A DNA stretch of 64,000 nt from NCBI RefSeq assembly GCF_019797745.1, contig NZ_VOSI01000003.1, positions 620,001 through 684,000 on the forward strand, written 5' to 3'. This DNA is from Edaphocola aurantiacus (lineage in GTDB: Bacteria; Bacteroidota; Bacteroidia; Chitinophagales; Chitinophagaceae). The notes beneath the pieces were generated by a model, which did no database searches, was not told where the DNA came from, and saw only the letters and a list, made by a program, of their open reading frames with translations. Shown piece by piece: positions 1 through 64,000 of the stretch; position 1 is the first letter of the stretch, and the number at the start of each line of letters is the position of its first letter. The position numbers and the translations under genes are program-made.

Positions 1-1042
1 GCTTAAAGGTCCAGTCGGTATAGCCTAAGATCCATTTGCCACACATCAGGCTCAGTGCCCACCAGATGGGCGTTATGGGAAATATACTGATATTGGCGGC
101 CAGGAGGAATAATCCTTTATTCAGGCGAAAAAATATAGACAACGGAATACCTATAGCCAGCTGGAAACCCCATACCGGTACAATACCCATAAATACCCCG
201 AAGCCAATACTGGAGGCTTTGCGGGCATTAGACTCTTCCGGTTTGAGCAATACCGATTGGTATAAGCCTTTCCAACCCTCTTTGGTTGTTAGTTTCAGGA
301 TGAAATTGCGCGGGTGTATCCACAACAGGGCAATAAATGTAAGAAAAGTATTAAGGATACTGATCCTGGTGAAATCTTTAAACGGTCTGAAATGCGATAT
401 TCTTTCGGCCGCAGGCGGATAATATACCTGGATAGGAATATAACTGACCGGGATACCTTTCCAGGCAATGCGTACCGGAGCTTCGATCTCCAGTTCATAT
501 TTACGGGTAAAGTATTTCAGTTTGCCGGCCTGCTCCAACGGATATAAACGATAACCGGATTGTGTATCGGGCAGTGTAATACCTGTCTCCACCCAGAACC
601 AGAAATTGGAAAATTTATTACCGAAGCTGCTTTTCGTTGGCACGTTTTCCTGGTTCAGGTTACGTGCACCAATGATCAGCCGGTTGGGTTGCGTTTCTAT
701 CGCATCTATAAACAAAGGCAGATCGGATGGGTAATGCTGTCCGTCGCTATCTATAGTAATTGCATAGGCATAGCCTATAGATAAGGCCTTGCGGAAACCG
801 GTTTTTAAGGCATGTCCTTTACCCCTGTTAGGGCTGTAAGATACGACCTCAATCTGTGGGTAATTAGCAAGAATAGCGGACGTCTCATCGGTAGATCCGT
901 CGTTCACTACCAGTACCTGGTCGGTATGCTGTAAAATGCCGTCCAGAACGGATGACAGCGTTCCTGCATTGTTGTAGGTAGGCACCAGTACACAGGTACG
1001 GGAGGCCTTAAAACGCTCTTGTATAGACAGCTGATTTTCCAT
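1..1042 (-). CDS. Family 2 glycosyltransferase with C-terminal DUF2062 domain (3' end outside window)
   Basis: The reading frame starts MENQLSIQERF and stays open for 347 codons to the window edge, so the C-terminus is missing. Residues 18-27 (VLVPTYNNAG) open a GT-A fold. DGSTD at 48-52 and DSDGQH at 98-103 are the nucleotide-sugar and metal-binding motifs of DPM1/DPG synthase-like GT2 enzymes. From about residue 270 the sequence changes to hydrophobic segments with GFGVFMGIVPVWGFQ and NISIFPITP, the pattern of DUF2062. It probably transfers a sugar or lipid-linked sugar at the inner membrane; the substrate cannot be told. A weak -7-like AAACTTTG lies just before the start. The GT2-DUF2062 joining is seen directly and is a known architecture in this phylum. 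Confidence 0.9.
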   Translation of the reverse strand, partial: MENQLSIQERFKASRTCVLVPTYNNAGTLSSVLDGILQHTDQVLVVNDGSTDETSAILANYPQIEVVSYSPNRGKGHALKTGFRKALSIGYAYAITIDSDGQHYPSDLPLFIDAIETQPNRLIIGARNLNQENVPTKSSFGNKFSNFWFWVETGITLPDTQSGYRLYPLEQAGKLKYFTRKYELEIEAPVRIAWKGIPVSYIPIQVYYPPAAERISHFRPFKDFTRISILNTFLTFIALLWIHPRNFILKLTTKEGWKGLYQSVLLKPEESNARKASSIGFGVFMGIVPVWGFQLAIGIPLSIFFRLNKGLFLLAANISIFPITPIWWALSLMCGKWILGYTDWTFK

Positions 1043-1074
1043 GAATTCGCTGCAAAGTTTCTTTTTTTATTTGA

Positions 1075-1105
1075 TTGAAAAAAGAAAAAAATTGGTATAT
1101 ATTTG
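1075..1105 (+). promoter_or_regulatory. Bacteroidota-type promoter of the tRNA-Pro gene
   Basis: TATATTTG at 1098-1105 matches the -7 consensus TAnnTTTG. A TTG at 1075-1077 lies 20 bases upstream, the usual distance of the -33 element. Transcription would start near 1112, about 30 bases before the mature tRNA. Confidence 0.6.
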
Positions 1106-1143
1106 CTACCCTGTTAACCCTGATGCAGCAATGCATTCATGCT

Positions 1144-1217
1144 CGAGACGTAGCGCAGCCCGGTAGCGCACTTGCATGGGGTGCAAGGGGTCGCTAGTTC
1201 GAATCTAGTCGTCTCGA
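1144..1217 (+). tRNA. tRNA-Pro (anticodon GGG)
   Basis: A 74-base cloverleaf. The acceptor stem CGAGACG pairs with CGTCTCG and is followed by discriminator A. The anticodon stem CTTGC/GCAAG holds the loop ATGGGGT, with T33, anticodon GGG and G37 as expected for proline tRNA. The T loop is TTCGAAT on a five-pair stem with one G-T pair. The CCA end is not encoded. A promoter lies upstream and a strong terminator downstream, so it is a single-gene unit. Confidence 0.93.
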
Positions 1218-1237
1218 CAAGTATAGATATTCATCTA

Positions 1238-1286
1238 CGAGAAATCCCTGTAAGCATTGCTGCTTACAGGGATTTCTCGTTTTTTT
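1238..1286 (+). terminator. Rho-independent terminator after the tRNA
   Basis: A perfect 19-pair stem (1238-1256 with 1261-1279), a four-base loop TTGC and then seven T. It ends the tRNA transcript. In the other direction it can also end the minus-strand units upstream of the glycosyltransferase. Confidence 0.92.
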
Positions 1287-1299
1287 ATTAATACCAGCA

Positions 1300-2004
1300 T
1301 CAGTAATACGTATATGTTTTAAACACCACAGTTTTCAACTGTTGCTCATGGGCATTGTCGTATATATACAGCACACGTGGATTATCGTGTTTATCATATT
1401 CCTTAACAACCCAAATGCTTATGGAGTTATTGGTCTTTCCATCCATTTTGGCGGTTGAGCGGGTAATCACCTTTGCAATCCTGCCGTTTTTATAAATGGT
1501 TTCCCTTTGGTCGACAGCATAAAACGAGTCTTGTTCGGTGACCATTTTTATAATCCTGAAATCTTTATCCAGCGTAATGATTTGCCGGGATGTTGTATCC
1601 TCTGTATTGATGATTTGGTAAGTATAATCATCCTGCCAGACATATTGGTAATGCGCCTCCTTTTCTTTACCCTCTTCAAGGGCTGAATGCAATTTATAGC
1701 TGATGTCCTTACCCTTTCCTGAATATATAGTCCGGCTTGTCGGTGTTATGCCCCCGGACCTCATTGGGCTATACACATTGTAAGTTTCTATGGCATTGCC
1801 CGGCTCATCAAAGGTCATTTTGAATTTTGAAATAAAACCGGTAGTATCTTTAGGTATCTGGTCATTGTTCGCGATACAGCAATAGGTGTTCACTTCTTTT
1901 ACTGCACCTTTAAGACCATATTCTAATCTTGAAGAATAGGTTTTGATTTGCGCTTCGCAAGCCGTAAAAAACGGCAACAGGGCCAGTAACAATAATTTTC
2001 TCAT
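1300..2004 (-). CDS. Secreted lipoprotein of unknown function
   Basis: A 234-aa protein whose N-terminus MRKLLLLALLPFFTAC ends in a lipobox-like FTAC, so it is likely anchored in the outer membrane. The mature part has many short beta-type stretches such as YSSRLEYGLKGAVKEV and KVITRSTAKMDGK, which recall extracytoplasmic RHS-like or tandem-strand repeats. No domain is certain. It follows the next gene upstream on the same strand (start 2561) by 11 bases, so the two are probably co-transcribed. I do not recognise a function. Confidence 0.75.
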   Translation of the reverse strand: MRKLLLLALLPFFTACEAQIKTYSSRLEYGLKGAVKEVNTYCCIANNDQIPKDTTGFISKFKMTFDEPGNAIETYNVYSPMRSGGITPTSRTIYSGKGKDISYKLHSALEEGKEKEAHYQYVWQDDYTYQIINTEDTTSRQIITLDKDFRIIKMVTEQDSFYAVDQRETIYKNGRIAKVITRSTAKMDGKTNNSISIWVVKEYDKHDNPRVLYIYDNAHEQQLKTVVFKTYTYY

Positions 2005-2015
2005 GCTATGTATAA

Positions 2016-2561
2016 TTATTTGACTTTACGAAGAGTCCAGTTTCCACTTTTCATTAATTTACTTTCCATTGTTGGCTCTTTGGCTACTGTACCATCTATC
2101 TCAACCTTCATTGGTTCATCTTCTCCAGGTTGAATTTTAAAATCAATTGTACTATTATTCTTTATTTTTACTTCGACCATGCTATTGCCTAATCTCCTGT
2201 AAGGGTCAACAAAAGAGAAGAGTGCACCGTTCTTTAGTTCAATTGGAGTAAATGATATAAAACCTATACTTTCTTTATAACCATTATTTAAAGTGCTACT
2301 TTCTGTCACACCGTTTACTTTATACTCATGCCAGCCAATCATAACATCAGTATAACGATTGCCAAATTTCATTTTGGGCTGTAATTTTAATACAATAGTT
2401 AATGTTTCCTTTCCTTTCGTTGCTTTCCACGTGCCCTCCAGTGCGGCTAAATCTGGTTGTTTTATATATGTTTCTGTTACAGGTATTTGTGCTTGCATCG
2501 CAATCGGGAGGATAAATGCAAAGGCAACAAAGAGCATTTTGAAAAGTGTGTTGACTTTCAT
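2016..2561 (-). CDS. Secreted protein, DUF6705-like
   Basis: A 181-aa protein with a clear signal peptide (MKVNTLFKMLFVAFAFILPIAMQAQ). The mature part begins with EGTWKATKGKETLTIVLK, then YTDVMIGWHEYKVNG and a later GSFSF-type strand region. This order resembles the DUF6705 family of Bacteroidota, a small beta-rich exported domain. The function is unknown. It sits in a same-strand pair with the lipoprotein gene just downstream and 28 bases after the reductase gene, so it may share their transcript. The family name is from memory and only moderately sure. Confidence 0.7.
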   Translation of the reverse strand: MKVNTLFKMLFVAFAFILPIAMQAQIPVTETYIKQPDLAALEGTWKATKGKETLTIVLKLQPKMKFGNRYTDVMIGWHEYKVNGVTESSTLNNGYKESIGFISFTPIELKNGALFSFVDPYRRLGNSMVEVKIKNNSTIDFKIQPGEDEPMKVEIDGTVAKEPTMESKLMKSGNWTLRKVK

Positions 2562-2589
2562 AATTTAGAATTGGAGTGTATTTAATTGT

Positions 2590-3210
2590 TTATTTTTTCG
2601 TCAGTGTATACCTCAGATGAGTGGTCAGATCAGATGGTATGACCTCAGCAATAGTTAAGTCGTACTTATCTTTGTCGATGCCCTCAAATAAGCGGATACC
2701 GCTTCCTAAGAAAACAGGGGCAATATGAATGAAAAATTCGTCTACTAATCCTGCATTCAAAAACTGTTGAATAGTATTCGCTCCACCCTGTATGCGTATA
2801 TCCTTTCCCTTTGCGGACTCCTTTGCCATTTGTAGCGCTGTATGTATACCGTCATTTATAAAATAAAAAGTCGTTGTTCCTTGCTGCACCCAGGGCTCCC
2901 GCTTTTCATGGGTGAGTACATAAACGTCTGCTTTGTATAAATCATTCGGCCAGCTCGCTTCTCCTTCCTCGAACATACGTTTACCCATGATAAATGCACC
3001 AGTTCGTTCAATTGTTGCGCTGATCAATTGTCCATCGAGGCCATCTTCCTTACCACCATCAAACCCTAAATAGTCCCAGAATGCTTTCTGATTAAACATC
3101 CAGGAATGAATTTGTTCGGAAATACCGCCCATCGGATTCTGAGGACTTCTGTTATTCCCTGCGAAAAAACCGTCGAGTGATATGGCACTGTCAAAAATTA
3201 TCTTACTCAT
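2590..3210 (-). CDS. Dihydrofolate reductase family protein (RibD C-terminal domain)
   Basis: A 206-aa cytoplasmic protein. It starts MSKIIFDSAISLDGFFAG, the first strand of the RibD C-terminal/DHFR-like fold. It then shows GAFIMGKRMFEEGE, VYVLTHEKREPW, DIRIQGGANTIQQFLNAGLVDEFFIHIAPVFLG (read in parts) and a final LFEGI. The GGA..I..FL..GLVDE pattern is the NADPH-binding part of the family. It is probably a stand-alone NADPH-dependent reductase and not a riboflavin enzyme, since no deaminase domain or rib operon is nearby. The substrate is unknown. Confidence 0.88.
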   Translation of the reverse strand: MSKIIFDSAISLDGFFAGNNRSPQNPMGGISEQIHSWMFNQKAFWDYLGFDGGKEDGLDGQLISATIERTGAFIMGKRMFEEGEASWPNDLYKADVYVLTHEKREPWVQQGTTTFYFINDGIHTALQMAKESAKGKDIRIQGGANTIQQFLNAGLVDEFFIHIAPVFLGSGIRLFEGIDKDKYDLTIAEVIPSDLTTHLRYTLTKK

Positions 3211-3342
3211 GTTTTGGATTCTTTATATAAAAGATGAAACTGGTACGCTAAAATTAGCTGCAAATATCTGATTCACAAAATCATCATATGACATTGTGGA
3301 CTATCGTTCTGCTTCATAGATCATTATTCTCAGGCCTTTTCT

Positions 3343-3350
3343 TAATTTTG
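3343..3350 (+). promoter_or_regulatory. Possible -7 element of the dinB promoter
   Basis: TAATTTTG fits TAnnTTTG and lies 31 bases before the DNA polymerase IV start. I see no clear -33 TTG at the right distance, so this is tentative. Confidence 0.35.
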
Positions 3351-3381
3351 AGGCTAACATATTGATCATAACCTAATCCAG

Positions 3382-4464
3382 ATGACTACAGAGGGCGCGC
3401 ACCGGAAGATAATCCATATCGATATGGATGCATTCTATGCGTCTGTAGAGCAGCGGGACTTTCCCGAGTATCGTGGCAAGCCACTGGTTGTAGGTGGTTC
3501 TCCGGAGGGGCGCGGTGGTGTGGTAGCTACGGCCAGTTATGAGGCCAGAAAGTTCGGTATCCGTTCGGCCATGTCTTCCAAAACCGCACAGAGACTATGT
3601 CCCGAAGCTATATTTGTATTCCCCCGTTTTGATGCCTATAAAGCCGTATCCAATCATATCAGGGAGATTTTCAGACGATATACTGATATCATAGAACCCT
3701 TATCGCTCGATGAGGCCTACCTTGATGTAACCATGGATAAACAAGGCATCGGTTCGGCCATAGAGATCGCTACACAGATCAAAGATGCGATCAGGACAGA
3801 ATTACAGCTGACCGCCTCAGCAGGTGTTTCCATCAATAAGTTTGTAGCCAAGATCGCCTCTGATATGAATAAACCCGATGGGCTCACCTTCATCGGCCCA
3901 TCAAGACTGGAAGCCTTTATGGAAGCACTGGTGGTAGAGAAGTTCTTTGGTGTGGGTAAGGTTACGGCTGCTAAAATGAAAGCCATGGGACTGCATACGG
4001 GTGCCGATCTCAAGCAATTGTCAGAAGCAGAAATGATCCGGCATTTCGGTAAACCCGGTAAATTCTATTACCAGATTGTAAGGGGTATTGATAACCGTGC
4101 AGTGCAACCACACCGCGAAACCAAATCGGTTAGTGTAGAAGATACCTACCAGGATGATCTGATTACAAAGGAAACGATGCTGCCCGAACTGGAAACACTT
4201 TCTGGACGGCTCTCCAAGCGCCTGGAGCGTTATGGACTTAAAGGCAGAACGGTAACGGTTAAATTCAAATTTCACGACTTTACCCTCATGACCCGCAGCC
4301 TGTCTTTATCAGAATGGATCAACGATCATGAATCTATTCTGGATGCGGTAAAAATAATCCTGGAAAAGGCCGCTCTTGAAGATAAACGGGTACGCCTTTT
4401 AGGAGTAGGCTTATCCAACTTTGATCAGCAGCATACAGATGAGAAACAGCTAAGGTTGTTTTAA
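3382..4464 (+). CDS. dinB: DNA polymerase IV (Y family)
   Basis: A 360-aa translesion polymerase. IIHIDMDAFYASVEQRD near the N-terminus carries the first catalytic Asp pair. LSLDEAYLDVT holds the second acidic pair (Asp-Glu) around residue 113. SAGVSINKFVAKIASDMNKP follows, then helix-hairpin-helix residues FFGVGKVTAAKMKAMG and the little-finger domain. It ends in EKQLRLF, and QLRLF resembles the QL[SD]LF clamp-binding peptide for interaction with the beta sliding clamp. The length is normal. It is a single-gene unit; I see no LexA-type box that I can defend. Confidence 0.96.
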   Translation: MTTEGAHRKIIHIDMDAFYASVEQRDFPEYRGKPLVVGGSPEGRGGVVATASYEARKFGIRSAMSSKTAQRLCPEAIFVFPRFDAYKAVSNHIREIFRRYTDIIEPLSLDEAYLDVTMDKQGIGSAIEIATQIKDAIRTELQLTASAGVSINKFVAKIASDMNKPDGLTFIGPSRLEAFMEALVVEKFFGVGKVTAAKMKAMGLHTGADLKQLSEAEMIRHFGKPGKFYYQIVRGIDNRAVQPHRETKSVSVEDTYQDDLITKETMLPELETLSGRLSKRLERYGLKGRTVTVKFKFHDFTLMTRSLSLSEWINDHESILDAVKIILEKAALEDKRVRLLGVGLSNFDQQHTDEKQLRLF

Positions 4465-4568
4465 GTGTACTGATAAAATCACTAAAGGACATCGAAATGA
4501 CAAAAATTGCTTTGCTATGATGAAAACAAGCAAGTGATCCGTACAGAACAGATCGCTTAGGATGGCCT

Positions 4569-4687
4569 TATAAATCCGGCGTCAAGAAAATCATTGGCTC
4601 GGTCGATAGCGTCGGAAACCACTGTCTGAGCGTAGCGAGTCTGGTTTACGACCGACCGACACATTGATTTTTAGCCAGGGATTTATA
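4569..4687. repeat. Imperfect palindromic intergenic element
   Basis: This lies in the 390-base gap between dinB and a convergent membrane-protein gene. The outer ends TATAAATCC and GGATTTATA are exact inverted copies. Inside them, GGCTCGGTCG...GGAAACCA...CTGAGCG is mirrored loosely by CGTAGCGAG...TGGTTTACGACCGACCGAC, so the RNA could fold into one long interrupted hairpin. No reading frame crosses it. It may be a dispersed REP-like or MITE-like element. The rest of the gap shows no gene. Confidence 0.5.
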
Positions 4688-4810
4688 CAGCCTTGATTTT
4701 TTGGCGGTACCTTTTGCATCAAGGCAAAAGGTAGCAACAGATATAATTAGCATACCTAAAACATAATGTTAGACTTTGTTTCCTTTAAGCGGATGCTCCA
4801 TTTAATTACA

Positions 4811-4857
4811 TAAACAATAAACCCCATACAAATGGATTGTACAGGGTTTATTGTTTA
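4811..4857 (-). terminator. Hairpin at the end of the tyrosinase operon
   Basis: A perfect 14-pair stem (4811-4824 with 4844-4857). The first arm in the minus-strand transcript contains the stop codon of the membrane-protein gene. The U tract on the minus strand is weak, so termination strength is unsure. Confidence 0.55.
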
Positions 4858-5328
4858 TACTGTAATATTGCTATCAGCGCTGCATTGCAACGGGTCTTTC
4901 TGGCGGGCAAAGCTGTTCCAGAGCGAGCCAGAAAATACAAGTGCTATACCCAGCATCAGCAGGTACTTCATCTCGGGGAATAATACCTTACAGGCAATAA
5001 TGATGACTGCTCCGATAAGGCTGCAAATAAAAGGACCATATCCCCTGCTCCTCACCTTCCGGAAAATGAAATAGAGGTTGATCAGCAGAAAGCAAATCAG
5101 TACCGGCAATAACCATTTCATATAGGGGATGTTTGATAGTCCTACACTGCCAAACATACTCATATAGGCTGCCCAGCACATCGGGCATTTCGGAAACAGT
5201 ACAATACCTGCACTGAGCAATGCACCGGGTACGGATCGCAGAGTCTTTTTGACCTTTATTCCTGCCGGTTTCTGTATAGGATGCCTATGCTGGCCACCAC
5301 AACAGGGTGACGATAATTCCTGGGCCAT
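4855..5328 (-). CDS. Small Cys-rich integral membrane protein with CPMC motif
   Basis: A 157-aa protein. The N-terminal tail has Cys9-Cys10, His14 and His16. A hydrophobic stretch follows with Cys48 and Cys51 in FPKCPMCWAAYM, then further membrane segments near 70-90, 98-115 and 121-138. This layout, CxxC just inside a helix, resembles MerC/MerT-like metal-binding membrane proteins, but I cannot assign a family firmly. The gene starts 44 bases after the tyrosinase stop on the same strand. A role in copper supply to the tyrosinase is therefore a reasonable guess and no more than that. Confidence 0.8.
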   Translation of the reverse strand: MAQELSSPCCGGQHRHPIQKPAGIKVKKTLRSVPGALLSAGIVLFPKCPMCWAAYMSMFGSVGLSNIPYMKWLLPVLICFLLINLYFIFRKVRSRGYGPFICSLIGAVIIIACKVLFPEMKYLLMLGIALVFSGSLWNSFARQKDPLQCSADSNITV

Positions 5329-5372
5329 ATACCATAAGTTTTAAGGTTAATACAGGCTTATACAAATGTGTA

Positions 5373-6905
5373 TTATGGTGCTTTCATCAGTAAGGCCACA
5401 CTGATTTCAGGATTACCCAGTACTTTTAATGGTACTGTATCTCCATACATTTCTTTTTCATTAGGCTCTACCTGTATACTTAACAGTCCGCCTTCAACGG
5501 CCTGCAGTGGTAGTCTGAAGTCAAAATGCACCACCGGATTTTTCATACAGTTCTCACATTTCTGTACCTCATCCGGTTGGAAAAATACGGAGCTATCCAG
5601 GATAACCCCATCTTTCAGTAAATGCACTTTAAAGGTGCCCGGAATACGGGTTCTGTTCAGGTTATCTACGCGCACATTCACCTCCTGTGTATCCGTTTCG
5701 AAGACACGGGCCATACCCAGACTTACCTGTTTATTGGAAAGAGGTTGAGGCAGGGATAGCACCATAGACTCATAGGCCACATCGAAATTGTTCAGGTCGA
5801 TGGTATAGGCGGCCGTAAGATCATCACGCTTAAGGTTCAGTGCCCAGGGATTCATTTTGCCGACTACATTATTGGTAAATACTGTATAGCTGGAGCTGTT
5901 TTTATTTTTGATCGTCTTCATGAAACCCTCATAATCCTGTGCGCCGTGATTGGCCTGCCATATCCACCACATACGGTCAAGGTTACAGTGATAGAACCAG
6001 AATATCGGATCAAAAGCAGATACATTTTGTCTGCTCATCGTATCACCCGTACTATCATGTCCGGAATCATGTCCCTGTATAAAATCGAGATTAGGCGTAT
6101 TGTCCAGCAGGCCGTTAAAGTTATCCCACCACTGCTCTGTCTGTGCATTCGCAAATGATTTAACCACATCATTGTTGAAATTAGTCATGATCTGCTGCGG
6201 ACTGTAACGCTGTGTCTGATAGCCTTTTTTATAATATGGGCTGGTACTGCCTGCCGAAATATCAACCGGTAAGGTATAGGAGTCAAATGGGGCTTCATAC
6301 ATCCAGGATGGCAGCAGTTCATTAAAATCCCAGTACGGTAAGGTTACTTCCTCGCAACCTTTGATGGTGCGCAGACAGTTTTCAAATGCCCACATCTGTA
6401 CCCGGTGCCAGGGTTGGAATCCCGGATCGTGGTGCTGGCAATAAGCCAGGGGTAAACCATGTATAGCGGCATTCTGAAAATATCCGTTCAGGTCTTCCGT
6501 GCCCAGCGCCATGATACCGGCAAAGGCTGTTTTTAATAAGGCAACCTCTTCTGTAGAAAGAGATGTAAGGCTTTTTCTTAAACGACCGGCAACAGGTGCG
6601 CCTGCCATTTTGCGCATCATAACCGGTTCCGGCTGGCCCTCAGGGTACCCTGCTTCCATCCACGCAAGAAAGCTGCTGATCATGTCGCTGGTCCAAGGAT
6701 CGCTGTCTTCCGGCATACGGCCAGGAGCGTCGGGAGGAAGCGATACACGCTGGTAGATATCCGGTGCGTGACTTACAACGAAAGAATAGTTACCCAGATC
6801 GAAGCCGCGCACTGATCTCATGCAAGCGATATCGGCGGGTGTAAAGTAGTTTTTAATCGCACCATGCCATGTCGGGGCCTGGTTTAATTGTTGTAAAGTT
6901 GTCAT
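5373..6905 (-). CDS. Tyrosinase / polyphenol oxidase-type copper enzyme
   Basis: A 510-aa enzyme of the type-3 copper family, which oxidises phenols to quinones. I start it at MTTLQQLNQAP; an upstream in-frame ATG at 6971 would add 22 residues of odd composition. CuA ligands are His149, His158 and His167 (HGLPLAYCQHH to WHR). CuB ligands are His279 and His283 (GHDSGHD) and His306 in FWFYHCNLDRMWW, with the conserved DR. LPYWDF follows CuA as in plant-type polyphenol oxidases. The C-terminal ~150 residues form a beta-rich domain like the PPO1_DWL/KFDV region that shields the active site in plants. No signal peptide is visible. A long hairpin lies upstream. Confidence 0.92.
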   Translation of the reverse strand: MTTLQQLNQAPTWHGAIKNYFTPADIACMRSVRGFDLGNYSFVVSHAPDIYQRVSLPPDAPGRMPEDSDPWTSDMISSFLAWMEAGYPEGQPEPVMMRKMAGAPVAGRLRKSLTSLSTEEVALLKTAFAGIMALGTEDLNGYFQNAAIHGLPLAYCQHHDPGFQPWHRVQMWAFENCLRTIKGCEEVTLPYWDFNELLPSWMYEAPFDSYTLPVDISAGSTSPYYKKGYQTQRYSPQQIMTNFNNDVVKSFANAQTEQWWDNFNGLLDNTPNLDFIQGHDSGHDSTGDTMSRQNVSAFDPIFWFYHCNLDRMWWIWQANHGAQDYEGFMKTIKNKNSSSYTVFTNNVVGKMNPWALNLKRDDLTAAYTIDLNNFDVAYESMVLSLPQPLSNKQVSLGMARVFETDTQEVNVRVDNLNRTRIPGTFKVHLLKDGVILDSSVFFQPDEVQKCENCMKNPVVHFDFRLPLQAVEGGLLSIQVEPNEKEMYGDTVPLKVLGNPEISVALLMKAP

Positions 6906-7037
6906 TGCAGTTTTGTTGAAGGTGAGTGTAAATGTTTGATTCAATGAAGGTATTAAAAGCCAATAGCGCAAACAGCGGGTAAAATACCCTTTTCTCAGTG
7001 TGGGGAAATAACAAATACAATAGTGTTATATGCCCTA

Positions 7038-7079
7038 AATGCAAATGTCCGGGTACCATCGTACCCGGACATTTGCATT
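7038..7079. terminator. Strong terminator-like hairpin between metal efflux and tyrosinase units
   Basis: A perfect 19-pair stem around loop CATC. On the plus strand it is followed by GCA and seven T. On the minus strand, where both neighbours are coded, the U tract is short, so it may act mainly as an RNA 3' end or insulating hairpin after the efflux adaptor gene. Confidence 0.75.
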
Positions 7080-7108
7080 GCATTTTTTTGAATATAGGAA
7101 TGCGCTTT

Positions 7109-8245
7109 TTACTCTTCCGTATTCTTCATTTTCATCAGCACAGAATAAGCATTTTTCAATACCAGACGTGTACTGGTATCAATACCACTTGCTGTAAACT
7201 GCTGTAAGCCGTCTTTGCTGATACCCGGGAGGACCGGAAGCATTTGAAACCTGCCCTGCCCCATTTCTTTGAATACATAAAACTTATTTTCCCAGCGCAC
7301 GATCGCTGCTTCAGGCACCGTCAATGCATTTTGTTCTGTGATAGCAACCGCTCCATTCATAAACATGCCCGGTACCAACTCTGGTTTGTATTGCTTGAAA
7401 TGGCAATGCACTTCTGCAATGCGGTTATCATCCAGGCTTTTCCCTATTAGAATAACCTCAGCAGGTATCTTTTCATCCGGGTTATTATTGGTATAAGCCA
7501 TAACCTCCTGCCCTATCGAGATCGATTGCAGGTCCTGCTCAAATACATGCAGCATCAGGTGTATATCCCGTGGGTCGATGAGCTCAAACAACACATCTGC
7601 CGGCGAGGTATATTTACCAATAGTTACATTTACCTTAGATACATAACCATTGATCGGTGAGGTAATACTCACTGTTCTGCTGATATGATCGGGGCTCAGA
7701 TTTGAGGGACTAATACCGATGACCTGCAACTTCTGGGCCAGTGACTTTACCAGAATGCGTTGTGTTTCCATTTCAGCCTTAGCCTGCTGCATCACTTTAT
7801 CACTGCTGGCTTTGCTGGCATTCAGATCCCTTTGCCGGTTATATTCTGCCTGTGCCAGTACAAGTCGTTCTTTGGCTACAAGATAGTCCTGTTGCAGTTG
7901 TATAAACTGCATGTCTTCCAGCTCGGCCAGTACCTGTCCTTTGCGTACAGGGGCGCCAGGCAGGAGCCTTGTCGATTTCAGGTATCCGCCCAGCGGGAAA
8001 CTCAGGCTGATGATACTTTGTGGCGGAACATCAATTTTACCTTGCAGCACCAGCATATTATTAATGCTTTGCATAGTCGGATTACCCACTTCAATACCCG
8101 CAGAGGCCAGTTGTGCCGGACTGAAACTTACCGTCTCCGGTGTATTACTGTTGGTTGTTGGTGCTTCCCTTTCTTTATCCTGTTGCGGGCTCTGTCCACA
8201 GGCCGATAACAGGATCATGCCTATTAAAACAATATATTTATTCAT
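7109..8245 (-). CDS. Periplasmic adaptor subunit of heavy-metal RND efflux (CusB/CzcB type)
   Basis: A 378-aa membrane fusion protein. The N-terminus MNKYIVLIGMILLSACGQ carries a lipobox (LSAC). The order is as in the family: a first lipoyl half (GKIDVPPQ...GGYLKSTRLLPGAPVRKGQVLAELED), an alpha hairpin with LVLAQAEYNRQRDL, a second lipoyl half (SPINGYVSKVNVTIGKY), then beta-barrel and membrane-proximal parts. It joins the inner-membrane pump to the outer-membrane channel. It begins 10 bases after the pump-TolC fusion gene, so the two form an operon. Confidence 0.92.
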   Translation of the reverse strand: MNKYIVLIGMILLSACGQSPQQDKEREAPTTNSNTPETVSFSPAQLASAGIEVGNPTMQSINNMLVLQGKIDVPPQSIISLSFPLGGYLKSTRLLPGAPVRKGQVLAELEDMQFIQLQQDYLVAKERLVLAQAEYNRQRDLNASKASSDKVMQQAKAEMETQRILVKSLAQKLQVIGISPSNLSPDHISRTVSITSPINGYVSKVNVTIGKYTSPADVLFELIDPRDIHLMLHVFEQDLQSISIGQEVMAYTNNNPDEKIPAEVILIGKSLDDNRIAEVHCHFKQYKPELVPGMFMNGAVAITEQNALTVPEAAIVRWENKFYVFKEMGQGRFQMLPVLPGISKDGLQQFTASGIDTSTRLVLKNAYSVLMKMKNTEE

Positions 8246-8255
8246 CTGAATGCGT

Positions 8256-11200
8256 TTACTGATTGTTTAATTTTAATAATTCAATGACTGCTGTATTATA
8301 CTGCTCCTGCATAGTTAAATGTGCCGTACGGATGCTGATGGCCTGGTCGACGAGTATAACCCATTGGAGGTAATCAATCTCACCGGCTTTAAACTCTTCA
8401 TCTGCCGTGTTGATGATTTGCTCAGCGTACTGCAATCCTTTGTGCTCGTAATACTGCAATCCTGTAGTATATTTTCGTACCTGATCAAAAGCCTGGCTGA
8501 CGGCTGTTTGCAACTGGCTTAGGGTATAGTCTGCTTCGGCTCTGCTGCGCTGCCAGTCTGTTTTTGCCGCCGCAGCTTTGGCGGCAATAGAACGGGAGAA
8601 TATAGGTATACTTACACCAGCTGTAATATAGCTGAACCGCTTACCGGCACCGAAATATTGTTCCACACCAGCTACCAGCTGCACTCCGATAAGGCTCTGG
8701 TTATTGTACCCAATGCTGAGTTCTGGTAGCTTTTGCGCCTGTTCTGCCTTCCATTGATAATGGGCTAGTTCTGCCTTCTGTGCTGCCAGTGCTGCCAGGG
8801 GCAGCTGTGCGACAGCAGCTGTTGTATCAAGGTTTTCCGCTTGCCAGTTGATCTTGGCTGCAGCCTTAGGTACATACTGAGTATTGTCTTGTAACAGGAA
8901 GTTGAATTGCTTACAAACCAGGGCCATATCTTCCTGCACCAATTGTAATTGATTACTGATCTCCTGTCGGTGTGCCCTTGCGGTTGTCTGCTCCAGTATA
9001 TTGGCCGCACCTTTCTCAAAGCGAAGCTCAGAGCGGCTTTCAAATAAGCTGTAAATACTGTCAGCATACTGCAGTAATTGCTGTCTGGCCCCGAGTTGCA
9101 CATACTGGTAAAAGCTATGGCGCAATGCCGCCACCAGTTCCTGTTCTGTAAGTTTTACATTGATCAGGGTTGCCGTATAGGCTGCTTCCAGTACTTTACG
9201 CTGTGACTGGTATACAGCCGGTAAACTGAAAGATTGATTAATGCCAAAGCGTGTATCATGACTGATACTGCTTACCTGTCCGTAATCGGCATCTATACTG
9301 GTTTTGGGCAGATTGAACGCTGCAGGTATTTCCTGCCTTCTGGCCTGTGCCTGCAGTTGCGCCAGCTTCATGCGTGGATTGGTTTTCTTGACCAGGATCA
9401 AAGCCTCATCCAATGTTATGTCCTGCTGTTGCTGTGCCTGCATTGTGGCAGGTAAGAGCAGTAAAAGCAATACTACCGAGACTTTGCCATTTATCTTCGT
9501 TTTACGCTGAAACAACAGGTATAATGCCGGTAATACAAAAAGGGTCAGGAATGTAGCGGTGATCAGACCGCCGATCACAACTGTAGCCAGCGGACGCTGT
9601 ACCTCTGCACCGGCTCCGTTACTAAGGGCCATAGGAAGGAAACCCAGAGAGGCTACCGCAGCAGTCATCAGTACCGGACGCAAACGATTTCGGGTGCCGG
9701 TCATGACCAATTGCAGTGGATCTGTTATAACGCCTTCTTTTTTAATCCGGTTGAATTCTGAAAGCAATACAATGCCGTTCAATACTGCTACACCAAACAG
9801 GGCAATAAATCCTACACCAGCCGATATGCTGAAGGGCATGCCCCTGAGTGCAAGGGCAAAGACCCCGCCTATGGCGGATAATGGAATGGCAGTATAGATC
9901 AGTAATCCGTCTTTGACAGAAGAGAACGCGAAGTAGAGCATGATGAAAATGAGCAGTAATGCGACCGGCACGGCGATGGTCAGTCTCGACTTGGCCTGTT
10001 GCAGGTTTTCAAATGCTCCGCCGTAAGTCATAGTATAACCTGGTTCCAGCTTCATTTTCGCGGCCACTTTATCTTTGAGTTCTTTTACAATCGATTCCAC
10101 ATCCCTGCCCCTTACATTAAAGCCGACGATAATCCTGCGACGCGCATTCTCTCTTTGTATCTGGTTAGGACCTTCTACTTCTTCAATCTTGGCAACCTGG
10201 TATAAAGGCAACTGTATGCCGGTTGGGGTTGACACGGAAAGGTTGCGTATGTCTTCAATACTCTTTCTGCCTTCACTTCCTACCCTGACTACAAGGTCAA
10301 AACGCTTCTCGCCCTCATAGACCTGTCCGGCTGCTGCACCGGCAAAAGCTGCGTTGATCGTGCGGTTCAGCTCATCTATGTTCAGTCCGTATTTGGCTAT
10401 TTCACTACGATTAAAATCAATAACTACCTGTGGCATACCGGTTACTTTTTCAATATACCAGTCGGCAGTACCGTTCACGCTGCGGGAAATATCGCCCAGC
10501 TGTTCTGCATATGCAGTCAGCTTATCCAGGTCCTCTCCATAAATCTTGCAGACCACATCCTGCTTGGCTCCCGTCATCAGTTCATTAAAGCGCATCTGCA
10601 CCGGGTATTGAAATCCGGTGGTCACACCCGGAACGACTTCCTGCGCCGTTGCTGCCATTTTCTCGGCCAGTTCCGGGAAGGAACGGGCGCTGGTCCATTC
10701 TGATTTATCTTTTAATACGATGATCATATCACCACCTTCTATCGGCATAGGATCGGTAGGGATTTCTGCACTACCGATACGGGATACAATCTTTTCCACC
10801 TCAGGATAATCTTTTTTCAAGCGGTCCGAAATGCGATTGAAGGCATCAATAGTAGTGGATAGGTTGGTGCCGACGAGCAGACGGGTTTCGGTGGCAAAAT
10901 CGCCTTCTTCCAGTTGCGGAATAAACTCACCACCCATACGGCTGAATACCAGCAAAGCCAGTCCGAATAAGACAAAGGCGGTAATCACCATCGTTTTCCG
11001 GATGTTCAATGCTTTTTGTAAAGCCTTGCTGTACAACTGTTCCAGCCTGGTCATTACACGATCCGACCAGTTGGGTTTATGGCTGATCTTCCGGCTGATG
11101 AACAGAGCACTGATCATGGGCACATAGGTCAGGGATAATATAAAAGCACCCATAATAGCAAAGGCTACCGTCTGGGCCATTGGTTTGAACATTTTGCCCT

Positions 11201-12611
11201 CAATACCGGACAGGGACAGGATCGGGAGGTATACGATCAGGATAATGATCTGTCCGAATACTGCAGCATTCATCATGCGTGAAGCCGAACCGCTGACTTC
11301 TGCATTCATTTCTTCATGGGACAGCTGGTTAATGCCTGTATATTTTTTAGAAAAATGGATATGATGCAGGATGGCTTCAACTATAATTACGGCACCATCT
11401 ACAATCAATCCGAAGTCCAGTGCACCCAGACTCATCAGGTTACCACTCACTCCGAAGAGGTTCATCATCGAAACGGCAAATAGCATGGACAGTGGAATTA
11501 CGGAGGCTACGATAAGCCCTGCTCTTAAGTTGCCCAGGAAGATAACCAGTACCAAAACCACGATCAGTGCGCCTTCCAGCAGATTCTTTTCTACCGTACC
11601 GATAGCATTATTTACCATTTTGGTCCGGTCCAGGAATGGCTCTATAGTGAGGCCTTCCGGCAAGGTTTTTTGGATCTCCGCAACGCGCTTTTTCACTTGT
11701 TTTATGGCTTCGGAAGAGTTGGCATCTTTCAGCATCATCACAATACCGCCGGTTAGTTCGCCTTTGCCCGCCATGGTAAGGGCGCCATAGCGTATAGCGG
11801 CGCCAAGGCGCACATCAGCCACATGTCGCACCAGTACGGGAGTGCCATCAGTACTGGTCTTGATCACGATATTGCGGATATCGTCGAGGTTACCGGCAAG
11901 GCCTACACTGCGGATATATAATACAGATGGTCCTTTTTCTATATAAGCCCCGCCCGTATTCTGGTTATTCTGATGCAATGCGGTAAAGACATCGCTGATG
12001 CTCAGGTTAAAAGCCTTGAGCTGTGCGGGCTGAACAGCCACTTCGTATTGTTTCAGTTCGCCGCCGAAAGTAGATACATCGGCTACACCAGGCGTACCCA
12101 GCAGTTGTCGCTTCACCACCCAATCCTGGATCGTACGCAGGTCGGCCAGTGAATATTTATGCTCGTAGCCGTTTTCCGGTTTTAATACATACTGGTATAT
12201 CTCCCCCAGTCCGGTAGTAACCGGTGCCATCTGTGGTGTACTGGCATTGGCACTGATCTCTGCCTGGGCAAGCCTTTCGGTTACTTGCTGGCGCGCCCAG
12301 TATATATCTGATCCGTCTTCAAAGACAACGGTGATCAGGGACAGACCGAAGCGAGACATACTACGGCTTTCTTTCAGGCCAGGTATATTGCTGAGGGCTT
12401 GTTCTATAGGAAAAGTGATAAACCTTTCTACATCTTCTGCACCCAATGCCGGTGCGGTAGTAATGACCTGTACCTGGTTATTGGTAATATCCGGTACAGC
12501 ATCGATAGGCAGGCGGCTGAGCTGGTAGGCGCCGAAAGCGATCCATACCAGTATGAAGATGCCGACAGCCAGTTTGTTTTTAACAGAAAACTGAATGATT
12601 TTATTAAGCAT
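8256..12611 (-). CDS. Heavy-metal RND efflux pump (CzcA/CusA family) fused to a TolC-like domain
   Basis: About 1451 residues from MLNKIIQFSVKNKLAVG; an upstream ATG adds six residues. Residues 1 to ~1040 are a full RND pump with two large periplasmic loops. TM4 has DFGLIVDGAVIIVE, the acidic relay seen in pumps for divalent cations such as Zn, Co or Cd. After the last pump helices comes a new hydrophobic segment (VSVVLLLLLLPATMQAQ). It acts as an internal signal sequence for a ~410-residue TolC/CzcC-like outer-membrane factor (ITLDEALILVKKTNPRM...). One gene thus codes for inner and outer parts, and it is presumably cleaved after the internal signal. Metal specificity is inferred from the motif only. 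Confidence 0.92.
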   Translation of the reverse strand: MLNKIIQFSVKNKLAVGIFILVWIAFGAYQLSRLPIDAVPDITNNQVQVITTAPALGAEDVERFITFPIEQALSNIPGLKESRSMSRFGLSLITVVFEDGSDIYWARQQVTERLAQAEISANASTPQMAPVTTGLGEIYQYVLKPENGYEHKYSLADLRTIQDWVVKRQLLGTPGVADVSTFGGELKQYEVAVQPAQLKAFNLSISDVFTALHQNNQNTGGAYIEKGPSVLYIRSVGLAGNLDDIRNIVIKTSTDGTPVLVRHVADVRLGAAIRYGALTMAGKGELTGGIVMMLKDANSSEAIKQVKKRVAEIQKTLPEGLTIEPFLDRTKMVNNAIGTVEKNLLEGALIVVLVLVIFLGNLRAGLIVASVIPLSMLFAVSMMNLFGVSGNLMSLGALDFGLIVDGAVIIVEAILHHIHFSKKYTGINQLSHEEMNAEVSGSASRMMNAAVFGQIIILIVYLPILSLSGIEGKMFKPMAQTVAFAIMGAFILSLTYVPMISALFISRKISHKPNWSDRVMTRLEQLYSKALQKALNIRKTMVITAFVLFGLALLVFSRMGGEFIPQLEEGDFATETRLLVGTNLSTTIDAFNRISDRLKKDYPEVEKIVSRIGSAEIPTDPMPIEGGDMIIVLKDKSEWTSARSFPELAEKMAATAQEVVPGVTTGFQYPVQMRFNELMTGAKQDVVCKIYGEDLDKLTAYAEQLGDISRSVNGTADWYIEKVTGMPQVVIDFNRSEIAKYGLNIDELNRTINAAFAGAAAGQVYEGEKRFDLVVRVGSEGRKSIEDIRNLSVSTPTGIQLPLYQVAKIEEVEGPNQIQRENARRRIIVGFNVRGRDVESIVKELKDKVAAKMKLEPGYTMTYGGAFENLQQAKSRLTIAVPVALLLIFIMLYFAFSSVKDGLLIYTAIPLSAIGGVFALALRGMPFSISAGVGFIALFGVAVLNGIVLLSEFNRIKKEGVITDPLQLVMTGTRNRLRPVLMTAAVASLGFLPMALSNGAGAEVQRPLATVVIGGLITATFLTLFVLPALYLLFQRKTKINGKVSVVLLLLLLPATMQAQQQQDITLDEALILVKKTNPRMKLAQLQAQARRQEIPAAFNLPKTSIDADYGQVSSISHDTRFGINQSFSLPAVYQSQRKVLEAAYTATLINVKLTEQELVAALRHSFYQYVQLGARQQLLQYADSIYSLFESRSELRFEKGAANILEQTTARAHRQEISNQLQLVQEDMALVCKQFNFLLQDNTQYVPKAAAKINWQAENLDTTAAVAQLPLAALAAQKAELAHYQWKAEQAQKLPELSIGYNNQSLIGVQLVAGVEQYFGAGKRFSYITAGVSIPIFSRSIAAKAAAAKTDWQRSRAEADYTLSQLQTAVSQAFDQVRKYTTGLQYYEHKGLQYAEQIINTADEEFKAGEIDYLQWVILVDQAISIRTAHLTMQEQYNTAVIELLKLNNQ

Positions 12612-12711
12612 GATCTGGAATAAATACATATATATGATCCATGCGAAGCAAAATATTGCTGCATGGTATACCCATTACAGGAGGATTGTCCTGTAGTATA
12701 AACACATGTAT

Positions 12712-13089
12712 TTATGCCTGCGGAGGCCGGAAGAGTGTACCGAGTACGGTATTAAAGTGTGTCTGGGAGCGCATTAAGCCGTAATTCCGGCCTTCTGGCC
12801 AGGTGACAGCATCAATGGTGGCAATGTTTTTTTGCGGAATGAACAGGAAGCAGGTTTGTTGTATGTCAATCTTCTTAAACGGAAGCTGCATATCTTTTTC
12901 ATCATCATTATCATTGATGTCCTCTCCCCAGTAATGCATTGATAAAAAATCCATGAATCCTATAGCGGGATTGCGGGTTTTATGATCGGTATAATGGCTG
13001 ATGAGAGAAGGCACCTTGAACACCTGGTACAATGAAGTTGTATCCAGTATGAACAAAACAATAATGATATGTAAGAGTAATCTTTTCAA
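12712..13089 (-). CDS. Small protein of metal-efflux loci, TTG start
   Basis: 125 residues from TTG (LKRLLLHIIIVLF). A longer reading from ATG at 13200 exists, but its first codons are the arm of the terminator of the previous operon, so I reject it. The short form has one N-terminal hydrophobic segment, then a conserved-looking core with HYTDHK, FLSMHYWGED, an acidic run NDNDDEKDMQLPFKK and a C-terminal TCFLFIP. I recall such His/Asp-rich short proteins before CusA-type pumps in Bacteroidota. The function is not known; exposure in the periplasm and metal binding are guesses. It precedes the pump gene by 100 bases. Confidence 0.7.
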   Translation of the reverse strand: MKRLLLHIIIVLFILDTTSLYQVFKVPSLISHYTDHKTRNPAIGFMDFLSMHYWGEDINDNDDEKDMQLPFKKIDIQQTCFLFIPQKNIATIDAVTWPEGRNYGLMRSQTHFNTVLGTLFRPPQA

Positions 13090-13183
13090 ACCTGTGGGGT
13101 AATGCAATATGCCTGAGGCAGGCAAAGGTAGGGCTAAAGTGCCAGAATTGAAAATATCCTTTACCCTGATAACGATAATATAA

Positions 13184-13214
13184 AACAGGCTTCCGTTCAT
13201 AACGGAAGCCTGTT
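13184..13214 (-). terminator. Terminator of the AcrAB-OprM-like operon
   Basis: A 14-pair stem with a three-base loop; on the minus strand it is followed by TTTTAT. It lies 22 bases after the stop of the outer-membrane channel gene, so it separates that operon from the metal-efflux genes. Confidence 0.85.
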
Positions 13215-13235
13215 ACAACAATACTTTGGGCAATA

Positions 13236-14651
13236 TTACTCTTCACTACCGCCACCCAGTGCGCGGTATAATTCGGTCATTGCATGCAGCTTTTCGAGTC
13301 TGATGCTGATGGCCTCAAGATCGTTCTGTAGTTTATTATTCTGTGCCGTAATCACCTCCAGGTATGTAGCCATACCTGCACGGTATAATTTTATGGCATC
13401 AGAGATGGCTTTGTTCAATGAGGCACTTTTCTGCTGCACCAGTACATTACGGTCTGTTGCCCCTTTAGAACGGGCCAGTGCATCGGACACCTCTCCTACC
13501 GCAGTCATCACGGATTGCCGAAACTGGATTGTTGCTTTCTCCTGTTCGAGTACTGCGGTCTCATACGCTGTCCTTAAGGCTCGTTTATTAAACAAAGGCT
13601 GTGTCAGGTTTACCGCCAGGGTCTTGGTTATAGAGCCGGGAAGGTCAAACCAGGTGTTGAACTTATAAGAATTGACCCCAACCTGCGGACTAAGGCTGAA
13701 GCTCGGATACCTTGCCGCATTGGCCAGACCGGTGCGGGCATTGGCAGAGATAACCGCCAGTTCTGCTGCCTTTACATCTGGTCTGCGGCTTAACAATGCA
13801 GCAGGAACGCCATAGGCAAAATGATCTTCCGGTATGGCTTCCAGCATATTGGCCGCCCTGCTGATACTGTCCGGATAGCTGCCGCATAAAATGCTTAAGG
13901 CATTCTCCTGTATACGGATATTCTGCACTGCCAGGGGCACCAACAGCTCTGCAGTCTTCTGCTGTGCGGCGGCCTGTTCCACAGCCAGGGAATTGATCTG
14001 CCCAGCATTGAATTGCAGGCGCATCATGGTGAGTGTACTATCACTCAGGGCAATGTTCTGCTGCGCAATCCGCAATTGTTCATCAAGGCTCATCAGGCTG
14101 TAATAGGCCTGTGCCACCTGTGTGATGATGCGTGTTCTCAATGCACTAAGGTTTTCTTTCTGGGCAAAATAATTGGCCTTTGCTTCTGTCTTCTGCATTT
14201 TGGCTTTACCCCAGATGTCGATCTCCCAGGACAGGCGCAGCATAGCGCTGTAATCGTCCATATAGGGTGTACCGATAAACTGCTCAGTCAGTGAGCCGTT
14301 CAGACTGTTCTTGGATGGCCAGGTTCTGTTGGCACCGGCATTCAGGTCCAGTGTAGGTAATAAGGATTGCTTTGCCTGACGATATGCCAGGTCCAGCTGC
14401 TCCATGCTTTTTAAGGCAATATTTATATCATTATTCTGTACCAATGCCTTTTCTATCAGCTGTACCAGTTGCGGCTCTTTAAAAAAAGTGCGCCAGGGTA
14501 ACTGTACCGTATCGGCAGTGAGTGCCACCGGCTCGCGGAACTCCTGTGGCAGATTGAGTGCTGCACGGCTGTATTTCTTTCCCACATCGCAGGAACTTAC
14601 CGTGAGGGCAAGTCCTGCAATAAGGAGGATATATGATTTAGTGATCTTCAT
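13236..14651 (-). CDS. Outer-membrane channel lipoprotein of RND efflux (OprM/NodT family)
   Basis: A 471-aa protein. MKITKSYILLIAGLALTVSSC is a lipoprotein signal. It holds two OEP repeats with long coiled helices: WRTFFKEPQLVQLIEKAL and DINIALKSMEQLDLAYRQ in the first, and ALLSRRPDVKAAELAVISA in the second. ARYPSFSLSPQVG and a final LHAMTELYRALGGG are family typical. It forms the trimeric outer-membrane duct. Its start overlaps the end of the pump gene by 14 bases, so translation is likely coupled. Confidence 0.95.
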   Translation of the reverse strand: MKITKSYILLIAGLALTVSSCDVGKKYSRAALNLPQEFREPVALTADTVQLPWRTFFKEPQLVQLIEKALVQNNDINIALKSMEQLDLAYRQAKQSLLPTLDLNAGANRTWPSKNSLNGSLTEQFIGTPYMDDYSAMLRLSWEIDIWGKAKMQKTEAKANYFAQKENLSALRTRIITQVAQAYYSLMSLDEQLRIAQQNIALSDSTLTMMRLQFNAGQINSLAVEQAAAQQKTAELLVPLAVQNIRIQENALSILCGSYPDSISRAANMLEAIPEDHFAYGVPAALLSRRPDVKAAELAVISANARTGLANAARYPSFSLSPQVGVNSYKFNTWFDLPGSITKTLAVNLTQPLFNKRALRTAYETAVLEQEKATIQFRQSVMTAVGEVSDALARSKGATDRNVLVQQKSASLNKAISDAIKLYRAGMATYLEVITAQNNKLQNDLEAISIRLEKLHAMTELYRALGGGSEE

Positions 14652-17600
14652 GTTCGTTTAAATTAGCTTGTGGAACCATTTTATGCTTACCGGATACTTT
14701 CTCCTGCAGGTACTGGAATAACATAAACAACAGCGGTATCACCACGATACCCAGTATTACCCCGCTGAGCATACCCATTGCAGCACCCGTACTGATCGAG
14801 CGATTACCTGCAGCTGAGCCACCTTTTGCCATCATCAGCGGTATCATACCTACGATAAAGGCCAGAGAGGTCATGATGATGGGGCGCAGACGGGCTTTGG
14901 CTGCATCCAGCGCGGCATCTATAATAGACAACCCTGCCCTGCGGCGCTGTACGCCGAACTCTACAATAAGAATGGCATTCTTGGCCAACAAACCGATCAG
15001 CATGATGAGTCCTACCTGTACGTAAATATTATTGTCCAGCCCGATCGCACGGATACCCAGGAAAGCACCTAGCACACCCGTAGGAATAGAGAGCAGTACG
15101 GCCAGTGGCAGCAGATAGCTTTCATATTGTGCCGCCAGCAGGAAGTATACAAAGAGCAGGCTCAGCGCCAGGATCAACATGGTCTGGTTACCCGAAGCTT
15201 TTTCTTCCAGGCTCAGGCCCGTCCATTCGAAACTATAATCTGAAGGCAGCTTGCCCAATACATTTTGCTCCAGTGTATTCATAATAGCCCCATTACTGTA
15301 TCCCGGTGCAGCAACCACATTTATGGTTACGGCATTGTACAGGTTATAGCGGTTTACCGATTCCGGTCCGTATACCTTCTTCAGCGTAACCATTGATTTT
15401 ACCGGCACCATTTCATTTTTATCATTGCGGACAAAAGTCTCGTTGAAGGCTTCCTGGTCGGTACGGAATACACCATCCGCCTTAATATTCACCCGGTAGA
15501 ATTTACCGAATCGGGTAAAATTCAGGGACTGGTCTCCGGCAAAATAGGTCTGTATAGCCGCCAGCATACCGCTCACATCTACACCCATCTGACTGGCACG
15601 ATCTTCGTCCACTTCCAGTTCCAGTTGCGGATAATCGGCACGGAACATCGTATAGGCATATTGTACACCCGGCTGCTGCATGATCTGTCCGATCACATTA
15701 TCGGCCATCGCTTTGATCGATGCCGGATCTTTACCCATACGGTCCTGCAGTACCAGCTCGGCACCGCTCATGACCCCGTAACCATCAACCGGCGGGAAGC
15801 GGAAAGCCATCACCGTACCCTCTTTGATCGTACTCAGTTTTTCAGATATGATATTGAAGATCTCTTCAATGTCTTTTACTTTACCCCGGTTTTTTGCCGG
15901 TTTCAGTTTGATAAAGCCCATGGCATAAGATGGCCCTGCGCTGTTGCTGAGGATATTGAAGCCGGTAATGCCGGAATTACTTTCTACCGATTCTACATTA
16001 ACCAGCATTTTATTGATCTTCTCTGCCACTTCTGTAGTGCGGTCCAGACCGGTACCCGGCGGCATGCTCAGGCTATAGGCAATAAAGCTGTCATCCTCCA
16101 TTGGTACAAAACTACGTGGTGTACTGGTCATGAGCCAGATGGCTACACCTGTTATGAGCAGGACAAAACCCGCGCCCAGCCATTTCTTGCGGGCAAAGAA
16201 GCGTACGCCTTTAATGTATCTGCCCGTGAAATTATCAAAACCGGAATTGAATGCGGTGAAGAAGCGTTTCCCGAATCCCATTTTCTTTCCGCCTTCAGTT
16301 GCATGCGTATTTTTCAATAACAGTGCACATAATGCCGGGGTTAATGTCAGGGCATTTACAGCAGAAATAATAATGGCAATGGCTAATGTGTAGGCAAATT
16401 GCTTATAGAATAAACCGGATGAACCGGTCATGAATCCGATCGGGATAAATACCGCAGCCATAACCAGGGTGATGGAAATAACCGCGCCGGTAATCTCTCC
16501 CATCGCACTATGCGTGGCTTCCCGCCCGCTCATATGTGATCCTTCCATCTTACTATGTACCGCTTCGACGACGACAATGGCATCATCTACCACAATACCG
16601 ATGGCCAGTACCAGGGCAAAGAGCGTAAGGATATTGATCGTAAAGCCAAGGGCCAACAGGAAGAAGAAGGTACCTACAATCGCCACGGGTACGGCTATTG
16701 CCGGAATGATGGTGGAACGGAAATCCTGGAGGAACAGGAATACTACGATAAATACAAGGATAAAGGCCTCGATCAGTGTAGATTTTACCTGTCCGGTAGC
16801 TTCGTCCAGACGGTCTTTGGTACTCATCATACTGCGGTACTCAATACCCGGAGGAAAGGCTTTGGCAGCTTTCTCCAGCTCTTTCTTTACCCCGATCTCA
16901 ATCTCATTGGCATTGGAACCTGAGGTTTGCAGGATGGCGATGGTAACGGCATTTTTACCATTAAGTTTATTATCTCCGCTATAGCTGATCGATCCCAGTT
17001 CTATACGGGCCACATCGCGCAGGCGCACCAGGTCACTACCATTGCGTTTGACAATGATATTTTCATACTCTTCCGGTTTCGCTTTTTTGCCTTTATAACG
17101 GATTACATATTCCAGTGCGGCATCTGATTCCTCTCCCAGCTTGCCCGGTGCGGCTTCCAGGCTCTGACTGGCAATCGCATTGGTTATATCTGCCGGAATA
17201 AGGCCGTACGCAGCCATGCGCTGCGGATTAAGCCATACCCTCATGGCGTAATCTTTGGCACCGAACATTTGCGCCTGCCCTACTCCGGGCACACGTTTGA
17301 TCTGTGGTATCAGGTTTATGTTTACATAGTTCTGCAGGAACAGCTCATCATATGCTGCATTGTCTTTGGTCGCGATCGTAAAGATCATGATCATACTGTT
17401 CTGCTGCTTAGATGTGGTCAGTCCCATACGCACCACTTCTGCGGGCAATATAGGCGTGGCCTGCTGTACCCTGTTCTGCACGTTTACGGCAGCCTGGTCA
17501 GGATTTACGCCTTGTTTGAATACAATCTGTACCGAGAAACTACCATCATTACTGGCGGTAGATTTGATGTACTGCATATTCTCCACCCCATTGATCTGCT

Positions 17601-17799
17601 CTTCCAGCGGGGTTACTACGGAGCGCAATACGGCTTCGCTGTTTCCGCCCGGATAACTGCCGGTTACCATTACGGTCGGCGGAGAGATGTCCGGGAAGCG
17701 GGTTATGGGCAGCCTGCTCAGGCCTATGATACCCAGTATGACGATCACCACAGAGATGACGGTAGCCAATACAGGTCTGTCTATAATTCTTTTTAACAT
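14638..17799 (-). CDS. RND multidrug efflux permease (AcrB/MexB, HAE1 type)
   Basis: A 1053-aa inner-membrane drug-proton antiporter. The N-terminus MLKRIIDRPVLATVISVVIVILG is TM1. FPDISPPTVMVTGSYPGGNSE follows as in AcrB. The proton relay is present: Asp-Asp in GIVVDDAIVVVE (TM4) and Lys in LLAKNAILIVEF (TM10). The docking-domain region and PxxTG repeats look complete. It is the middle gene of the unit adaptor - permease - channel. The drug range cannot be read from sequence. Confidence 0.96.
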   Translation of the reverse strand: MLKRIIDRPVLATVISVVIVILGIIGLSRLPITRFPDISPPTVMVTGSYPGGNSEAVLRSVVTPLEEQINGVENMQYIKSTASNDGSFSVQIVFKQGVNPDQAAVNVQNRVQQATPILPAEVVRMGLTTSKQQNSMIMIFTIATKDNAAYDELFLQNYVNINLIPQIKRVPGVGQAQMFGAKDYAMRVWLNPQRMAAYGLIPADITNAIASQSLEAAPGKLGEESDAALEYVIRYKGKKAKPEEYENIIVKRNGSDLVRLRDVARIELGSISYSGDNKLNGKNAVTIAILQTSGSNANEIEIGVKKELEKAAKAFPPGIEYRSMMSTKDRLDEATGQVKSTLIEAFILVFIVVFLFLQDFRSTIIPAIAVPVAIVGTFFFLLALGFTINILTLFALVLAIGIVVDDAIVVVEAVHSKMEGSHMSGREATHSAMGEITGAVISITLVMAAVFIPIGFMTGSSGLFYKQFAYTLAIAIIISAVNALTLTPALCALLLKNTHATEGGKKMGFGKRFFTAFNSGFDNFTGRYIKGVRFFARKKWLGAGFVLLITGVAIWLMTSTPRSFVPMEDDSFIAYSLSMPPGTGLDRTTEVAEKINKMLVNVESVESNSGITGFNILSNSAGPSYAMGFIKLKPAKNRGKVKDIEEIFNIISEKLSTIKEGTVMAFRFPPVDGYGVMSGAELVLQDRMGKDPASIKAMADNVIGQIMQQPGVQYAYTMFRADYPQLELEVDEDRASQMGVDVSGMLAAIQTYFAGDQSLNFTRFGKFYRVNIKADGVFRTDQEAFNETFVRNDKNEMVPVKSMVTLKKVYGPESVNRYNLYNAVTINVVAAPGYSNGAIMNTLEQNVLGKLPSDYSFEWTGLSLEEKASGNQTMLILALSLLFVYFLLAAQYESYLLPLAVLLSIPTGVLGAFLGIRAIGLDNNIYVQVGLIMLIGLLAKNAILIVEFGVQRRRAGLSIIDAALDAAKARLRPIIMTSLAFIVGMIPLMMAKGGSAAGNRSISTGAAMGMLSGVILGIVVIPLLFMLFQYLQEKVSGKHKMVPQANLNEHEDH

Positions 17800-17836
17800 G
17801 GTTTATATGTTGAACCTTGATCGTTGATGAAATGGT

Positions 17837-18982
17837 TTATTTGTGTAATACGGAATCTGCAGGTATCATAATGGGTTTTACCACCGTACCATCGTTCAGT
17901 ACGTCAATGCGGTTGATCGCAATTTTGGCACCGTTGTTCAGTCCGCCGTTCAGGATATAATTGTTCCCGTCATGTCCGCCGATCTCGATAGCCGTCATGG
18001 CTACTTTATTGCTATCGGCCAGGACAAAAACGAAGTACTTGTTCTGGATATCCTTTACACTGGCCATAGGCACCAGCAGCGTGCTGTTCAGGCTTCTCTT
18101 CAGCAGAATTTTGGCCGAACCACCCGAGCGCAATAGCTTGTTAGGATTGTCAAATACGGCTTTCATGGCAATGCTGCCTGTGGTACGGTCTATATTACCA
18201 CTCGCCGCTTCCAGCTTTCCTTTCAGTTGATATGGTGTACCGTCTGCCATGACCATCTCAACAGTATTCATGCCGGTATCAGTTTCCTTTTCTTTTATCC
18301 AGGCGAGGAAGTCGGGCTCACTCAGGTTGAAGTATACAAATACTTTATTGATGTCTGATAATGTCGTTAAGGGCGTCATGTCCGCAGGGGTTACCAGGTT
18401 ACCGATACGATTCGGAATGCGGCCGATATAACCACTTACCGGTGCTTTGATGAGGCTGAAATCGGCATTGATCTGCGATGAACCTACAGCAGCGCGGGCT
18501 TGTGCCACCTGTGCTTTGGCAGCGGCATAATTGGCCTGTGCTGTTTTCAGTTGTACATCAGCTACGACCTTGCCTTCTACCAGCGGTCTGATCTTTTCGA
18601 CTTCGATACGGGCAGATTCTTCCGCGGCCATTGCGGCTTTCAGGGCCGCCTGGCTGTTATTGACCTGCTCGCGGTATACATCTCCCTTAATGCGAAACAG
18701 GGCCTGACCTTTCTGTACATAATCGCCTTCATGCACGTATATGGCTTCGAGGTAACCGCTTACCTGTGCTTTGACTTCTACATTTACAGCACCTTCAATT
18801 GTGCCGGGATATTTTTGTTCCATTAATGCCGAACCGGGGCGAACTTCCATAAAGTCCACTTCCGCTGGCGGCTGCTGCATGTTTTGCGACTGATCGTTAC
18901 CACAGGAACTGAGTACTGCTGAAACGGCCAGGAATAATGCTGCGCATGATATGATATGCTTATGAGCAAATAATTTTGTCAT
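17837..18982 (-). CDS. Periplasmic adaptor of RND multidrug efflux (AcrA/MexA type)
   Basis: A 381-aa lipoprotein (signal ending LSSCGND). It has the lipoyl motif VEVKAQVSGYLEAIYVHEGDYVQKGQ (read in two parts) near residue 70. A helical hairpin rich in Ala/Glu (QAALKAAMAAEESARIEVEK), the second lipoyl half SLIKAPVSGYIGRIPNRIGN and a barrel domain follow. It is the first gene of the operon; the 203 bases upstream up to the SMR gene must hold the promoter, but I find no clean TAnnTTTG there. Confidence 0.94.
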   Translation of the reverse strand: MTKLFAHKHIISCAALFLAVSAVLSSCGNDQSQNMQQPPAEVDFMEVRPGSALMEQKYPGTIEGAVNVEVKAQVSGYLEAIYVHEGDYVQKGQALFRIKGDVYREQVNNSQAALKAAMAAEESARIEVEKIRPLVEGKVVADVQLKTAQANYAAAKAQVAQARAAVGSSQINADFSLIKAPVSGYIGRIPNRIGNLVTPADMTPLTTLSDINKVFVYFNLSEPDFLAWIKEKETDTGMNTVEMVMADGTPYQLKGKLEAASGNIDRTTGSIAMKAVFDNPNKLLRSGGSAKILLKRSLNSTLLVPMASVKDIQNKYFVFVLADSNKVAMTAIEIGGHDGNNYILNGGLNNGAKIAINRIDVLNDGTVVKPIMIPADSVLHK

Positions 18983-19185
18983 TGTATAGAGGTATTAAAT
19001 TGTGTTTGCAAAAGAAATAAAACATAAAAAGGCGTTCCCGTTAAAACTAACCGAACCGTCAAATTTTATTGCTGAACTGTATCGCTTCATCACACCGTAC
19101 AGACCGGTTATCAAAGCTGATTGTAATGACTATGAATGAGTATACACAGGGCTTACAGGGCAAGACGGAATATAAATGCGAATAC

Positions 19186-19515
19186 TTAGTGCGCTGCTGT
19201 CTTGGAACATAAATTCATCACTACTACCCCGCTTACGATCAGTAAAATGCCTATTACAGCAGGCATATCTATGGGTTGCTTAAATACGAGTACAGATATC
19301 AGTGCCGTAAGGATAATACCAGCTCCGGCCCATATGGCATAAGCAGTGCTGAGCGGAATGTTCTTTAAGGCCAGGGACAGGAAGTAAAAGCAGCCAAGGA
19401 AGGCAACAGCCATCGCTATGGTCGGCACAAGCTTTGTAAAACCTTCCGAAGCCTTAAGAAAGCCGGATCCTGTTACTTCAAGTATAATGGCTAATGCCAG
19501 GAATAGGTATTTCAT
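19186..19515 (-). CDS. Small multidrug resistance (SMR) efflux protein
   Basis: 109 residues with four membrane helices. The family's essential Glu is at position 13 in LALAIILEVTGSGFLKAS. FYFLSLALKNIPLSTAYAIWAG gives the usual helix-2/3 signature, with the conserved Trp-Ala-Gly, and the last helix is AVIGILLIVSGVVVMNL. Such proteins act as dimers that exchange protons for lipophilic cations or guanidinium; which of the two applies here is unknown. It lies alone between the RND operon and the LytTR pair, 20 bases after the response-regulator stop, so it may be the third gene of that unit. Confidence 0.9.
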   Translation of the reverse strand: MKYLFLALAIILEVTGSGFLKASEGFTKLVPTIAMAVAFLGCFYFLSLALKNIPLSTAYAIWAGAGIILTALISVLVFKQPIDMPAVIGILLIVSGVVVMNLCSKTAAH

Positions 19516-19535
19516 TTTGCCATATCATTTATAAA

Positions 19536-20291
19536 TTAAAAATCCATCCAGTTTCTCAATAACTGTGCCTTGTCGCGGCTCACTACGATTTCAGCCTCTG
19601 GATTGCTCCTGAGTTCCAGCTTCAGTTTACCGTTAAAGTAATTGTGTACCCGCTGTATATCGTTGATGTGTACAATGTACTGACGGTTTACCCGGAAGAA
19701 TACTTTCGGGTCCAGCTGCTGCTCCAGCTCTTCCAGAGTCTGCGGTACAATATCCTCCTGCCCTTGCTGCAGGTGTGCATGGGTGATCTTAAACTCAGAA
19801 TAGAAATAGGCAATATCTTCTACTTTGAGGGATTTGTATCCATCTTTAAATGGCAACAGGAAGCGGGTTCTGAACTCCCTGGGCTGTATATAATCCAGCA
19901 AACCTTTCAGAGATACCGGGTCTCCTGTAGTGACTATAGAATCCCATTTGGTAAAGGCAGTCTCAAGCTCTTCCTGTTCAATAGGCTTGAGCAGGTAATC
20001 GATACTGTTGTACTTAAATGCTTTTATCGCATACTCATCATAAGCTGTGGTGAAAATAATGGGACAGGTAAGGGTGATCTTATCAAATATCTCAAAACTG
20101 ATGCCATCAGACAGGCGTATGTCGGAGAGTACCATGTCCGGTTGCTCATGTGCCGCAAACCAGGCTATACTATCGGCCACACTATCTATTACCGCCAGTA
20201 TCTCTACCTGCGGTTTAATCGCTTTGATCAGGCGTTTCAGCCGATCAGCATTAGGTTTTTCGTCTTCTATAATGAGTATGGTTTCGATCAT
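19536..20291 (-). CDS. LytTR-family response regulator
   Basis: A 251-aa protein with an N-terminal receiver: the acidic pocket is Glu-Asp in IIEDEKPNADR, the phospho-acceptor Asp is in DMVLSDIRLSDG, and Lys is in YLLKPIEQEEL. From about residue 140 there is a LytTR DNA-binding domain (FKDGYKSLKVEDIAYFYSE, VFFRVNRQYIVHINDIQRV). Its start overlaps the kinase gene by four bases (ATGA type), so the two are one pair. It may control the SMR or RND genes beside it, but nothing in the sequence proves this. Confidence 0.94.
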   Translation of the reverse strand: MIETILIIEDEKPNADRLKRLIKAIKPQVEILAVIDSVADSIAWFAAHEQPDMVLSDIRLSDGISFEIFDKITLTCPIIFTTAYDEYAIKAFKYNSIDYLLKPIEQEELETAFTKWDSIVTTGDPVSLKGLLDYIQPREFRTRFLLPFKDGYKSLKVEDIAYFYSEFKITHAHLQQGQEDIVPQTLEELEQQLDPKVFFRVNRQYIVHINDIQRVHNYFNGKLKLELRSNPEAEIVVSRDKAQLLRNWMDF

Positions 20292-21367
20292 ATCTTTATC
20301 AATGGTACGATTACTTTGAAGGACTGCTGATCTGCCGCAATTTTAGGTTCCTGCTGCGATAGTAAGTGGTAGCGGCGCAAAATATTACGCAGACCAATGC
20401 CGGACGAATCTATAGTCCGCTCTATCGGAAGCAGGTTATTGGCTACGATCAGTGCAGTGCCCTCCTGGTCATAAATGTCAATAGTCAGGGGCTCCTTTTT
20501 ATTGGTGCGGTTATGTTTCAGGGCATTCTCCACGAGCATCTGTATGGTTAATGGTGGCATACCCATTGCCTTGGCTTCCGGTTGAACGTTGATATTAAAA
20601 TGAACTCCGGAACCAAAACGGTTCTCAATCAGGAACATGTATGAGTCCAGGAATTTGAGTTCCTCTTCCAGCGGAATAAGGTCTTTCTTGGCATTGACCA
20701 GCATATACCGGTAAATCTTCGAGAAGTTCTCTGCATAGGCATAGCCCAGTTGTTGATCTTCAAGTATCAGTTCAGATAGCACACTTAAGTTATTGAATAC
20801 GAAGTGAGGATCTAATTGTAGTTTTAATGATTGCAGTTCTGATTCTGTAGCCAGCTGGTTCAATTCCGATACCCTGATCACCTCATTCTTCCAGTTAGAG
20901 ATCAGGTAATTCCCGATATTGATGCCCATGATCATAAAGGAAATAATGATACTCACAATGACCCATTGTATAAAGCCTCTTTGCTCTTCCGGTGAGGGTA
21001 CATAATTGGCAATCTCCGGATCTCCGTACAGGCACCAGGCACTGACCAGCAGGTTGATGATTAATACCAGCACCAGGTTAAGGCCCGTCTCCAGAATGAG
21101 CCGGGTCAATGGCCGCGAGGTCCATTGAATATATTTATTCAGGATATTGCTGATGGTAATAGCCGATTCTGAAATGGCCAGGCAGATCACCAGGCTGGTA
21201 CCCAACTCTCTGAACATACGCAGCGGGCTGCGCTCAAAAAAGCCGTACCACTGAGCAGAAAACGGGTCCAGTATATAGGCAACCAGGTACAATAACAGGA
21301 ATGCAGAAACGGTAAATAAAAGCCGCTTCCGGTTATTGCTCAGAAATGTATTCTTTTTATTGGTCAT
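20288..21367 (-). CDS. Sensor histidine kinase of the LytS/YehU type
   Basis: A 359-aa protein. Four hydrophobic helices cover roughly residues 14-150 with no separate sensor domain. The phospho-acceptor His is in LQLDPHFVFNNLSVLSELI, the His_kinase (PF06580) box. The ATPase part has LIENRFG, PPLTIQMLVENALKHN (the N box) and GIGLRNILRRYHLL (the G box). The stimulus is unknown; it is probably sensed in the membrane. It is the first gene of the two-component unit. Confidence 0.94.
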   Translation of the reverse strand: MTNKKNTFLSNNRKRLLFTVSAFLLLYLVAYILDPFSAQWYGFFERSPLRMFRELGTSLVICLAISESAITISNILNKYIQWTSRPLTRLILETGLNLVLVLIINLLVSAWCLYGDPEIANYVPSPEEQRGFIQWVIVSIIISFMIMGINIGNYLISNWKNEVIRVSELNQLATESELQSLKLQLDPHFVFNNLSVLSELILEDQQLGYAYAENFSKIYRYMLVNAKKDLIPLEEELKFLDSYMFLIENRFGSGVHFNINVQPEAKAMGMPPLTIQMLVENALKHNRTNKKEPLTIDIYDQEGTALIVANNLLPIERTIDSSGIGLRNILRRYHLLSQQEPKIAADQQSFKVIVPLIKI

Positions 21368-21545
21368 TTATAGTCATTTGCCCTTGTATAACTTGTACCG
21401 CATAAAACGGGATATATGCAAAGTTGCTGAATTTATAAGAAGTTATCCTGTTTTTTCGCCCCAAATGTCTTAATTGTGTGCCGAAAAGGCATATGTACGG
21501 ACTGAAAATGATAGAGGCAGTATAATTAATATACTGCCTTTGTGC

Positions 21546-22190
21546 TTATTTATCGGCGATAAACGGAGCCTTACGAATATACGTTTCAGCATTTATCTGT
21601 TCTATGAGGAAGTGTGCCAGACTGCTTGCACTAATGCTGTTTCCCGGGCAATCTTCAAGACTGACAATGATCTCTTTGAGTAGATCAGTTTGCTCGATTC
21701 TGGGTAAGCGCACCATTGTCCAGGCTGCGGTACTATCTGCAAGTAAGGAATACTCTGATTGTTTATCTGCAGTAGATATGGGAAAATGCTCCTTCATCCA
21801 TGCGGTACCTGCCGCGGTTTCCGGGCCTTTATGATCTGAAGGGGTATCAACGTTCAGGCCGGTGATGACGAGGTAGCGGCCGATCTGCTGTTGCTGCATG
21901 GCAAGCAATATATTCCTAGTCGACTGACTGAAAATGCCGGGCTCACTGGCGGGAATGCCCAGTCCCAGTGTACTGATGACTGCGGTACAGTCTTTCAGGA
22001 CTTTATTAATCGCATCTGCTTGGTGTACTGTGCCGACAACAATGTTGATCTGCGGATGCTGTAAGCCTGTCGCTTTCTCCGGGTTGCGCACGAGCATACC
22101 CAGCTTATAGCCCTTTGTTATTAATGCTTTAACGAGATAAGTTCCGGCCTTGCCGGTGCCGCCGATTACGGCTATGGTATGCTGTTGCAT
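21546..22190 (-). CDS. NAD(P)-binding Rossmann protein, NmrA / SDR-a type
   Basis: A 214-aa protein that starts MQQHTIAVIGGTGKAGTYLV, with the glycine motif GGTGKAG for dinucleotide binding. MLVRNPEKATGL gives the second strand with an Arg suited for NADP(H). CTAVISTLGLG and RYLVITGLNVDTPSD follow. The usual YxxxK catalytic pair is not evident, so a redox-sensing or reductase role like NmrA/BVR-B proteins is more likely than a classical dehydrogenase. It is a single-gene unit; the 178-base gap before the kinase shows no gene. Confidence 0.88.
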   Translation of the reverse strand: MQQHTIAVIGGTGKAGTYLVKALITKGYKLGMLVRNPEKATGLQHPQINIVVGTVHQADAINKVLKDCTAVISTLGLGIPASEPGIFSQSTRNILLAMQQQQIGRYLVITGLNVDTPSDHKGPETAAGTAWMKEHFPISTADKQSEYSLLADSTAAWTMVRLPRIEQTDLLKEIIVSLEDCPGNSISASSLAHFLIEQINAETYIRKAPFIADK

Positions 22191-22365
22191 AATGACTCTT
22201 TATAAAATGTGATAAAACAATTCAAGCTCCGTATAATGCGTATCGGAGTAGTAATTCCCGGGCGGGATAATATTTATAAAGAGATTTTAATAGGTTAAAG
22301 ATACGTTTTTTCTTGTTTTCAAATATAATTATGGCGTAGCTTTGAGGCAACTTGCGTGATCCTAT

Positions 22366-22953
22366 ATGAAAAAACTATTATGCACACTGCTTGTTCTATA
22401 CAGCTACTTACCCTTACGTGCACAGGATATCCTGATCAGAGACCTGGACCTTGACCGTATTGTTGATACCATTAGACTGAACAGAGATGAAGGAACGATA
22501 ACCTGCCGTTTATCTACCCAGGCTTTCAGACCGGTGCATAGTAGGTCTACTGAAATGGATGACAATTCCTATCTAAAAGAAACCCGAAACGGTTTTGAGT
22601 TTCGCCATAACTGGATGCGTGCCGGCTACGCCTGCCAGTTTCGTTTCGATGGTAAGCTGAGAAAAATGCAGCTGATTGGCATGAACCGCTACGAGTTTGG
22701 TAATGCAGCCAATGATGGCAGCGGGGAATCCAGTGTAAACCTGCTGACCGGAGACTATATCGGTAACTGGAATTATTATGATATGGAGCATGATGAGTTG
22801 ATCAAAATGAAGCCCATCAAGCTAAAAATGCCTTTGCCCAAGACATACCTGGACCAGTTTTCTGAAGATATTTATTACCGGTATGCCAACCAATGTTCAA
22901 ACCTGTTTGTCAGTAATAAGAAGGCAGACCGTAAACAGCGCAAACTGGATTAA
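22366..22953 (+). CDS. Secreted protein of unknown function
   Basis: A 195-aa protein with a signal peptide (MKKLLCTLLVLYSYLPLRAQ). The mature part starts DILIRDLDLDRIVDTIRLNRDEG, which resembles an FG-GAP/VCBS-like strand (D-D-D-D type), and continues with RHNWMRAGYACQFRF and LIGMNRYEFGNAANDGSGE. It is probably a periplasmic or surface protein. I do not recognise a family. It is the first gene of a plus-strand run that continues with the PaiB-like gene 14 bases later. Confidence 0.75.
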   Translation: MKKLLCTLLVLYSYLPLRAQDILIRDLDLDRIVDTIRLNRDEGTITCRLSTQAFRPVHSRSTEMDDNSYLKETRNGFEFRHNWMRAGYACQFRFDGKLRKMQLIGMNRYEFGNAANDGSGESSVNLLTGDYIGNWNYYDMEHDELIKMKPIKLKMPLPKTYLDQFSEDIYYRYANQCSNLFVSNKKADRKQRKLD

Positions 22954-22967
22954 TAAAATCAGCAGAC

Positions 22968-23588
22968 ATGTACATTCCTAAAATCAATATTATGCAGGAC
23001 CGGGAGCGGATTGTGGCGTTTATGCAACGCTTCAGTTTTGCTACGATCATTACTTCCAATGATAATGTTCCGGTAGCAACGCATCTGCCCTTCCTGGTTA
23101 AGGAAGAAGAGGGACAGCTTTTCCTGTACAGTCATTTCGCTAAACAAAATGATCAATGGAAAGACATCAGCAACCATAAAATACTGGTTGTCTTTAATGA
23201 GCCGCATGCCTATATTTCCCCTTCTCTATATGAAAAGGAGCAGAATGTGCCCACCTGGAATTATCTAGCCGTACATGCTTACGGTACCGGTGAGTTGATT
23301 ACCGAACCGGCTGCTGTAAAGGATTTAATGGAAGCCACCATTGATAATTATGAAACAGCCTTTCGGGCACAATGGGCGCGGCTTCCGGAAAAATACATTA
23401 ACGGATTGATGGCCGGGGTAACCGGCTTTCGCATAAAGGTCACGGAATTGCTGGCCAAAGAAAAACTCAGTCAGAATAAAACCATACACGAACAACGAAA
23501 TATTATTGCATCACTATCCTCTGGTCCTGATACTGCAGCACAAGTCACCGCAGAATACATGCAGCAGAACCTGGACCAAAACCCTTAA
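22968..23588 (+). CDS. PaiB-type FMN-binding protein
   Basis: A 206-aa protein that matches the FMN-binding negative transcriptional regulator (PaiB) family, which has a split-barrel flavin fold. Typical parts are MYIPKI at the start, FATIITSNDNVPVATHLPFLV, LYSHFAKQNDQWKDI, VVFNEPHAYISPSLYE, VPTWNYLAVHAYG and GLMAGVTGFRIKVTELLAKEKLSQNK. The family name suggests repression of proteases and sporulation in Bacillus; a flavin-dependent reductase role is also possible. It lies 12 bases before the nitronate monooxygenase gene. Confidence 0.92.
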   Translation: MYIPKINIMQDRERIVAFMQRFSFATIITSNDNVPVATHLPFLVKEEEGQLFLYSHFAKQNDQWKDISNHKILVVFNEPHAYISPSLYEKEQNVPTWNYLAVHAYGTGELITEPAAVKDLMEATIDNYETAFRAQWARLPEKYINGLMAGVTGFRIKVTELLAKEKLSQNKTIHEQRNIIASLSSGPDTAAQVTAEYMQQNLDQNP

Positions 23589-23600
23589 CCCATTATCCCC

Positions 23601-24668
23601 ATGAGCCAACCGATTATCCATCAGTTAGACATTCTTTATCCGTTTATACAAGCCCCTATGTTTGGGGTCACAACACCTGAAATGGTGGCCGCAGCCACAG
23701 AAACCGGCTGCCTGGGCTCACTGCCCTTAGGCGACTGGTCTGCCGAACAAAGTGTGCAGGCTATTCGTGCAACCAAAGCCTTATGTAATGGTCAGTTTGC
23801 CGTAAATCTTTTTGTACATAAGGTACCACAGGCTGATGAAGCCCTTAAAACGCAATATGCCGGTAGCAAACAATTTATTGAAGCACTGGCTGCAGATCAC
23901 GGCATTGAGGTAAGCCTGCCTGGTATTGATGAGATCAATGTAGATGATTATCATGCACAGCTGGATGCTGCACTGGAAGAAGGTTGCCGCATTATCAGTT
24001 TTACCTTCGGCAATCTTGATGAAGAAAGCATCCGAAAGTGTAAAGACAAAGGTGTACTACTGATTGGTACCTGCACCTCTGTTGATGAAGCCCTTATACT
24101 GGAACAATCCGGTATAGACATGATCTGTGTGCAAGGGCTCGAAGCCGGCGGACACCGCGGCAGTTTTGCCACAGAAGATATTCCGCAGATTGGCGGACTA
24201 TCTTTACTGTCCCGCGTGTATGATAGCGTAAAAGTGCCCCTGATCTATGCAGGAGGTATGTATAATGCCCGTACCGTACTGGCCGCAAAAATGATTGGTG
24301 CATCCGGCTTTCAGGTAGGTACTTTATTACTGAATGCTAATGAAAGTGCTTTGCAGCCATTTGAAAGAGCCGGACTGAAAGATCGTGGAGAATCAGATAT
24401 TATGCTGACCCGCAGCTTCTCCGGGAGATATGCCCGCGGTCTGCGCAACACATTCATTGATGCACTGGAACATTCCGGTCATATACTGCCCTATCCTTAT
24501 CAGAACAGGCTTACACAGTCTTTAAGAAAGGCTGCACGCGATGCCGGTCATACCGGTTTTGTAAACCTGTGGGCAGGACAATCTTTATCCGGATTGCCGG
24601 AACGCAGTACCAAAGAGATTCTTACAGACCTGGTAATGGATACTGCAGCACTGAACAACGAATATTAA
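23601..24668 (+). CDS. Nitronate monooxygenase-like flavoprotein
   Basis: A 355-aa TIM-barrel FMN enzyme of the NMO / 2-nitropropane dioxygenase family. IQAPMFGVTTPEMVAAATETG is the first FMN loop, LFVHKVPQADE follows, CVQGLEAGGHRG is the conserved GxEAGGHxG segment with the active His, and PLIYAGGMYNARTVLAAKMIGASGFQVGT binds the phosphate. It would oxidise alkyl nitronates, here probably for detoxification. It overlaps the end of the convergent DinB-fold gene by four bases. Confidence 0.92.
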   Translation: MSQPIIHQLDILYPFIQAPMFGVTTPEMVAAATETGCLGSLPLGDWSAEQSVQAIRATKALCNGQFAVNLFVHKVPQADEALKTQYAGSKQFIEALAADHGIEVSLPGIDEINVDDYHAQLDAALEEGCRIISFTFGNLDEESIRKCKDKGVLLIGTCTSVDEALILEQSGIDMICVQGLEAGGHRGSFATEDIPQIGGLSLLSRVYDSVKVPLIYAGGMYNARTVLAAKMIGASGFQVGTLLLNANESALQPFERAGLKDRGESDIMLTRSFSGRYARGLRNTFIDALEHSGHILPYPYQNRLTQSLRKAARDAGHTGFVNLWAGQSLSGLPERSTKEILTDLVMDTAALNNEY

Positions 24669-25135
24669 ACCTGTGCAGTCAGGAGTTTCCGGATCAGTAC
24701 AATCTGTCCTAAATGATAGTGCATATGCTCGATCATACCCGCGATATTGCGGAAATAGGTACCGTATTTTGCTTCTGAAAACAGAGCATCCAGCTGCATA
24801 TCATCTAATTTTTCTATAGCATTGGCAGTAAGCTCCGCTTGCTGCCATATTTTTTCCTGTAGTGCGTTCCAGTCAGATTGTTCTTTAATATCTGGCAGGA
24901 TAAAGCTATCCTTGTCATTCCCCTCCAGTGGCCCTCCTTCCAATACCTTGTAAATGACCTTTACATAGTATGTAATATGGCAGGTAAGCATGGCAATTGA
25001 ATTCAATCCCTGCACAGAGACTTGTGCGTCCTGCCAGGAAAGCCCGTCCAGTGCATCTTTGAGATTGGACCAGCTCCAGTTTTTGCCAAAATGAACATCT
25101 CTCAGATGTTGCGCGAGTTGTTTGCTGACACTCAT
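24665..25135 (-). CDS. DinB-fold protein (DinB_2/DUF1572-like)
   Basis: A 156-aa four-helix-bundle protein. Three His that normally form the metal site in the DinB/YfiT fold can be seen: one in MLTCHITYYV (first helix pair) and two in IEHMHYHLGQIVLIRKLL near the C-terminus. Its biochemical job is not known; related proteins act as metal-dependent thiol transferases or are only known as stress-induced. It is divergent from the old yellow enzyme operon, so both share the gap that holds the Crp-type palindrome. Confidence 0.86.
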   Translation of the reverse strand: MSVSKQLAQHLRDVHFGKNWSWSNLKDALDGLSWQDAQVSVQGLNSIAMLTCHITYYVKVIYKVLEGGPLEGNDKDSFILPDIKEQSDWNALQEKIWQQAELTANAIEKLDDMQLDALFSEAKYGTYFRNIAGMIEHMHYHLGQIVLIRKLLTAQV

Positions 25136-25212
25136 ATTGAGTTGTTTTAAATAAAGATTTTCTATAGCCTGATTGCTAAAATAACGTAAAATTTAAAGCC
25201 TGCCTAAAAACT

Positions 25213-25228
25213 TGTGATCCTGATCACA
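25213..25228. promoter_or_regulatory. Crp/Fnr-type operator palindrome
   Basis: TGTGATCCTGATCACA is a perfect inverted repeat (seven bases on each side of CT) and fits the CRP consensus TGTGA-N6-TCACA exactly. It lies 55 bases before the first old yellow enzyme gene. A -7-like GACCTTTG at 25251-25258 puts the centre about 45 bases upstream of the likely start of transcription, a usual distance for activation. The operon's last gene codes for a Crp/Fnr protein whose recognition helix (RETLSR) has the same Arg, Glu and Arg spacing as E. coli CRP, so autoregulation is likely. Confidence 0.65.
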
Positions 25229-25282
25229 GGTGCATTTCAGCCAGGCGGGTGACCTTTGCATTATACAAAAAAGGAACACCTT

Positions 25283-26407
25283 ATGTTATTCGAAAAATAT
25301 CAACTGAATCAAATTTCACTATCCAATCGTATCGTTATGCCGCCGATGACCCGTTCCCGTTCCGCTGCAGGAAATGTGGCTACGGAACTGATGGCTACTT
25401 ATTATGCCCAGAGGGCTTCTGCCGGTCTCCTCATTTCTGAGGGTACACAGATCAGCCAGCAGGGACAAGGTTATGCCTGGACACCGGGCATCTATACTCC
25501 GGAGCAGATTGCGGGATGGAAACAAGTTACTGATGCAGTACATTCTGCCGGCGGAAAAATCTTTGCTCAGTTATGGCATGTTGGCCGGGTGTCGCATACC
25601 AGCCTTCAGGCAGATGGTACACAACCGGTTGCTCCTTCAGCCATACTTGCCGAAGGTGTAAAAGTATTCCTGGCTCCGGAAGGTGCGGCAGCAGACTCCG
25701 GACTCGGTATCATGGAACAGCATTCTATGCCGCGGGCATTAACTATCGCGGAGATCAAAGACATTGTCCATGATTATGCACAAGCTGCACGAAATGCAAT
25801 CGCTGCCGGTTTTGATGGTGTCGAATTGCATGGAGCTAATGGTTACCTCATCGAACAGTTTATTGACTCTCAGACCAACCAGCGTACAGATGAATATGGT
25901 GGCAGCCTTGAAAATCGCCTTCGCTTTCTGAAAGAAGTGACTACAGCGGTAGCCGAAGCTATAGGAGCCGATCGTGTTGGTGTACGCCAGGCACCGTTGA
26001 CCACTCTTATGGGCGCAATGGATGATCATCCGGAAGAGACCTATATCGCAGCAGCCAGACTATTGCAGGAAATTGGTATTGCTTATATCCATGTTGCAGA
26101 AGCAGATTGGGATAATGCGCCGGTCATGCCGGTAGCATTTAAAGAGGCCTACAGAACTGCATTTAAAGGTACCCTCATCTATTCCGGTAAGTATACCAAA
26201 GCCCGTGCAGAAGAGGCGCTGCGCAATGGCTGGGCCGACCTGATTGGTTTTGGTCGGCCGTTTATAGCCAATCCTGATCTGCCCTATCGCCTGGCACATG
26301 ATCTGCCATTAAACGAACCCAAGCGGGAACATTTTTTCGGTGGTTCCGCTGAAGGATATACAGATTATCCGCTTGCCACAACACAAACATTATCCTCAAC
26401 TTATTAA
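25283..26407 (+). CDS. Old yellow enzyme family ene-reductase, copy 1
   Basis: A 374-aa FMN TIM-barrel oxidoreductase (NemA/OYE, alkene reductase). I start it at MLFEKYQLNQ, which follows AAGGAACACCTT, not at an upstream ATG. MPPMTRSRS is the first FMN loop, LWHVGRVSH the second, ELHGANGYLIEQFIDSQTNQR carries the His/Asn pair that binds substrate, and EYGGSLENRLRF and LIGFGRPFIANPDLP close the barrel. Residues around 230 read RQAPLTT where the family usually has an Arg-x-Ser/Thr-Pro turn. It reduces electron-poor C=C bonds with NAD(P)H. A second copy follows 12 bases later. Confidence 0.94.
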   Translation: MLFEKYQLNQISLSNRIVMPPMTRSRSAAGNVATELMATYYAQRASAGLLISEGTQISQQGQGYAWTPGIYTPEQIAGWKQVTDAVHSAGGKIFAQLWHVGRVSHTSLQADGTQPVAPSAILAEGVKVFLAPEGAAADSGLGIMEQHSMPRALTIAEIKDIVHDYAQAARNAIAAGFDGVELHGANGYLIEQFIDSQTNQRTDEYGGSLENRLRFLKEVTTAVAEAIGADRVGVRQAPLTTLMGAMDDHPEETYIAAARLLQEIGIAYIHVAEADWDNAPVMPVAFKEAYRTAFKGTLIYSGKYTKARAEEALRNGWADLIGFGRPFIANPDLPYRLAHDLPLNEPKREHFFGGSAEGYTDYPLATTQTLSSTY

Positions 26408-26419
26408 TCAAAATCAACA

Positions 26420-27529
26420 ATGACGAAAGATCTGTTTGCACCGGTTAGCTTCGGTGCCCTGAAATTGAAAAACCGTATTGCCATGGCACCGATGACCCGT
26501 GCCCGTAATGCAGACGGTATTCCTAAAGAATTTAATGCTACATATTATGCGCAGCGCGCTGATGCGGGCCTGATCATTACAGAAGGTACTGCTATTTCTG
26601 ATACGGCTATGGGTGTATTATATATTCCCGGACTGTATACGCCGCAGCAGGTAGCCGGCTGGAAAAAGGTTACGGATGCTGTCCATGCAGAAGGTAGTAC
26701 CATCTTTACCCAGCTGTGGCATGTAGGCCGCGTCTCCCATACGTCTAATCAGCCTAAAGGTCAGGCGCCGGTGAGTGCTTCTGATCTGCGTGCAGCCAAC
26801 TCTTTTGCCTGGGGTTATGATGCGGAGGGCAAAGAAGGATTTGTACCTGCTTCGCAGCCCAGGGCATTGGCAACAGATGAGGTATCTGCTGTAGTGCAGG
26901 ACTTCGCTCATGCGGCTGAAAATGCTGTAGCAGCGGGTTTTGACGGTGTGGAACTGCATGGCGCGAATGGTTACCTTATTGAGCAGTTCCTGAATCCACA
27001 TATCAATAACCGTAGTGACCAGTATGGCGGCTCAATAGCAAACCGGTCCCGTTTTCTGCTGGAAGCTATTGATGCTTCTATTGCTGCAATAGGGGCTGAT
27101 AAAGTAGCCATACGCCTGACACCTTATGGCGGATTGCACGAATTACCGCATTATGAGGAAATAGAAGAAACCTACCAGTACCTAGCGACAGAACTGTCCC
27201 GGAGAAATATTGCGTATATTCATATCATGGACCAGCAGTCCCGTGGCAGCTTCGCCTTACCTGATGGATTCCTGGAGCGCTTCCGCAGCTGGTATGACGG
27301 CGTATTGATCCTGGCAGGTGGTATGGACCGTGAGAAGGCTACTGCATTACTAGAAGCCGGCACTATTGACATTGCTGCTTTCGGAGAGGTATACATTGCG
27401 AATCCTGATCTGGTTGATCGTCTCCGGAACAACTGGCCGGTTACCCCACCCAACCGGGCACTGCATTATGGACTGGGTATGGAAGGATACCTGGACTGGA
27501 AAACTTATCAGGAACAAATCAATCATTAA
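26420..27529 (+). CDS. Old yellow enzyme family ene-reductase, copy 2
   Basis: A 369-aa protein with the same fold and order of motifs as the gene before it: MAPMTRARNA, LWHVGRVSH, ELHGANGYLIEQFLNPHINNR, QYGGSIANRSRF and IAAFGEVYIANPDL. Here the barrel turn is the regular RLTPYGG. The two copies are clearly diverged, so they probably differ in substrate. A tandem duplication is the simplest origin. It ends one base before the DJ-1/PfpI start. Confidence 0.94.
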   Translation: MTKDLFAPVSFGALKLKNRIAMAPMTRARNADGIPKEFNATYYAQRADAGLIITEGTAISDTAMGVLYIPGLYTPQQVAGWKKVTDAVHAEGSTIFTQLWHVGRVSHTSNQPKGQAPVSASDLRAANSFAWGYDAEGKEGFVPASQPRALATDEVSAVVQDFAHAAENAVAAGFDGVELHGANGYLIEQFLNPHINNRSDQYGGSIANRSRFLLEAIDASIAAIGADKVAIRLTPYGGLHELPHYEEIEETYQYLATELSRRNIAYIHIMDQQSRGSFALPDGFLERFRSWYDGVLILAGGMDREKATALLEAGTIDIAAFGEVYIANPDLVDRLRNNWPVTPPNRALHYGLGMEGYLDWKTYQEQINH

Positions 27530-27530
27530 T

Positions 27531-28292
27531 ATGAAACGGAATATATTACAGGTCCTGGTACTGGTCATCGCCATGCTGGCGGGTTTCGGTACAATACAGG
27601 CGCAGCAAAAAACATCAAACATGAAAAAGAAAATCTTATTTGTAGTGACCAGCCACGATACCAAAGGCAGTACGGGAGCGCCAACCGGCTACTACCTGGC
27701 TGAGGTATCTCATCCCTGGAAAGTGCTGACTGATGCAGGGTATGAAATCGATTTTGTGAGCCCGAAAGGTGGTACTCCGCCTGTTGACGGCTTTGACCTG
27801 AGTGATCCGGATAACAAGGCTTTCTGGGAAAATAAAGAGTATCATCAGAAGATCAGTAACAGCATGCGCCCTGAGCAGGTGAAACCGGAAGAATATACTG
27901 CTATATTTTATGCCGGCGGACATGGTGCCATGTGGGACCTGCCGGAAAATAAAGCACTGGCCGTTATTGCAGCACGTATTTATGAGCAGAATGGTGTGGT
28001 TGCCGCTGTATGTCATGGCCCGGCAGGCCTGGTCAATATACAGTTGAGCAATGGTAAGTATCTTGTGGAAGGCAAAAAGGTAAATGGCTTCTCTAATGAA
28101 GAGGAGGAACTGGTGAAGCTGAGTGCTGTAGTGCCTTTCCTGTTAGAGGACCAGCTGAAAGCCCGTGGCGGGCAATATGAACAATCTGCTGCCTGGCAAC
28201 CGCATGTGACGGTAGATCAACGACTGATCACTGGTCAAAACCCACAGTCGGCAAAGGCTGTAGGTGAAGCGATTAAAAAGGCATTGGACTAG
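27531..28292 (+). CDS. Exported DJ-1/PfpI (Hsp31-like) protein
   Basis: 253 residues from MKRNILQVLV, directly after the upstream stop codon. The first ~24 residues form a signal peptide ending TIQAQ, unusual for a family that is mostly cytoplasmic. KKILFVVTSHDTKGSTG opens the flavodoxin-like fold, PEEYTAIFYAGGHGAMWDLPEN carries the Glu/Gly-His region, and AAVCHGPAGLV has the nucleophilic Cys. Family members act on methylglyoxal (glyoxalase III) or as chaperones/deglycases. In this operon a role in reactive-electrophile stress fits. It could alternatively start at the inner MKKKILF and stay in the cytoplasm. Confidence 0.9.
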   Translation: MKRNILQVLVLVIAMLAGFGTIQAQQKTSNMKKKILFVVTSHDTKGSTGAPTGYYLAEVSHPWKVLTDAGYEIDFVSPKGGTPPVDGFDLSDPDNKAFWENKEYHQKISNSMRPEQVKPEEYTAIFYAGGHGAMWDLPENKALAVIAARIYEQNGVVAAVCHGPAGLVNIQLSNGKYLVEGKKVNGFSNEEEELVKLSAVVPFLLEDQLKARGGQYEQSAAWQPHVTVDQRLITGQNPQSAKAVGEAIKKALD

Positions 28293-28346
28293 ATTAGATT
28301 TAAAGACAGTATACATCGAGGCATATTTCTTTTGTACATTTACAAC

Positions 28347-28919
28347 ATGGAATATGCCTCTTTTCTGCGCCGACATATTGAACAGGTTGTGTCCCTTACA
28401 GATGAAGAATTTGCCCTGTTGCTCCCATTCTATAAGCCGCTTATGGTGGCCAAAAAACAATTGCTTATTGAGAGTGGAGATACAGTACAGGCAGAATTCC
28501 TGGTGGTGCAGGGCTGCCTGAAAGCATTTATGCATGATGAAGATGGCCGTCAGCACATCATCCAGTTTGCTATAGAGAACTGGTGGATATCGGACTATCC
28601 GGCTTATGCGCAGCAAAGCAGTGGTGATATGTGTGTACAGGCACTGGAACCTTGTTTCGTGCTGGAACTTTCAGCTGCAGATAAGGAAACGGTTTGTAAC
28701 CTGGTGCCCAAAATGTATATATTTCACGGACGTAAAGCTTTCGGTGGCTATGTCGCCTTGCAGAGACGTGTTTTATCTATGATGAAAAGCTCGCCTAAAG
28801 AGAAATACGAACTGCTGTTGCAGCAATACCCTGCCCTGTTTCAGCGGGTATCGAAAACGATGATTGCACATTACCTAGGCGTATCGCGGGAGACTTTAAG
28901 CAGGCTGGAAAGGAAATAG
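28347..28919 (+). CDS. Crp/Fnr family transcriptional regulator
   Basis: 190 residues from MEYASFLRRHIEQ. An N-terminal cyclic-nucleotide-binding-like barrel (VAKKQLLIESGDTVQAEFLVVQGCLKAF, read in parts) lacks the phosphate-binding RGE(L)xAxS loop of cAMP-binding CRP, as in many Bacteroidota members. The C-terminal HTH ends with FQRVSKTMIAHYLGVSRETLSRLERK; the recognition helix has R-E-x3-R. It lies 54 bases after the PfpI gene and probably senses a ligand tied to the reductases. It likely binds the palindrome upstream of the operon. Confidence 0.9.
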   Translation: MEYASFLRRHIEQVVSLTDEEFALLLPFYKPLMVAKKQLLIESGDTVQAEFLVVQGCLKAFMHDEDGRQHIIQFAIENWWISDYPAYAQQSSGDMCVQALEPCFVLELSAADKETVCNLVPKMYIFHGRKAFGGYVALQRRVLSMMKSSPKEKYELLLQQYPALFQRVSKTMIAHYLGVSRETLSRLERK

Positions 28920-29353
28920 GATAGGTTTGCTATAACATTACTTGTTACCCTGCAATTAACGAAATGGAATGTGCCCATTACCATTGACATAGCGATCAAT
29001 TGAATGAGAAATATTTGTGCTGCTCAAAACGAGTGTCAGTAAGCATTTCATGAAATAAAGATAAATAATTGCGTATTATGAAAAAGCCATCTGAAAAATC
29101 AAATGGCTTAGCTCTCTTCATTACTCATAGATGAACCTGCTATTATACAAGCATGGTAGCCCGATTCATTTATATTCTTTTAGCGATTCCTGCTCAATAC
29201 CGGAATCGATTGGTATATTGCTTAGTCTGCAAAGGAAAACTAAGCCTTGCGGTCCTCCAAAAAAAGTGCTTACTTTGAGTGTGAACATGCTTATTTTTGA
29301 GGATATATTACCATAATAATTCTCATCCTGACGGTACATTTGCAATAAGATGA
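28920..29353. other. Intergenic region without a gene
   Basis: About 430 bases without a believable coding frame. It holds a seven-pair hairpin at 29084-29107 (AAGCCAT / ATGGCTT) that would be followed by T only on the minus strand, where no gene ends, and a second seven-pair hairpin at 29220-29245. TACATTTG at 29335-29342 fits the -7 element for the kinase gene that follows, which would give a very short leader. Confidence 0.5.
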
Positions 29354-31045
29354 ATGCGTAAACAATACGGGCATATTATTCTCTGTTTCCTGTTTTCCTG
29401 GTCGCTTGCTTCAGGATTGATTTCCTGTACTCGGGAAGATAAACCGGCACGAAATCTGCAGCAGCGAGAGACCTTATTTTTTGTCCTCTTACATAAAGGA
29501 GACAGCGTATATGCACAGAAGAAGAATTATACCACCTTCGCCCATAGCCTGAAATATTACGACAGTGCACAGATCATCGCAGAACAATCCCATAATACGC
29601 GGTTAAAGGCTGAAGCCCTGTTTGCTAAAGGCCGCATCTACGATGCCTGGAACAAAGAACCTCAGCGTACTATTTATTATTTTAAAGAAGCTGCCGCTTT
29701 ATTTGGCAGACTTCCTGATCAATATCCCCGTTATCTGTATGTACAGCAGCTGGTAGCTCATGCTTATGATAAGATCAAAGATAGTGTACATGCGGTGGAA
29801 ATATTAAGGGGCCTATATGACACCCTGCTGATTAAAGACACCGCTTTCCGGAAGCAGCAGGGCTATATCTCCCAGATGGCCCTGATCAGTAGCGAGGTGC
29901 GCAATTATGCACTGGCCGATAGTATCCTGGACCATCTATTCAAAAGAGCCTGGATAAGGAATGATCCCAATACTTATAATTACCTGGATAATTATTACCT
30001 GACCCGCTCCCGCATTGATGTGTATCATTACGGCAAGGAACAATCGCCCTATCTCGATTCTCTGGAACAAGCCTATGCCCGCACCACAACAGGTTTTGAC
30101 CGTGCCTTCCTGGCTGCAAACCTGGTACAATTGTACCGTACGGTTAAGGATACGACCAAGGCCTATACTTATCTACTGGCAGAATATAATTTTACTGTAG
30201 AACTGAACCAGGGCAAGGCCCTGGAAGCGCTGGAGCATGATCTGGCCAAATCGGAGCTGGATGCAGAAAGGCGGCAGATCCAGTATGAACAGACCATGCA
30301 GCAATGGAAGGAACTGGGCTTTGTGGTGTTTATGATTGGCTTTTTATCCATTACTGTCTTGAGTATATTTCTCTATAAAAATGTAAAAAAATACCGTGCG
30401 CTTTCTGCCAAACTCGGCCGTACCAATGAAGACCTGGACCGGCAGATGGGCAATGTAGCCCTGCTGAATAAGGAAATGCAGCACCGGGTTAAAAATAACC
30501 TGCTGATGATTGTGAGCCTGCTGCAGATGCAGGAGCGCAGAAGCCTGAATGAGGAAACGGTAAGAGACCTGCAGGAGGCCCGCTTGCGGGTGCAGAGCAT
30601 CTCAGATCTGCATCAGCGGATCGGCAATCATGAACAGGCGGTGGATTTTAAATCTTTTATAGAGGCACTGGTACAGGCCGTAGTGAACTGTTATTTTATT
30701 AATAAACCGGTAACGGTTAGTGTAAGTGGCACCGATCATATAGGATTGCCCAAGAAGAAACAATTACCCCTGACGCTGATATTGAACGAATGGATCATTA
30801 ACTCGATAAAGTATGCCGATACCGGAAATGAACCGTTGCACCTAACCGTTGCCTTCCGTGTACTGGAAGACCAGCTGGAGATCCGGTATGCAGATAATGG
30901 TTCTGTAGATGCACATAGTGCAGATGCTCCGCCGGGACTGGGCACAGAAATCGTAGCTTTGCTGAGCAGGCAATTGCATGCCCAGGTATTGCGCCATCCG
31001 GAGCATCCTTATCAATACACCATCATTTGTCCCAATGGAAAATAA
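29354..31045 (+). CDS. TPR sensor histidine kinase (HisKA_2 / HWE-like)
   Basis: A 563-aa protein. It has an N-terminal export signal with a lipobox-like GLISC. TPR-like helices span ~40-300 (YFKEAAALFGRLPDQYPRYLYVQQ and later pairs) in the periplasm. One membrane helix lies at ~318-340 (FVVFMIGFLSITVLSIFLY), then a coil. The phospho-acceptor His is in MQHRVKNNLLMIVSLLQMQ, the HisKA_2 box. The ATPase domain follows with LILNEWIINSIKYA. The layout is that of Bacteroidota TPR kinases. The stop overlaps the next start by 11 bases, so it pairs with the LytTR regulator. Confidence 0.93.
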   Translation: MRKQYGHIILCFLFSWSLASGLISCTREDKPARNLQQRETLFFVLLHKGDSVYAQKKNYTTFAHSLKYYDSAQIIAEQSHNTRLKAEALFAKGRIYDAWNKEPQRTIYYFKEAAALFGRLPDQYPRYLYVQQLVAHAYDKIKDSVHAVEILRGLYDTLLIKDTAFRKQQGYISQMALISSEVRNYALADSILDHLFKRAWIRNDPNTYNYLDNYYLTRSRIDVYHYGKEQSPYLDSLEQAYARTTTGFDRAFLAANLVQLYRTVKDTTKAYTYLLAEYNFTVELNQGKALEALEHDLAKSELDAERRQIQYEQTMQQWKELGFVVFMIGFLSITVLSIFLYKNVKKYRALSAKLGRTNEDLDRQMGNVALLNKEMQHRVKNNLLMIVSLLQMQERRSLNEETVRDLQEARLRVQSISDLHQRIGNHEQAVDFKSFIEALVQAVVNCYFINKPVTVSVSGTDHIGLPKKKQLPLTLILNEWIINSIKYADTGNEPLHLTVAFRVLEDQLEIRYADNGSVDAHSADAPPGLGTEIVALLSRQLHAQVLRHPEHPYQYTIICPNGK

Positions 31046-31796
31046 GATCAACATTCTGATTATTGAAGACGATGCCCTTATTGCGGAGCACCTTAAGTAT
31101 ACCCTCGAGGATCTGGGCTATTATGTGAGCGGTATCTGCTATCATTTTGATGAGGCCAGAGATCTTATTGCCCATACTGAAGCCGATCTGATCCTGCTGG
31201 ATATAAACCTCGAAGAGGCGGAAGAATGGAAGAACGGGATTGCTTTAGGAGGCATTATACAGGATACCAGGCCCAATATTCCCTTTATCTACCTTACGGC
31301 CTATAATGATCTGAACACGATCAGAGCAGCCACCCGCCAGAAGCCGCAGGGATACCTGATCAAACCGGCAGGTTCTGCAACCTTATTTGCGGCCATACAA
31401 ACGGCTATCGAAAACAATAACCTGCAACAGAAGGTACCGGAAACTGATCAGCAGGAAGAGGCCCGCCCGGATTACTTCTTTGTGAAGGTGGGACATAAGA
31501 CCAATAAGTTTTTCTGGAAAGATATTTACTGCCTGGAGGCGGGTAAGAATTATGTAAAAGTAAAATCTGCACAGGTGCAATTTCAGTATTCGATCAGGGG
31601 ATCACTGACCTTCGTGCGTACACAATTACTCCCGTTAAGCCTGCAGGCCTCATTTGTACAGGTGAACCGCAGTTGCTGTGTGAACCTGCAATACATGACC
31701 TCGTTTGACCCGGAAGCGGTATATTTTGGTACGGAACGTATCGAAAACAGCAGGATGAGCATGGCAGACTTAAAGAAGTATGCCAATAATAAATAA
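31035..31796 (+). CDS. LytTR-family response regulator paired with the TPR kinase
   Basis: 253 residues from MENKINILIIEDDALIAEHL; a longer frame upstream lies within the kinase gene. The receiver has the Glu-Asp-Asp pocket, Asp in LILLDINLEEAEEW, Thr in FIYLTAYND and Lys in GYLIKPAGS. The C-terminal LytTR domain begins near residue 150 (YFFVKVGHKTNKFFWKDIYC) and includes FVQVNRSCCVNLQYM. The target genes are unknown; the CLC gene is convergent and only four bases away at its 3' end. Confidence 0.93.
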   Translation: MENKINILIIEDDALIAEHLKYTLEDLGYYVSGICYHFDEARDLIAHTEADLILLDINLEEAEEWKNGIALGGIIQDTRPNIPFIYLTAYNDLNTIRAATRQKPQGYLIKPAGSATLFAAIQTAIENNNLQQKVPETDQQEEARPDYFFVKVGHKTNKFFWKDIYCLEAGKNYVKVKSAQVQFQYSIRGSLTFVRTQLLPLSLQASFVQVNRSCCVNLQYMTSFDPEAVYFGTERIENSRMSMADLKKYANNK

Positions 31797-31799
31797 TGT

Positions 31800-33116
31800 T
31801 TACAGATCCTGTATCCTTTTGCCCCTGAGGTGCCCGAAACGACGATGTTTCGGAGTGTCGATCTGTTGACTGCTATATATACTGTTATGGCCTGAACATA
31901 AATAAGCTACCACACAGGTCAGCGCAATATACACACCACATTCCATCCCGAATAATTCAATGCCCATCATCGTACAAGCCAATGGTGTATTGGTCGCTCC
32001 TGCAAATACAGCAACAAACCCCATACCCGCCAGCAATGCATGTGGCAAGGGTATAATCAAGGCTAATGCACTGCCTAGTGTGGCTCCGATAAAGAACAGG
32101 GGTGTTACTTCCCCACCCTTAAACCCGGCAGATAAGGTAATGATGGTCAGCAGCATTTTCAAGGCAAAATCATAAGGCATTGCTGTGGTGTCAAAAGCCG
32201 ATACAATGGCCGGAATACCCAATCCGGAATACTTTGTAGTACCAGAGAGCCATACAAATAATAATATGAGCAAACCTCCTGCCACCGGGCGAAAAGGCAG
32301 GTATGCAATATATTTCCTGAAGCCGGTACTGCAATACTCCATGCCTTTGCTGAACAGCGCGGCACACCAGCCAAACAGGATGCCGGCAATAAGAACAAAG
32401 ATGAGATGACTAAACGATAAAGCCGGCACGATACCGATCGGGTAATGCGTATGCGGTACGCCCCAGGCGCGGGTGACGAGGTCGGCCAGTACAGCAGCCA
32501 TCACCGCGGGAAACAATGCCTGGTAGCGCAGGCGACCCAGCAGAAAAAACTCTATACCAAATAATGCGCCGGCCAGCGGTGTCCCGAATACAGCGCCAAA
32601 GCCCGCTGCTACTGCGGCAATCAGCAATGTACTGCGGTCTTCTTTGGATAGTTTAAATGGCTTGTGCAATTGATCGGCGATTGCGCCAGCCATTTGCAAT
32701 GCAGTGCCCTCGCGTCCTGCAGAGCCACCCAATAAATGGGTGATGATGGTACCGGCATATACCATGGGCGCCATTTTAAACGGGATCGTTTTACCGGGCT
32801 CCAGTATGGTGTCGATCAGCAGATTATTGCCGCTTACTATACTTTTTCCGTAGCAGTCATATGCCCATCCGACCAGGAAACCACCGAAAGGCAATAGAAA
32901 TAAAATCCAGCTATGCCCCTCCCGGAATGCTGTGGCCCATTGCAGGGTTTGCAGGAAGAAGGCAGAGGCAGAACCAATGAGTAAACCGAGGATCAGGCAG
33001 ATCAGTACCCATCTGAACAGGTATGGCACAAGCGGATACTTGCGGAACAATAACCGGAACCGGATATATATAGTACGGGAAAAATTGGTGGTAGTCTGGT
33101 GTTGTGGTACGGGCAT
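31800..33116 (-). CDS. CLC-family antiporter, probably fluoride/proton (CLC-F)
   Basis: 438 residues with ten or more membrane helices. The Cl-binding GSGIP loop of ordinary CLC proteins is replaced here by SGNNLLID (95-102), as in fluoride-type CLCs. The gating glutamate is Glu136 in GSAGREGTALQ, and the GREGT form is also typical of that clade. GFGAVFGTPLAGALFGIEFF and FVAVFAGATNTPLACTMMGIELFG complete the anion path. The fluoride riboswitch just upstream supports the assignment strongly. It would export fluoride that enters the cell as HF. Confidence 0.9.
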   Translation of the reverse strand: MPVPQHQTTTNFSRTIYIRFRLLFRKYPLVPYLFRWVLICLILGLLIGSASAFFLQTLQWATAFREGHSWILFLLPFGGFLVGWAYDCYGKSIVSGNNLLIDTILEPGKTIPFKMAPMVYAGTIITHLLGGSAGREGTALQMAGAIADQLHKPFKLSKEDRSTLLIAAVAAGFGAVFGTPLAGALFGIEFFLLGRLRYQALFPAVMAAVLADLVTRAWGVPHTHYPIGIVPALSFSHLIFVLIAGILFGWCAALFSKGMEYCSTGFRKYIAYLPFRPVAGGLLILLFVWLSGTTKYSGLGIPAIVSAFDTTAMPYDFALKMLLTIITLSAGFKGGEVTPLFFIGATLGSALALIIPLPHALLAGMGFVAVFAGATNTPLACTMMGIELFGMECGVYIALTCVVAYLCSGHNSIYSSQQIDTPKHRRFGHLRGKRIQDL

Positions 33117-33123
33117 AATAATC

Positions 33124-33206
33124 CTGATTATAAGGTAAATAATAATATATAATCAGGCGTCATCAGCTTTTGCAAGCGGTTGGGTAAGGAAGCACACCAT
33201 TTCCTT
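33124..33206 (-). promoter_or_regulatory. Fluoride riboswitch (crcB motif) with expression hairpin
   Basis: Read on the minus strand, AAGGAA (33206-33201) pairs with TTCCTT to form P1. The loop holds ATGGTGTGC. CAACC then leads to GCTT-GCAA-AAGC, a stem with a GNRA tetraloop, followed by the signature TGATG and ACGCC. GGTGT in the first loop can pair with ACGCC (one G-U) to form the pseudoknot of the known aptamer. The order matches the crystal-structure fluoride aptamer. Directly after, CTGATTAT/ATAATCAG forms an eight-pair hairpin that ends eight bases before the ATG and shares one base with the pseudoknot, so control is probably at translation. Confidence 0.88.
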
Positions 33207-33214
33207 TTGTAGGG

Positions 33215-33222
33215 CAAAGATA
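33215..33222 (-). promoter_or_regulatory. -7 element of the fluoride riboswitch transcript
   Basis: TATCTTTG on the minus strand fits TAnnTTTG. It predicts a start of transcription near 33208, so the aptamer would begin within a few bases of the RNA 5' end. Confidence 0.6.
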
Positions 33223-33359
33223 CATATTCCGGTTAAATTTGAAAACTCCGGTAGTCCGCTATTCCGCAATATTTATAAATTTTACAAGTAAAAGCCTGAA
33301 TTGCCCATCGTTTTGAGGGCTAAGCATCTGATCTTTGTGATTAAACCAACAAAGCCGAA

Positions 33360-34034
33360 ATGATGATGTTTAGATACTTCTTACTGATCGGAGGATTATT
33401 GTTTACCCAATTAAATTGTTCTGCACACATGAACGAAAAACAACATTATGCTGCAACACAACTGGTCACTGCAGTGCAGGAGCACAACCATGATGCGGTA
33501 ATCAAAGCCCTGAAAGCGGGTGTGGACGTGAACACTAAGGATAAAAACGGCAGCTCGCTTTTGCTGATCGCCACCCGTAATAAGGATGTGGTGATGGCTA
33601 AATTATTAGTAGCTAATGGTGCAGATGTAAACCAGCAGGATGAGATCAGAGACAGTCCATTCCTGTATGCGGGCGCATCGGGATCGGCAGAGCTGGTGCA
33701 ATTGTACCTGCAGCACGGTGCCCGTTTTGATATATTCAACCGTTATAATGGTTCTGCCTTGATACCTGCCTGTGAACGCGGACATACTGATGTGGTAACA
33801 ATACTGGCCCATACACCGGGCTTCCCGATAGATCATATCAACCGACTCGGCTGGACAGCCTTGCTGGAGGCGATTATCCTGGGTGACGGTTCTGCGGTAT
33901 ATGCAGATATTGTACGGATACTGGTTGATGCCGGTTGCGATATTCATATACCGGATCATGATGGGATTACACCATTACAACATGCGCGTCTTAAAGGTTA
34001 TAAAGAGATTGCGGCCTTACTGAGCGGGTCTTAG
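33360..34034 (+). CDS. Exported ankyrin-repeat protein
   Basis: A 224-aa protein. A signal peptide (MFRYFLLIGGLLFTQLNCSAH) is followed by five ankyrin repeats: AVIKALKAGVDVNTKDKNGSSLLLIAT, KLLVANGADVNQQDEI, LVQLYLQHGARFDIFN, VVTILAHTPGFPIDHINRLGWTALLEAI (read in parts) and ILVDAGCDIHIPDHDGITPLQHA. It is likely a periplasmic protein-binding scaffold. Two further ATGs at 33363 and 33366 are possible starts. Some Bacteroidota ankyrin proteins pair with catalase or with toxins; nothing here shows a partner. Confidence 0.88.
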   Translation: MMMFRYFLLIGGLLFTQLNCSAHMNEKQHYAATQLVTAVQEHNHDAVIKALKAGVDVNTKDKNGSSLLLIATRNKDVVMAKLLVANGADVNQQDEIRDSPFLYAGASGSAELVQLYLQHGARFDIFNRYNGSALIPACERGHTDVVTILAHTPGFPIDHINRLGWTALLEAIILGDGSAVYADIVRILVDAGCDIHIPDHDGITPLQHARLKGYKEIAALLSGS

Positions 34035-34131
34035 GTTAATTAATTACCAAAATTGCCCTTCATCTATACGACATTGCTATTAATCCTGTTGTTTTGCAGG
34101 ATAATACCTGCCCTGCCCTTTTCTGAATCAT

Positions 34132-35376
34132 ATGAATCCCGAACAAACTGTATCTGATCCTGTAGTAAACTCATCTGTAACCGGCGAAATGCCTGCCCGT
34201 CCGGCCCTTACCCGTTCTGTCTTATGGCTGATGACTATCGCCAGCGGATTGGTAGTCGCCAATAATTATTACAATCAACCCTTACTGGGCCTGATTGCTA
34301 AAGACATGGGGGTAAGTGAGGCGAAGGTGAGTAACATTGCTATGTTTACCCAGATCGGATATGCCATGGGTTTATTACTGATTGTACCACTCGGCGATAT
34401 GCTGCGCCGTAAGCGCCTTATCCTGATTGATTTTATATTTATCATTCTGTCCCTGCTGGGCATGACCATTGCCCCGTCTATACACTGGCTGATCCCGATC
34501 AGTTTCCTCATCGGGTTTACCTCTGTCGTACCGCAGTTATTTGTACCTATGGCGGCAGAACTGGCGACGAAAGAAAAGCAGAGTGCCTCTATAGGTATGG
34601 TGATGAGCGGGCTGCTGATCGGGATATTATTATCACGGGTGATCAGTGGTATTGTAGGTGATCTCTGGGGCTGGAAGGCTATGTTCTACATTGCTGCGGG
34701 CTGTATGGTTGTATTGGGCCTGGTATTAGCCTTTAAATTACCGGAAGTGCATCCATCATTTAAAGGTACATATCGCGAACTGATGCGCTCACTGGTACAC
34801 CTGACCAAAACTCAGCCGGTATTAAGACTGGCTGCATTCCGTGGTGGTGCCGGATTTGCGGCATTCAGTGCTTTCTGGACCACATTGGTATTTCACCTGG
34901 AAGAGGCGCCCTTTCATGCCGGCGCGGCAGTAGCCGGTGCTTTCGGGATGATTGGTGCAGTAGGTGCACTGGCTGCGGCTATTGTTGGTAAGGTCGCCAA
35001 TAAGGTACGTCCATTCCAGATTGTGCTGTATTCCATCCTGATCATGCTCATTAGCTGGGTCATTTTTTACTTTGGTGGTTATACATATATCGGACTCATC
35101 ATCGGCATTATCCTGATCGATATGGGCCTGCAATCGATGCATATTATGAACCAGTCCAGTTTCTTTTCTTTAAGACTGGCTGCCGGCAACCGTTTGAATA
35201 CCGTGTATATGTTCAGCTATTTCATCGGCGGCTCATTGGGTACTTATCTGGCAGCACAGGCCTGGCGTGCCTGGCAGTGGCCAGGTGTAGTGCTGGTGGG
35301 TACATTTTTTACGGTACTGGTATTTATCAGTCATCTCCTGTATGGTAAGCCCAAAGCGGCACCACAGGTATCTTAA
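34132..35376 (+). CDS. Major facilitator superfamily transporter
   Basis: A 414-aa protein with 12 predicted helices. VANNYYNQPLLGLIAKDMGVS at the start of helix 1 and the loop 2-3 motif PLGDMLRRKRLIL (G-D-x-x-R-R-K-R) mark the MFS. The central loop (KLPEVHPSFKGTYRELMRSL) divides the two halves. It looks like the YgaY/drug-proton antiporter group. The substrate is unknown. The next gene starts 65 bases later on the same strand. Confidence 0.9.
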   Translation: MNPEQTVSDPVVNSSVTGEMPARPALTRSVLWLMTIASGLVVANNYYNQPLLGLIAKDMGVSEAKVSNIAMFTQIGYAMGLLLIVPLGDMLRRKRLILIDFIFIILSLLGMTIAPSIHWLIPISFLIGFTSVVPQLFVPMAAELATKEKQSASIGMVMSGLLIGILLSRVISGIVGDLWGWKAMFYIAAGCMVVLGLVLAFKLPEVHPSFKGTYRELMRSLVHLTKTQPVLRLAAFRGGAGFAAFSAFWTTLVFHLEEAPFHAGAAVAGAFGMIGAVGALAAAIVGKVANKVRPFQIVLYSILIMLISWVIFYFGGYTYIGLIIGIILIDMGLQSMHIMNQSSFFSLRLAAGNRLNTVYMFSYFIGGSLGTYLAAQAWRAWQWPGVVLVGTFFTVLVFISHLLYGKPKAAPQVS

Positions 35377-35441
35377 ATATTCTCCAAAGCAGCCGGACAA
35401 AAGCCGCAGATTTGCTACTTTTGCAGGATATTATTGCATAC

Positions 35442-36143
35442 ATGAAGAATATTATCCTGGCCAGTACCTCCACTTTATTCGGAGGCGAATACCTGGCGTA
35501 TATCAAAGAGCAGATCAAAGACTTATTCAAAGGTATTGACTCCATCATATTTGTCCCTTATGCCCGTCCGGGTGGTATTTCACATGATGAATACACTGCG
35601 ACTGCAGCGGCATTCTTTGCCGGTATCGGTATTGACGTAAAAGGGTTACACACCTTCGCTGATCCGAAACTGGCCATACAAGAAGCCAAGGGCTTTTTTA
35701 CCGGTGGCGGAAACACCTTCCTGCTGGTGAAACAACTGCATGAGCAGGGATTAATGATCGAACTGTCAGCAGCAGTCAGCAGCGGAAAGCCTTACCTGGG
35801 CTCAAGTGCAGGCAGCAATATAGGTGGTATCAATATGCAGACGACCAATGATATGCCGATTGTGTATCCGCCGAGTTTTGAAACCATGGGACTGGTTCCC
35901 TTTAACCTGAACCCGCACTACCTGGACCCGAATCCGGATCTGAAACATAACGGAGAGACGCGTGAGACCCGTATTAAAGAGTTTCATACCCAGAATAGTA
36001 TTCCGGTTGTAGGCCTCAGAGAAGGTAACTGGATCAGGGTTACAGGTGATCAGATCACTACAGAAGGTTCTGAACAAACCCGCATTTTTGAAGCTGGTAA
36101 AGCTCCTTATGAGGTTGCTGCCGGTACTGTACTTTCCTTTTAA
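35442..36143 (+). CDS. pepE: Peptidase E (alpha-aspartyl dipeptidase, S51)
   Basis: 233 residues from MKNIILASTSTLFGG. IIFVPYARPG, FTGGGNTFLLV and PYLGSSAGSNIGG follow; the last holds the nucleophile Ser of the GxSAG elbow. PFNLNPHYLDPNP includes the His/Asp region of the triad. The enzyme releases N-terminal Asp from dipeptides in the cytoplasm. The length fits the family. It ends 15 bases before uvrC, so both may share a transcript. Confidence 0.92.
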   Translation: MKNIILASTSTLFGGEYLAYIKEQIKDLFKGIDSIIFVPYARPGGISHDEYTATAAAFFAGIGIDVKGLHTFADPKLAIQEAKGFFTGGGNTFLLVKQLHEQGLMIELSAAVSSGKPYLGSSAGSNIGGINMQTTNDMPIVYPPSFETMGLVPFNLNPHYLDPNPDLKHNGETRETRIKEFHTQNSIPVVGLREGNWIRVTGDQITTEGSEQTRIFEAGKAPYEVAAGTVLSF

Positions 36144-36158
36144 GCATTACATGACCCG

Positions 36159-37982
36159 ATGAATAAAGAACAATTTCAGGCTGAAATATCTCCTATGCTG
36201 CCGCATGCTCCCGGTGTGTATCGTTATTACGATGCCGGGAAGAAGCTGTTGTATGTAGGTAAGGCCAAGAACCTGAAAAAAAGGGTCAGTTCTTATTTTG
36301 TCAAAAAGATCGATAATGTAAAGACCCATACGCTGGTCAACCAGATTGTGCATGTAGAGTGGACGGTGACGAATGATGAGCATGATGCATTCCTGCTGGA
36401 GAACTCGCTGATCAAGCATTTCAAGCCGCCGTACAATATCAGCCTTAAAGATGATAAAACGTATCCATACATCACCATCAAGAATGAATCATTTCCCCGT
36501 GTATTCCTGACCCGCAGATTTACCAAAGACGGATCAGAATACCTGGGGCCATATACTTCTGTCAGCCAGATCTATACGCTTATGGACCTGGTGAAGCGCC
36601 GTTTTCCGCTGCGTACCTGCAGTCTTAACCTGAGCGAGGAGAACATTAAGAAAGCTAAGTTTAAAAAATGCCTGGAATATCACCTGGGCAATTGCAAGGC
36701 TCCTTGTGAGGGTTTGCAAAGTCTGGATGACTACCAGAATGATGTGCAGCAGGTAAAACAGATTGTCAAAGGGAATATCAGTGGCGTGCTGAGTAGCTTA
36801 CGCCAGCAGATGGCTGAAGAAGCAGAGCAGATGGCTTTTGAAAAGGCACAGCATACCAAAGAGACGATTGATATTCTGCAAGGCTTCCAGACCAAATCTT
36901 CTGTAGTGAATACCAGACTGGGCAACCTGGATGTGGCCAGTATTGTAGAGCATGGCGGACTGGCTTATGTCAATTACATGGTGGTGGCAGAAGGTAGTAT
37001 TGTGCAGAGCAAGAGTCTGCAGATTGAAAAGAAACTGGAGGAGACTGCCGAAGAATTATTATCCTACGCCATTGCCTTCCTGCGTCCGCGATTCCAGTCG
37101 CAGGCAAAGGAGATTATACTGCCCTTTGAGATACAGACCGAGGAATCGGATCTGGTTCAAACCCTGCCATTACTGGGTGATAAGAAGAAACTGCTGGACC
37201 TGAGTTATAAAAATGCAGAGGAACATATGCGCCAGTCGGAGCTGAAAACCAGGCTGAACCTGGATAAGGCGGCGACAAAGGATATGAATGATACCCTGGT
37301 ACAATTACAGCATGACCTGAAACTGAAGGAGGTGCCCGTGCATATCGAATGCTTCGATAACTCTAACTTCCAGGGCAGCTTCCCGGTTGCTGCTATGGTT
37401 TGTTTTAAGGAGGGCATGCCGTATAAAAAAGAATACCGCCATTTCCATATCAAAACGGTTGAGGGTATTAATGACTTTGCCTCTATGGCTGAGATTGTGC
37501 ATAGACGCTATTCACGCCTGATCAAGGAAGGGAAACCGCTGCCGCAGTTAGTCATTATAGATGGGGGTAAGGGCCAGCTGAGCGCAGCTATGGAAAGCAT
37601 CAGTGCGCTGGGGCTGATCGGTAAAATGACGATCGTGGGCCTGGCCAAAAGAGAAGAGAGTATTTTCTATCCCGGTGATAGTGAGCCACTGCAATTGCCG
37701 TACAATGGCAAAAGCCTTTTGCTGATCCGCCGTGTGCGGGATGAGGTGCACCGTTTCGGGATTACCTTTCACCGTGATGTGCGCAGCAAAGGCACGATTA
37801 AGAATGAACTGGAGGATATACCGGGTATCGGTGCACAGACCGCTACTACCCTATTACAGCGCTATCGTTCTGTAGCGAAGATCAAACAAATGACCCAGAG
37901 AGAACTGACTTTGACGATCGGTGCTTCTAAAGCCCGTGTCGTATATGAATATTTCCATAAGGATGAGGAAGGTGCTGATTAA
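36159..37982 (+). CDS. uvrC: UvrABC system protein C
   Basis: A 607-aa excinuclease subunit that makes both cuts beside a DNA lesion. The N-terminal GIY-YIG nuclease is GVYRYYDAGKKLLYVGKAKNLKKRV (read in two parts). Cys residues follow at RTCSLNL and KKCLEYHLGNCKAPCEG, a UvrC cluster. The UVR motif is in VLSSLRQQMAEEAEQMAFEKA, the RNase H-like domain has ECFDNSNFQGSFPVAAMV and VIIDGGKGQLSAA, and the tail carries a helix-hairpin-helix pair (IPGIGAQTATTLLQRY). It overlaps a convergent gene by four bases. Confidence 0.97.
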   Translation: MNKEQFQAEISPMLPHAPGVYRYYDAGKKLLYVGKAKNLKKRVSSYFVKKIDNVKTHTLVNQIVHVEWTVTNDEHDAFLLENSLIKHFKPPYNISLKDDKTYPYITIKNESFPRVFLTRRFTKDGSEYLGPYTSVSQIYTLMDLVKRRFPLRTCSLNLSEENIKKAKFKKCLEYHLGNCKAPCEGLQSLDDYQNDVQQVKQIVKGNISGVLSSLRQQMAEEAEQMAFEKAQHTKETIDILQGFQTKSSVVNTRLGNLDVASIVEHGGLAYVNYMVVAEGSIVQSKSLQIEKKLEETAEELLSYAIAFLRPRFQSQAKEIILPFEIQTEESDLVQTLPLLGDKKKLLDLSYKNAEEHMRQSELKTRLNLDKAATKDMNDTLVQLQHDLKLKEVPVHIECFDNSNFQGSFPVAAMVCFKEGMPYKKEYRHFHIKTVEGINDFASMAEIVHRRYSRLIKEGKPLPQLVIIDGGKGQLSAAMESISALGLIGKMTIVGLAKREESIFYPGDSEPLQLPYNGKSLLLIRRVRDEVHRFGITFHRDVRSKGTIKNELEDIPGIGAQTATTLLQRYRSVAKIKQMTQRELTLTIGASKARVVYEYFHKDEEGAD

Positions 37983-38410
37983 TTGGTATAATCCATCACG
38001 ATCAGCCATTTGCCTTTTATGTTGCGGTACAGCAGGTGAAAGCTGCCACCCACATCTCCTTTATTCCTGCTCAAATGCCATTTACCAATCGCAAAATACT
38101 CTCCCTTACTGAGCGGATGTACACTCAACTCTGAAAAGGTGAGCTCGCCCATAGTGGCCTTATCTGGATATGATTTCAGATAGCGGTCCAGCACGGGTTT
38201 CCAGCCATAGGTTGTTTTACTGCCGCCGATGAAAGCCAGACTATCATGCTGCCAGTAACCGCTCATATACGCAGGAATATCACCGGCATTCCAGGCTTCC
38301 TGTTGCAGTTGCAGCATTTTGCGGATCTCCATTTCTGCTCCCTGTGCATAGCTGTTGCGGGCAAAGAGTGATAACAATATAAACAGGCTGAGCTGTATGA
38401 TTCTTTTCAT
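37979..38410 (-). CDS. Exported SnoaL/DUF4440-like protein
   Basis: 143 residues from MKRIIQLSLFILLSLFA; the upstream ATG would spoil the signal peptide, which ends NSYAQG. The mature part has the NTF2-like cone fold order: EIRKMLQLQQEAWNAGDIPAYMSGYW, DSLAFIGGSKTTYGWKPVLDRY, and strands ending in GGSFHLLYRNIKGKWLIVMDYTN (read in parts). Such DUF4440 proteins bind small ligands or act as minor enzymes; no active site is evident here. It lies convergent to uvrC. Confidence 0.88.
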   Translation of the reverse strand: MKRIIQLSLFILLSLFARNSYAQGAEMEIRKMLQLQQEAWNAGDIPAYMSGYWQHDSLAFIGGSKTTYGWKPVLDRYLKSYPDKATMGELTFSELSVHPLSKGEYFAIGKWHLSRNKGDVGGSFHLLYRNIKGKWLIVMDYTN

Positions 38411-38474
38411 GGTTTTATCTATGTGAAGAAATATAAAGGTAGTTTTTAGGAAGGAGGAATGCAAGTGATACCTA

Positions 38475-39005
38475 CTAATGGATACTATCCTGTTTAGACG
38501 GATATGGATAGAAGGTAGTTACCACCTGATATTTATCTCCTAATTGCCAGTCTGGCTTTTCAATCATTAAACAGGTGATGATAAAGTACTCATTGCGCTC
38601 CAGGAATATTTCAATATAACTGTAATCCTCCCAGAGCAATCCTCCGGACCTCCGCTCTGCACGTGCAGGGCTCATGGTATGCATGACATATCTGATCTCA
38701 TCCATACGGAATGATGAAGTCAGGCCCTTTTTCTGATTGACAATTTCAAATCTTCGCTCCTCCATATAATAAGTGAGTGCAATATCCTTATTCAGTAAAT
38801 AATACCTGAGATGAATGATGTAGGAAGGCGTAAATATCAGAAGGGCAAGCAGCAGCAGAATGGGTAGTATGCTCCATATACTTTCATCCGGTAATTTAAA
38901 ATAGAATACTACAATAATTATAAGGCAAATGAGGCAGAACGTAAATACAGTCTGAGCAATGCTTTTCCATTCATTTTTGCGGTTGATGCGGTAGGTGTAT
39001 TTCAT
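38475..39005 (-). CDS. Membrane protein with two N-terminal helices
   Basis: A 176-aa protein. Two helices at ~18-38 and 46-64 are followed by a cytoplasmic part (YYLLNKDIALTYYMEERRFEIVNQKKG...) that could form a PH-like beta domain. I do not recognise a family. It lies three bases after the lipoprotein gene on the same strand, at the distal end of the toxin module array, so it may be a solitary immunity or a neighbour by chance. Confidence 0.65.
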   Translation of the reverse strand: MKYTYRINRKNEWKSIAQTVFTFCLICLIIIVVFYFKLPDESIWSILPILLLLALLIFTPSYIIHLRYYLLNKDIALTYYMEERRFEIVNQKKGLTSSFRMDEIRYVMHTMSPARAERRSGGLLWEDYSYIEIFLERNEYFIITCLMIEKPDWQLGDKYQVVTTFYPYPSKQDSIH

Positions 39006-39008
39006 TTC

Positions 39009-39413
39009 TTAAAATTCTTTCCAGTTTATTTTTTCAATTCCTAATACCGTCGCACTATCCAGACACTCTTTTTTCGCCAACGGATCAACTATACCCTCCT
39101 CCGGAAAGTAAGTGAATGTTTCCTTGATGGGAACTATAAAATATTTAAGTATGCAGCTGTCTGTTACAGTACCATATTCCGGACCTTGTACTGCAATGAG
39201 GTAATGATCTGATACTCCGACACTATACAAACAGGCTTCAACGATACCCACATAGCTATCTTCATTTACCTTGTATGATAATGTTCTGCTTTCGTGTGTA
39301 TCAATAGCTATGGCGTAGTAGTTGCCTGTTATTTTCTTTTCTTCTACAAAGCCGCAGGAGGCAAGACAAAGAGAGCCCCATAACAGAATAGTACTCTTCA
39401 ATAGTTTATTCAT
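39009..39413 (-). CDS. Small lipoprotein of unknown function
   Basis: 134 residues from MNKLLKSTILLWGSLCLASCGF, a clear lipoprotein signal with LASC; an earlier in-frame ATG would add seven residues before it. The mature part is short, with KKITGNYYAIAIDTHESRTLSYKV and a later AVQGPEYGTVTDSCILKYF. It forms a unit with the membrane protein downstream. It resembles the lipoprotein immunity candidates of the array only in size and export signal; homology is not seen. Confidence 0.68.
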   Translation of the reverse strand: MNKLLKSTILLWGSLCLASCGFVEEKKITGNYYAIAIDTHESRTLSYKVNEDSYVGIVEACLYSVGVSDHYLIAVQGPEYGTVTDSCILKYFIVPIKETFTYFPEEGIVDPLAKKECLDSATVLGIEKINWKEF

Positions 39414-39505
39414 AATGTAAAAGCAAAAATACAAAAGCAGGCCGGAGCCTTCTTTTGTATTTTTGTATAATTCTGCAAGAATTCAATAAGAACTATATCC
39501 TTTCC

Positions 39506-39955
39506 CTATTTAAATGATTGTTTTAAATATTCACTTGATGAAGGCACTGAATCTTTACCAAACACCTTACGAATTGTATAAGTAGCCTGTTCGGATTTAA
39601 GTTCTGCTGCTCTTAATAAATAATAATTTGCTAAAGCATTATTCATACTTTCATCTTTTTTGGAACTCAATAAAGCCCACACATCATAACAAGCTTCTCC
39701 AGATTTATAATCATTAGCCATTCTTAACGCATAACCGGTAAACTCTTGCTCCATCCCACTACGGAAGTATATTCCTGAAAGATCCTTATAAGCGATTGGA
39801 TCTCCATAATTTATGACTCTTTCAATCAAAGAATCTCTTAAATGATGATCGAGAAATTCCTTTTCAAATGCAACTCCAGACGGAGAAACATCTTTGTTTT
39901 GACTACAGCTTGCAGTGAAAGTTACGGCAGCAATTAGAAAAGTTTTTTTGTTCAT
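39506..39955 (-). CDS. Lipoprotein, immunity-type, paralogue of the gene at 48190
   Basis: 149 residues with a lipobox (FTASC). The mature sequence lines up with the immunity candidate of the second module: DSLIERVINYGDPIAYKDLSGIYF versus DSLAQRIINFGDTIAYKKLHEMY, then YYLLRAAE versus YYLLKSYE and a shared end VPSSSEYL / IPSSKEYL. It therefore looks like a solitary immunity gene at the far end of the array. No toxin that matches it remains beside it. A periplasmic or outer-membrane location is expected. Confidence 0.82.
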   Translation of the reverse strand: MNKKTFLIAAVTFTASCSQNKDVSPSGVAFEKEFLDHHLRDSLIERVINYGDPIAYKDLSGIYFRSGMEQEFTGYALRMANDYKSGEACYDVWALLSSKKDESMNNALANYYLLRAAELKSEQATYTIRKVFGKDSVPSSSEYLKQSFK

Positions 39956-40032
39956 GTTGAAATATTTATGGATTTACTATTGGTAATGCCAAATTGCCAA
40001 TAACGCTACCATTTCTATAAATAATTAATTAT

Positions 40033-40410
40033 TTATAGGTCTTTTTGATGGGGGCGTAGCTCATAAAATTCTACAATTTCCGATCCTTCATCTTCATTTG
40101 GAATAGATTCATCGTCGAAACTACCAAATTGATTTTCTGAAATTTTTATCGTTGCAGGATAATTTGCTAAATGCATTGATAAAACAACATTGCAGGATGG
40201 ACATAAAGTTGAACCAGCAATTTGTTTTAGACTTAGCTTTTCTGTCTCTGGATTTTCCCAGTCAATTACAAACAACTCTCCACAATTTGTACAAGTGACC
40301 AAACTATTGTTGCTCCAACCACTTTTTAATGGTAGCAAAACTTTATAGTTATCGACATCCAGTGCAACATTTTCATATTTTATTAAACACCTAATCTTTT
40401 TCTTTTGCAT
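40033..40410 (-). CDS. Zinc-ribbon protein, immunity candidate of module 9
   Basis: A 125-aa cytoplasmic protein with two CxxC pairs (VTCTNCGELF and LCPSCNVV) about 30 residues apart, a zinc ribbon. The acidic C-terminal part is FGSFDDESIPNEDEGSEIVEFYEL. It starts right after the stop of the broken module 9 tip, the place where each module has its immunity gene. I know no family for it. The base composition is A+T-rich like the other immunity genes. Confidence 0.65.
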   Translation of the reverse strand: MQKKKIRCLIKYENVALDVDNYKVLLPLKSGWSNNSLVTCTNCGELFVIDWENPETEKLSLKQIAGSTLCPSCNVVLSMHLANYPATIKISENQFGSFDDESIPNEDEGSEIVEFYELRPHQKDL

Positions 40411-40412
40411 AT

Positions 40413-40898
40413 TTATGGTATTCTTGAGCCAACTCTTGCGCCTTGGCGGATTAATAAATTAGTAGTTCCTGCCGCTCTCACAGATGGAGCTAAAAGTATA
40501 TTCGCTCCTTGTGTGAAAGGCAATGGTTGTGCAAAGTAACCAGATGGAGGATTAATCTGCAAAGGGTTACTTAAGGGGTACTTAACTTCAAACACGGCTA
40601 GAGTTATACTTTCCCCAAAATTAAGATACCTATCCATGAAATTAGGCATGGTTGGAAACCTCATAGCTATTTCATTACCATATTGAGGAACACCACCGCC
40701 ATTATGAGCTTCACCCTTTACATATAATCACAGAGGATCTGTTAAGGTCGATGGATTACAAGCCATCGCATGATAAGGGCTTAAATCCTGCTGCCCTGCT
40801 GCATCTGCCATAGGGTCAATACCCATAAAGCGGCCCAGTTGCGGATCATATTCCCTGTTATGGAAGTCCATCCAGTTCAGGCCTATATCTTCACGATC
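40413..40898 (-). pseudogene. Array module 9: displaced RHS core with short tip, in-frame stop
   Basis: The frame DREDIGLNWMDFHNREYDPQ... runs through the RHS core to TLTDPL, where TGA replaces the Gly codon of DPLGL. It then continues in frame through VKGEAHNGGG, MRFPTMPNFMDRYLNFGE and a Pro/Ala-rich tip ending LLIRQGARVGSRIP. There is no start region, and the upstream bases carry a terminator. The tip is short (~50 residues) and I cannot assign a toxic activity. It may be reachable only by recombination, which would also bring in the stop. Confidence 0.75.
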
Positions 40899-40918
40899 CT
40901 AATTGTCCAAATTTACTA

Positions 40919-40940
40919 AAAGCAAGCCGAAGCCTGCTTT
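40919..40940 (-). terminator. Module-end hairpin T8
   Basis: On the minus strand AAAGCA-G-GC-TTCG-GC-T-TGCTTTT: a stem with one mismatch on a UUCG tetraloop, followed by TTTT. It ends module 8 and precedes the core copy of module 9. Confidence 0.8.
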
Positions 40941-40994
40941 CTGTAGGGGAAATATTGATCAAAAAACAATAATTTAAATAATTAATCTGTTTTA

Positions 40995-41651
40995 TTATGG
41001 TGCTGGGTATAATTCCTTTCTAAAGCCGAGAAATGCACGAGTCAATTTATCAACAGGGAACTCACTGGGATGGGCTTTTATGTATTCACTAAATTTATTA
41101 AGTTTACCATCTTTTATTATAAAAATACAATTATTTCTTACTATTAACCACTCAGAAAGTTCTTGAGCGAGGAAACAATTTTTATTTTCCTCCCAATTTA
41201 AGTAAAATTGAATTCCTGGAGACAAAACAACGGATGATATTGGTTCAACTTTATGACTTCGTGGTTTTATTGGATATGTTGATGCAAATGCCTCATTTAA
41301 ACCATTATACTTTTTGAAGTAAATTATTTTAGACTCATCTAGATTCCCATAAAAATACTGATTAAAGCTATCGGCGAATCTATAATGCTCAATTTTTCGG
41401 AACAAACATAAATCATAAACTTTTAAAACATTAATACTATCTGCCTTTAACTGATTGTAGGCAGATTTGTTATTCTTATAATAGAAAGAATCATCTTTTT
41501 CGGTTAGAGAGTTCAAATAGAAATACCCAGATTTTATCCCACTTATAATATATCTTTTCTTCTCCATTTCATTTGCTATGGAAGACATTTGAGCATTAAC
41601 AGTTATGAAGGTTAAAAAATATATAAATAGAGTACATGATATTTTAGACAT
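40995..41651 (-). CDS. Exported immunity candidate of module 8
   Basis: 218 residues from MSKISCTLFIYFLTFITVNAQ, a signal peptide. A longer frame upstream reads into the remains of the toxin and is not the real start. It is homologous to the immunity candidate at 49828: FADSFNQYFYG / FADNFNQYFYW, FASTYPI in both, and a shared AFLGF(R/K)(K/D)ELY end. Both stand directly after tips of the same C39-like type, which supports a toxin-immunity pair. The gene is open and A+T-rich. Confidence 0.85.
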   Translation of the reverse strand: MSKISCTLFIYFLTFITVNAQMSSIANEMEKKRYIISGIKSGYFYLNSLTEKDDSFYYKNNKSAYNQLKADSINVLKVYDLCLFRKIEHYRFADSFNQYFYGNLDESKIIYFKKYNGLNEAFASTYPIKPRSHKVEPISSVVLSPGIQFYLNWEENKNCFLAQELSEWLIVRNNCIFIIKDGKLNKFSEYIKAHPSEFPVDKLTRAFLGFRKELYPAP

Positions 41652-41665
41652 AAAATATTTTTTTG

Positions 41666-42403
41666 TTATCGTAATTTCAAATTCATAAAAAACAAAGGTA
41701 TTGGATTTGTAACCCCATGCAAGCTGCTCGTTGTCATCTGTTTTTCTGTTGTATTTTTCATTAAATGGACTGATATCAAGTCCCAACATTTTGCCAAATT
41801 TGACTACATCATCTGGTGCAACACCTTCTTCCGTGTTAATTTGAAAGATAGTCGCAATTTTATTTATTTTTTTGCATATATTGTATATCCAAATTGTTGC
41901 ATAACCATTGAAAAACATTCATAAACACAATCATAATCGTCATTCTGAAGCTGAGCCCCAGTCTTCCTGCCTACAATTTCGACTGTAACAACTTCTTTAG
42001 CCCCCACCTCATTCTTTACCCCGATATCTCCTCCTGTTGTAGCCTCTTCATTTTCCTTTCTGCGAATATCTGCAGCCTCTCATTCCTGCTCAGCCATACT
42101 CCTGTCAGCTGTTCTGTCACCAAACGTTAAATAACGTGCCATGAAATCCGGCATCGTTGGAAACCTCATAGCTATTTCATTACCATATTGAGGAACACCA
42201 CCGCCATTATGAGCTTCACCCTTTACATATAATCCCAAAGGATCTACCATCGTCGATGGATTACAGGCCATCGGATGATAAGGGCTCAAGCCTTGCTGCC
42301 CTGCAGCATCTGCCATAGGATCTAGACTCAGAAAACGTCCTAATTGCGGATCATATTGCCTGTTATGGAAGTCCATCCAGTTCAGGCCTATATCTTCACG
42401 ATC
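41666..42403 (-). pseudogene. Array module 8: displaced RHS core with C39-like tip, three lesions
   Basis: The core and linker read well to MAEQE, where TGA (42077-42079 region) stands for a Trp codon. The frame then continues to the peptidase-like NDDYDCVYECFSMVMQQFGY and ends at TAA after A7 (41867-41873). One base back, the frame goes on as INKIATIFQINTEEGVAPDDVVKFGKMLGLDISPF. A deletion after NEQLAW has removed the His/Asp part, but the natural tail PLFFMNLKLR is still seen in another frame. It is not a working tip as it stands. Confidence 0.8.
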
Positions 42404-42420
42404 CTAACTGTCCCAAAATT

Positions 42421-42450
42421 ACAAAAAGCAGACCGAAGCCTGCTTTTTGT
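42421..42450 (-). terminator. Module-end hairpin T7
   Basis: ACAAAAAGCAG pairs with CTGCTTTTTGT and encloses a UUCG loop on the minus strand; the stem itself supplies the T run. It ends module 7. Confidence 0.82.
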
Positions 42451-42513
42451 CGTGCAAATTGAGCATTAATTCTAAAGGAACATTTGTAGTGGATAAAGTT
42501 TTCAAATTGTTAC

Positions 42514-42867
42514 TTAAATATAAATTGTACTGCCCTCAAGCCAGCAACTAATACAAAATGATACTCCCAATTCCGCGACCTTGCTTAGCGTTTTTGTATC
42601 AAATTCAATATTGCACTGATCCTCATATTCGTAATGGTACCAAATCGAAATTTTGTCTAATTCAATTCCAATATTTTTTAATTCGGAAAGTTTGGTATTC
42701 AATAAATCAACTGTATAATTTAACACATTACCTTCAATACTTTCTTCACTTAGAATTAATTCCCAATCTAATTGGGTTTCTTTTGGAGAAAAATTGAAAA
42801 TTTCGCTTATTGAATCAAAATGTCTAGTATTATTTACTTCAATTTTGATCGAATAAAATTCTTTCAT
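42514..42867 (-). CDS. DUF4279-like immunity candidate of module 7
   Basis: A 117-aa cytoplasmic protein. FNFSPKETQLDWELILSEES, a middle helix (LNTKLSELKNIGIEL) and KVAELGVSFCISCWLEG fit the DUF4279 layout (sW...L...l.......la.lg...d...Y), a family often found as immunity beside polymorphic toxins. Its module partner (42950-43235) is decayed, yet this gene is intact. The family call is from pattern memory. Confidence 0.7.
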   Translation of the reverse strand: MKEFYSIKIEVNNTRHFDSISEIFNFSPKETQLDWELILSEESIEGNVLNYTVDLLNTKLSELKNIGIELDKISIWYHYEYEDQCNIEFDTKTLSKVAELGVSFCISCWLEGSTIYI

Positions 42868-42949
42868 TTTATTTGTAGTTTAATATTATAAAAAGAAATC
42901 TAATGGATTTAATCCTGTGGGGAATAATTTCCCTTTAAAACGTATCGTT

Positions 42950-43235
42950 CAATTACTAAATTTCCCCTCTTTAATCAATTGCTTCCCCTAATTGAATGGT
43001 TTCTAACAATGTTTTAGCTTCAGTATTATAGGCTCCTCCATTGGCCATCACAACCATATTCTATAGAGCTTTAATCCGTTGCCCCTTACTTAACTCATCC
43101 ATGGCATTTTTTAAGGACTGAATATTTGTTGTCCTTCTGCATCAGCCATAGGGACTATGCCCATAAACCAATCCAATTGCGGATCATACTGCCTATTGTA
43201 AAATCCATCCGGTTCAAAAACTGCCATATAGTAAT
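42950..43235 (-). pseudogene. Array module 7: decayed RHS core and tip remnant
   Basis: A core copy with many changes (DGFYNRQYDPQLDWFMGIVPMADAEGQQ) stops at SP. A following piece reads MKNAMDELSKGQRIKAL, stop, NMVVMANGGAYNTEAKTLLETIQLGEAID. This matches the tip of module 5 (TMDEVSKAQQIKALWNMIVM...ARTLFEAIQSGEAM). Stops and at least one shift break it. No module-end hairpin separates it from module 6. Confidence 0.72.
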
Positions 43236-43375
43236 GCTCCTTTTAAGTTTTAGCTCGTAGCTAATTTGCTGAAAGATGATATTTTAAAACAGAAAAAGCT
43301 AATAAGAACAATAAATACCCTTACCAGCCAACTTTTTATTTTTATTTAATAATCACATGAATGCTGGTTCTATTA

Positions 43376-43666
43376 TTAAATCATTTCAATGGTCATTCGT
43401 GCATCAGAGAAATATTCCAATTTTACTTCTGGCAATTCCTTTTTAATCATTAAAGCTATTTCTTTCCCTTCTCGGTCAAGTTCATTAATTAAGTTATCAT
43501 CAACGAAGCCATTATAATGTTCATTGTCATATTTTAACAACCACTCATTTAATTTTCGCTTAGTTGTCAAACTTAAACCTAAGTCTTCAGGGGCTATATA
43601 ATCACCTTCGTATTTATTTCTAATTCCTTTGCCACTCAATGCAGCATCTATAACTAAGTATTTCAT
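43376..43666 (-). CDS. Small cytoplasmic immunity candidate of module 6
   Basis: A 96-aa protein with no export signal (MKYLVIDAALSGKGIRNKYEGDYI). It is mostly helical, with many charges and GLSLTTKRKLNEWLLKYDNEHYNGF in the middle. It lies where the module order calls for the immunity gene and starts a few bases after the tip's likely natural stop. I know no family. Confidence 0.72.
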   Translation of the reverse strand: MKYLVIDAALSGKGIRNKYEGDYIAPEDLGLSLTTKRKLNEWLLKYDNEHYNGFVDDNLINELDREGKEIALMIKKELPEVKLEYFSDARMTIEMI

Positions 43667-43671
43667 TGCGA

Positions 43672-43933
43672 CTATTTAATAGGTCTGAAAAATCTATGGT
43701 CAATTATAACGTCTCTCGTAAGTCCCGATTTCGAAAACTCCATTCTTACTATTCATTAGACCCCAAGGATCTACTACCATTGTAGATGGGTTACAAGCCA
43801 TCGCATGATAAGGGCTTAAATCCTGCTGCCCTGCTGCATCTGCCATAGGGTCAATACCCATAAAGCGGTCCAGTTGCGGATCATACTGGGGGTTATGGAA
43901 ATCCATCCAGTTCAGCCCTATATCCTCACGATT
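43672..43933 (-). pseudogene. Array module 6: RHS core with a tip cut to its last residues
   Basis: The core copy is good up to STMVVDPWGL but continues only ~20 residues (MNSKNGVFEIGTYERRYN) to a stop. In another frame the same bases read FSKSGLTRDVIIDHRFFRPIK to a stop just before the immunity gene. This is probably the true C-terminus of the lost tip, joined out of frame by a deletion. Confidence 0.7.
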
Positions 43934-43953
43934 CTAATTGTTCAAATTTACAA

Positions 43954-43975
43954 AAAGCAGACCGAAGCCTGCTTT
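43954..43975 (-). terminator. Module-end hairpin T6
   Basis: AAAGCAGGC-TTCG-GTCTGCTTT on the minus strand, followed by TTGT. It ends module 5. Confidence 0.82.
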
Positions 43976-44000
43976 CTGTGGTAAAAATGTTGATTGAGGA

Positions 44001-44627
44001 TCAATACATCTTTGCATTGAACTGCTTCAGAAAGCCTTTTTTATTTCTATATTTCTTTCTCAGGTAGAGCATTCCATCAATTACAGTATTATCTTTAATG
44101 GCATAAATTTTATCATCATACAAGAAAAATAGATCATAAATTGCCATTTGGATAATAACTATTTTAGTTTTAGATAAGTCATAAAATTTAGAAAAAATAG
44201 CAATTTTATCATTGTATTCTTGTTCAATCTGACATCTATTGTCTACCGACACTTCAAATGAATCTGTATTTGACATTTGTACATTGCATAATAGTAACTT
44301 ATTATCTGCTAAACTAGAAATTTGCATTGCGTATGGCCCTACTATTGCAGCATCTAAATTCTCTAAAAAAACCCTATTCTTTAAGCCAAATTTCTTTTCA
44401 TTTGATATTTCAACATAATTTAAATTAATTATTTGCAGTTTAATATCTTGTTCAAAAATCTTTGGATACAAAACATGAAATTTTGCAAAATACTCCTTAT
44501 TATTTTTAAGATAATTGATAATGCTATCTTGTAATTGAACATTAACAATAGCCGTTTTCAATTGTAATTGTGCAAATGTGGCAAAAGAAAGGCTTATTGC
44601 TATAAAAAATAAAGTAACTTTTTTCAT
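44001..44627 (-). CDS. Exported immunity candidate of module 5
   Basis: 208 residues with a signal peptide (MKKVTLFFIAISLSFATFAQ). It is related to the gene at 45395: NYLKNNKEYFAKF / NYFLNTKDSI, IINLNYVEIS / VLNINYTDLEE and FYDLSKTKIVII / RYDLSKIKIYKI, with similar YDLKKYILKK / GMLYLRKKYRN ends. It begins two bases after the module 5 tip stop. A periplasmic site of action is likely. Confidence 0.82.
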   Translation of the reverse strand: MKKVTLFFIAISLSFATFAQLQLKTAIVNVQLQDSIINYLKNNKEYFAKFHVLYPKIFEQDIKLQIINLNYVEISNEKKFGLKNRVFLENLDAAIVGPYAMQISSLADNKLLLCNVQMSNTDSFEVSVDNRCQIEQEYNDKIAIFSKFYDLSKTKIVIIQMAIYDLFFLYDDKIYAIKDNTVIDGMLYLRKKYRNKKGFLKQFNAKMY

Positions 44628-44628
44628 T

Positions 44629-45303
44629 TTAATCTAAATTTACGGTTGCGTTCTCACTAATAGCAGTTTCATGTTCGTACATCTCATAAATAGGTTCAGG
44701 GTCGCCATCATTAAACACAAATGTCTCTTTCTTGTGTGTAATATCTGAATCGTAAGTTTGCATACCTTCTGGCATGCCAGCATCTGGATCATAAACCATT
44801 TTAGTTTCACCAGCAACGTTATGATATGTGGTAAATATAAGTTTACCACCTTTAATCATTGCCTCACCGGATTGTATGGCCTCAAATAATGTCCTGGCTT
44901 GCATATTGGAACCATCTCCATAAGTCATTACAATCATATTCCATAGAGCTTTAATCTGTTGCGCCTTGCTTACTTCATCCATAGTGTTTTGTATAGATCT
45001 CATCATATCCGAAACCCCACCACCAAGCAAGCTGGCTCCAAACATAATAGCTTGTCCTTCTACAAATCCCAGACCAGCGGGTGCTATGTTTACATTAGGA
45101 TTACTTAAGTTTGCCGTATACTGCGGTGCTAATCCCAAAGGATCGGTCATGGTTGATGGATTACAAGCCATTGCATGATAAGGACTCATGGTTTGCTGGC
45201 CTTCTTCACCAGCCATAGGGTAAATACCCATAAAACGGCCCAGCTGTGGATCGTATTGTCTGTTATAGAAGTCCATCAAGTTCATGCCAACATCTTCACG
45301 ATC
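44629..45303 (-). CDS. Array module 5: displaced RHS core with open tip
   Basis: The frame is open from DREDVGMNLMDFYNRQ through a diverged core (FMGIYPMAGEEGQQTMSPYHAM) and DPLGL, then ~165 tip residues. The tip has GLGFVEGQAIMFGASLLGGGVSD, NTMDEVSKAQQIKALWNMIVM, GEAMIKGGKLIFTTYHN and an acidic end. It has no start region of its own, so I think it is silent unless it recombines into rhs; the first ATG inside is in MNLMDF. The tip activity is not known. It lacks the GEAHNGG linker. Confidence 0.72.
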   Translation of the reverse strand, partial: DREDVGMNLMDFYNRQYDPQLGRFMGIYPMAGEEGQQTMSPYHAMACNPSTMTDPLGLAPQYTANLSNPNVNIAPAGLGFVEGQAIMFGASLLGGGVSDMMRSIQNTMDEVSKAQQIKALWNMIVMTYGDGSNMQARTLFEAIQSGEAMIKGGKLIFTTYHNVAGETKMVYDPDAGMPEGMQTYDSDITHKKETFVFNDGDPEPIYEMYEHETAISENATVNLD

Positions 45304-45320
45304 CTAATTGTCCAAATTTA

Positions 45321-45348
45321 CTAAAAGCAAGCCGAAGCCTGCTTTTAG
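45321..45348 (-). terminator. Module-end hairpin T5
   Basis: CTAAAAGCA pairs with TGCTTTTAG around a UUCG-containing loop on the minus strand. It ends module 4. Confidence 0.82.
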
Positions 45349-45394
45349 TAGAGAAATAGTTGATTGAGAATTAATAAAAATTCTTTATATAACC

Positions 45395-45970
45395 TTAGTG
45401 TACAGAAAGAGATTTTTTATATTTCTCTATAAATAATTCATCATGCCCGTATTTTTTCAATATGTATTTCTTTAAATCGTATAATCTATTCTTATGAACT
45501 ACATAAATTTTGGAATCAATAAGCACATAGAACTCATTAGGCATTGTTGGTATTTTGTAAATTTTAATTTTACTGAGATCGTAGCGGTTTTGCACATACT
45601 TAAAATTCTTTTTAAAATCCTTATCGAGCACAGGTTTATACCCCAAATACAAGGAATCACTATCCTTATTTATACTAAATAAAACTTCCTTTTGCAGAGT
45701 ATCAATTATTATCGGTACTAATAAAGAGTTTTTTAAATCTAAAACAGGTTTGTATTTTTTTATGTTACTGGAGTCGATTTCTTCCAGATCTGTATAATTT
45801 ATATTTAAAACAATGCAATTTCTATTAATTTTAATAGAATCTTTTGTATTTAGGAAGTAATTAAGAATAGAATCACTTTGTAATTTATTATAACAAAACA
45901 ATGACTTTGTCATTTGACAATTACTACTAATTGAAAAAAGAAAACATAAAGTGCCAAGAATATATTTCAT
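45395..45970 (-). CDS. Exported immunity candidate of module 4
   Basis: 191 residues with a signal peptide (MKYILGTLCFLFSISSNCQ) and very Lys/Ile-rich composition. It is a relative of the module 5 immunity gene: RYDLSKIKIYKI and IDSKIYVVHKN match FYDLSKTKIVII and YDDKIYAIKDN. Its toxin is gone except for a ~32-residue tail just upstream. The function as immunity is inferred from position and relation. Confidence 0.8.
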   Translation of the reverse strand: MKYILGTLCFLFSISSNCQMTKSLFCYNKLQSDSILNYFLNTKDSIKINRNCIVLNINYTDLEEIDSSNIKKYKPVLDLKNSLLVPIIIDTLQKEVLFSINKDSDSLYLGYKPVLDKDFKKNFKYVQNRYDLSKIKIYKIPTMPNEFYVLIDSKIYVVHKNRLYDLKKYILKKYGHDELFIEKYKKSLSVH

Positions 45971-45997
45971 AATTGCATTTCTTAATTAAAATGTTAT

Positions 45998-46358
45998 TTA
46001 TAATGTATGAATAATTAGAATATGGAATTCCTGTATAGATTGCTGGTAATTTTTCCGTTTAATGATTTCGCCTACATTAGGATCATAGACCCAAGCACTT
46101 TCTTATTCTGGGCTTGAGCTCGTGTTTTTAAAATACAATCAACCCAAATTTTATAATATAATTTCATATTTTATTTTTCATCATTATTTACTGCGTCATA
46201 TATCAATGTTGCACCCCCATAGATTAATATACCTAACGCAATACCCCAGCCAACAGGATTGGAAGTAGGACCTACAGCCACGAGCCCAGTTGTGGATCAT
46301 GTTGCCTATTATGGAAGTCCATCCAGTTCAGCCCTACATCTTCACGGTATTCATTGCC
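45998..46358 (-). pseudogene. Array module 4: mosaic of three deleted fragments
   Basis: The order on the minus strand is: core start (NEYREDVGLNWMDFHNRQHDPQLG, read in parts); a jump to the last ~40 residues of a tip that matches the current tip of the full rhs gene (NPVGWGIALGILIYGGATLIYDAV); the first 23 codons of a copy of its immunity gene (MKLYYKIWVDCILK); then a jump at 46100 to the tail AWVYDPNVGEIIKRK of another tip. At least two deletions joined modules here. Confidence 0.8.
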
Positions 46359-46374
46359 CTATTTCGAAAAAATA

Positions 46375-46402
46375 CTACAAGCAGACTCTGGTCTGCTTGT
46401 AG
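46375..46402 (-). terminator. Module-end hairpin T4 (variant)
   Basis: A perfect 12-pair stem, CTACAAGCAGAC with GTCTGCTTGTAG. The loop is not UUCG-like as in the others (CAGA on the minus strand), and there is no long T run, but the place and the core GCAGAC/GTCTGC are the same. It ends module 3. Confidence 0.72.
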
Positions 46403-46467
46403 CTGATAAATTTTGCTTAATGCAATTGAAAATATTATAACACTATTTAAATGTTTTAATGCACATC

Positions 46468-47043
46468 TTATAGTAAATAATCTCTCCAACAGTTTTTAAT
46501 AAGATACATCTTTGTTGGATAAATCCTATAAACAATTTCATGAGTAATGGAGTGTTCATCAATCCAGATAGCATCAGGATTATCCCTACTCCTAAAATCT
46601 AGCCTTTTATACTCTCCAGCCTTTTTAGTAATGATGAAATGTTTTGAGACAGATTCTTCATGCAATTTCTCATTCTCTAAATTTGGCATAATAATTATTT
46701 GATGCCCTTTATAATTAAAAAAATAATTATACTTTGCTGGTATGTTTAGTTCATCAGCCTCTAACCTACTATAAAAGTTAGTTGCGAAAATTTGAACTTC
46801 AAAAAAACTACTCTTTTCTACTATTTTAATTCCTTTTTGATAAGGAATGCGCATTCCATCAATTGGTTCTTCGTTTAATGAAACAAGCATTTTGTCTAAT
46901 GCAATCATTAGATTTGTGTCTTTTATAATGCATTCCTTCAAAGGCATTCTTATAGTGTCAACCTTCAAAGAAGATTGTTCCTGTGCAATACATACCTTTT
47001 GTATTAAAATAAAAAGGTATATCAATAAGCTGTTTTTTTTCAT
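46468..47043 (-). CDS. Exported immunity candidate of module 3
   Basis: 191 residues with a signal peptide (MKKNSLLIYLFILIQKVCIAQ). The mature part has IRMPLKECIIKDTNLMIALDKMLVSL, a middle FFNYKGHQIIIMPN and the end MYLIKNCWRDYLL. It starts ten bases after the JAB-like tip stop. I know no family; pairing with the JAB tip is by position. Confidence 0.8.
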   Translation of the reverse strand: MKKNSLLIYLFILIQKVCIAQEQSSLKVDTIRMPLKECIIKDTNLMIALDKMLVSLNEEPIDGMRIPYQKGIKIVEKSSFFEVQIFATNFYSRLEADELNIPAKYNYFFNYKGHQIIIMPNLENEKLHEESVSKHFIITKKAGEYKRLDFRSRDNPDAIWIDEHSITHEIVYRIYPTKMYLIKNCWRDYLL

Positions 47044-47052
47044 ACTTTTAAT

Positions 47053-48051
47053 TTATCTGAAATAGTAAATTGCACCTCTTATTATATTAAATTCAGGGTC
47101 AATAAATCTTCTTGCATCACTTAATCTATCTCTTATGAGTTGCTCTGCATTAATATCGTAAACTGAAGGTGCAGACTCGCCGATTACATGTGAATGTGTT
47201 TCTTGGTACATTATAAGATAATTTATACCCAAACTACCGTTAACATCAGACAACTCCATTTGCTTTGATACCGCAACATTAGCAGCTTCAAATTCCGTAT
47301 GACGGCTTGTTGCAATTCTGCTGAAAACTGTTGGGTTATTTTTAAATTGGTACTGGACTAAGCTCCATTCATAGCCTCCGGCTTCACTTAGAAAAACGAA
47401 AAGGCCTTTTACAATGCTTTCATTGCCTTGAAAATTATAATAATGCAAATCATTAAGTATTTCTTCGTCATGATTTTGTCGTATCACTTTAATTTCTTTT
47501 ATCACATTCTTTTTAAGTTTTACATTTCCAATATTTAAAGCTCGAGTTTTACCCTTTTTGTCAGTAAAGATTACTTGATTATAGTCTAAACCATTTTCCA
47601 CCCCTTCTGAAATTCTAACCCCATCATACGCATAATTCAAACCTTTACCAGATTTGGCCGTTTCTTGCGCATTTCCTCCTCCAGTGGTAGCCTCTTCATG
47701 ATATTTTCTGGTCCATTCCGCAGCCATTTGTTGTTGCTCCTCCATACTCTGTGAAGCAGTTCGTTCACCAAAATTAACAAAACGGCCCATGAAATTCATT
47801 ATTGTAGGAAACCTGCTGAGCATCTCTCCCGCATAGTCAATAAAGCTGCTTGCATGCCCTTCTGTTTTAGCAGCTAAGCCAAACGGGTCAGTCATGGTTG
47901 ATGGATTACACCCCATCGCATGATATGGGCTTATTACCTGTTGCCCAGCAGCATCTGCCATAGGGTCTATGCCCATAAACCAACCCAACTGCGGGCCATA
48001 TTGACGGTTATGGAATTCCATTCTGTTCAGGCCTACATCTTCACGATATTC
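47053..48051 (-). CDS. Array module 3: displaced RHS core with intact JAB/JAMM-like tip
   Basis: The frame is open from NEYREDVGLN over a core with changes (GPQLGWFMGIDPMADAAGQQ, TDPFGL) to a ~270-residue tip. Counting from the inner ATG, His276-Ser-His278, seven residues, Ser286, two residues and Asp289 exactly match the JAMM zinc site HxHx7SxxD. Glu218 in GGYEWSLVQ may be the catalytic acid. The pattern fits the JAB-like toxin families known from polymorphic toxins. It lacks its own 5' part, so it is probably a silent reserve tip. The immunity gene next to it is intact. Confidence 0.78.
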   Translation of the reverse strand, partial: EYREDVGLNRMEFHNRQYGPQLGWFMGIDPMADAAGQQVISPYHAMGCNPSTMTDPFGLAAKTEGHASSFIDYAGEMLSRFPTIMNFMGRFVNFGERTASQSMEEQQQMAAEWTRKYHEEATTGGGNAQETAKSGKGLNYAYDGVRISEGVENGLDYNQVIFTDKKGKTRALNIGNVKLKKNVIKEIKVIRQNHDEEILNDLHYYNFQGNESIVKGLFVFLSEAGGYEWSLVQYQFKNNPTVFSRIATSRHTEFEAANVAVSKQMELSDVNGSLGINYLIMYQETHSHVIGESAPSVYDINAEQLIRDRLSDARRFIDPEFNIIRGAIYYFR

Positions 48052-48074
48052 ATTATTCTAACAAGGCATAAAAG

Positions 48075-48106
48075 TACAAAAAGCAAGCCGAAGCCTGCTT
48101 TTTGTA
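48075..48106 (-). terminator. Module-end hairpin T3
   Basis: TACAAAAAGCA pairs with TGCTTTTTGTA around the UUCG-type loop region. It ends module 2. Confidence 0.82.
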
Positions 48107-48189
48107 TTGAGAATATTGATTGAAGATCAATGTAGTATTTGAATTTGATGACTAATTTAAAAATATCAAATTAGCAATATTATCATCAA

Positions 48190-48687
48190 CTATTTATTAG
48201 ATAAAGATAAGTTGTTCAAGTATTCTTTTGATGAAGGTATAGGATTACTGCCAAATGTATATTGAACCTTCTGTTTTGCCCTTTCATAATTACCTTCGTA
48301 AGACTTTAGTAGATAATAAGTAGCTATTTTTTCATGAATACCATTTTTATTCTTAGAGTACATAACAGCTGATGCATCAAAGCAAGCTCTATTATAATTA
48401 TAAATATCGGCCATCATTAATGAGTAGTAGTAAAACTCTCTGGGTAGACCGGCAGCTGTATACATTTCATGTAGTTTCTTATAGGCAATTGTATCACCAA
48501 AGTTAATAATTCTCTGTGCCAACGAGTCTTTTAATGCATAATTTTGAAAGAAAAAGATCGAGCCATCTCCAACGGAAGAAACAGAGTTGCTGTCACTATA
48601 TCCAATTGTAGCTTTGTGGCCATTATCATTCTTGCAAGAAAGGAAAACATTGAGTATAATTACTCCAAATAAATATTTCTTATTCAT
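48190..48687 (-). CDS. Lipoprotein immunity candidate of module 2
   Basis: 165 residues; MNKKYLFGVIILNVFLSC is a lipoprotein signal. It is helical (SEL1/TPR-like feel) with YKKLHEMYTAAGLPREFYYYSLMMADIYNYNRACFDAS (read in parts), and is related to the solitary gene at 39506. It starts 17 bases after the repaired end of the module 2 tip. It should sit in the envelope. Confidence 0.82.
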   Translation of the reverse strand: MNKKYLFGVIILNVFLSCKNDNGHKATIGYSDSNSVSSVGDGSIFFFQNYALKDSLAQRIINFGDTIAYKKLHEMYTAAGLPREFYYYSLMMADIYNYNRACFDASAVMYSKNKNGIHEKIATYYLLKSYEGNYERAKQKVQYTFGSNPIPSSKEYLNNLSLSNK

Positions 48688-48703
48688 AATTTTTTATTTA
48701 AGA

Positions 48704-49739
48704 TTCCATGGTAATTTTATTTGCCCTAATTGTTTTCCATTACGATATAGGATTAATGCTCCATCATTCAAATTCTTATATTGCTCACTACTGACTCCAT
48801 TAATAGATGGATTTCCATTATTATCTGTTCCATACATCACAAATCCTCTTGCACCCATATAAATTCGCATTATTATGAAGTAAAGATAATCCTTGAGCCA
48901 TTAATTCTGATTGGCATACTAACAAACACGATATAAAAGGATCGTTTTTTTCAATTGCTTTCTTATAAGCACGGTTTTTACTTGCTAGTAAAAAATCAAA
49001 GGCCTTTACGTCTCTTGGATCATCTGCATAAAAATCCTCGAATCCTTCACCACTACCATCCTGAGCAAATCCTGGTAAGTTACCATGTCCTGTTACAAAA
49101 AAGATATTGTCCCCACTTCTAATCGGAATACTATTGCTGTACCTATTGTAAACATCATTTTTAGATTTGAATAGGTTAATTGTTTCGCTAGGATCAGTGT
49201 ACCAAGCTTTAGCTCCTCGAGAATTCATATATGCCAATCCTTTGTATGTTTGGCTCATATTGTAATCAAATTCTTCTTTTTGTAGTCCCATAAAGGCCAC
49301 TTGAGCACGAATGCCAGTGTAAATAGAAATTGAGTAATTCCCTATAACAAGCCCTTCAACAGCAACTCCTAAACTTTGCGATAGGAAATAATCTTTAATC
49401 CAATATTCAGCCATAATTCGTTGCTCCGCCATATCCTGCATTGCTGTTCTCTCACCAAAGTTCAAATAACGCTCCATAAAATTGGGCATAGTAGGAAACC
49501 TCATTAGCATTTCCATTGCATAATCCGGAGGAGTACCACCATTATGAGCTTCACCCTTTAGCATATAATCCCAAAGGATCGGTCATGGTTGATGGATTAC
49601 AAGCCATAGCATGGTAAGGGCTTAAACTCTGCTGTCCTGCAGCATCTGCCATAGGATCTATACCCATAAAACGACCCAACTGCGGATCATATTGCCTGTT
49701 ATGGAAGTCCATCCAGTTCAGCCCTATATCCTCACGATC
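48704..49739 (-). pseudogene. Array module 2: displaced RHS core with His/Cys tip, two indels
   Basis: The core copy reads well to DPLGLYAKG, where one extra base (G at 49561) shifts the frame. The shifted frame carries KGEAHNGG, MRFPTMPNFMERYLNFGERTAMQ and a ~200-residue tip up to NANLY. There an extra base in GGG (48854-48856) shifts again, and the true end reads GARGFVMYGTDNNGNPSINGV... to LPWNLK. With both repaired, the tip has FFVTGHGN and FISCLLVCQSE, a His-Gly and Cys spacing that recalls caspase-like peptidases. That fold call is a guess. Confidence 0.78.
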
Positions 49740-49754
49740 CTAATTATCCAAAAT

Positions 49755-49786
49755 TACCAAAAGCAGACCGAAGTCTGCTTTTGGTA
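49755..49786 (-). terminator. Module-end hairpin T2
   Basis: A perfect 14-pair stem (TACCAAAAGCAGAC with GTCTGCTTTTGGTA) closed by UUCG on the minus strand. It ends module 1. Confidence 0.85.
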
Positions 49787-49827
49787 GGGAAAATGTTATA
49801 TATCAACAATGCCAATTCTGACAATAA

Positions 49828-50493
49828 TTATTGTTGTTTAGGGATTTGATATAATTCATCTTTAAAGCCAAGAAATGCAGCGGTTAATTTATTAATAGGA
49901 TAAGCATCTGAATGAGCTTTAAAATAATCACTTGCCTTTTCCATTTTATCGCCCTTCAATATATATAAAGAATTATCCTTAATAATGAAAAACTCTCCAA
50001 ATGCTAATGTCAGGAATGTGTTCTTATGCCCTTGCCAATTCAAGTAGAAATTAAACTCAGGTAAATCAACAAGACTATTGATGGGTTTTAATTTTTGGCT
50101 TCCTGAATTAATAGGATAAGTTGAAGCAAAAGCCTGATTAAAATCTAAATTATCATTAAAAAAAACTATTTTAGGTCTTCCTGTGTCCCAATAAAAATAT
50201 TGGTTAAAATTATCCGCAAAATCATAATTATTAATTTCCTTGAATAAGCATAAATTATAAATTATAAATACACCGACATTTTTTCTTTTTAGCTGATCAA
50301 AAGCTATCTTGTTTTTTTTGTAATGAAAAGAATCTTTTTTTGCCAATAATGACGGCGAATAGGAAAAATTCGCACGTAATGCTTCTTTCAAATAAGCTTT
50401 AACTTCTTTCGGATCGGGGAATGATGATTTTTGGGCACTACTACTCATTGTCATAAATAAAGATAATAGTGAGATGAAAATTATTCTATACAT
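49828..50493 (-). CDS. Exported immunity candidate of module 1
   Basis: 221 residues with a signal peptide (MYRIIFISLLSLFMTMSSSAQ). It is homologous along its length to the module 8 immunity gene (FADNFNQYFYW, QAFASTYPIN, AAFLGFKDELY). It starts 12 bases after the C39-like tip. An envelope location is expected. Confidence 0.85.
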   Translation of the reverse strand: MYRIIFISLLSLFMTMSSSAQKSSFPDPKEVKAYLKEALRANFSYSPSLLAKKDSFHYKKNKIAFDQLKRKNVGVFIIYNLCLFKEINNYDFADNFNQYFYWDTGRPKIVFFNDNLDFNQAFASTYPINSGSQKLKPINSLVDLPEFNFYLNWQGHKNTFLTLAFGEFFIIKDNSLYILKGDKMEKASDYFKAHSDAYPINKLTAAFLGFKDELYQIPKQQ

Positions 50494-50505
50494 AAAAGTG
50501 ATTAA

Positions 50506-51491
50506 TTAACGAAGCTTAATATTCATAAAAAACAATGGAACTGGATTATAACTTTTAATCTCAAACATTCTCATCGCATTTATTTCATAAAATCCTGTAC
50601 CTTGTACGTTTCGCCCTTTATCGGGGTCATTGATTAATGATCTGATTTCCTCGCCAGATGAGGTAGCTACTCTTAACATGCCGGAAATCATTAACGTATG
50701 AGAAGTATTTGCTGAATTTGCTACAAAAAACATAACTGCACTTCCAGATTTTAATGCATCCCATGCTAATCTTTCATTTTCTGCAGTTACAATATTATAA
50801 TCTGAATTTAATGGAGAAATATCAAAACCTAATATCTTTCCCAATTTTATAACATCCTTTGGTGCTACCCCTTTAGGAGTTCCAATTTTATAAAGTTCAG
50901 CATACCGCTTTATTTTTTGTAAGATACATCATATCCAAATTGTAGCATAACCATTGAAAAACATTCATAAACACAATCATAGTCACCCTGTTGAAACTGT
51001 GCATTTACCTTCCCTCCTACTTTTTCAAGAATAACATCAGTGGAAGAATAACTCGAATTTCCTGATAAATTCGCTACCAAAATAGAAAAGCTAAATCGCG
51101 CATTCATTGCTCTAACATCACCTGTTCCTGTGGCAGCCTCTTCATGCTGCTTTTGATGAAATTCTTGAGCTGCTATTTGTTGCTCCGCCATACTCTGCAT
51201 GGCTGTTCTCTCACCAAAGTTCAAATAACGCTCCATAAAATTGGGCATAGTAGGAAACCTCATTAGCATCTCCATTGCAAAATCTGGAGTGCCCCCTCCA
51301 TTATGGGCTTCACCTTTAACATATAACCCCAAAGGGTCAGTTAAGGTTGATGGGGTACAAGCCATAGCATGATAAGGACTTAAACCCTGCTGCCCTACGG
51401 CATTTGCCATCGGGCCAATACCCATAAAACGTCCCAGTTGTGGATCATGCTGTCTGTTATGGAAGTCCATCCAGTTCAGCCCCTCACGATC
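50506..51491 (-). pseudogene. Array module 1: displaced RHS core with C39-like peptidase tip, one frame change
   Basis: The core (FMGIGPMANAVGQQGLSPYHAMACTPSTLTDPLGL in parts), the linker and the tip's first part read without a break to GDYDCVYECFSMVMLQFGYDVSYKK. TAA follows A6 (50913-50918). One base back, the frame goes on: IKRYAELYKIGTPKGVAPKDVIKLGKILG, then SHTLMISG and INDPDKG, ending MNIKLR. Cys in DYDC, His in SHT and Asp in NDPD fit the C39 peptidase triad. Apart from the one-base change the tip looks complete. It could be broken, or read by slippage. Confidence 0.8.
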
Positions 51492-51506
51492 CTAATTGTC
51501 CAAATT

Positions 51507-51538
51507 TACCAAAAGCAGACCGAAGCCTGCTTTTGGTA
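51507..51538 (-). terminator. Module-end hairpin T1 after the rhs immunity gene
   Basis: TACCAAAAGCAG pairs with CTGCTTTTGGTA around GC-TTCG-GT on the minus strand, so the UUCG loop is closed by C-G. It ends the rhs transcript, before the first displaced module. Confidence 0.85.
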
Positions 51539-51585
51539 TGAAAAGTACTGATTTATGAATAGTTCATATTGATTATATATGAATT

Positions 51586-52005
51586 TTAATTGTAGTATTT
51601 TGCGATTAAAACTGCAATTAATATATAGCCTAAAAATATACATAATGATCCCAGGAAATATTTAATAAATAGTTTTCCATTCTGGTATGGATACTTTTTA
51701 ATTAAAATTTGGTACCGGTCTTTGTGAAAAATCAAGAAATAATTAAGTAACAAAAAAGGCAAAAAGTACGAAAAGAAAAAACTAAAGAATGCATCTATAC
51801 GCGTTCCTGGAAATATATCTATTGGAATTTTGAATATTCCCTTTACTATTCTTAAATCATGAAGGATAAATAATATCAGTACAAGGTTCAATGCCATTGT
51901 CATAGACATAAAAATCATTGTGTAAACCTTCCAGTCCTTCTTATTCTGGGCTTGAGCTCGTGCTTTTAAAATACAATCAACCCAAGTTTTATAATATAAT
52001 TTCAT
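51586..52005 (-). CDS. Membrane immunity candidate of the full rhs gene
   Basis: A 139-aa protein with four hydrophobic segments (~28-50, 70-90, and two near the C-terminus: FLPFLLLNYFLIFH and FLGSLCIFLGYILIAVLIA). It starts five bases after the rhs stop, the immunity position. A membrane-bound partner fits a tip with a membrane-active end. A 23-codon fragment of a second copy survives in module 4 beside a fragment of the same tip, which shows that the two travel together. Confidence 0.82.
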   Translation of the reverse strand: MKLYYKTWVDCILKARAQAQNKKDWKVYTMIFMSMTMALNLVLILFILHDLRIVKGIFKIPIDIFPGTRIDAFFSFFFSYFLPFLLLNYFLIFHKDRYQILIKKYPYQNGKLFIKYFLGSLCIFLGYILIAVLIAKYYN

Positions 52006-52010
52006 AATTC

Positions 52011-55000
52011 TTATTTTTCGTCATCATTTACTGCGTCATATATCAATGTTGCCCCCCCATAGATTAATACACCTAAACCGATTCCCCAGCCAATAGGGTT
52101 TGAGACTATGCCAAAGTATACTAAACCAGTTGTCGCTAAACCTACTACACCAACACTAGCATCAACTATATCACGATGTTGACTAACTTCTGACCACCCT
52201 CCGGATTCAAGTTGATCAGCCACTTTGTAGACTGAGTAGCTGGTAGAAACAACTGATCCAAGAATACCTAAATTTTTTGAGTACTTAAGATAACGTGCTC
52301 CTCCGGCGCCATATGTACGAAGTATGTTTATGGTACTTACATTGTATATTTTGCCACCTCTAGCCAATACTGCCCCTCCTTCAATTACCATCTCTTTTAA
52401 TCCAGAAGCCAGGCCCCATGCACCTAAGGCGGTATTTGTGCCATCTATAAGACTCGCCTCTTTTGCCGCATTTCTCAGGTCATCCAAACGAGACTGCAAA
52501 AACAGGTCATTTGAAGGATCCATAAATGCATCAATATCAGCATATCCCTTTGGAGAGATATAACTTCTTTGACCATACTTATTGTATCCCGTGTATGTAT
52601 AACCATCAAAATTAGTCCCAATGCGCAATTCGCCCCAATAAGCTGCGCTTAAATAATTATATAAGGCGGTTACAGCTTTATCTCCACTTGCCCACATGCC
52701 ATCGTTACCCGCAGCTACAGAAAGAGCCCAATTTCTAATCCATTGTTCAGCTCTCTTTTGCTGTATTGCCATACTTTGCATAGCTGTTCTTTCCCCAAAA
52801 TTAAGATACCTATCCATGAAATTCGGCATCGTTTGGAACCTCATAGCCATTTCATTACCATATTGAGGAACACCACCTCCATTATGAGCTTCACCCTTTA
52901 CATACAATCCCAGAGGATCTGTTAAGGTAGAAGGATTACAAGCCATAGCATGGTAAGGGCTTAAGCCTTGCTGCCCAGCAGCATCAGCCATAGGATCCAG
53001 GCTCAGAAAACGTCCCAACTGAGGATCATACTGGCGGTTATGAAAATCCATCCACTTCAGAAAACCCTCTTCACGATATTCATTACCCTGGTAACGGTTT
53101 TTGTTCGGTAACATTCCAGAAGCTGTACTACCCATACCTACGATCGGTAAACCATAAGGGTAATAGTGTTTTTCCTCCAGCAATACGCCAGGCTCCAAAG
53201 TTACGGCAAGATTGTCAAAATAAGTAGGTTCGGCACTCTGGGTACTGATATAAGTGGCTACATAACCACTCTGGGGTACTTCCAAAGTCTCAGTAGCATC
53301 GGTACCGATACGGCTCCAACTGCCCGCGCCATCGGCCTGCCAGATACGGCTGTACTCCGGTACCAATTGCATTTGCTCATCGAAAAATAAATAACTGAGA
53401 TATGCTTTTGGCTTATTGGGGTTTGTGGCTGCTGCCTGTAAGGCATCATAGGCCTGCTGCAGGCTGCTACTGTTCAGCATTTGCGCTGCCCAGTCGCTGG
53501 CGATAGTTCCTTCTGTTCCACTCAGCTGTCCTGCCGCTTGCGCCAGGCTATTCACTACTTGTTCAAAGCTGCTACCGCTCACATTGCCGCTGCTGGTTTC
53601 GGAACTTTCATAATAGTTATCGGCATTCAGGCTCAGCTTATCACCAGCCATTACTTTTAAAAGTAAAGTAGTGCCCACATTAGGTGTGCTGGTATTGCCT
53701 GTAGTCAGCAGCGCCGCTTTGCTATCGGTACTGCTGGTACTCTCCGGTTTATCTTCACTCAATACCGCTACCTGGTCAAAGGTCTGCTCTTCCTGGCTCA
53801 GGTTTCCGGTCTCATAAGTGGCATTATAGGTCTGCTGCTGCGCGGCAAGGTTCCCGATTCCTCCCGAACCTATAGCATCTGCTACTACACTGCGTACATT
53901 GCCCAAGTGATCTTTTACAAAATACTGTTCCTGAGGAGTAGATTTTGTCATATCAATGCGGCCCACCGGCGTACTGATAGACAGCAACACAATTGGCTGT
54001 TTATTTAAAGTATCTCTGTACTGTGCAGTGCTGATATAATCGAATCGTACCGTGCTGCCGATATTTACAATTTCCTGTACCTTATTGCCCGCCGCATCGT
54101 AGCTGTAATACAATCGTTGCGCAGTAGAATCTACAATACTGAATGGCTTGTTGAAGTAAGTATAACCAATATTGGACGAGAAAATACCTTTTGAACGATC
54201 TTTAACCAGATTGCCTGCCAAATCGTAAGTATACCCTTGAGATAATCTATTCAGAAAGTCTCCACGGCTAAAATTAGTGGTAATTGCATCTACAACTTTA
54301 TCCAGCTTATTGCTGTTAGATAAATAAGTATAGGTAAGGTTGTCTACTGTAGTCGGGTATACCATCTGGTTGACCGCCACTACAGCCATGCGTTTCAGGC
54401 TCAGGATATTGCCGCCCTGGTCATAAGTAACGGTTTCACTGTAATCCTGGCTGCTGTTGCTCCAGCTGGTCGGCATTACATAACCGGCATTACTGCGGCT
54501 GTACGCCCCGCTCAGCATACGGCCTGCGGCATCGTATATATAGCCGTAGCTATGGGCACCCATATTACCGCCAGCGGATCCTCTCCAGATCATACCTGCG
54601 GCCAGCCCATCGTAACGCAGGCTGTCATAACCATAATCATAGCGAAGGGCTTCCCCGAAGGTGATCGATTGTCCGCCATTACTACCTGTAAGGGCAAAGT
54701 TTTCATTGATCCCCTGCAGCTCACCTCGGATATTGTAGCTAAAGTTCTGGGTCTCTGCATTGGAGCCTAATGTAGAGCTGGATTTACGGCCCATATCATC
54801 GTAGGTATTACTAATGATGGGCTGCCATGGCATGTTATTAACACGGTGCTCACTTAGGCTTAGCTCCCCGGTTTGCGCATTGTAAGTATTGCGGTACCAT
54901 TCGCGGAAGGCCGGGCCGGTACCATTTCCGTACTGCTGCCCATGTGCGGTGACCAATACTTGCCCGGTATAACTGTATTGTACCATTGCTGTGTCCTTTC

Positions 55001-56558
55001 CGCCACGTGCATGCTGCGATACCGTATAGATCGGTCTGCGTTCTTTATCATAAAAGGTCTTGCTGTAAGTCCAGTCCTGGAGGCCGGTATTGGTTGCGTG
55101 CCCCCTGATAATGCGTACTCTTCCCGATGTCTGCAGACCATAGGTACTCCCGCCGGTAGTAAAGGTCTCCGCATCGGTGGCCGTACTCAGGCTGGCCTGT
55201 ATCAGGCCGGTGCTGAAGTTTTCAGAAGCCAGGGGATGCGTAGCTTCATAGCTGTCATAATAATTATATGCCTGTATCTCGCAGGAGGTAATACTCAGGA
55301 GGTCGGGATAAGTATACCTTCCGGTTCCCCACAGGTAATAATTGATCGTACCCGTGGTGCTACCGTTACTTTCGCTATTCGCAGCAGTCTGCAAGCTGTC
55401 CCGGCTTTCGCTATTGGTCAGTATAGCCGTAGCAATCACACGACCCGGACGATCGTAGAAGATCACTTCCCATAGTCCTTTACTTTGCTCAATTACATTG
55501 CGGCGCATGATCACCTGGCCCTCTTTATTGTAGACCAGTTCGGTAAATCCGGTTTCACCCGGCTTGTGCTGGGCATACTGGCGGCCTTTGGCATCATATT
55601 TATAAGAGAAGCAAAGCTCGTCTACCACCGCCTGGCTTACCGTGCCGGATGCGGCCTCCAGGGCCTCTACGGCTTTAGGGGGTAATACATAACGCAGGCG
55701 GCCGATGGCATCATACACATAATAGGTGCGGGCATAGGTTTTAGGGCTTTTACTCATCAGGCTGGCCTCGTATACCGGTTTGCCCTCACGGTCTTCGAGT
55801 ACCAGTTTTTCTCCACCTTGTGCGGTGGTAATCTGACTACCCTTTAATGCATTTGCCGTAAAATAGCCATTTGCCTGTGGCAGACCATTAGTACCAATGT
55901 CCCAGATACGGATGCCCGCCTGTGGCAGTCCGGAGCCGGTATTGGCATCATTGAATACTATAGTGGTTTTAGAACCTCTGCCCTGCCCTATTCGGCTGCG
56001 GCCCGGCGCATAAGCGGTACTGCTGCGCTCGGTACTGCTGGAAGTATTCCGTACCATAGAGGCAGATAGGCCAGCAGTGCTCACCTCGGTACCACCCTCT
56101 GAAGGGTATAGCGTACCATTGTGGTATTGAGTAGATTTGTAGATCGGATTGATGTCATAACCTGCAGATGAAGGATATGGCTGGAAGCTGTAGCCATCGG
56201 GCAGGTTACGGATATCGGTAGTCTTTATGACAAAGCTGCTATTGCTCCTGCGGACGCCCACCTGCACTGGGTTGCCTTGTCCGCTTAACGCTGTGGCCGT
56301 CATGGCAGCCTTATCGGCAGTCGTATTATAGGTAAACTGTGCAGAAGCCGTATCGCGGTATTTGGGAACCAGTACCGTCAGGGTCTGCACCCCCCAGGGT
56401 GTGGTTGATGCCGGTATAGGTGCCGTATTAGTCACACTACCGGCTACTGTTTGTTGTGTCGTATTGGGCGTATTGGTTTGCCCGTACGCCAGCCCACCGC
56501 AAAGCAAGGCCAGCACCGGTATTACAGACCGGTATATATAGGAAAGTCTATTTGACAT
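52011..56558 (-). CDS. RHS polymorphic toxin with hydrophobic C-terminal tip
   Basis: A 1515-aa secreted protein. It has a signal peptide (ending GLAYGQ) and an N-terminal region with a DUF6443-like order. Many YD repeats follow (YYVYDAIGRLRYV, YNYYDSYE, YDYGYDSLRYDGL, YGYIYDAAGRMLSG). The RHS core is at 1159-1218 and ends TDPLGL. Residues 1219-1515 are the variable tip: a linker shared with several array modules (GEAHNGGGVPQYGNE), a middle domain and a Gly-rich hydrophobic end (VGVVGLATTGLVYFG, IGWGIGLGVLIYGGATLIYDAV). The tip probably acts on membranes. The repeats should form a shell around it. This is the only full-length copy and the likely recipient of tips. Confidence 0.92.
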   Translation of the reverse strand: MSNRLSYIYRSVIPVLALLCGGLAYGQTNTPNTTQQTVAGSVTNTAPIPASTTPWGVQTLTVLVPKYRDTASAQFTYNTTADKAAMTATALSGQGNPVQVGVRRSNSSFVIKTTDIRNLPDGYSFQPYPSSAGYDINPIYKSTQYHNGTLYPSEGGTEVSTAGLSASMVRNTSSSTERSSTAYAPGRSRIGQGRGSKTTIVFNDANTGSGLPQAGIRIWDIGTNGLPQANGYFTANALKGSQITTAQGGEKLVLEDREGKPVYEASLMSKSPKTYARTYYVYDAIGRLRYVLPPKAVEALEAASGTVSQAVVDELCFSYKYDAKGRQYAQHKPGETGFTELVYNKEGQVIMRRNVIEQSKGLWEVIFYDRPGRVIATAILTNSESRDSLQTAANSESNGSTTGTINYYLWGTGRYTYPDLLSITSCEIQAYNYYDSYEATHPLASENFSTGLIQASLSTATDAETFTTGGSTYGLQTSGRVRIIRGHATNTGLQDWTYSKTFYDKERRPIYTVSQHARGGKDTAMVQYSYTGQVLVTAHGQQYGNGTGPAFREWYRNTYNAQTGELSLSEHRVNNMPWQPIISNTYDDMGRKSSSTLGSNAETQNFSYNIRGELQGINENFALTGSNGGQSITFGEALRYDYGYDSLRYDGLAAGMIWRGSAGGNMGAHSYGYIYDAAGRMLSGAYSRSNAGYVMPTSWSNSSQDYSETVTYDQGGNILSLKRMAVVAVNQMVYPTTVDNLTYTYLSNSNKLDKVVDAITTNFSRGDFLNRLSQGYTYDLAGNLVKDRSKGIFSSNIGYTYFNKPFSIVDSTAQRLYYSYDAAGNKVQEIVNIGSTVRFDYISTAQYRDTLNKQPIVLLSISTPVGRIDMTKSTPQEQYFVKDHLGNVRSVVADAIGSGGIGNLAAQQQTYNATYETGNLSQEEQTFDQVAVLSEDKPESTSSTDSKAALLTTGNTSTPNVGTTLLLKVMAGDKLSLNADNYYESSETSSGNVSGSSFEQVVNSLAQAAGQLSGTEGTIASDWAAQMLNSSSLQQAYDALQAAATNPNKPKAYLSYLFFDEQMQLVPEYSRIWQADGAGSWSRIGTDATETLEVPQSGYVATYISTQSAEPTYFDNLAVTLEPGVLLEEKHYYPYGLPIVGMGSTASGMLPNKNRYQGNEYREEGFLKWMDFHNRQYDPQLGRFLSLDPMADAAGQQGLSPYHAMACNPSTLTDPLGLYVKGEAHNGGGVPQYGNEMAMRFQTMPNFMDRYLNFGERTAMQSMAIQQKRAEQWIRNWALSVAAGNDGMWASGDKAVTALYNYLSAAYWGELRIGTNFDGYTYTGYNKYGQRSYISPKGYADIDAFMDPSNDLFLQSRLDDLRNAAKEASLIDGTNTALGAWGLASGLKEMVIEGGAVLARGGKIYNVSTINILRTYGAGGARYLKYSKNLGILGSVVSTSYSVYKVADQLESGGWSEVSQHRDIVDASVGVVGLATTGLVYFGIVSNPIGWGIGLGVLIYGGATLIYDAVNDDEK

Positions 56559-56600
56559 ATAATATTTTTTTACGGATTCTACTCCGGAAGATGATGGATT

Positions 56601-59600
56601 TTAGTTGATTACACTATATTGATTTTTACTGAGGATATTACCTTCCTGATCACGGGTCAGTAATGGACGACCCAGCTTATCGTATTCAAAATAGGTAATG
56701 CGGCCCAGGGCATCGGTAGCCGATCCGGCACCGAACAAGGGTTCATAATACCAGCTCTGCATGGCCGCCTCTACCGGGTGTATGCGGATGTCCTCAATAC
56801 CTACATTGGCACTGGTATGGAAACCGATCTTCTGTCCTGCAGCCGATGGGCTGAAGAAGGCCTCATATTGCTTAAAGCGACCTACCGTGGCAATGTGCTT
56901 CAACGTAAACTGTGTTCCATTTTCAATACCGAAAGAAGGCATAACATTATCCGTAGCCCAGAACGTAGTCCGGTATTGTTTACCGGTGCTCAGGCTGGTA
57001 GTATACAGGTCTTTCTGACTGGTAGCGGTCAATACATACAATCCCTTGCCAGACATAGCTTTTACACCGCTTACGCTTAAGGTCGGTTCATTAGGATTGC
57101 TGATGCCGGTACCTGGGAAAATAATATTAGCCTGCGTGAACGTAATATTTCCCTGCACATTCTGATCAAAATCGGCATAAGCCACATCGGTCTTACGGGC
57201 ATTCCCGATCTCTACAATTTTTTTATCATTGGTCTGATCAAAGAAGATGGTTTTATATTGTTTGCTACCCTCAATATACGTCTCCGTTACATTGCCACGG
57301 TTATCAAAAGACTGTACTTTGGTTACAGGGGCAATATATGCCGGCAGCGCGCCGCCGGTATAGGTAATACCCACGTTGGTGTATGGCTCTGCAGAAGGCA
57401 CACTGCTTTGTCCGGTGTAGGTAGCATAGCTTAAGGGATCTACGGACTCCAGGCTAAACACTCCTTTCGTTACGGGAACATCTCCGTTCAGGCCCATGGT
57501 ATACATAGAAGCGGACATCAGCTTTGCATTAAGCCATTGCTGTTCCGCAGTACCGGTACCCATTTTCCATTGTTCAGAACCCACCAGCATTTCCATGCCC
57601 TTGCTTTTCAATTGGTCAAGGTCATTATTAACCAGCGTAGCGGGCAGATCATAGTTGTAAATATTTACCTGTCGTAATACCTCCCCCCGGCTGTTATTCA
57701 CCAGGTTTGATTTCAGGTTATAGCGGCTGTCGTATATATACAGTATGGAATCTACCATATAACGGTTATCAGAAGCATACTTACGGGTCACTACTTTTTT
57801 AGGCAGACTCTGACCGCGATAGGGTTTGTACGGGTCCAGGATCACATTGAAATCGGCGATCCACTGCCCCGTCTGCTCAAGTGCATTGGCAAATAACCAA
57901 CCGCTTGGTTTGGGATCGACAATACGCTTAGCCTCATTTAAGCCGGCAGTCACCGCTCCAGTAGTATCCAATACAGACTGATATTCTGTGAAGGATTCAC
58001 TAATCAGCAGTCTTTTACTGTCATAATTACGTACCGTCAACGGCAGGCCAATCTCCCAGTCTCGGATTCTTTGCTTCTGCGTATAGGGTTTTTCAATGGC
58101 CAGAGTACCACCACCGGTTACCAGAACTTTAGGAGCAGCAGTACCATCTTTGAAATTGGAGAACTCATAGCTTGTTTCAGAAAGCCATTGACCATACTGG
58201 TTTTTCTGCTCTACAGTTACACTGCTATACCCATGATTGGAACCATAATACAAGGCCATAGGGCTGGCAAAGGTTTCATACCAGTTACGGATGGTATAGT
58301 AGCTGGAGGGCGCATTAGGGTCTGCTGTGTTCCCTCCAGCCACCCGGTATACTTCCTGATCCCGGGTAAAGCCTTTGGGCAGAAAACGCTGACCACCATC
58401 ATAAACAAAGTTTGTGAACAGGTGTACCGTAGTATCATTCAAATCAGAAACTTCGATCTTATCAATTCTTACGCCATCATTGGCATTGGTCCCGGCAAGA
58501 TCAGCATCCGTACTCATCAGTACAGAATTTACATCCTCCAGTGAGTGCGCACCATAAGTAAAGGTGGCGACACCACCGGTGCCGCTGGTGATCTTTTTGA
58601 GCAGACCAAATTGTCCATAAGCTGCATTGTCTGTTTTATAGGCATCCGGGTACACAGAGTGTGTTGATATACCTATATTCTGACCATTGTAATAACCATA
58701 GAAGTCCAGTCCACCACCAAAACGACGCTGAATCAGGTCATTATACCCAAAGGTATATAAGGTCTGGGACAGGCTGCTATCTGCCGATACCTGGCGTATG
58801 CCCTTTAGTTTAAGACTGTAACGATCACGCTCATCCCCCTGGTCGGTACTCACTTCTGTTGAGGAGGAAGCACTGCTCGGGTTATGAAAATAAGCATAAT
58901 CGAATACATAACGCATACTGTTAGTCCTATCCTTAAACACTACTTCGTTCAGCCTGGGATAAGTGTTGGAAGGATTGCTAGTGTATGGTGCTCTTGGCGA
59001 AAATTCCAATCTTGAATTTTCGTATACAAGTTCAAGCTGTGTACCATTAGGATAACTAATTACGCTAACCAGGTCAAAGTCTGTCTTATTAAAATAAGGT
59101 GCAATAATTGGAGCTTGGTTGGGCTGATAGGTATTGAAACTTTTTACCCAGGAAGAGTCCTGTGCAATATAATTGGGTATCTGGAAACGGGTATAAGTAT
59201 ACCTTACCGTCCTGCTGGCATCATAACGTACCGAATCCAGGTTCCAGTTGGTGACTATAGGTAGCTTTGCTCCACTGTAATAATCGGTGCCGTAAGGATT
59301 GGCCTGAAAGGAAGCCTCACTGCGGAAATAGGCCGTTACAATGGTTTCCTTTTTTATGCCCGGACCAAAATAATAGATGACATTATTTTTCTTATCCCTG
59401 ATCGCAATAGGTACCCCTGAATAGAAATTATAGGTTGCAGTACTGCTTTGGTCCCCGGCCGGACGATACATTCCGTCGCGGTAGAAACTGATCTCATAAT
59501 CAGCAAAGCTGTTGGTAAAAATGCCCCCATTCTCCCCCACATAAAAGGTAAAACGCATATTGCCGGCAGATACATAATATTCATCGCTTTCGGTATCACG

Positions 59601-60020
59601 GAATATTTTTGTATTGGCTCTTTCTGTCGATGTCTCCATAGCTACCTGCAGTCGACCTTTGTACATATGTACTGCTGCCAGTGCAGGTACGCCATTAACC
59701 GGGTCCATATCATACTGCTGATTAGTGTCTACCTGGAGCCGATAATCATCGGGCAACCCCTTTATCATTCTGCTGATGCCGCCACCGGCATTCAGGTTCC
59801 AGTGCAGACCGGCCGGGCCAGCCAGCTCGCGTACGGGTACACCCTTGGTGTTGTAGGATAGGGAGATACCCATGCCATACTGTTCATAAATGGGGATGTT
59901 GACATTGACGGTTCCGTCAAATAGATTGGGGCTGTAGAGCTTGCCCACATCCTGGGCGGTGCTCATCCCGGCAGACATCATAAAGAGGCCTGCCAGCATT
60001 AATGGTTTTGTGTGCTTCAT
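56601..60020 (-). CDS. SpvB/TcB-like RHS partner protein
   Basis: A 1139-aa secreted protein (signal ending SAGMSTAQ). The N-terminus has VNVNIPIYEQYGMGISLSYN and ELAGPAGLHWNLNAGGGISRMI, the order seen at the start of SpvB/TcB shells (LSYNS...GPLGLGWSL...ISR). Long beta-rich YD-like repeats follow, and it ends DALGRITYFEYDKLGRPLLT, a YD repeat, without a core or tip. It lies 42 bases before the 1515-aa rhs gene. The pair recalls TcB-TcC, where two RHS proteins close one shell; that it is so here is my inference. Confidence 0.85.
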   Translation of the reverse strand: MKHTKPLMLAGLFMMSAGMSTAQDVGKLYSPNLFDGTVNVNIPIYEQYGMGISLSYNTKGVPVRELAGPAGLHWNLNAGGGISRMIKGLPDDYRLQVDTNQQYDMDPVNGVPALAAVHMYKGRLQVAMETSTERANTKIFRDTESDEYYVSAGNMRFTFYVGENGGIFTNSFADYEISFYRDGMYRPAGDQSSTATYNFYSGVPIAIRDKKNNVIYYFGPGIKKETIVTAYFRSEASFQANPYGTDYYSGAKLPIVTNWNLDSVRYDASRTVRYTYTRFQIPNYIAQDSSWVKSFNTYQPNQAPIIAPYFNKTDFDLVSVISYPNGTQLELVYENSRLEFSPRAPYTSNPSNTYPRLNEVVFKDRTNSMRYVFDYAYFHNPSSASSSTEVSTDQGDERDRYSLKLKGIRQVSADSSLSQTLYTFGYNDLIQRRFGGGLDFYGYYNGQNIGISTHSVYPDAYKTDNAAYGQFGLLKKITSGTGGVATFTYGAHSLEDVNSVLMSTDADLAGTNANDGVRIDKIEVSDLNDTTVHLFTNFVYDGGQRFLPKGFTRDQEVYRVAGGNTADPNAPSSYYTIRNWYETFASPMALYYGSNHGYSSVTVEQKNQYGQWLSETSYEFSNFKDGTAAPKVLVTGGGTLAIEKPYTQKQRIRDWEIGLPLTVRNYDSKRLLISESFTEYQSVLDTTGAVTAGLNEAKRIVDPKPSGWLFANALEQTGQWIADFNVILDPYKPYRGQSLPKKVVTRKYASDNRYMVDSILYIYDSRYNLKSNLVNNSRGEVLRQVNIYNYDLPATLVNNDLDQLKSKGMEMLVGSEQWKMGTGTAEQQWLNAKLMSASMYTMGLNGDVPVTKGVFSLESVDPLSYATYTGQSSVPSAEPYTNVGITYTGGALPAYIAPVTKVQSFDNRGNVTETYIEGSKQYKTIFFDQTNDKKIVEIGNARKTDVAYADFDQNVQGNITFTQANIIFPGTGISNPNEPTLSVSGVKAMSGKGLYVLTATSQKDLYTTSLSTGKQYRTTFWATDNVMPSFGIENGTQFTLKHIATVGRFKQYEAFFSPSAAGQKIGFHTSANVGIEDIRIHPVEAAMQSWYYEPLFGAGSATDALGRITYFEYDKLGRPLLTRDQEGNILSKNQYSVIN

Positions 60021-60057
60021 ACTACAAAAAAATTAGGTGAAATATTATTTGTGATCT

Positions 60058-61569
60058 TTATAATTTATAGCCTAACCGGATGATCCAGGGGCTGTTGATG
60101 CCTGTTTTATCGTTGAGGAAATTATAGCCGATCAGGAAGGTGCCCTGCTGGTTACGGTTAATGCGATAGGTCTTCATCAGGCCTATATAAGCTGCATCCT
60201 GTAATAATCCCATAGCAGTACGTACATTGGAAGCATTGCCATAACGTTCCTGCAACTGTACATAAGGCCTGTTCAGGGGTTTGAGGCTCTTCTCATAACC
60301 ACCCTGCAGGCTGATGCCCCAGATCAGCTGTCCGTCGAGGAATACTCTTCCGGTCAGGCCTTCATAACTTAATCTAAGATGCTGCCAGTCACGGCCTAGT
60401 CCCAGGCTGGCATCCAGTCCTATACCTATGCTGATGCGCGGACTATGCTGATAAGCTGCATTCAGTCCGGCCTGTACCATAACAGGTTTTTGCCCGTTAG
60501 GGGATGCTCTTTGTGTCTGCAGGTTGTACTGGTATTCCCAGCGCTGCCAGAATGGTATACCCCGCATCGGATTTTTCAGATCATCCATAGGATTGCGTAG
60601 TCCCTGCCTGGCTTGTTTGACTTTATCTTTAGTGTCTTTTGTGGTATTTTTTGCCTCTTGCATACTTTGAGCAACCTGCTTTACTTTAGCTGCTTGCTTC
60701 TCCAGTCCTAATTGTTTACTATAGTCCTGTACCTGCTGTGCCGCCTGTTGCTGTACCTGTTGTAACTGGTTGCCGAATTGCTGTTCCAGGGCGGCATTGA
60801 CCGAAGATTTGGTCTGGTAGCCCATTTGTTTCAGGTCCTGTTCACCCGGGTTTCCGGAAGACATGCCCGGTAGTGAGGAGCGCGACAGCATCTCATTAAA
60901 TCCTTCTATACCCTGCAGCAGATCAAGGGCTTTCTCTTCTGTTGCATCAGGATCCTGTACAATTTTCTTCCAGTACCCCGCCTGCTGGGTGCCGTAGCCA
61001 TACGCTTTATTGAGTCTACCCAGTTGGGATGCGAATGGTGATTGACCCAGTAAACGGTTCAGGGCATCACTGCGTTTTTTAACCTGGCCCTTCAGGTAGT
61101 CTTGCGCATTCAGTTGGCTGTTGAGTTTATCCATACCAGGTACGGATAAGCCTGTGCCACCAGGTATTTTTTGCTGTATAAAGGATTGTATTTTCTTCAG
61201 GCTATCCAGTGCCTTAACCGGTTGCTGGCCGGCCAGCTTGTTCAGTAATGCCGTATCCATTGCCGTTTTACGGATACTGTCAAAATTGGCCGCATTTAAT
61301 TTCTGATACTGTGCATATAAAGTACTGTCGCTGCGTTGCAGTTTAGCAGCCAGACGGGTTTCCTGCCGCTGCAGTTTGCGCAGCATGCGTTGTTGTGCGC
61401 GGGAAGCTTTCTGCTGGTATTGCAGATGCTGGCGGTATTGCTTCTGGATATACACCTCTGCTGCATGCACGATCTCTGTACTGTCTTCAATGGCAGATGC
61501 CTCCTGTGCCCGGGCACTGATCCATGCCGGGAGTATACACAATAGCAATAATAAAAACGACTTGAACAT
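60058..61569 (-). CDS. Exported coiled-coil protein with barrel-like C-terminal part
   Basis: 503 residues from MFKSFLLLLLCILPAW; a longer upstream frame lacks sense and hides this signal peptide (ending SARAQ). Residues ~25-130 are rich in Gln, Arg and Lys (IQKQYRQHLQYQQKASRAQQRM), then helical parts with QQQAAQQVQDYSKQLG form coils. The last ~150 residues (MVQAGLNAAYQHSPRISIGIG, LIWGISLQGGYEK, FLIGYNFLND, ending RLGYKL) alternate like outer-membrane strands. It lies 37 bases before the SpvB-like gene, so it likely helps export or display of the RHS pair. No family known to me. Confidence 0.82.
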   Translation of the reverse strand: MFKSFLLLLLCILPAWISARAQEASAIEDSTEIVHAAEVYIQKQYRQHLQYQQKASRAQQRMLRKLQRQETRLAAKLQRSDSTLYAQYQKLNAANFDSIRKTAMDTALLNKLAGQQPVKALDSLKKIQSFIQQKIPGGTGLSVPGMDKLNSQLNAQDYLKGQVKKRSDALNRLLGQSPFASQLGRLNKAYGYGTQQAGYWKKIVQDPDATEEKALDLLQGIEGFNEMLSRSSLPGMSSGNPGEQDLKQMGYQTKSSVNAALEQQFGNQLQQVQQQAAQQVQDYSKQLGLEKQAAKVKQVAQSMQEAKNTTKDTKDKVKQARQGLRNPMDDLKNPMRGIPFWQRWEYQYNLQTQRASPNGQKPVMVQAGLNAAYQHSPRISIGIGLDASLGLGRDWQHLRLSYEGLTGRVFLDGQLIWGISLQGGYEKSLKPLNRPYVQLQERYGNASNVRTAMGLLQDAAYIGLMKTYRINRNQQGTFLIGYNFLNDKTGINSPWIIRLGYKL

Positions 61570-61949
61570 AGCGAATTTAAGTATAGCAAAGAGGGGCTTT
61601 AGAGGGTGCGCAAAAGTATTACTATTTTCTGTTAATTCTCTACTAGTTATGCACGAATGTGAAAAAATGTTATTAATAATCAATAAAATATTTTTTAATT
61701 AAATATTTCACATTTTTGTAAAAAACAATAAATGAGCGATGGAATCTTTTACTGTATTGCATTTCAACCTACTATATAATCACTATAAAGTGATAGTGTA
61801 AGACGCTATTTCATAGACCAGTTAAATATCTGATCATTATATGATAAACATTATTTCACAATAGGTAAGGGAAAATCAAAGTAATTTAATCGCAAACATG
61901 AAAGGGGAATGCTCTACATTGGCCGATATAAGAAAGCCTGGCAGTACGC
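61570..61949 (-). promoter_or_regulatory. Intergenic region with likely promoter of the coiled-coil - rhs operon
   Basis: 380 A+T-rich bases without a gene. On the minus strand TACTTTTG (61618-61611) fits TAnnTTTG and would start transcription ~35 bases before the ATG at 61569. I see no good -33 TTG. Confidence 0.45.
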
Positions 61950-62852
61950 CTACCAGCGCTTACCCAAACTTATGCCGACAAAGAATGAAGCCTGCCAGAA
62001 GGTGTTCTTCTGTTGCAGCAACACGGGTATCGCTTTGGCGTAACAGGCTAGTTGTGCCCCTATCTGGAATTGCTGAACAAAGCCGGATGGCCTGTCGGGA
62101 CTGAATATTACAGAGGGACTGATATATATACCAGGTATACACCTTAATTCATTCAAACCTTTACTCCATTTATCCGCGCCCAGTATTCGGTTACGGCTCA
62201 GGAACAGATCCTGATTATCTTCTGTATAGGCTTCAGAACTGGCATATGCTTGTTGCTGTGCATCGTATCGCAGCAGATTAAGATATACGGGCTTCAGCAG
62301 GGCAAGTGAGAGTCCGGCTTCCAGGCTGGCTTTCAAACTTATATTGCCTTGTAAGATGGACGGGACGATTGTCCATTCACGACCATAACCCAGTTGTGTG
62401 GTATAGACTTTATATTGCTTGCCAAATATATACGGCCGGTAGGCTGTCAGTCCGCGATAAGCAGTATCCTGTCTTTGCTGCCGTACTTCCTTTTCATGGC
62501 GAATCTCTGCGACCTGCAGGCGGATGAAGCTTTCATCCTTAGGTTTTTTGTTGAAATGATAGTGTACCTGTCCGCTCCATCCTGTGGTATGTAAGCGTCC
62601 ACCAACATAAATAGCATGCCGGTAATTGCTGTCTGTACCCCATGCTTTCAACTGCATTAAACGGGTTGTTGCTTTTTGTTGCTGAACTTTCGCCTTTTCC
62701 TGTACCTTAGATTTCCGGACATTTACCGATTGCCATACTTTATCTTGTGCGCTCATTTGCTGCAAAGATGCAAGCACCAGCAGACAAGATATGACGCAGC
62801 CCGGAAGGCTTTTTATAATGGCAGTGAAAAAGAAGTACTTAAGCGTATTCAT
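61950..62852 (-). CDS. Exported protein, smaller relative of the coiled-coil/barrel protein
   Basis: 300 residues from MNTLKYFFFTAIIK, with the signal ending QQMSAQ. After a short charged helix (VRKSKVQEKAKVQQQKATTRLMQL) the sequence is mostly beta (YVGGRLHTTGWSGQVHYHFN, VYTTQLGYGREWTIVPS) and ends ASFFVGISLGKRW with a terminal aromatic, as in outer-membrane barrels. Helix then barrel is the same plan as the next gene downstream. It probably belongs to the rhs locus as an envelope part. No function is known. Confidence 0.78.
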   Translation of the reverse strand: MNTLKYFFFTAIIKSLPGCVISCLLVLASLQQMSAQDKVWQSVNVRKSKVQEKAKVQQQKATTRLMQLKAWGTDSNYRHAIYVGGRLHTTGWSGQVHYHFNKKPKDESFIRLQVAEIRHEKEVRQQRQDTAYRGLTAYRPYIFGKQYKVYTTQLGYGREWTIVPSILQGNISLKASLEAGLSLALLKPVYLNLLRYDAQQQAYASSEAYTEDNQDLFLSRNRILGADKWSKGLNELRCIPGIYISPSVIFSPDRPSGFVQQFQIGAQLACYAKAIPVLLQQKNTFWQASFFVGISLGKRW

Positions 62853-62966
62853 AACATCAGACAGGTGGGTTTTCCTGCATATACGCAAAGAAGGCCTCAC
62901 TTATTGCGTCGCAAGTTATCATATTTTGTGGTTACTTTGCCGGAATTTTGCCAGATCACCTGATCG

Positions 62967-64000
62967 ATGAAAACGTTTTTCAATACTATATATACTTATA
63001 CCGTCACGTGCTGCAGCCTGTTGCTGGCCTTATTTTCATATGGCACAACCAATGCACAGCAATCTGTTCCGGCCCTGAACCAGCTGGTGCCGGCATACCG
63101 TATGCCCTATCATCAATGGCACTGGCAGGTATACAAAACACCGAATGCTCATATTTATTATCCTGCAGGTATGGATAGTGTATGCGCATTCACCCTGGCA
63201 CATTACCTACAGGAGAAGGCGATCGTGGAAAAGAAAGCCGGCATGTCGGTAAAGGGAACTCCGAGCCTGATCATTTATCCTGCTGTAAGCCAGGCTTATG
63301 AATCCCGCATTGGGAGCTGGGATGCGGGCACACAGGCTTTTCCGACCATTGCCCGGCAAGGTAATCGCATCATACTGGGTTTTAATGGTAGATATAAAGA
63401 TTTTACAGAACAGCTGCGCATAGCCTTTGTACGCAATATGTGGCAGCAATCCTTTGGTTATATTAATGGCACCGACATCCGCAGTACGGCTAATGAGCTG
63501 GACTGGCAGTGGTTTAAAGAAGGGGCTATACAATATTTGGCTACCGGATTTTCACTGACTGATAATGATGTATTATATCAATGGTATCGCCGTCAGGCCT
63601 TTCCAACCTGGTCTACTATGACACAAACGACATCTGCGCAACAGCTCATTGCGGTGAAAGGATTCTGTTATTTTCTCGAACAGACGTATCGTAAAGATGC
63701 TGTAAAACAAATCCTGTTTCAGCTCAGGAAGAAAAAGACATTTGCCGTAGCCGTACGCCTGGTCTGCAAGCGCTCCTTCGCACAATTACAGGACCTGTAC
63801 ATGGCATTTTTATACAGTCGTTACGGACAAGTGCAGCAGATTAATGATACTGTTGCTCCGGTATTATCATTCGCAGATTCTTTGCAGGAGCATCATCAAG
63901 CCAAATTAATCTGGACTAATGCAGATACATCTTCAGCATTATGGATCAGGCAAAGCGAAGAAAGCCGCAGTGTGTGGATGCAGCAGGCGGGGCAGAAACC
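62967..64000 (+). CDS. Secreted protein with peptidase-MA/TolB-like start (3' end outside window)
   Basis: Open from MKTFFNTIYTYTVTCCSL for 344 codons to the edge. The signal peptide ends TTNAQ. The mature part begins HWQVYKTPNAHIYYPAGMDSVCAFTLAHYLQE (read in parts), then TPSLIIYPAVSQAYES, RIILGFNGRYKDFTEQLRIAFVRNMWQQSF and WFKEGAIQYLATGFS. This layout recalls the N-terminal part of long Bacteroidota proteins that go on with PD40/TolB-like propellers. A zinc HExxH is not present (FVRNMWQQ in its place), so peptidase activity is doubtful. It is divergent from the rhs locus. Confidence 0.8.
   Translation, partial: MKTFFNTIYTYTVTCCSLLLALFSYGTTNAQQSVPALNQLVPAYRMPYHQWHWQVYKTPNAHIYYPAGMDSVCAFTLAHYLQEKAIVEKKAGMSVKGTPSLIIYPAVSQAYESRIGSWDAGTQAFPTIARQGNRIILGFNGRYKDFTEQLRIAFVRNMWQQSFGYINGTDIRSTANELDWQWFKEGAIQYLATGFSLTDNDVLYQWYRRQAFPTWSTMTQTTSAQQLIAVKGFCYFLEQTYRKDAVKQILFQLRKKKTFAVAVRLVCKRSFAQLQDLYMAFLYSRYGQVQQINDTVAPVLSFADSLQEHHQAKLIWTNADTSSALWIRQSEESRSVWMQQAGQK

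Follow-up and report, generated by a model that had tools for sequence, protein, structure and literature searches.

An rhs polymorphic-toxin locus of Edaphocola aurantiacus with a mosaic array of displaced tip–immunity modules, probably kept for immunity

The window analyzed here, a stretch of 64,000 nt from contig NZ_VOSI01000003.1 of E. aurantiacus, carries a full-length rhs gene, a partner gene and, behind rhs, an array that extends from 52005 to the last hairpin at ~39433 (Table 1). In the full-length protein an RHS repeat-associated core precedes a variable tip, the arrangement that defines Rhs polymorphic toxins; residues 1132–1218 match the NCBIfam model TIGR03696 (Rhs_assc_core) with 49.6 bits against a cut-off of 32.5. 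The match of the partner protein to PF05593 (E 0.0074, 17.1 bits) lies under the cut-off of 22. Contig C2 carries another rhs gene of this type, which is not followed by any displaced match to the core. The type VI secretion (T6SS) sheath model PF05591 has no match in the genome, with a control match in E. coli only; a TssD profile search returned no match anywhere, in any genome searched, and is hence uninformative.

A tblastn search of the window with the end of the rhs core revealed nine displaced copies, all on the rhs strand, with matches starting at 51479, 49736, 48054, 46358, 45300, 43930, 43203, 42400, and 40895. Their E values, from 2e-58 to 4e-08, exclude chance. The original prediction of nine core-end copies behind rhs holds, each with a tip or the remains of one and an immunity-type gene; the signal-peptide-like start of rhs likewise agrees with its view of displaced modules behind a secreted-type rhs gene. 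The further description of these copies, as some 60 codons of core and usually the same hairpin, holds in part: the nine copies are present, but the core remnant is only ~28 residues in m4 and ~30 residues in m7. Nine hairpins bound the modules, and m7 is without one. Tip types differ among the modules, except that m1 and m8 carry a single type and m4 retains the type now attached to rhs.

Table 1. Genes, modules, and hairpins of the locus, listed downstream from the partner gene (positions in the window).
Feature	Position	Strand	Remarks
Partner gene, 1139 aa	56601..60020	-	directly upstream of rhs; signal-peptide-like start; weak RHS repeat at end
rhs, full-length, 1515 aa	52011..56558	-	signal-peptide-like start; RHS core 1132–1218; attached tip ~residues 1226–1515
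Immunity-type gene of attached tip, 139 aa	51586..52005	-	Bfi1-family match E 4e-4, 20.3 bits, under cut-off 100
Hairpin h1	51507..51538	-	upstream boundary of m1
m1: core block and tip	50506..51479	-	tip frame broken
m1 immunity-type ORF, 221 aa	49828..50493	-	signal-peptide-like start
Hairpin h2	49755..49786	-	upstream boundary of m2
m2: core block and tip	48691..49736	-	frame broken at two places; tip common to E. flava
m2 immunity-type ORF, 165 aa	48190..48687	-	lipoprotein-like start; open in both species
Hairpin h3	48075..48106	-	downstream end of the m2 unit shared with E. flava
m3: core block and open tip	47053..48054	-	tip ORF 47053–48021, 322 aa; JAMM-like HxHx7SxxD motif
m3 immunity-type ORF, 191 aa	46468..47043	-	
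Hairpin h4	46374..46403	-	
m4: core remnant	46099..46358	-	last 41 codons of now-attached tip type; start of its immunity gene
Immunity-type ORF behind m4, 191 aa	45395..45970	-	
Hairpin h5	45319..45350	-	
m5: core block and open tip	44629..45300	-	tip ORF 44629–45285, 218 aa
m5 immunity-type ORF, 208 aa	44001..44627	-	
Hairpin h6	43949..43979	-	
m6: core block	43700..43930	-	most of tip gone
m6 immunity-type ORF, 96 aa	43376..43666	-	
m7: damaged core block and tip fragment	42960..43209	-	without hairpin
m7 immunity-type ORF, 117 aa	42514..42867	-	DUF4279 match under cut-off
Hairpin h8	42420..42450	-	
m8: core block and tip	41666..42400	-	frame broken at least 2 times; tip type as m1
m8 immunity-type frame, 219 aa	40995..41654	-	inside ORF 40995–41918; 45% identical to that of m1
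Hairpin h9	40914..40945	-	
m9: core block with in-frame stop, then open stretch	40413..40895	-	
m9 immunity-type ORF a, 125 aa	40033..40410	-	
m9 immunity-type ORF b, 149 aa	39506..39955	-	lipoprotein-like start; 39% identical to m2 immunity-type protein
Terminal hairpin	39433..39456	-	array end; no core block beyond

In six of the nine modules the hairpin is followed by a near-identical truncated joint, at which the core frame meets a stop codon; two others have a related joint and m7 has none, and similar joints are present in both Edaphocola flava loci. The hairpin pattern AAGCAGRCTTCGGYYTGCTT, with up to two mismatches, has nine matches genome-wide, all nine in the array (none for the reversed control), and the eight genome matches of a longer form are confined to the array as well, so that the idea of an ordinary terminator of this genome was rejected. 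In both species the pattern occurs only in the arrays (9/9 here and 6/6 in E. flava); six of these 15 hairpins were folded, and the stem formed in every case. Three stem pairs show two-sided changes, with a covariation score of 0.192 compared to at most 0.090 when the pattern is slid. The order of A-tract, stem, and T-tract is that of a terminator, and the paired changes that conserve the hairpins suggest that transcripts end there. The same 20-nt pattern was also found in 106 stretches of viral contigs, so the hairpin sequence resembles a terminator and is not confined to this system; the rhs core had no tblastn match in 80 loci from those contigs.

An array occupies the same chromosomal place in the sister species E. 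flava, between flanks that are 93–95% identical; part of that array is hidden by an assembly gap between contigs C10 and C9. The tip and immunity gene of m2 are 97–99% identical between the species, with differences at 26 of 866 sites in tip and linker, 7 of 498 in the immunity gene, and 15 of 144 in the core block; the stretch common to both starts where the core block ends and stops at the hairpin. An identity of 95% for m2 versus 79% for rhs was rejected as proof of transfer, since the flanks also reach 93–95%; the case for transfer is now made because of synonymous sites and the decayed tip. Synonymous divergence (dS) is 0.02 for the m2 immunity gene, 0.83 for the rhs core, 1.35 for the partner gene, and 0.21–0.29 for five flanking genes, a figure that omits the gene at 37979–38464 (dS 2.4 from a bad codon slice; BLAST identity 93%), the gene at 33360–34034 (no match in the loci used), and the gene at 60058–61569 (dS 0.45–0.50), excluded because its copies adjoin other rhs genes. 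Each species has its own breaks in the m2 tip, whereas the immunity frame of 165 aa is open in both. The contrast is small: the 866 aligned nt contain three indels of 1–2 nt and one stop, the 498 nt none. A frameshift common to both species was considered, but each frame continues through the points at which the other is broken, and the idea was rejected. The comparison indicates that an m2-type unit passed between species, in line with the earlier expectation that modules can be exchanged by recombination. The high dS of rhs may also stem from rapid diversification, with no need for alleles that predate the species split.

A conserved stem, a hairpin at every module boundary except that of m7 and at the array end, and a shared unit with a hairpin at its end would also suit an integron-like cassette array, with the hairpin as the recombination site of an integrase. 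The shared m2 unit, however, has its opposite end in the core block, the hairpin has the shape of a terminator and recurs as a 20-nt pattern in viral contigs, and none of the five tyrosine-recombinase domains (PF00589) in the genome is encoded on contig C3. We regard this explanation as extremely improbable.

Tips and immunity-type genes differ in their preservation. Tip frames are open in two of the nine displaced modules (m3 and m5) and broken or mostly deleted in the other seven, and an old deleted copy of the attached tip type persists in m4. Immunity-type frames are open behind all nine displaced tips, a count biased by the fact that these frames were recognized by being open, and the start of m4's own immunity gene is a remnant. 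Between m1 and m8, indels whose length is not a multiple of three account for one of five in the tip and none of two in the immunity frame. By eye, seven of the ten immunity-type ORFs begin with signal-peptide or lipobox-like sequences. Their position and these exported-protein starts make the small ORFs behind the tips putative immunity genes; in profile searches, family matches of the immunity-type proteins were absent or under the cut-off, and none of 20 proteins matched Pfam above its cut-off. The tip of m3 is a predicted toxin: its JAMM-like motif arose in 6 of 20,000 shuffles, and its match to Toxin-JAB1 (E 0.075) lies under the cut-off. A sequence search of m3 against the PDB gave no match.

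Inspection by eye shows the displaced tips to be without the export start that the full gene has; a stop or hairpin lies upstream, and only internal methionine codons could serve as starts. Of all the tips, the attached one alone would be linked to an export signal, and it is probably the single toxin that is deployed. ORFs that can begin at an internal methionine of the core block would fit independent toxin–antitoxin genes with starts and promoters of their own, but the displaced tip ORFs are without signal-peptide-like starts, a terminator-like hairpin and a stop codon stand immediately upstream, and most modules have broken frames. Promoter signals are also at or under chance: a Bacteroidota-type promoter pattern has no match in the window versus 1.9 expected, and sigma-70-type signals for the displaced modules are at chance level. 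Independent genes are thus very unlikely.

Over 150 nt, the core blocks of seven displaced modules have 73–83% identity to the attached block; those of m4 and m7 are too short for the comparison. The longest exact runs shared with the attached core region, a 430-nt stretch, are 35 nt in m9, 32 nt in m2, and 29 nt in m8, and the other six modules share 9–18 nt. There is no age gradient along the array, and the distal modules m8 and m9 are among those closest to the attached core. These values bear on the idea of a cassette store, whereby recombination within one genome would fuse displaced tips to the rhs core for deployment in turn. Such joining would be served by the open frames of m3 and m5, which continue from the core block, by the runs of 29–35 nt, and by the presence of the attached tip type as a displaced remnant; a displaced module of E. 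flava matches its attached core at 94% identity, with a shared run of 56 nt, and fusion of main and orphan rhs sequences is known in Salmonella (in the parts of PMC3967940 available). On the other hand, most tips are broken or largely deleted, the two open ones share exact runs of just 18 nt (m3) and 14 nt (m5), and the divergence of the core blocks differs from the identical within-locus cores described for Enterobacteria in the sections available of PMC2935791. A long near-identical stretch between main and orphan core, as in the Salmonella LT2 store, is not found here. The original prediction of up to nine reserves for switching is not supported, given the decayed tips, the core divergence, and exact runs of 9–35 nt; its tip-switching store has partial support, and the E. 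flava module speaks in its favor. As the main explanation a cassette store is improbable, but it is compatible with the one that we prefer.

Alternatively, the array could be a passive graveyard, where modules accumulate by insertion and decay, with displaced tips and immunity genes alike being useless. Most tips are broken, promoter evidence for the displaced modules is absent, and the m2 immunity pair shows no constraint (dN/dS 0.63 on 7 changes, indistinguishable from neutral). Against such general decay stand the open immunity-type frames behind all displaced tips, the m2 immunity gene that is open in both species beside a differently broken tip, and the paired changes in the hairpins, which suggest transcript ends. 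We consider this reading unlikely, though still deserving some weight.

The explanation that we favor, and hold to be likely, is that of a polymorphic-toxin rhs gene followed by a mosaic array of displaced tip–immunity modules, which are exchanged between lineages and kept probably for immunity. The unit would consist of a core end, a tip, an immunity gene, a terminator-like hairpin, and a short broken core start. An incoming unit would integrate through homologous recombination within the core block, and older units would be moved downstream. Recombination would also take place among units and with the corresponding locus in related species, between core block and hairpin, boundaries that are demonstrated for m2. 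Displaced tips mostly decay and immunity-type frames remain open, which points to protection against kin toxins as the lasting use of the array; most likely this is its role, we infer, and now and then a tip may be re-used in a secondary role. More tentatively, and with doubt outweighing confidence, the hairpin and truncated-core joint may form a self-copying boundary: insertion would recreate the joint, terminator and stop would silence what lies downstream, and core block and hairpin would act as homology arms, so that units cross species as silent cargo kept for immunity. It is important to note that these explanations are not mutually exclusive, and the likelihoods assigned to them do not sum to one.

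The locus offers a test case, dated relative to a species split, for whether displaced rhs tips are spare weapons or kept antidotes, with m2 as one unit common to two species after the flanking genes diverged. The conserved joint could serve as a marker for finding exchange units and crossover points in other Bacteroidota.

Several known systems resemble the array, and we found no paper on Edaphocola with rhs, nor on orphan modules with terminators. Vibrio cholerae T6SS immunity arrays, in the available portion of their description (Kirchberger et al. 2017, PMC5361080), similarly have displaced effectors whose immunity genes stay; the Edaphocola locus differs by its rhs protein, its core-block homology, and a genome without a T6SS sheath model match. 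Polyimmunity loci also contain several immunity-type genes in one orientation but, in the available part of the source (Zhang et al. 2012, PMC3482391), are never interrupted by toxin genes or cassettes, whereas core and tip pieces separate the immunity-type genes here and place the locus outside that class. The orphan module of Salmonella Typhimurium LT2 is likewise a displaced tip–immunity pair behind the main rhs gene; its recombination event used 522 bp at 95% identity according to the portion available (Koskiniemi et al. 2014, PMC3967940), in contrast to the short exact runs to the attached core region in Edaphocola.

The closest parallels are other rhs arrays. In the accessible sections of the report on Enterobacteriaceae displacement arrays (Jackson et al. 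2009, PMC2935791), a full-length rhs gene is likewise followed by core-end fragments with differing tips, most without a start and some degenerated. Those core fragments vary in length, whereas most Edaphocola fragments have a single truncated joint and hairpin in common and, over 150 nt in seven modules, differ by 17–27% from the attached core. Ornithobacterium hominis, of the same phylum, also combines a single large rhs gene with an array of tips that are followed by small genes, and has a tip in common with another species; the available part of its description (PMC13183296) counts 26 orphan tips among the accessory genes and terms them pseudogenes. Edaphocola belongs to another order and has another rhs type, and the hairpin joint and the exchange boundary are absent from that part of the O. 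hominis description. The B. cardium genome paper (PMC7017618), cited in the O. hominis context, leaves rhs unmentioned in its main text by word search. Displaced-tip arrays are thus already described in Proteobacteria and Bacteroidota (O. hominis), and the Edaphocola array joins them.

A 12.6-kb array lies on the minus strand behind the partner gene and rhs (see table). The rhs protein scores over the cut-off for the Rhs_assc_core domain, and the signal peptide originally predicted for it is supported by a signal-peptide-like start recognized by eye. A tblastn search with the rhs core end as the query located nine displaced copies on the same strand, m1 to m9, confirming the proposed set of modules behind a single rhs gene. 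Each copy is followed by a tip or its remnant and by one immunity-type ORF, or two in m9. The core end of ~60 codons predicted for all nine holds for seven of them (m1, m2, m3, m5, m6, m8, and m9 keep ~55–60 codons, several also the linker after the block), whereas m4 and m7 retain remnants of ~28 and ~30 residues.

Genes upstream of the array, in positions of the window (G000:C3:620001-684000; genome size 3.69 Mb)
Feature	Position	Strand	Remark
rhs, 1515 aa	52011-56558	minus	signal-peptide-like start by eye
partner gene, 1139 aa	56601-60020	minus	signal-peptide-like start by eye
503-aa gene upstream of the rhs pair	60058-61569		signal-peptide-like start

The start points of most displaced blocks are not random but fall at a common joint. 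In m2, m5, m6, m8, and m9, a hairpin is followed after about ten bases by a stop codon in the core frame, the residues x-R-E-D-(I/V)-G-(L/M)-N-(W/L)-M, and then the core block. The order is the same in m1, two codons shorter; the joint of m3 and m4 is related to it, its stop lying slightly further upstream. Similar joints occur at both array loci (L040 and L041) of Edaphocola flava (Chitinophagaceae), the nearest relative among the genomes compared; of four displaced copies seen there, three contain the stop. Allowing up to two mismatches, the hairpin pattern has nine matches in the genome of the window, all inside the array, six in E. flava, all in rhs loci, and none in the other three genomes compared (G002, G003, and G004). 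The expectation that modules usually end in the same hairpin is borne out by these matches, except that m7 lacks the joint. Both E. flava arrays meet a contig edge in the same 99 bases, hairpin included, which are 100% identical (L040:13541-13640 and L041:1-99).

Six of 15 aligned hairpins were folded, and each forms one stem of at least 13 pairs (z-scores −5.1 to −9.1). Pairing of the stem holds in 89.9% of cells across all 15 aligned hairpins. Three stem pairs show two-sided changes, in 10 cells; neither their number nor that of pair types exceeds the shuffles. Covariation scores 0.192, and no slid control scores above 0.090. Because the conserved stem is preceded by an A-tract and followed by T-rich bases, the hairpin may be read as a terminator. 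Of the nine hairpins in the array, three were picked up by a terminator scan whose overall count was at chance (14 versus 13.4 in shuffles).

The array occupies the same chromosomal place in both species. Window positions 20001-33241 and 34032-38465 are 93–95% identical to E. flava contig C9, and 61950-64000 is 92.7% identical to the sequence upstream of the rhs gene on contig C10; the E. flava array is seen in part, with C10 ending inside it and C9 beginning beyond it. The stretch at 33242-34031, which contains a 224-aa ORF, has no E. flava match inside the otherwise 93–95% identical region. Between the flanks, rhs and part of the partner gene are 79% identical. Five flanking genes have Nei-Gojobori dS values relative to E. 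flava of 0.208, 0.210, 0.213, 0.219, and 0.293; dS reaches 0.83 in the rhs core and 1.35 in the partner gene. The rhs backbone is therefore more diverged than its flanks, which may reflect alleles of greater age, the presence of a foreign allele in one of the species, or rapid diversification. The 503-aa gene, which has copies in rhs-bearing regions of E. flava contigs C1 and C10, has dS values (0.45–0.50) intermediate between those of the flanks and rhs.

The immunity-type gene of m2 has a dS of 0.02 (2 of 100 synonymous sites). Differences in m2 amount to 26 of 866 sites in tip and linker, 7 of 498 in the immunity-type gene, 1 of 109 up to the hairpin, and 15 of 144 in the core block. Near 49560, where the core block ends, identity becomes high, and it stays so up to the hairpin near 48080. 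What follows the hairpin in E. flava is not a core block but a tail that recurs at the end of contig C8. Based on the site differences and on dS compared to that of the flanks, the m2 tip–immunity unit came to be common to both species after the flanking genes had parted. Since the tip frame breaks in each species where the other reads on, the tip frame was probably still open at the time of sharing. In both species the immunity frame spans 165 aa; its dN/dS of 0.63 on 7 changes involves too few changes to show selection.

In three-frame translations, two of the nine tips have open frames, m3 (322 codons) and m5 (218 codons), which run from the core block to a stop before the immunity-type gene. 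Frameshifts or in-frame stops break those of m1, m2, m8, and m9, and most of the tip is lost in m4, m6, and m7. Immunity-type frames follow all nine and are open, with two caveats: they were identified by being open, and only a remnant is left of m4's original immunity gene. Seven of the ten immunity-type ORFs have signal-peptide-like or lipobox-like starts by eye (m1, m2, m3, m4, m5, m8, and m9b), so that these seven products would be envelope proteins. The m3 tip contains HxHx7SxxD, which we take to be a JAMM type motif, once in the six-frame window and in 6 of 20,000 shuffles of the protein; its match to Toxin-JAB1 is below the cut-off (E = 0.075). A deleted version related to the attached tip type sits in m4 (88% over 93 nt and 92% over 79 nt; 79% over 232 nt). 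Tips of m1 and m8 are of one type, as are their immunity-type genes; indels that are not multiples of three number one of five in the tip and none of two in the immunity-type gene, a weak contrast. Both tips exit the core frame at a corresponding place, at an A-run before a stop codon (50905-50930 in m1, 41860-41890 in m8), despite being only 65% identical.

A working tip store requires homology with the attached core. Seven displaced blocks are 73–83% identical to it over 150 nt. Within a 430-nt stretch, the longest exact runs are 35 nt in m9, 32 in m2, and 29 in m8, and 9–18 nt in the other six (18 in m3, 14 in m5). The rhs pair and the array have 36 25-mers in common, and the 20 listed sit in m2, m8, m9, and the m4 tip remnant. 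Exact runs are longer between displaced modules (79, 78, 68, and 54 nt) and between m2 and its E. flava twin (82 nt), consistent with module–module recombination. Judged by sequence identity, switching of the two open tips into today's rhs appears unlikely. The barrier is not general, because one E. flava module shares a 56-nt run and 94% identity with its attached core. The original prediction of a cassette store for tip switching is only partly supported.

The array is a mosaic with a shared joint, a conserved hairpin, decayed tips, and one unit common to two species. New units may arrive through recombination within the core block. A unit arriving from another array would bring its hairpin and broken core start along, which would explain the fixed joint. 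The attached tip would be the only one deployed, and the immunity genes would be the part that is kept. The genome has no match to the T6SS sheath model PF05591; a search for TssD had no hit in any genome searched and is uninformative. SprA of the type IX system is encoded in the genome.

Related loci show varied states. A second rhs of the same type in the genome (L009:13319-19300, contig C2) has two related immunity-type ORFs (42% identical); no displaced core was found behind it. The E. flava rhs most similar to it lies on contig C8 (83% over 4378 nt) and is accompanied by two hairpins and one or more displaced modules. Past the array end on E. flava C9, a 200-aa lipoprotein-like ORF (L061:301-903) is 24–26% identical to the two immunity-type ORFs of the second rhs in the window's genome (best E = 1e-18), possibly an orphan immunity gene against a toxin carried by the sister species. 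In G003, core copies at 10149, 14138, and 16145 of a contig C7 locus (L046) have the same out-of-frame stretch in the core, absent from the rhs of contig C5 (L047), as if one broken copy had multiplied.

Our literature search returned no paper with both Edaphocola and rhs. In Enterobacteria, unit entry by recombination with circular intermediates has been proposed (PMC2935791). Nine core matches of another rhs family lie on the same strand over 31 kb of E. flava contig C1 (G001:C1:953633-984785), the first of them in a 2456-codon frame. Because such arrays exist elsewhere, the type is already known; this case contributes the hairpin joint together with a relative date for the sharing of m2.
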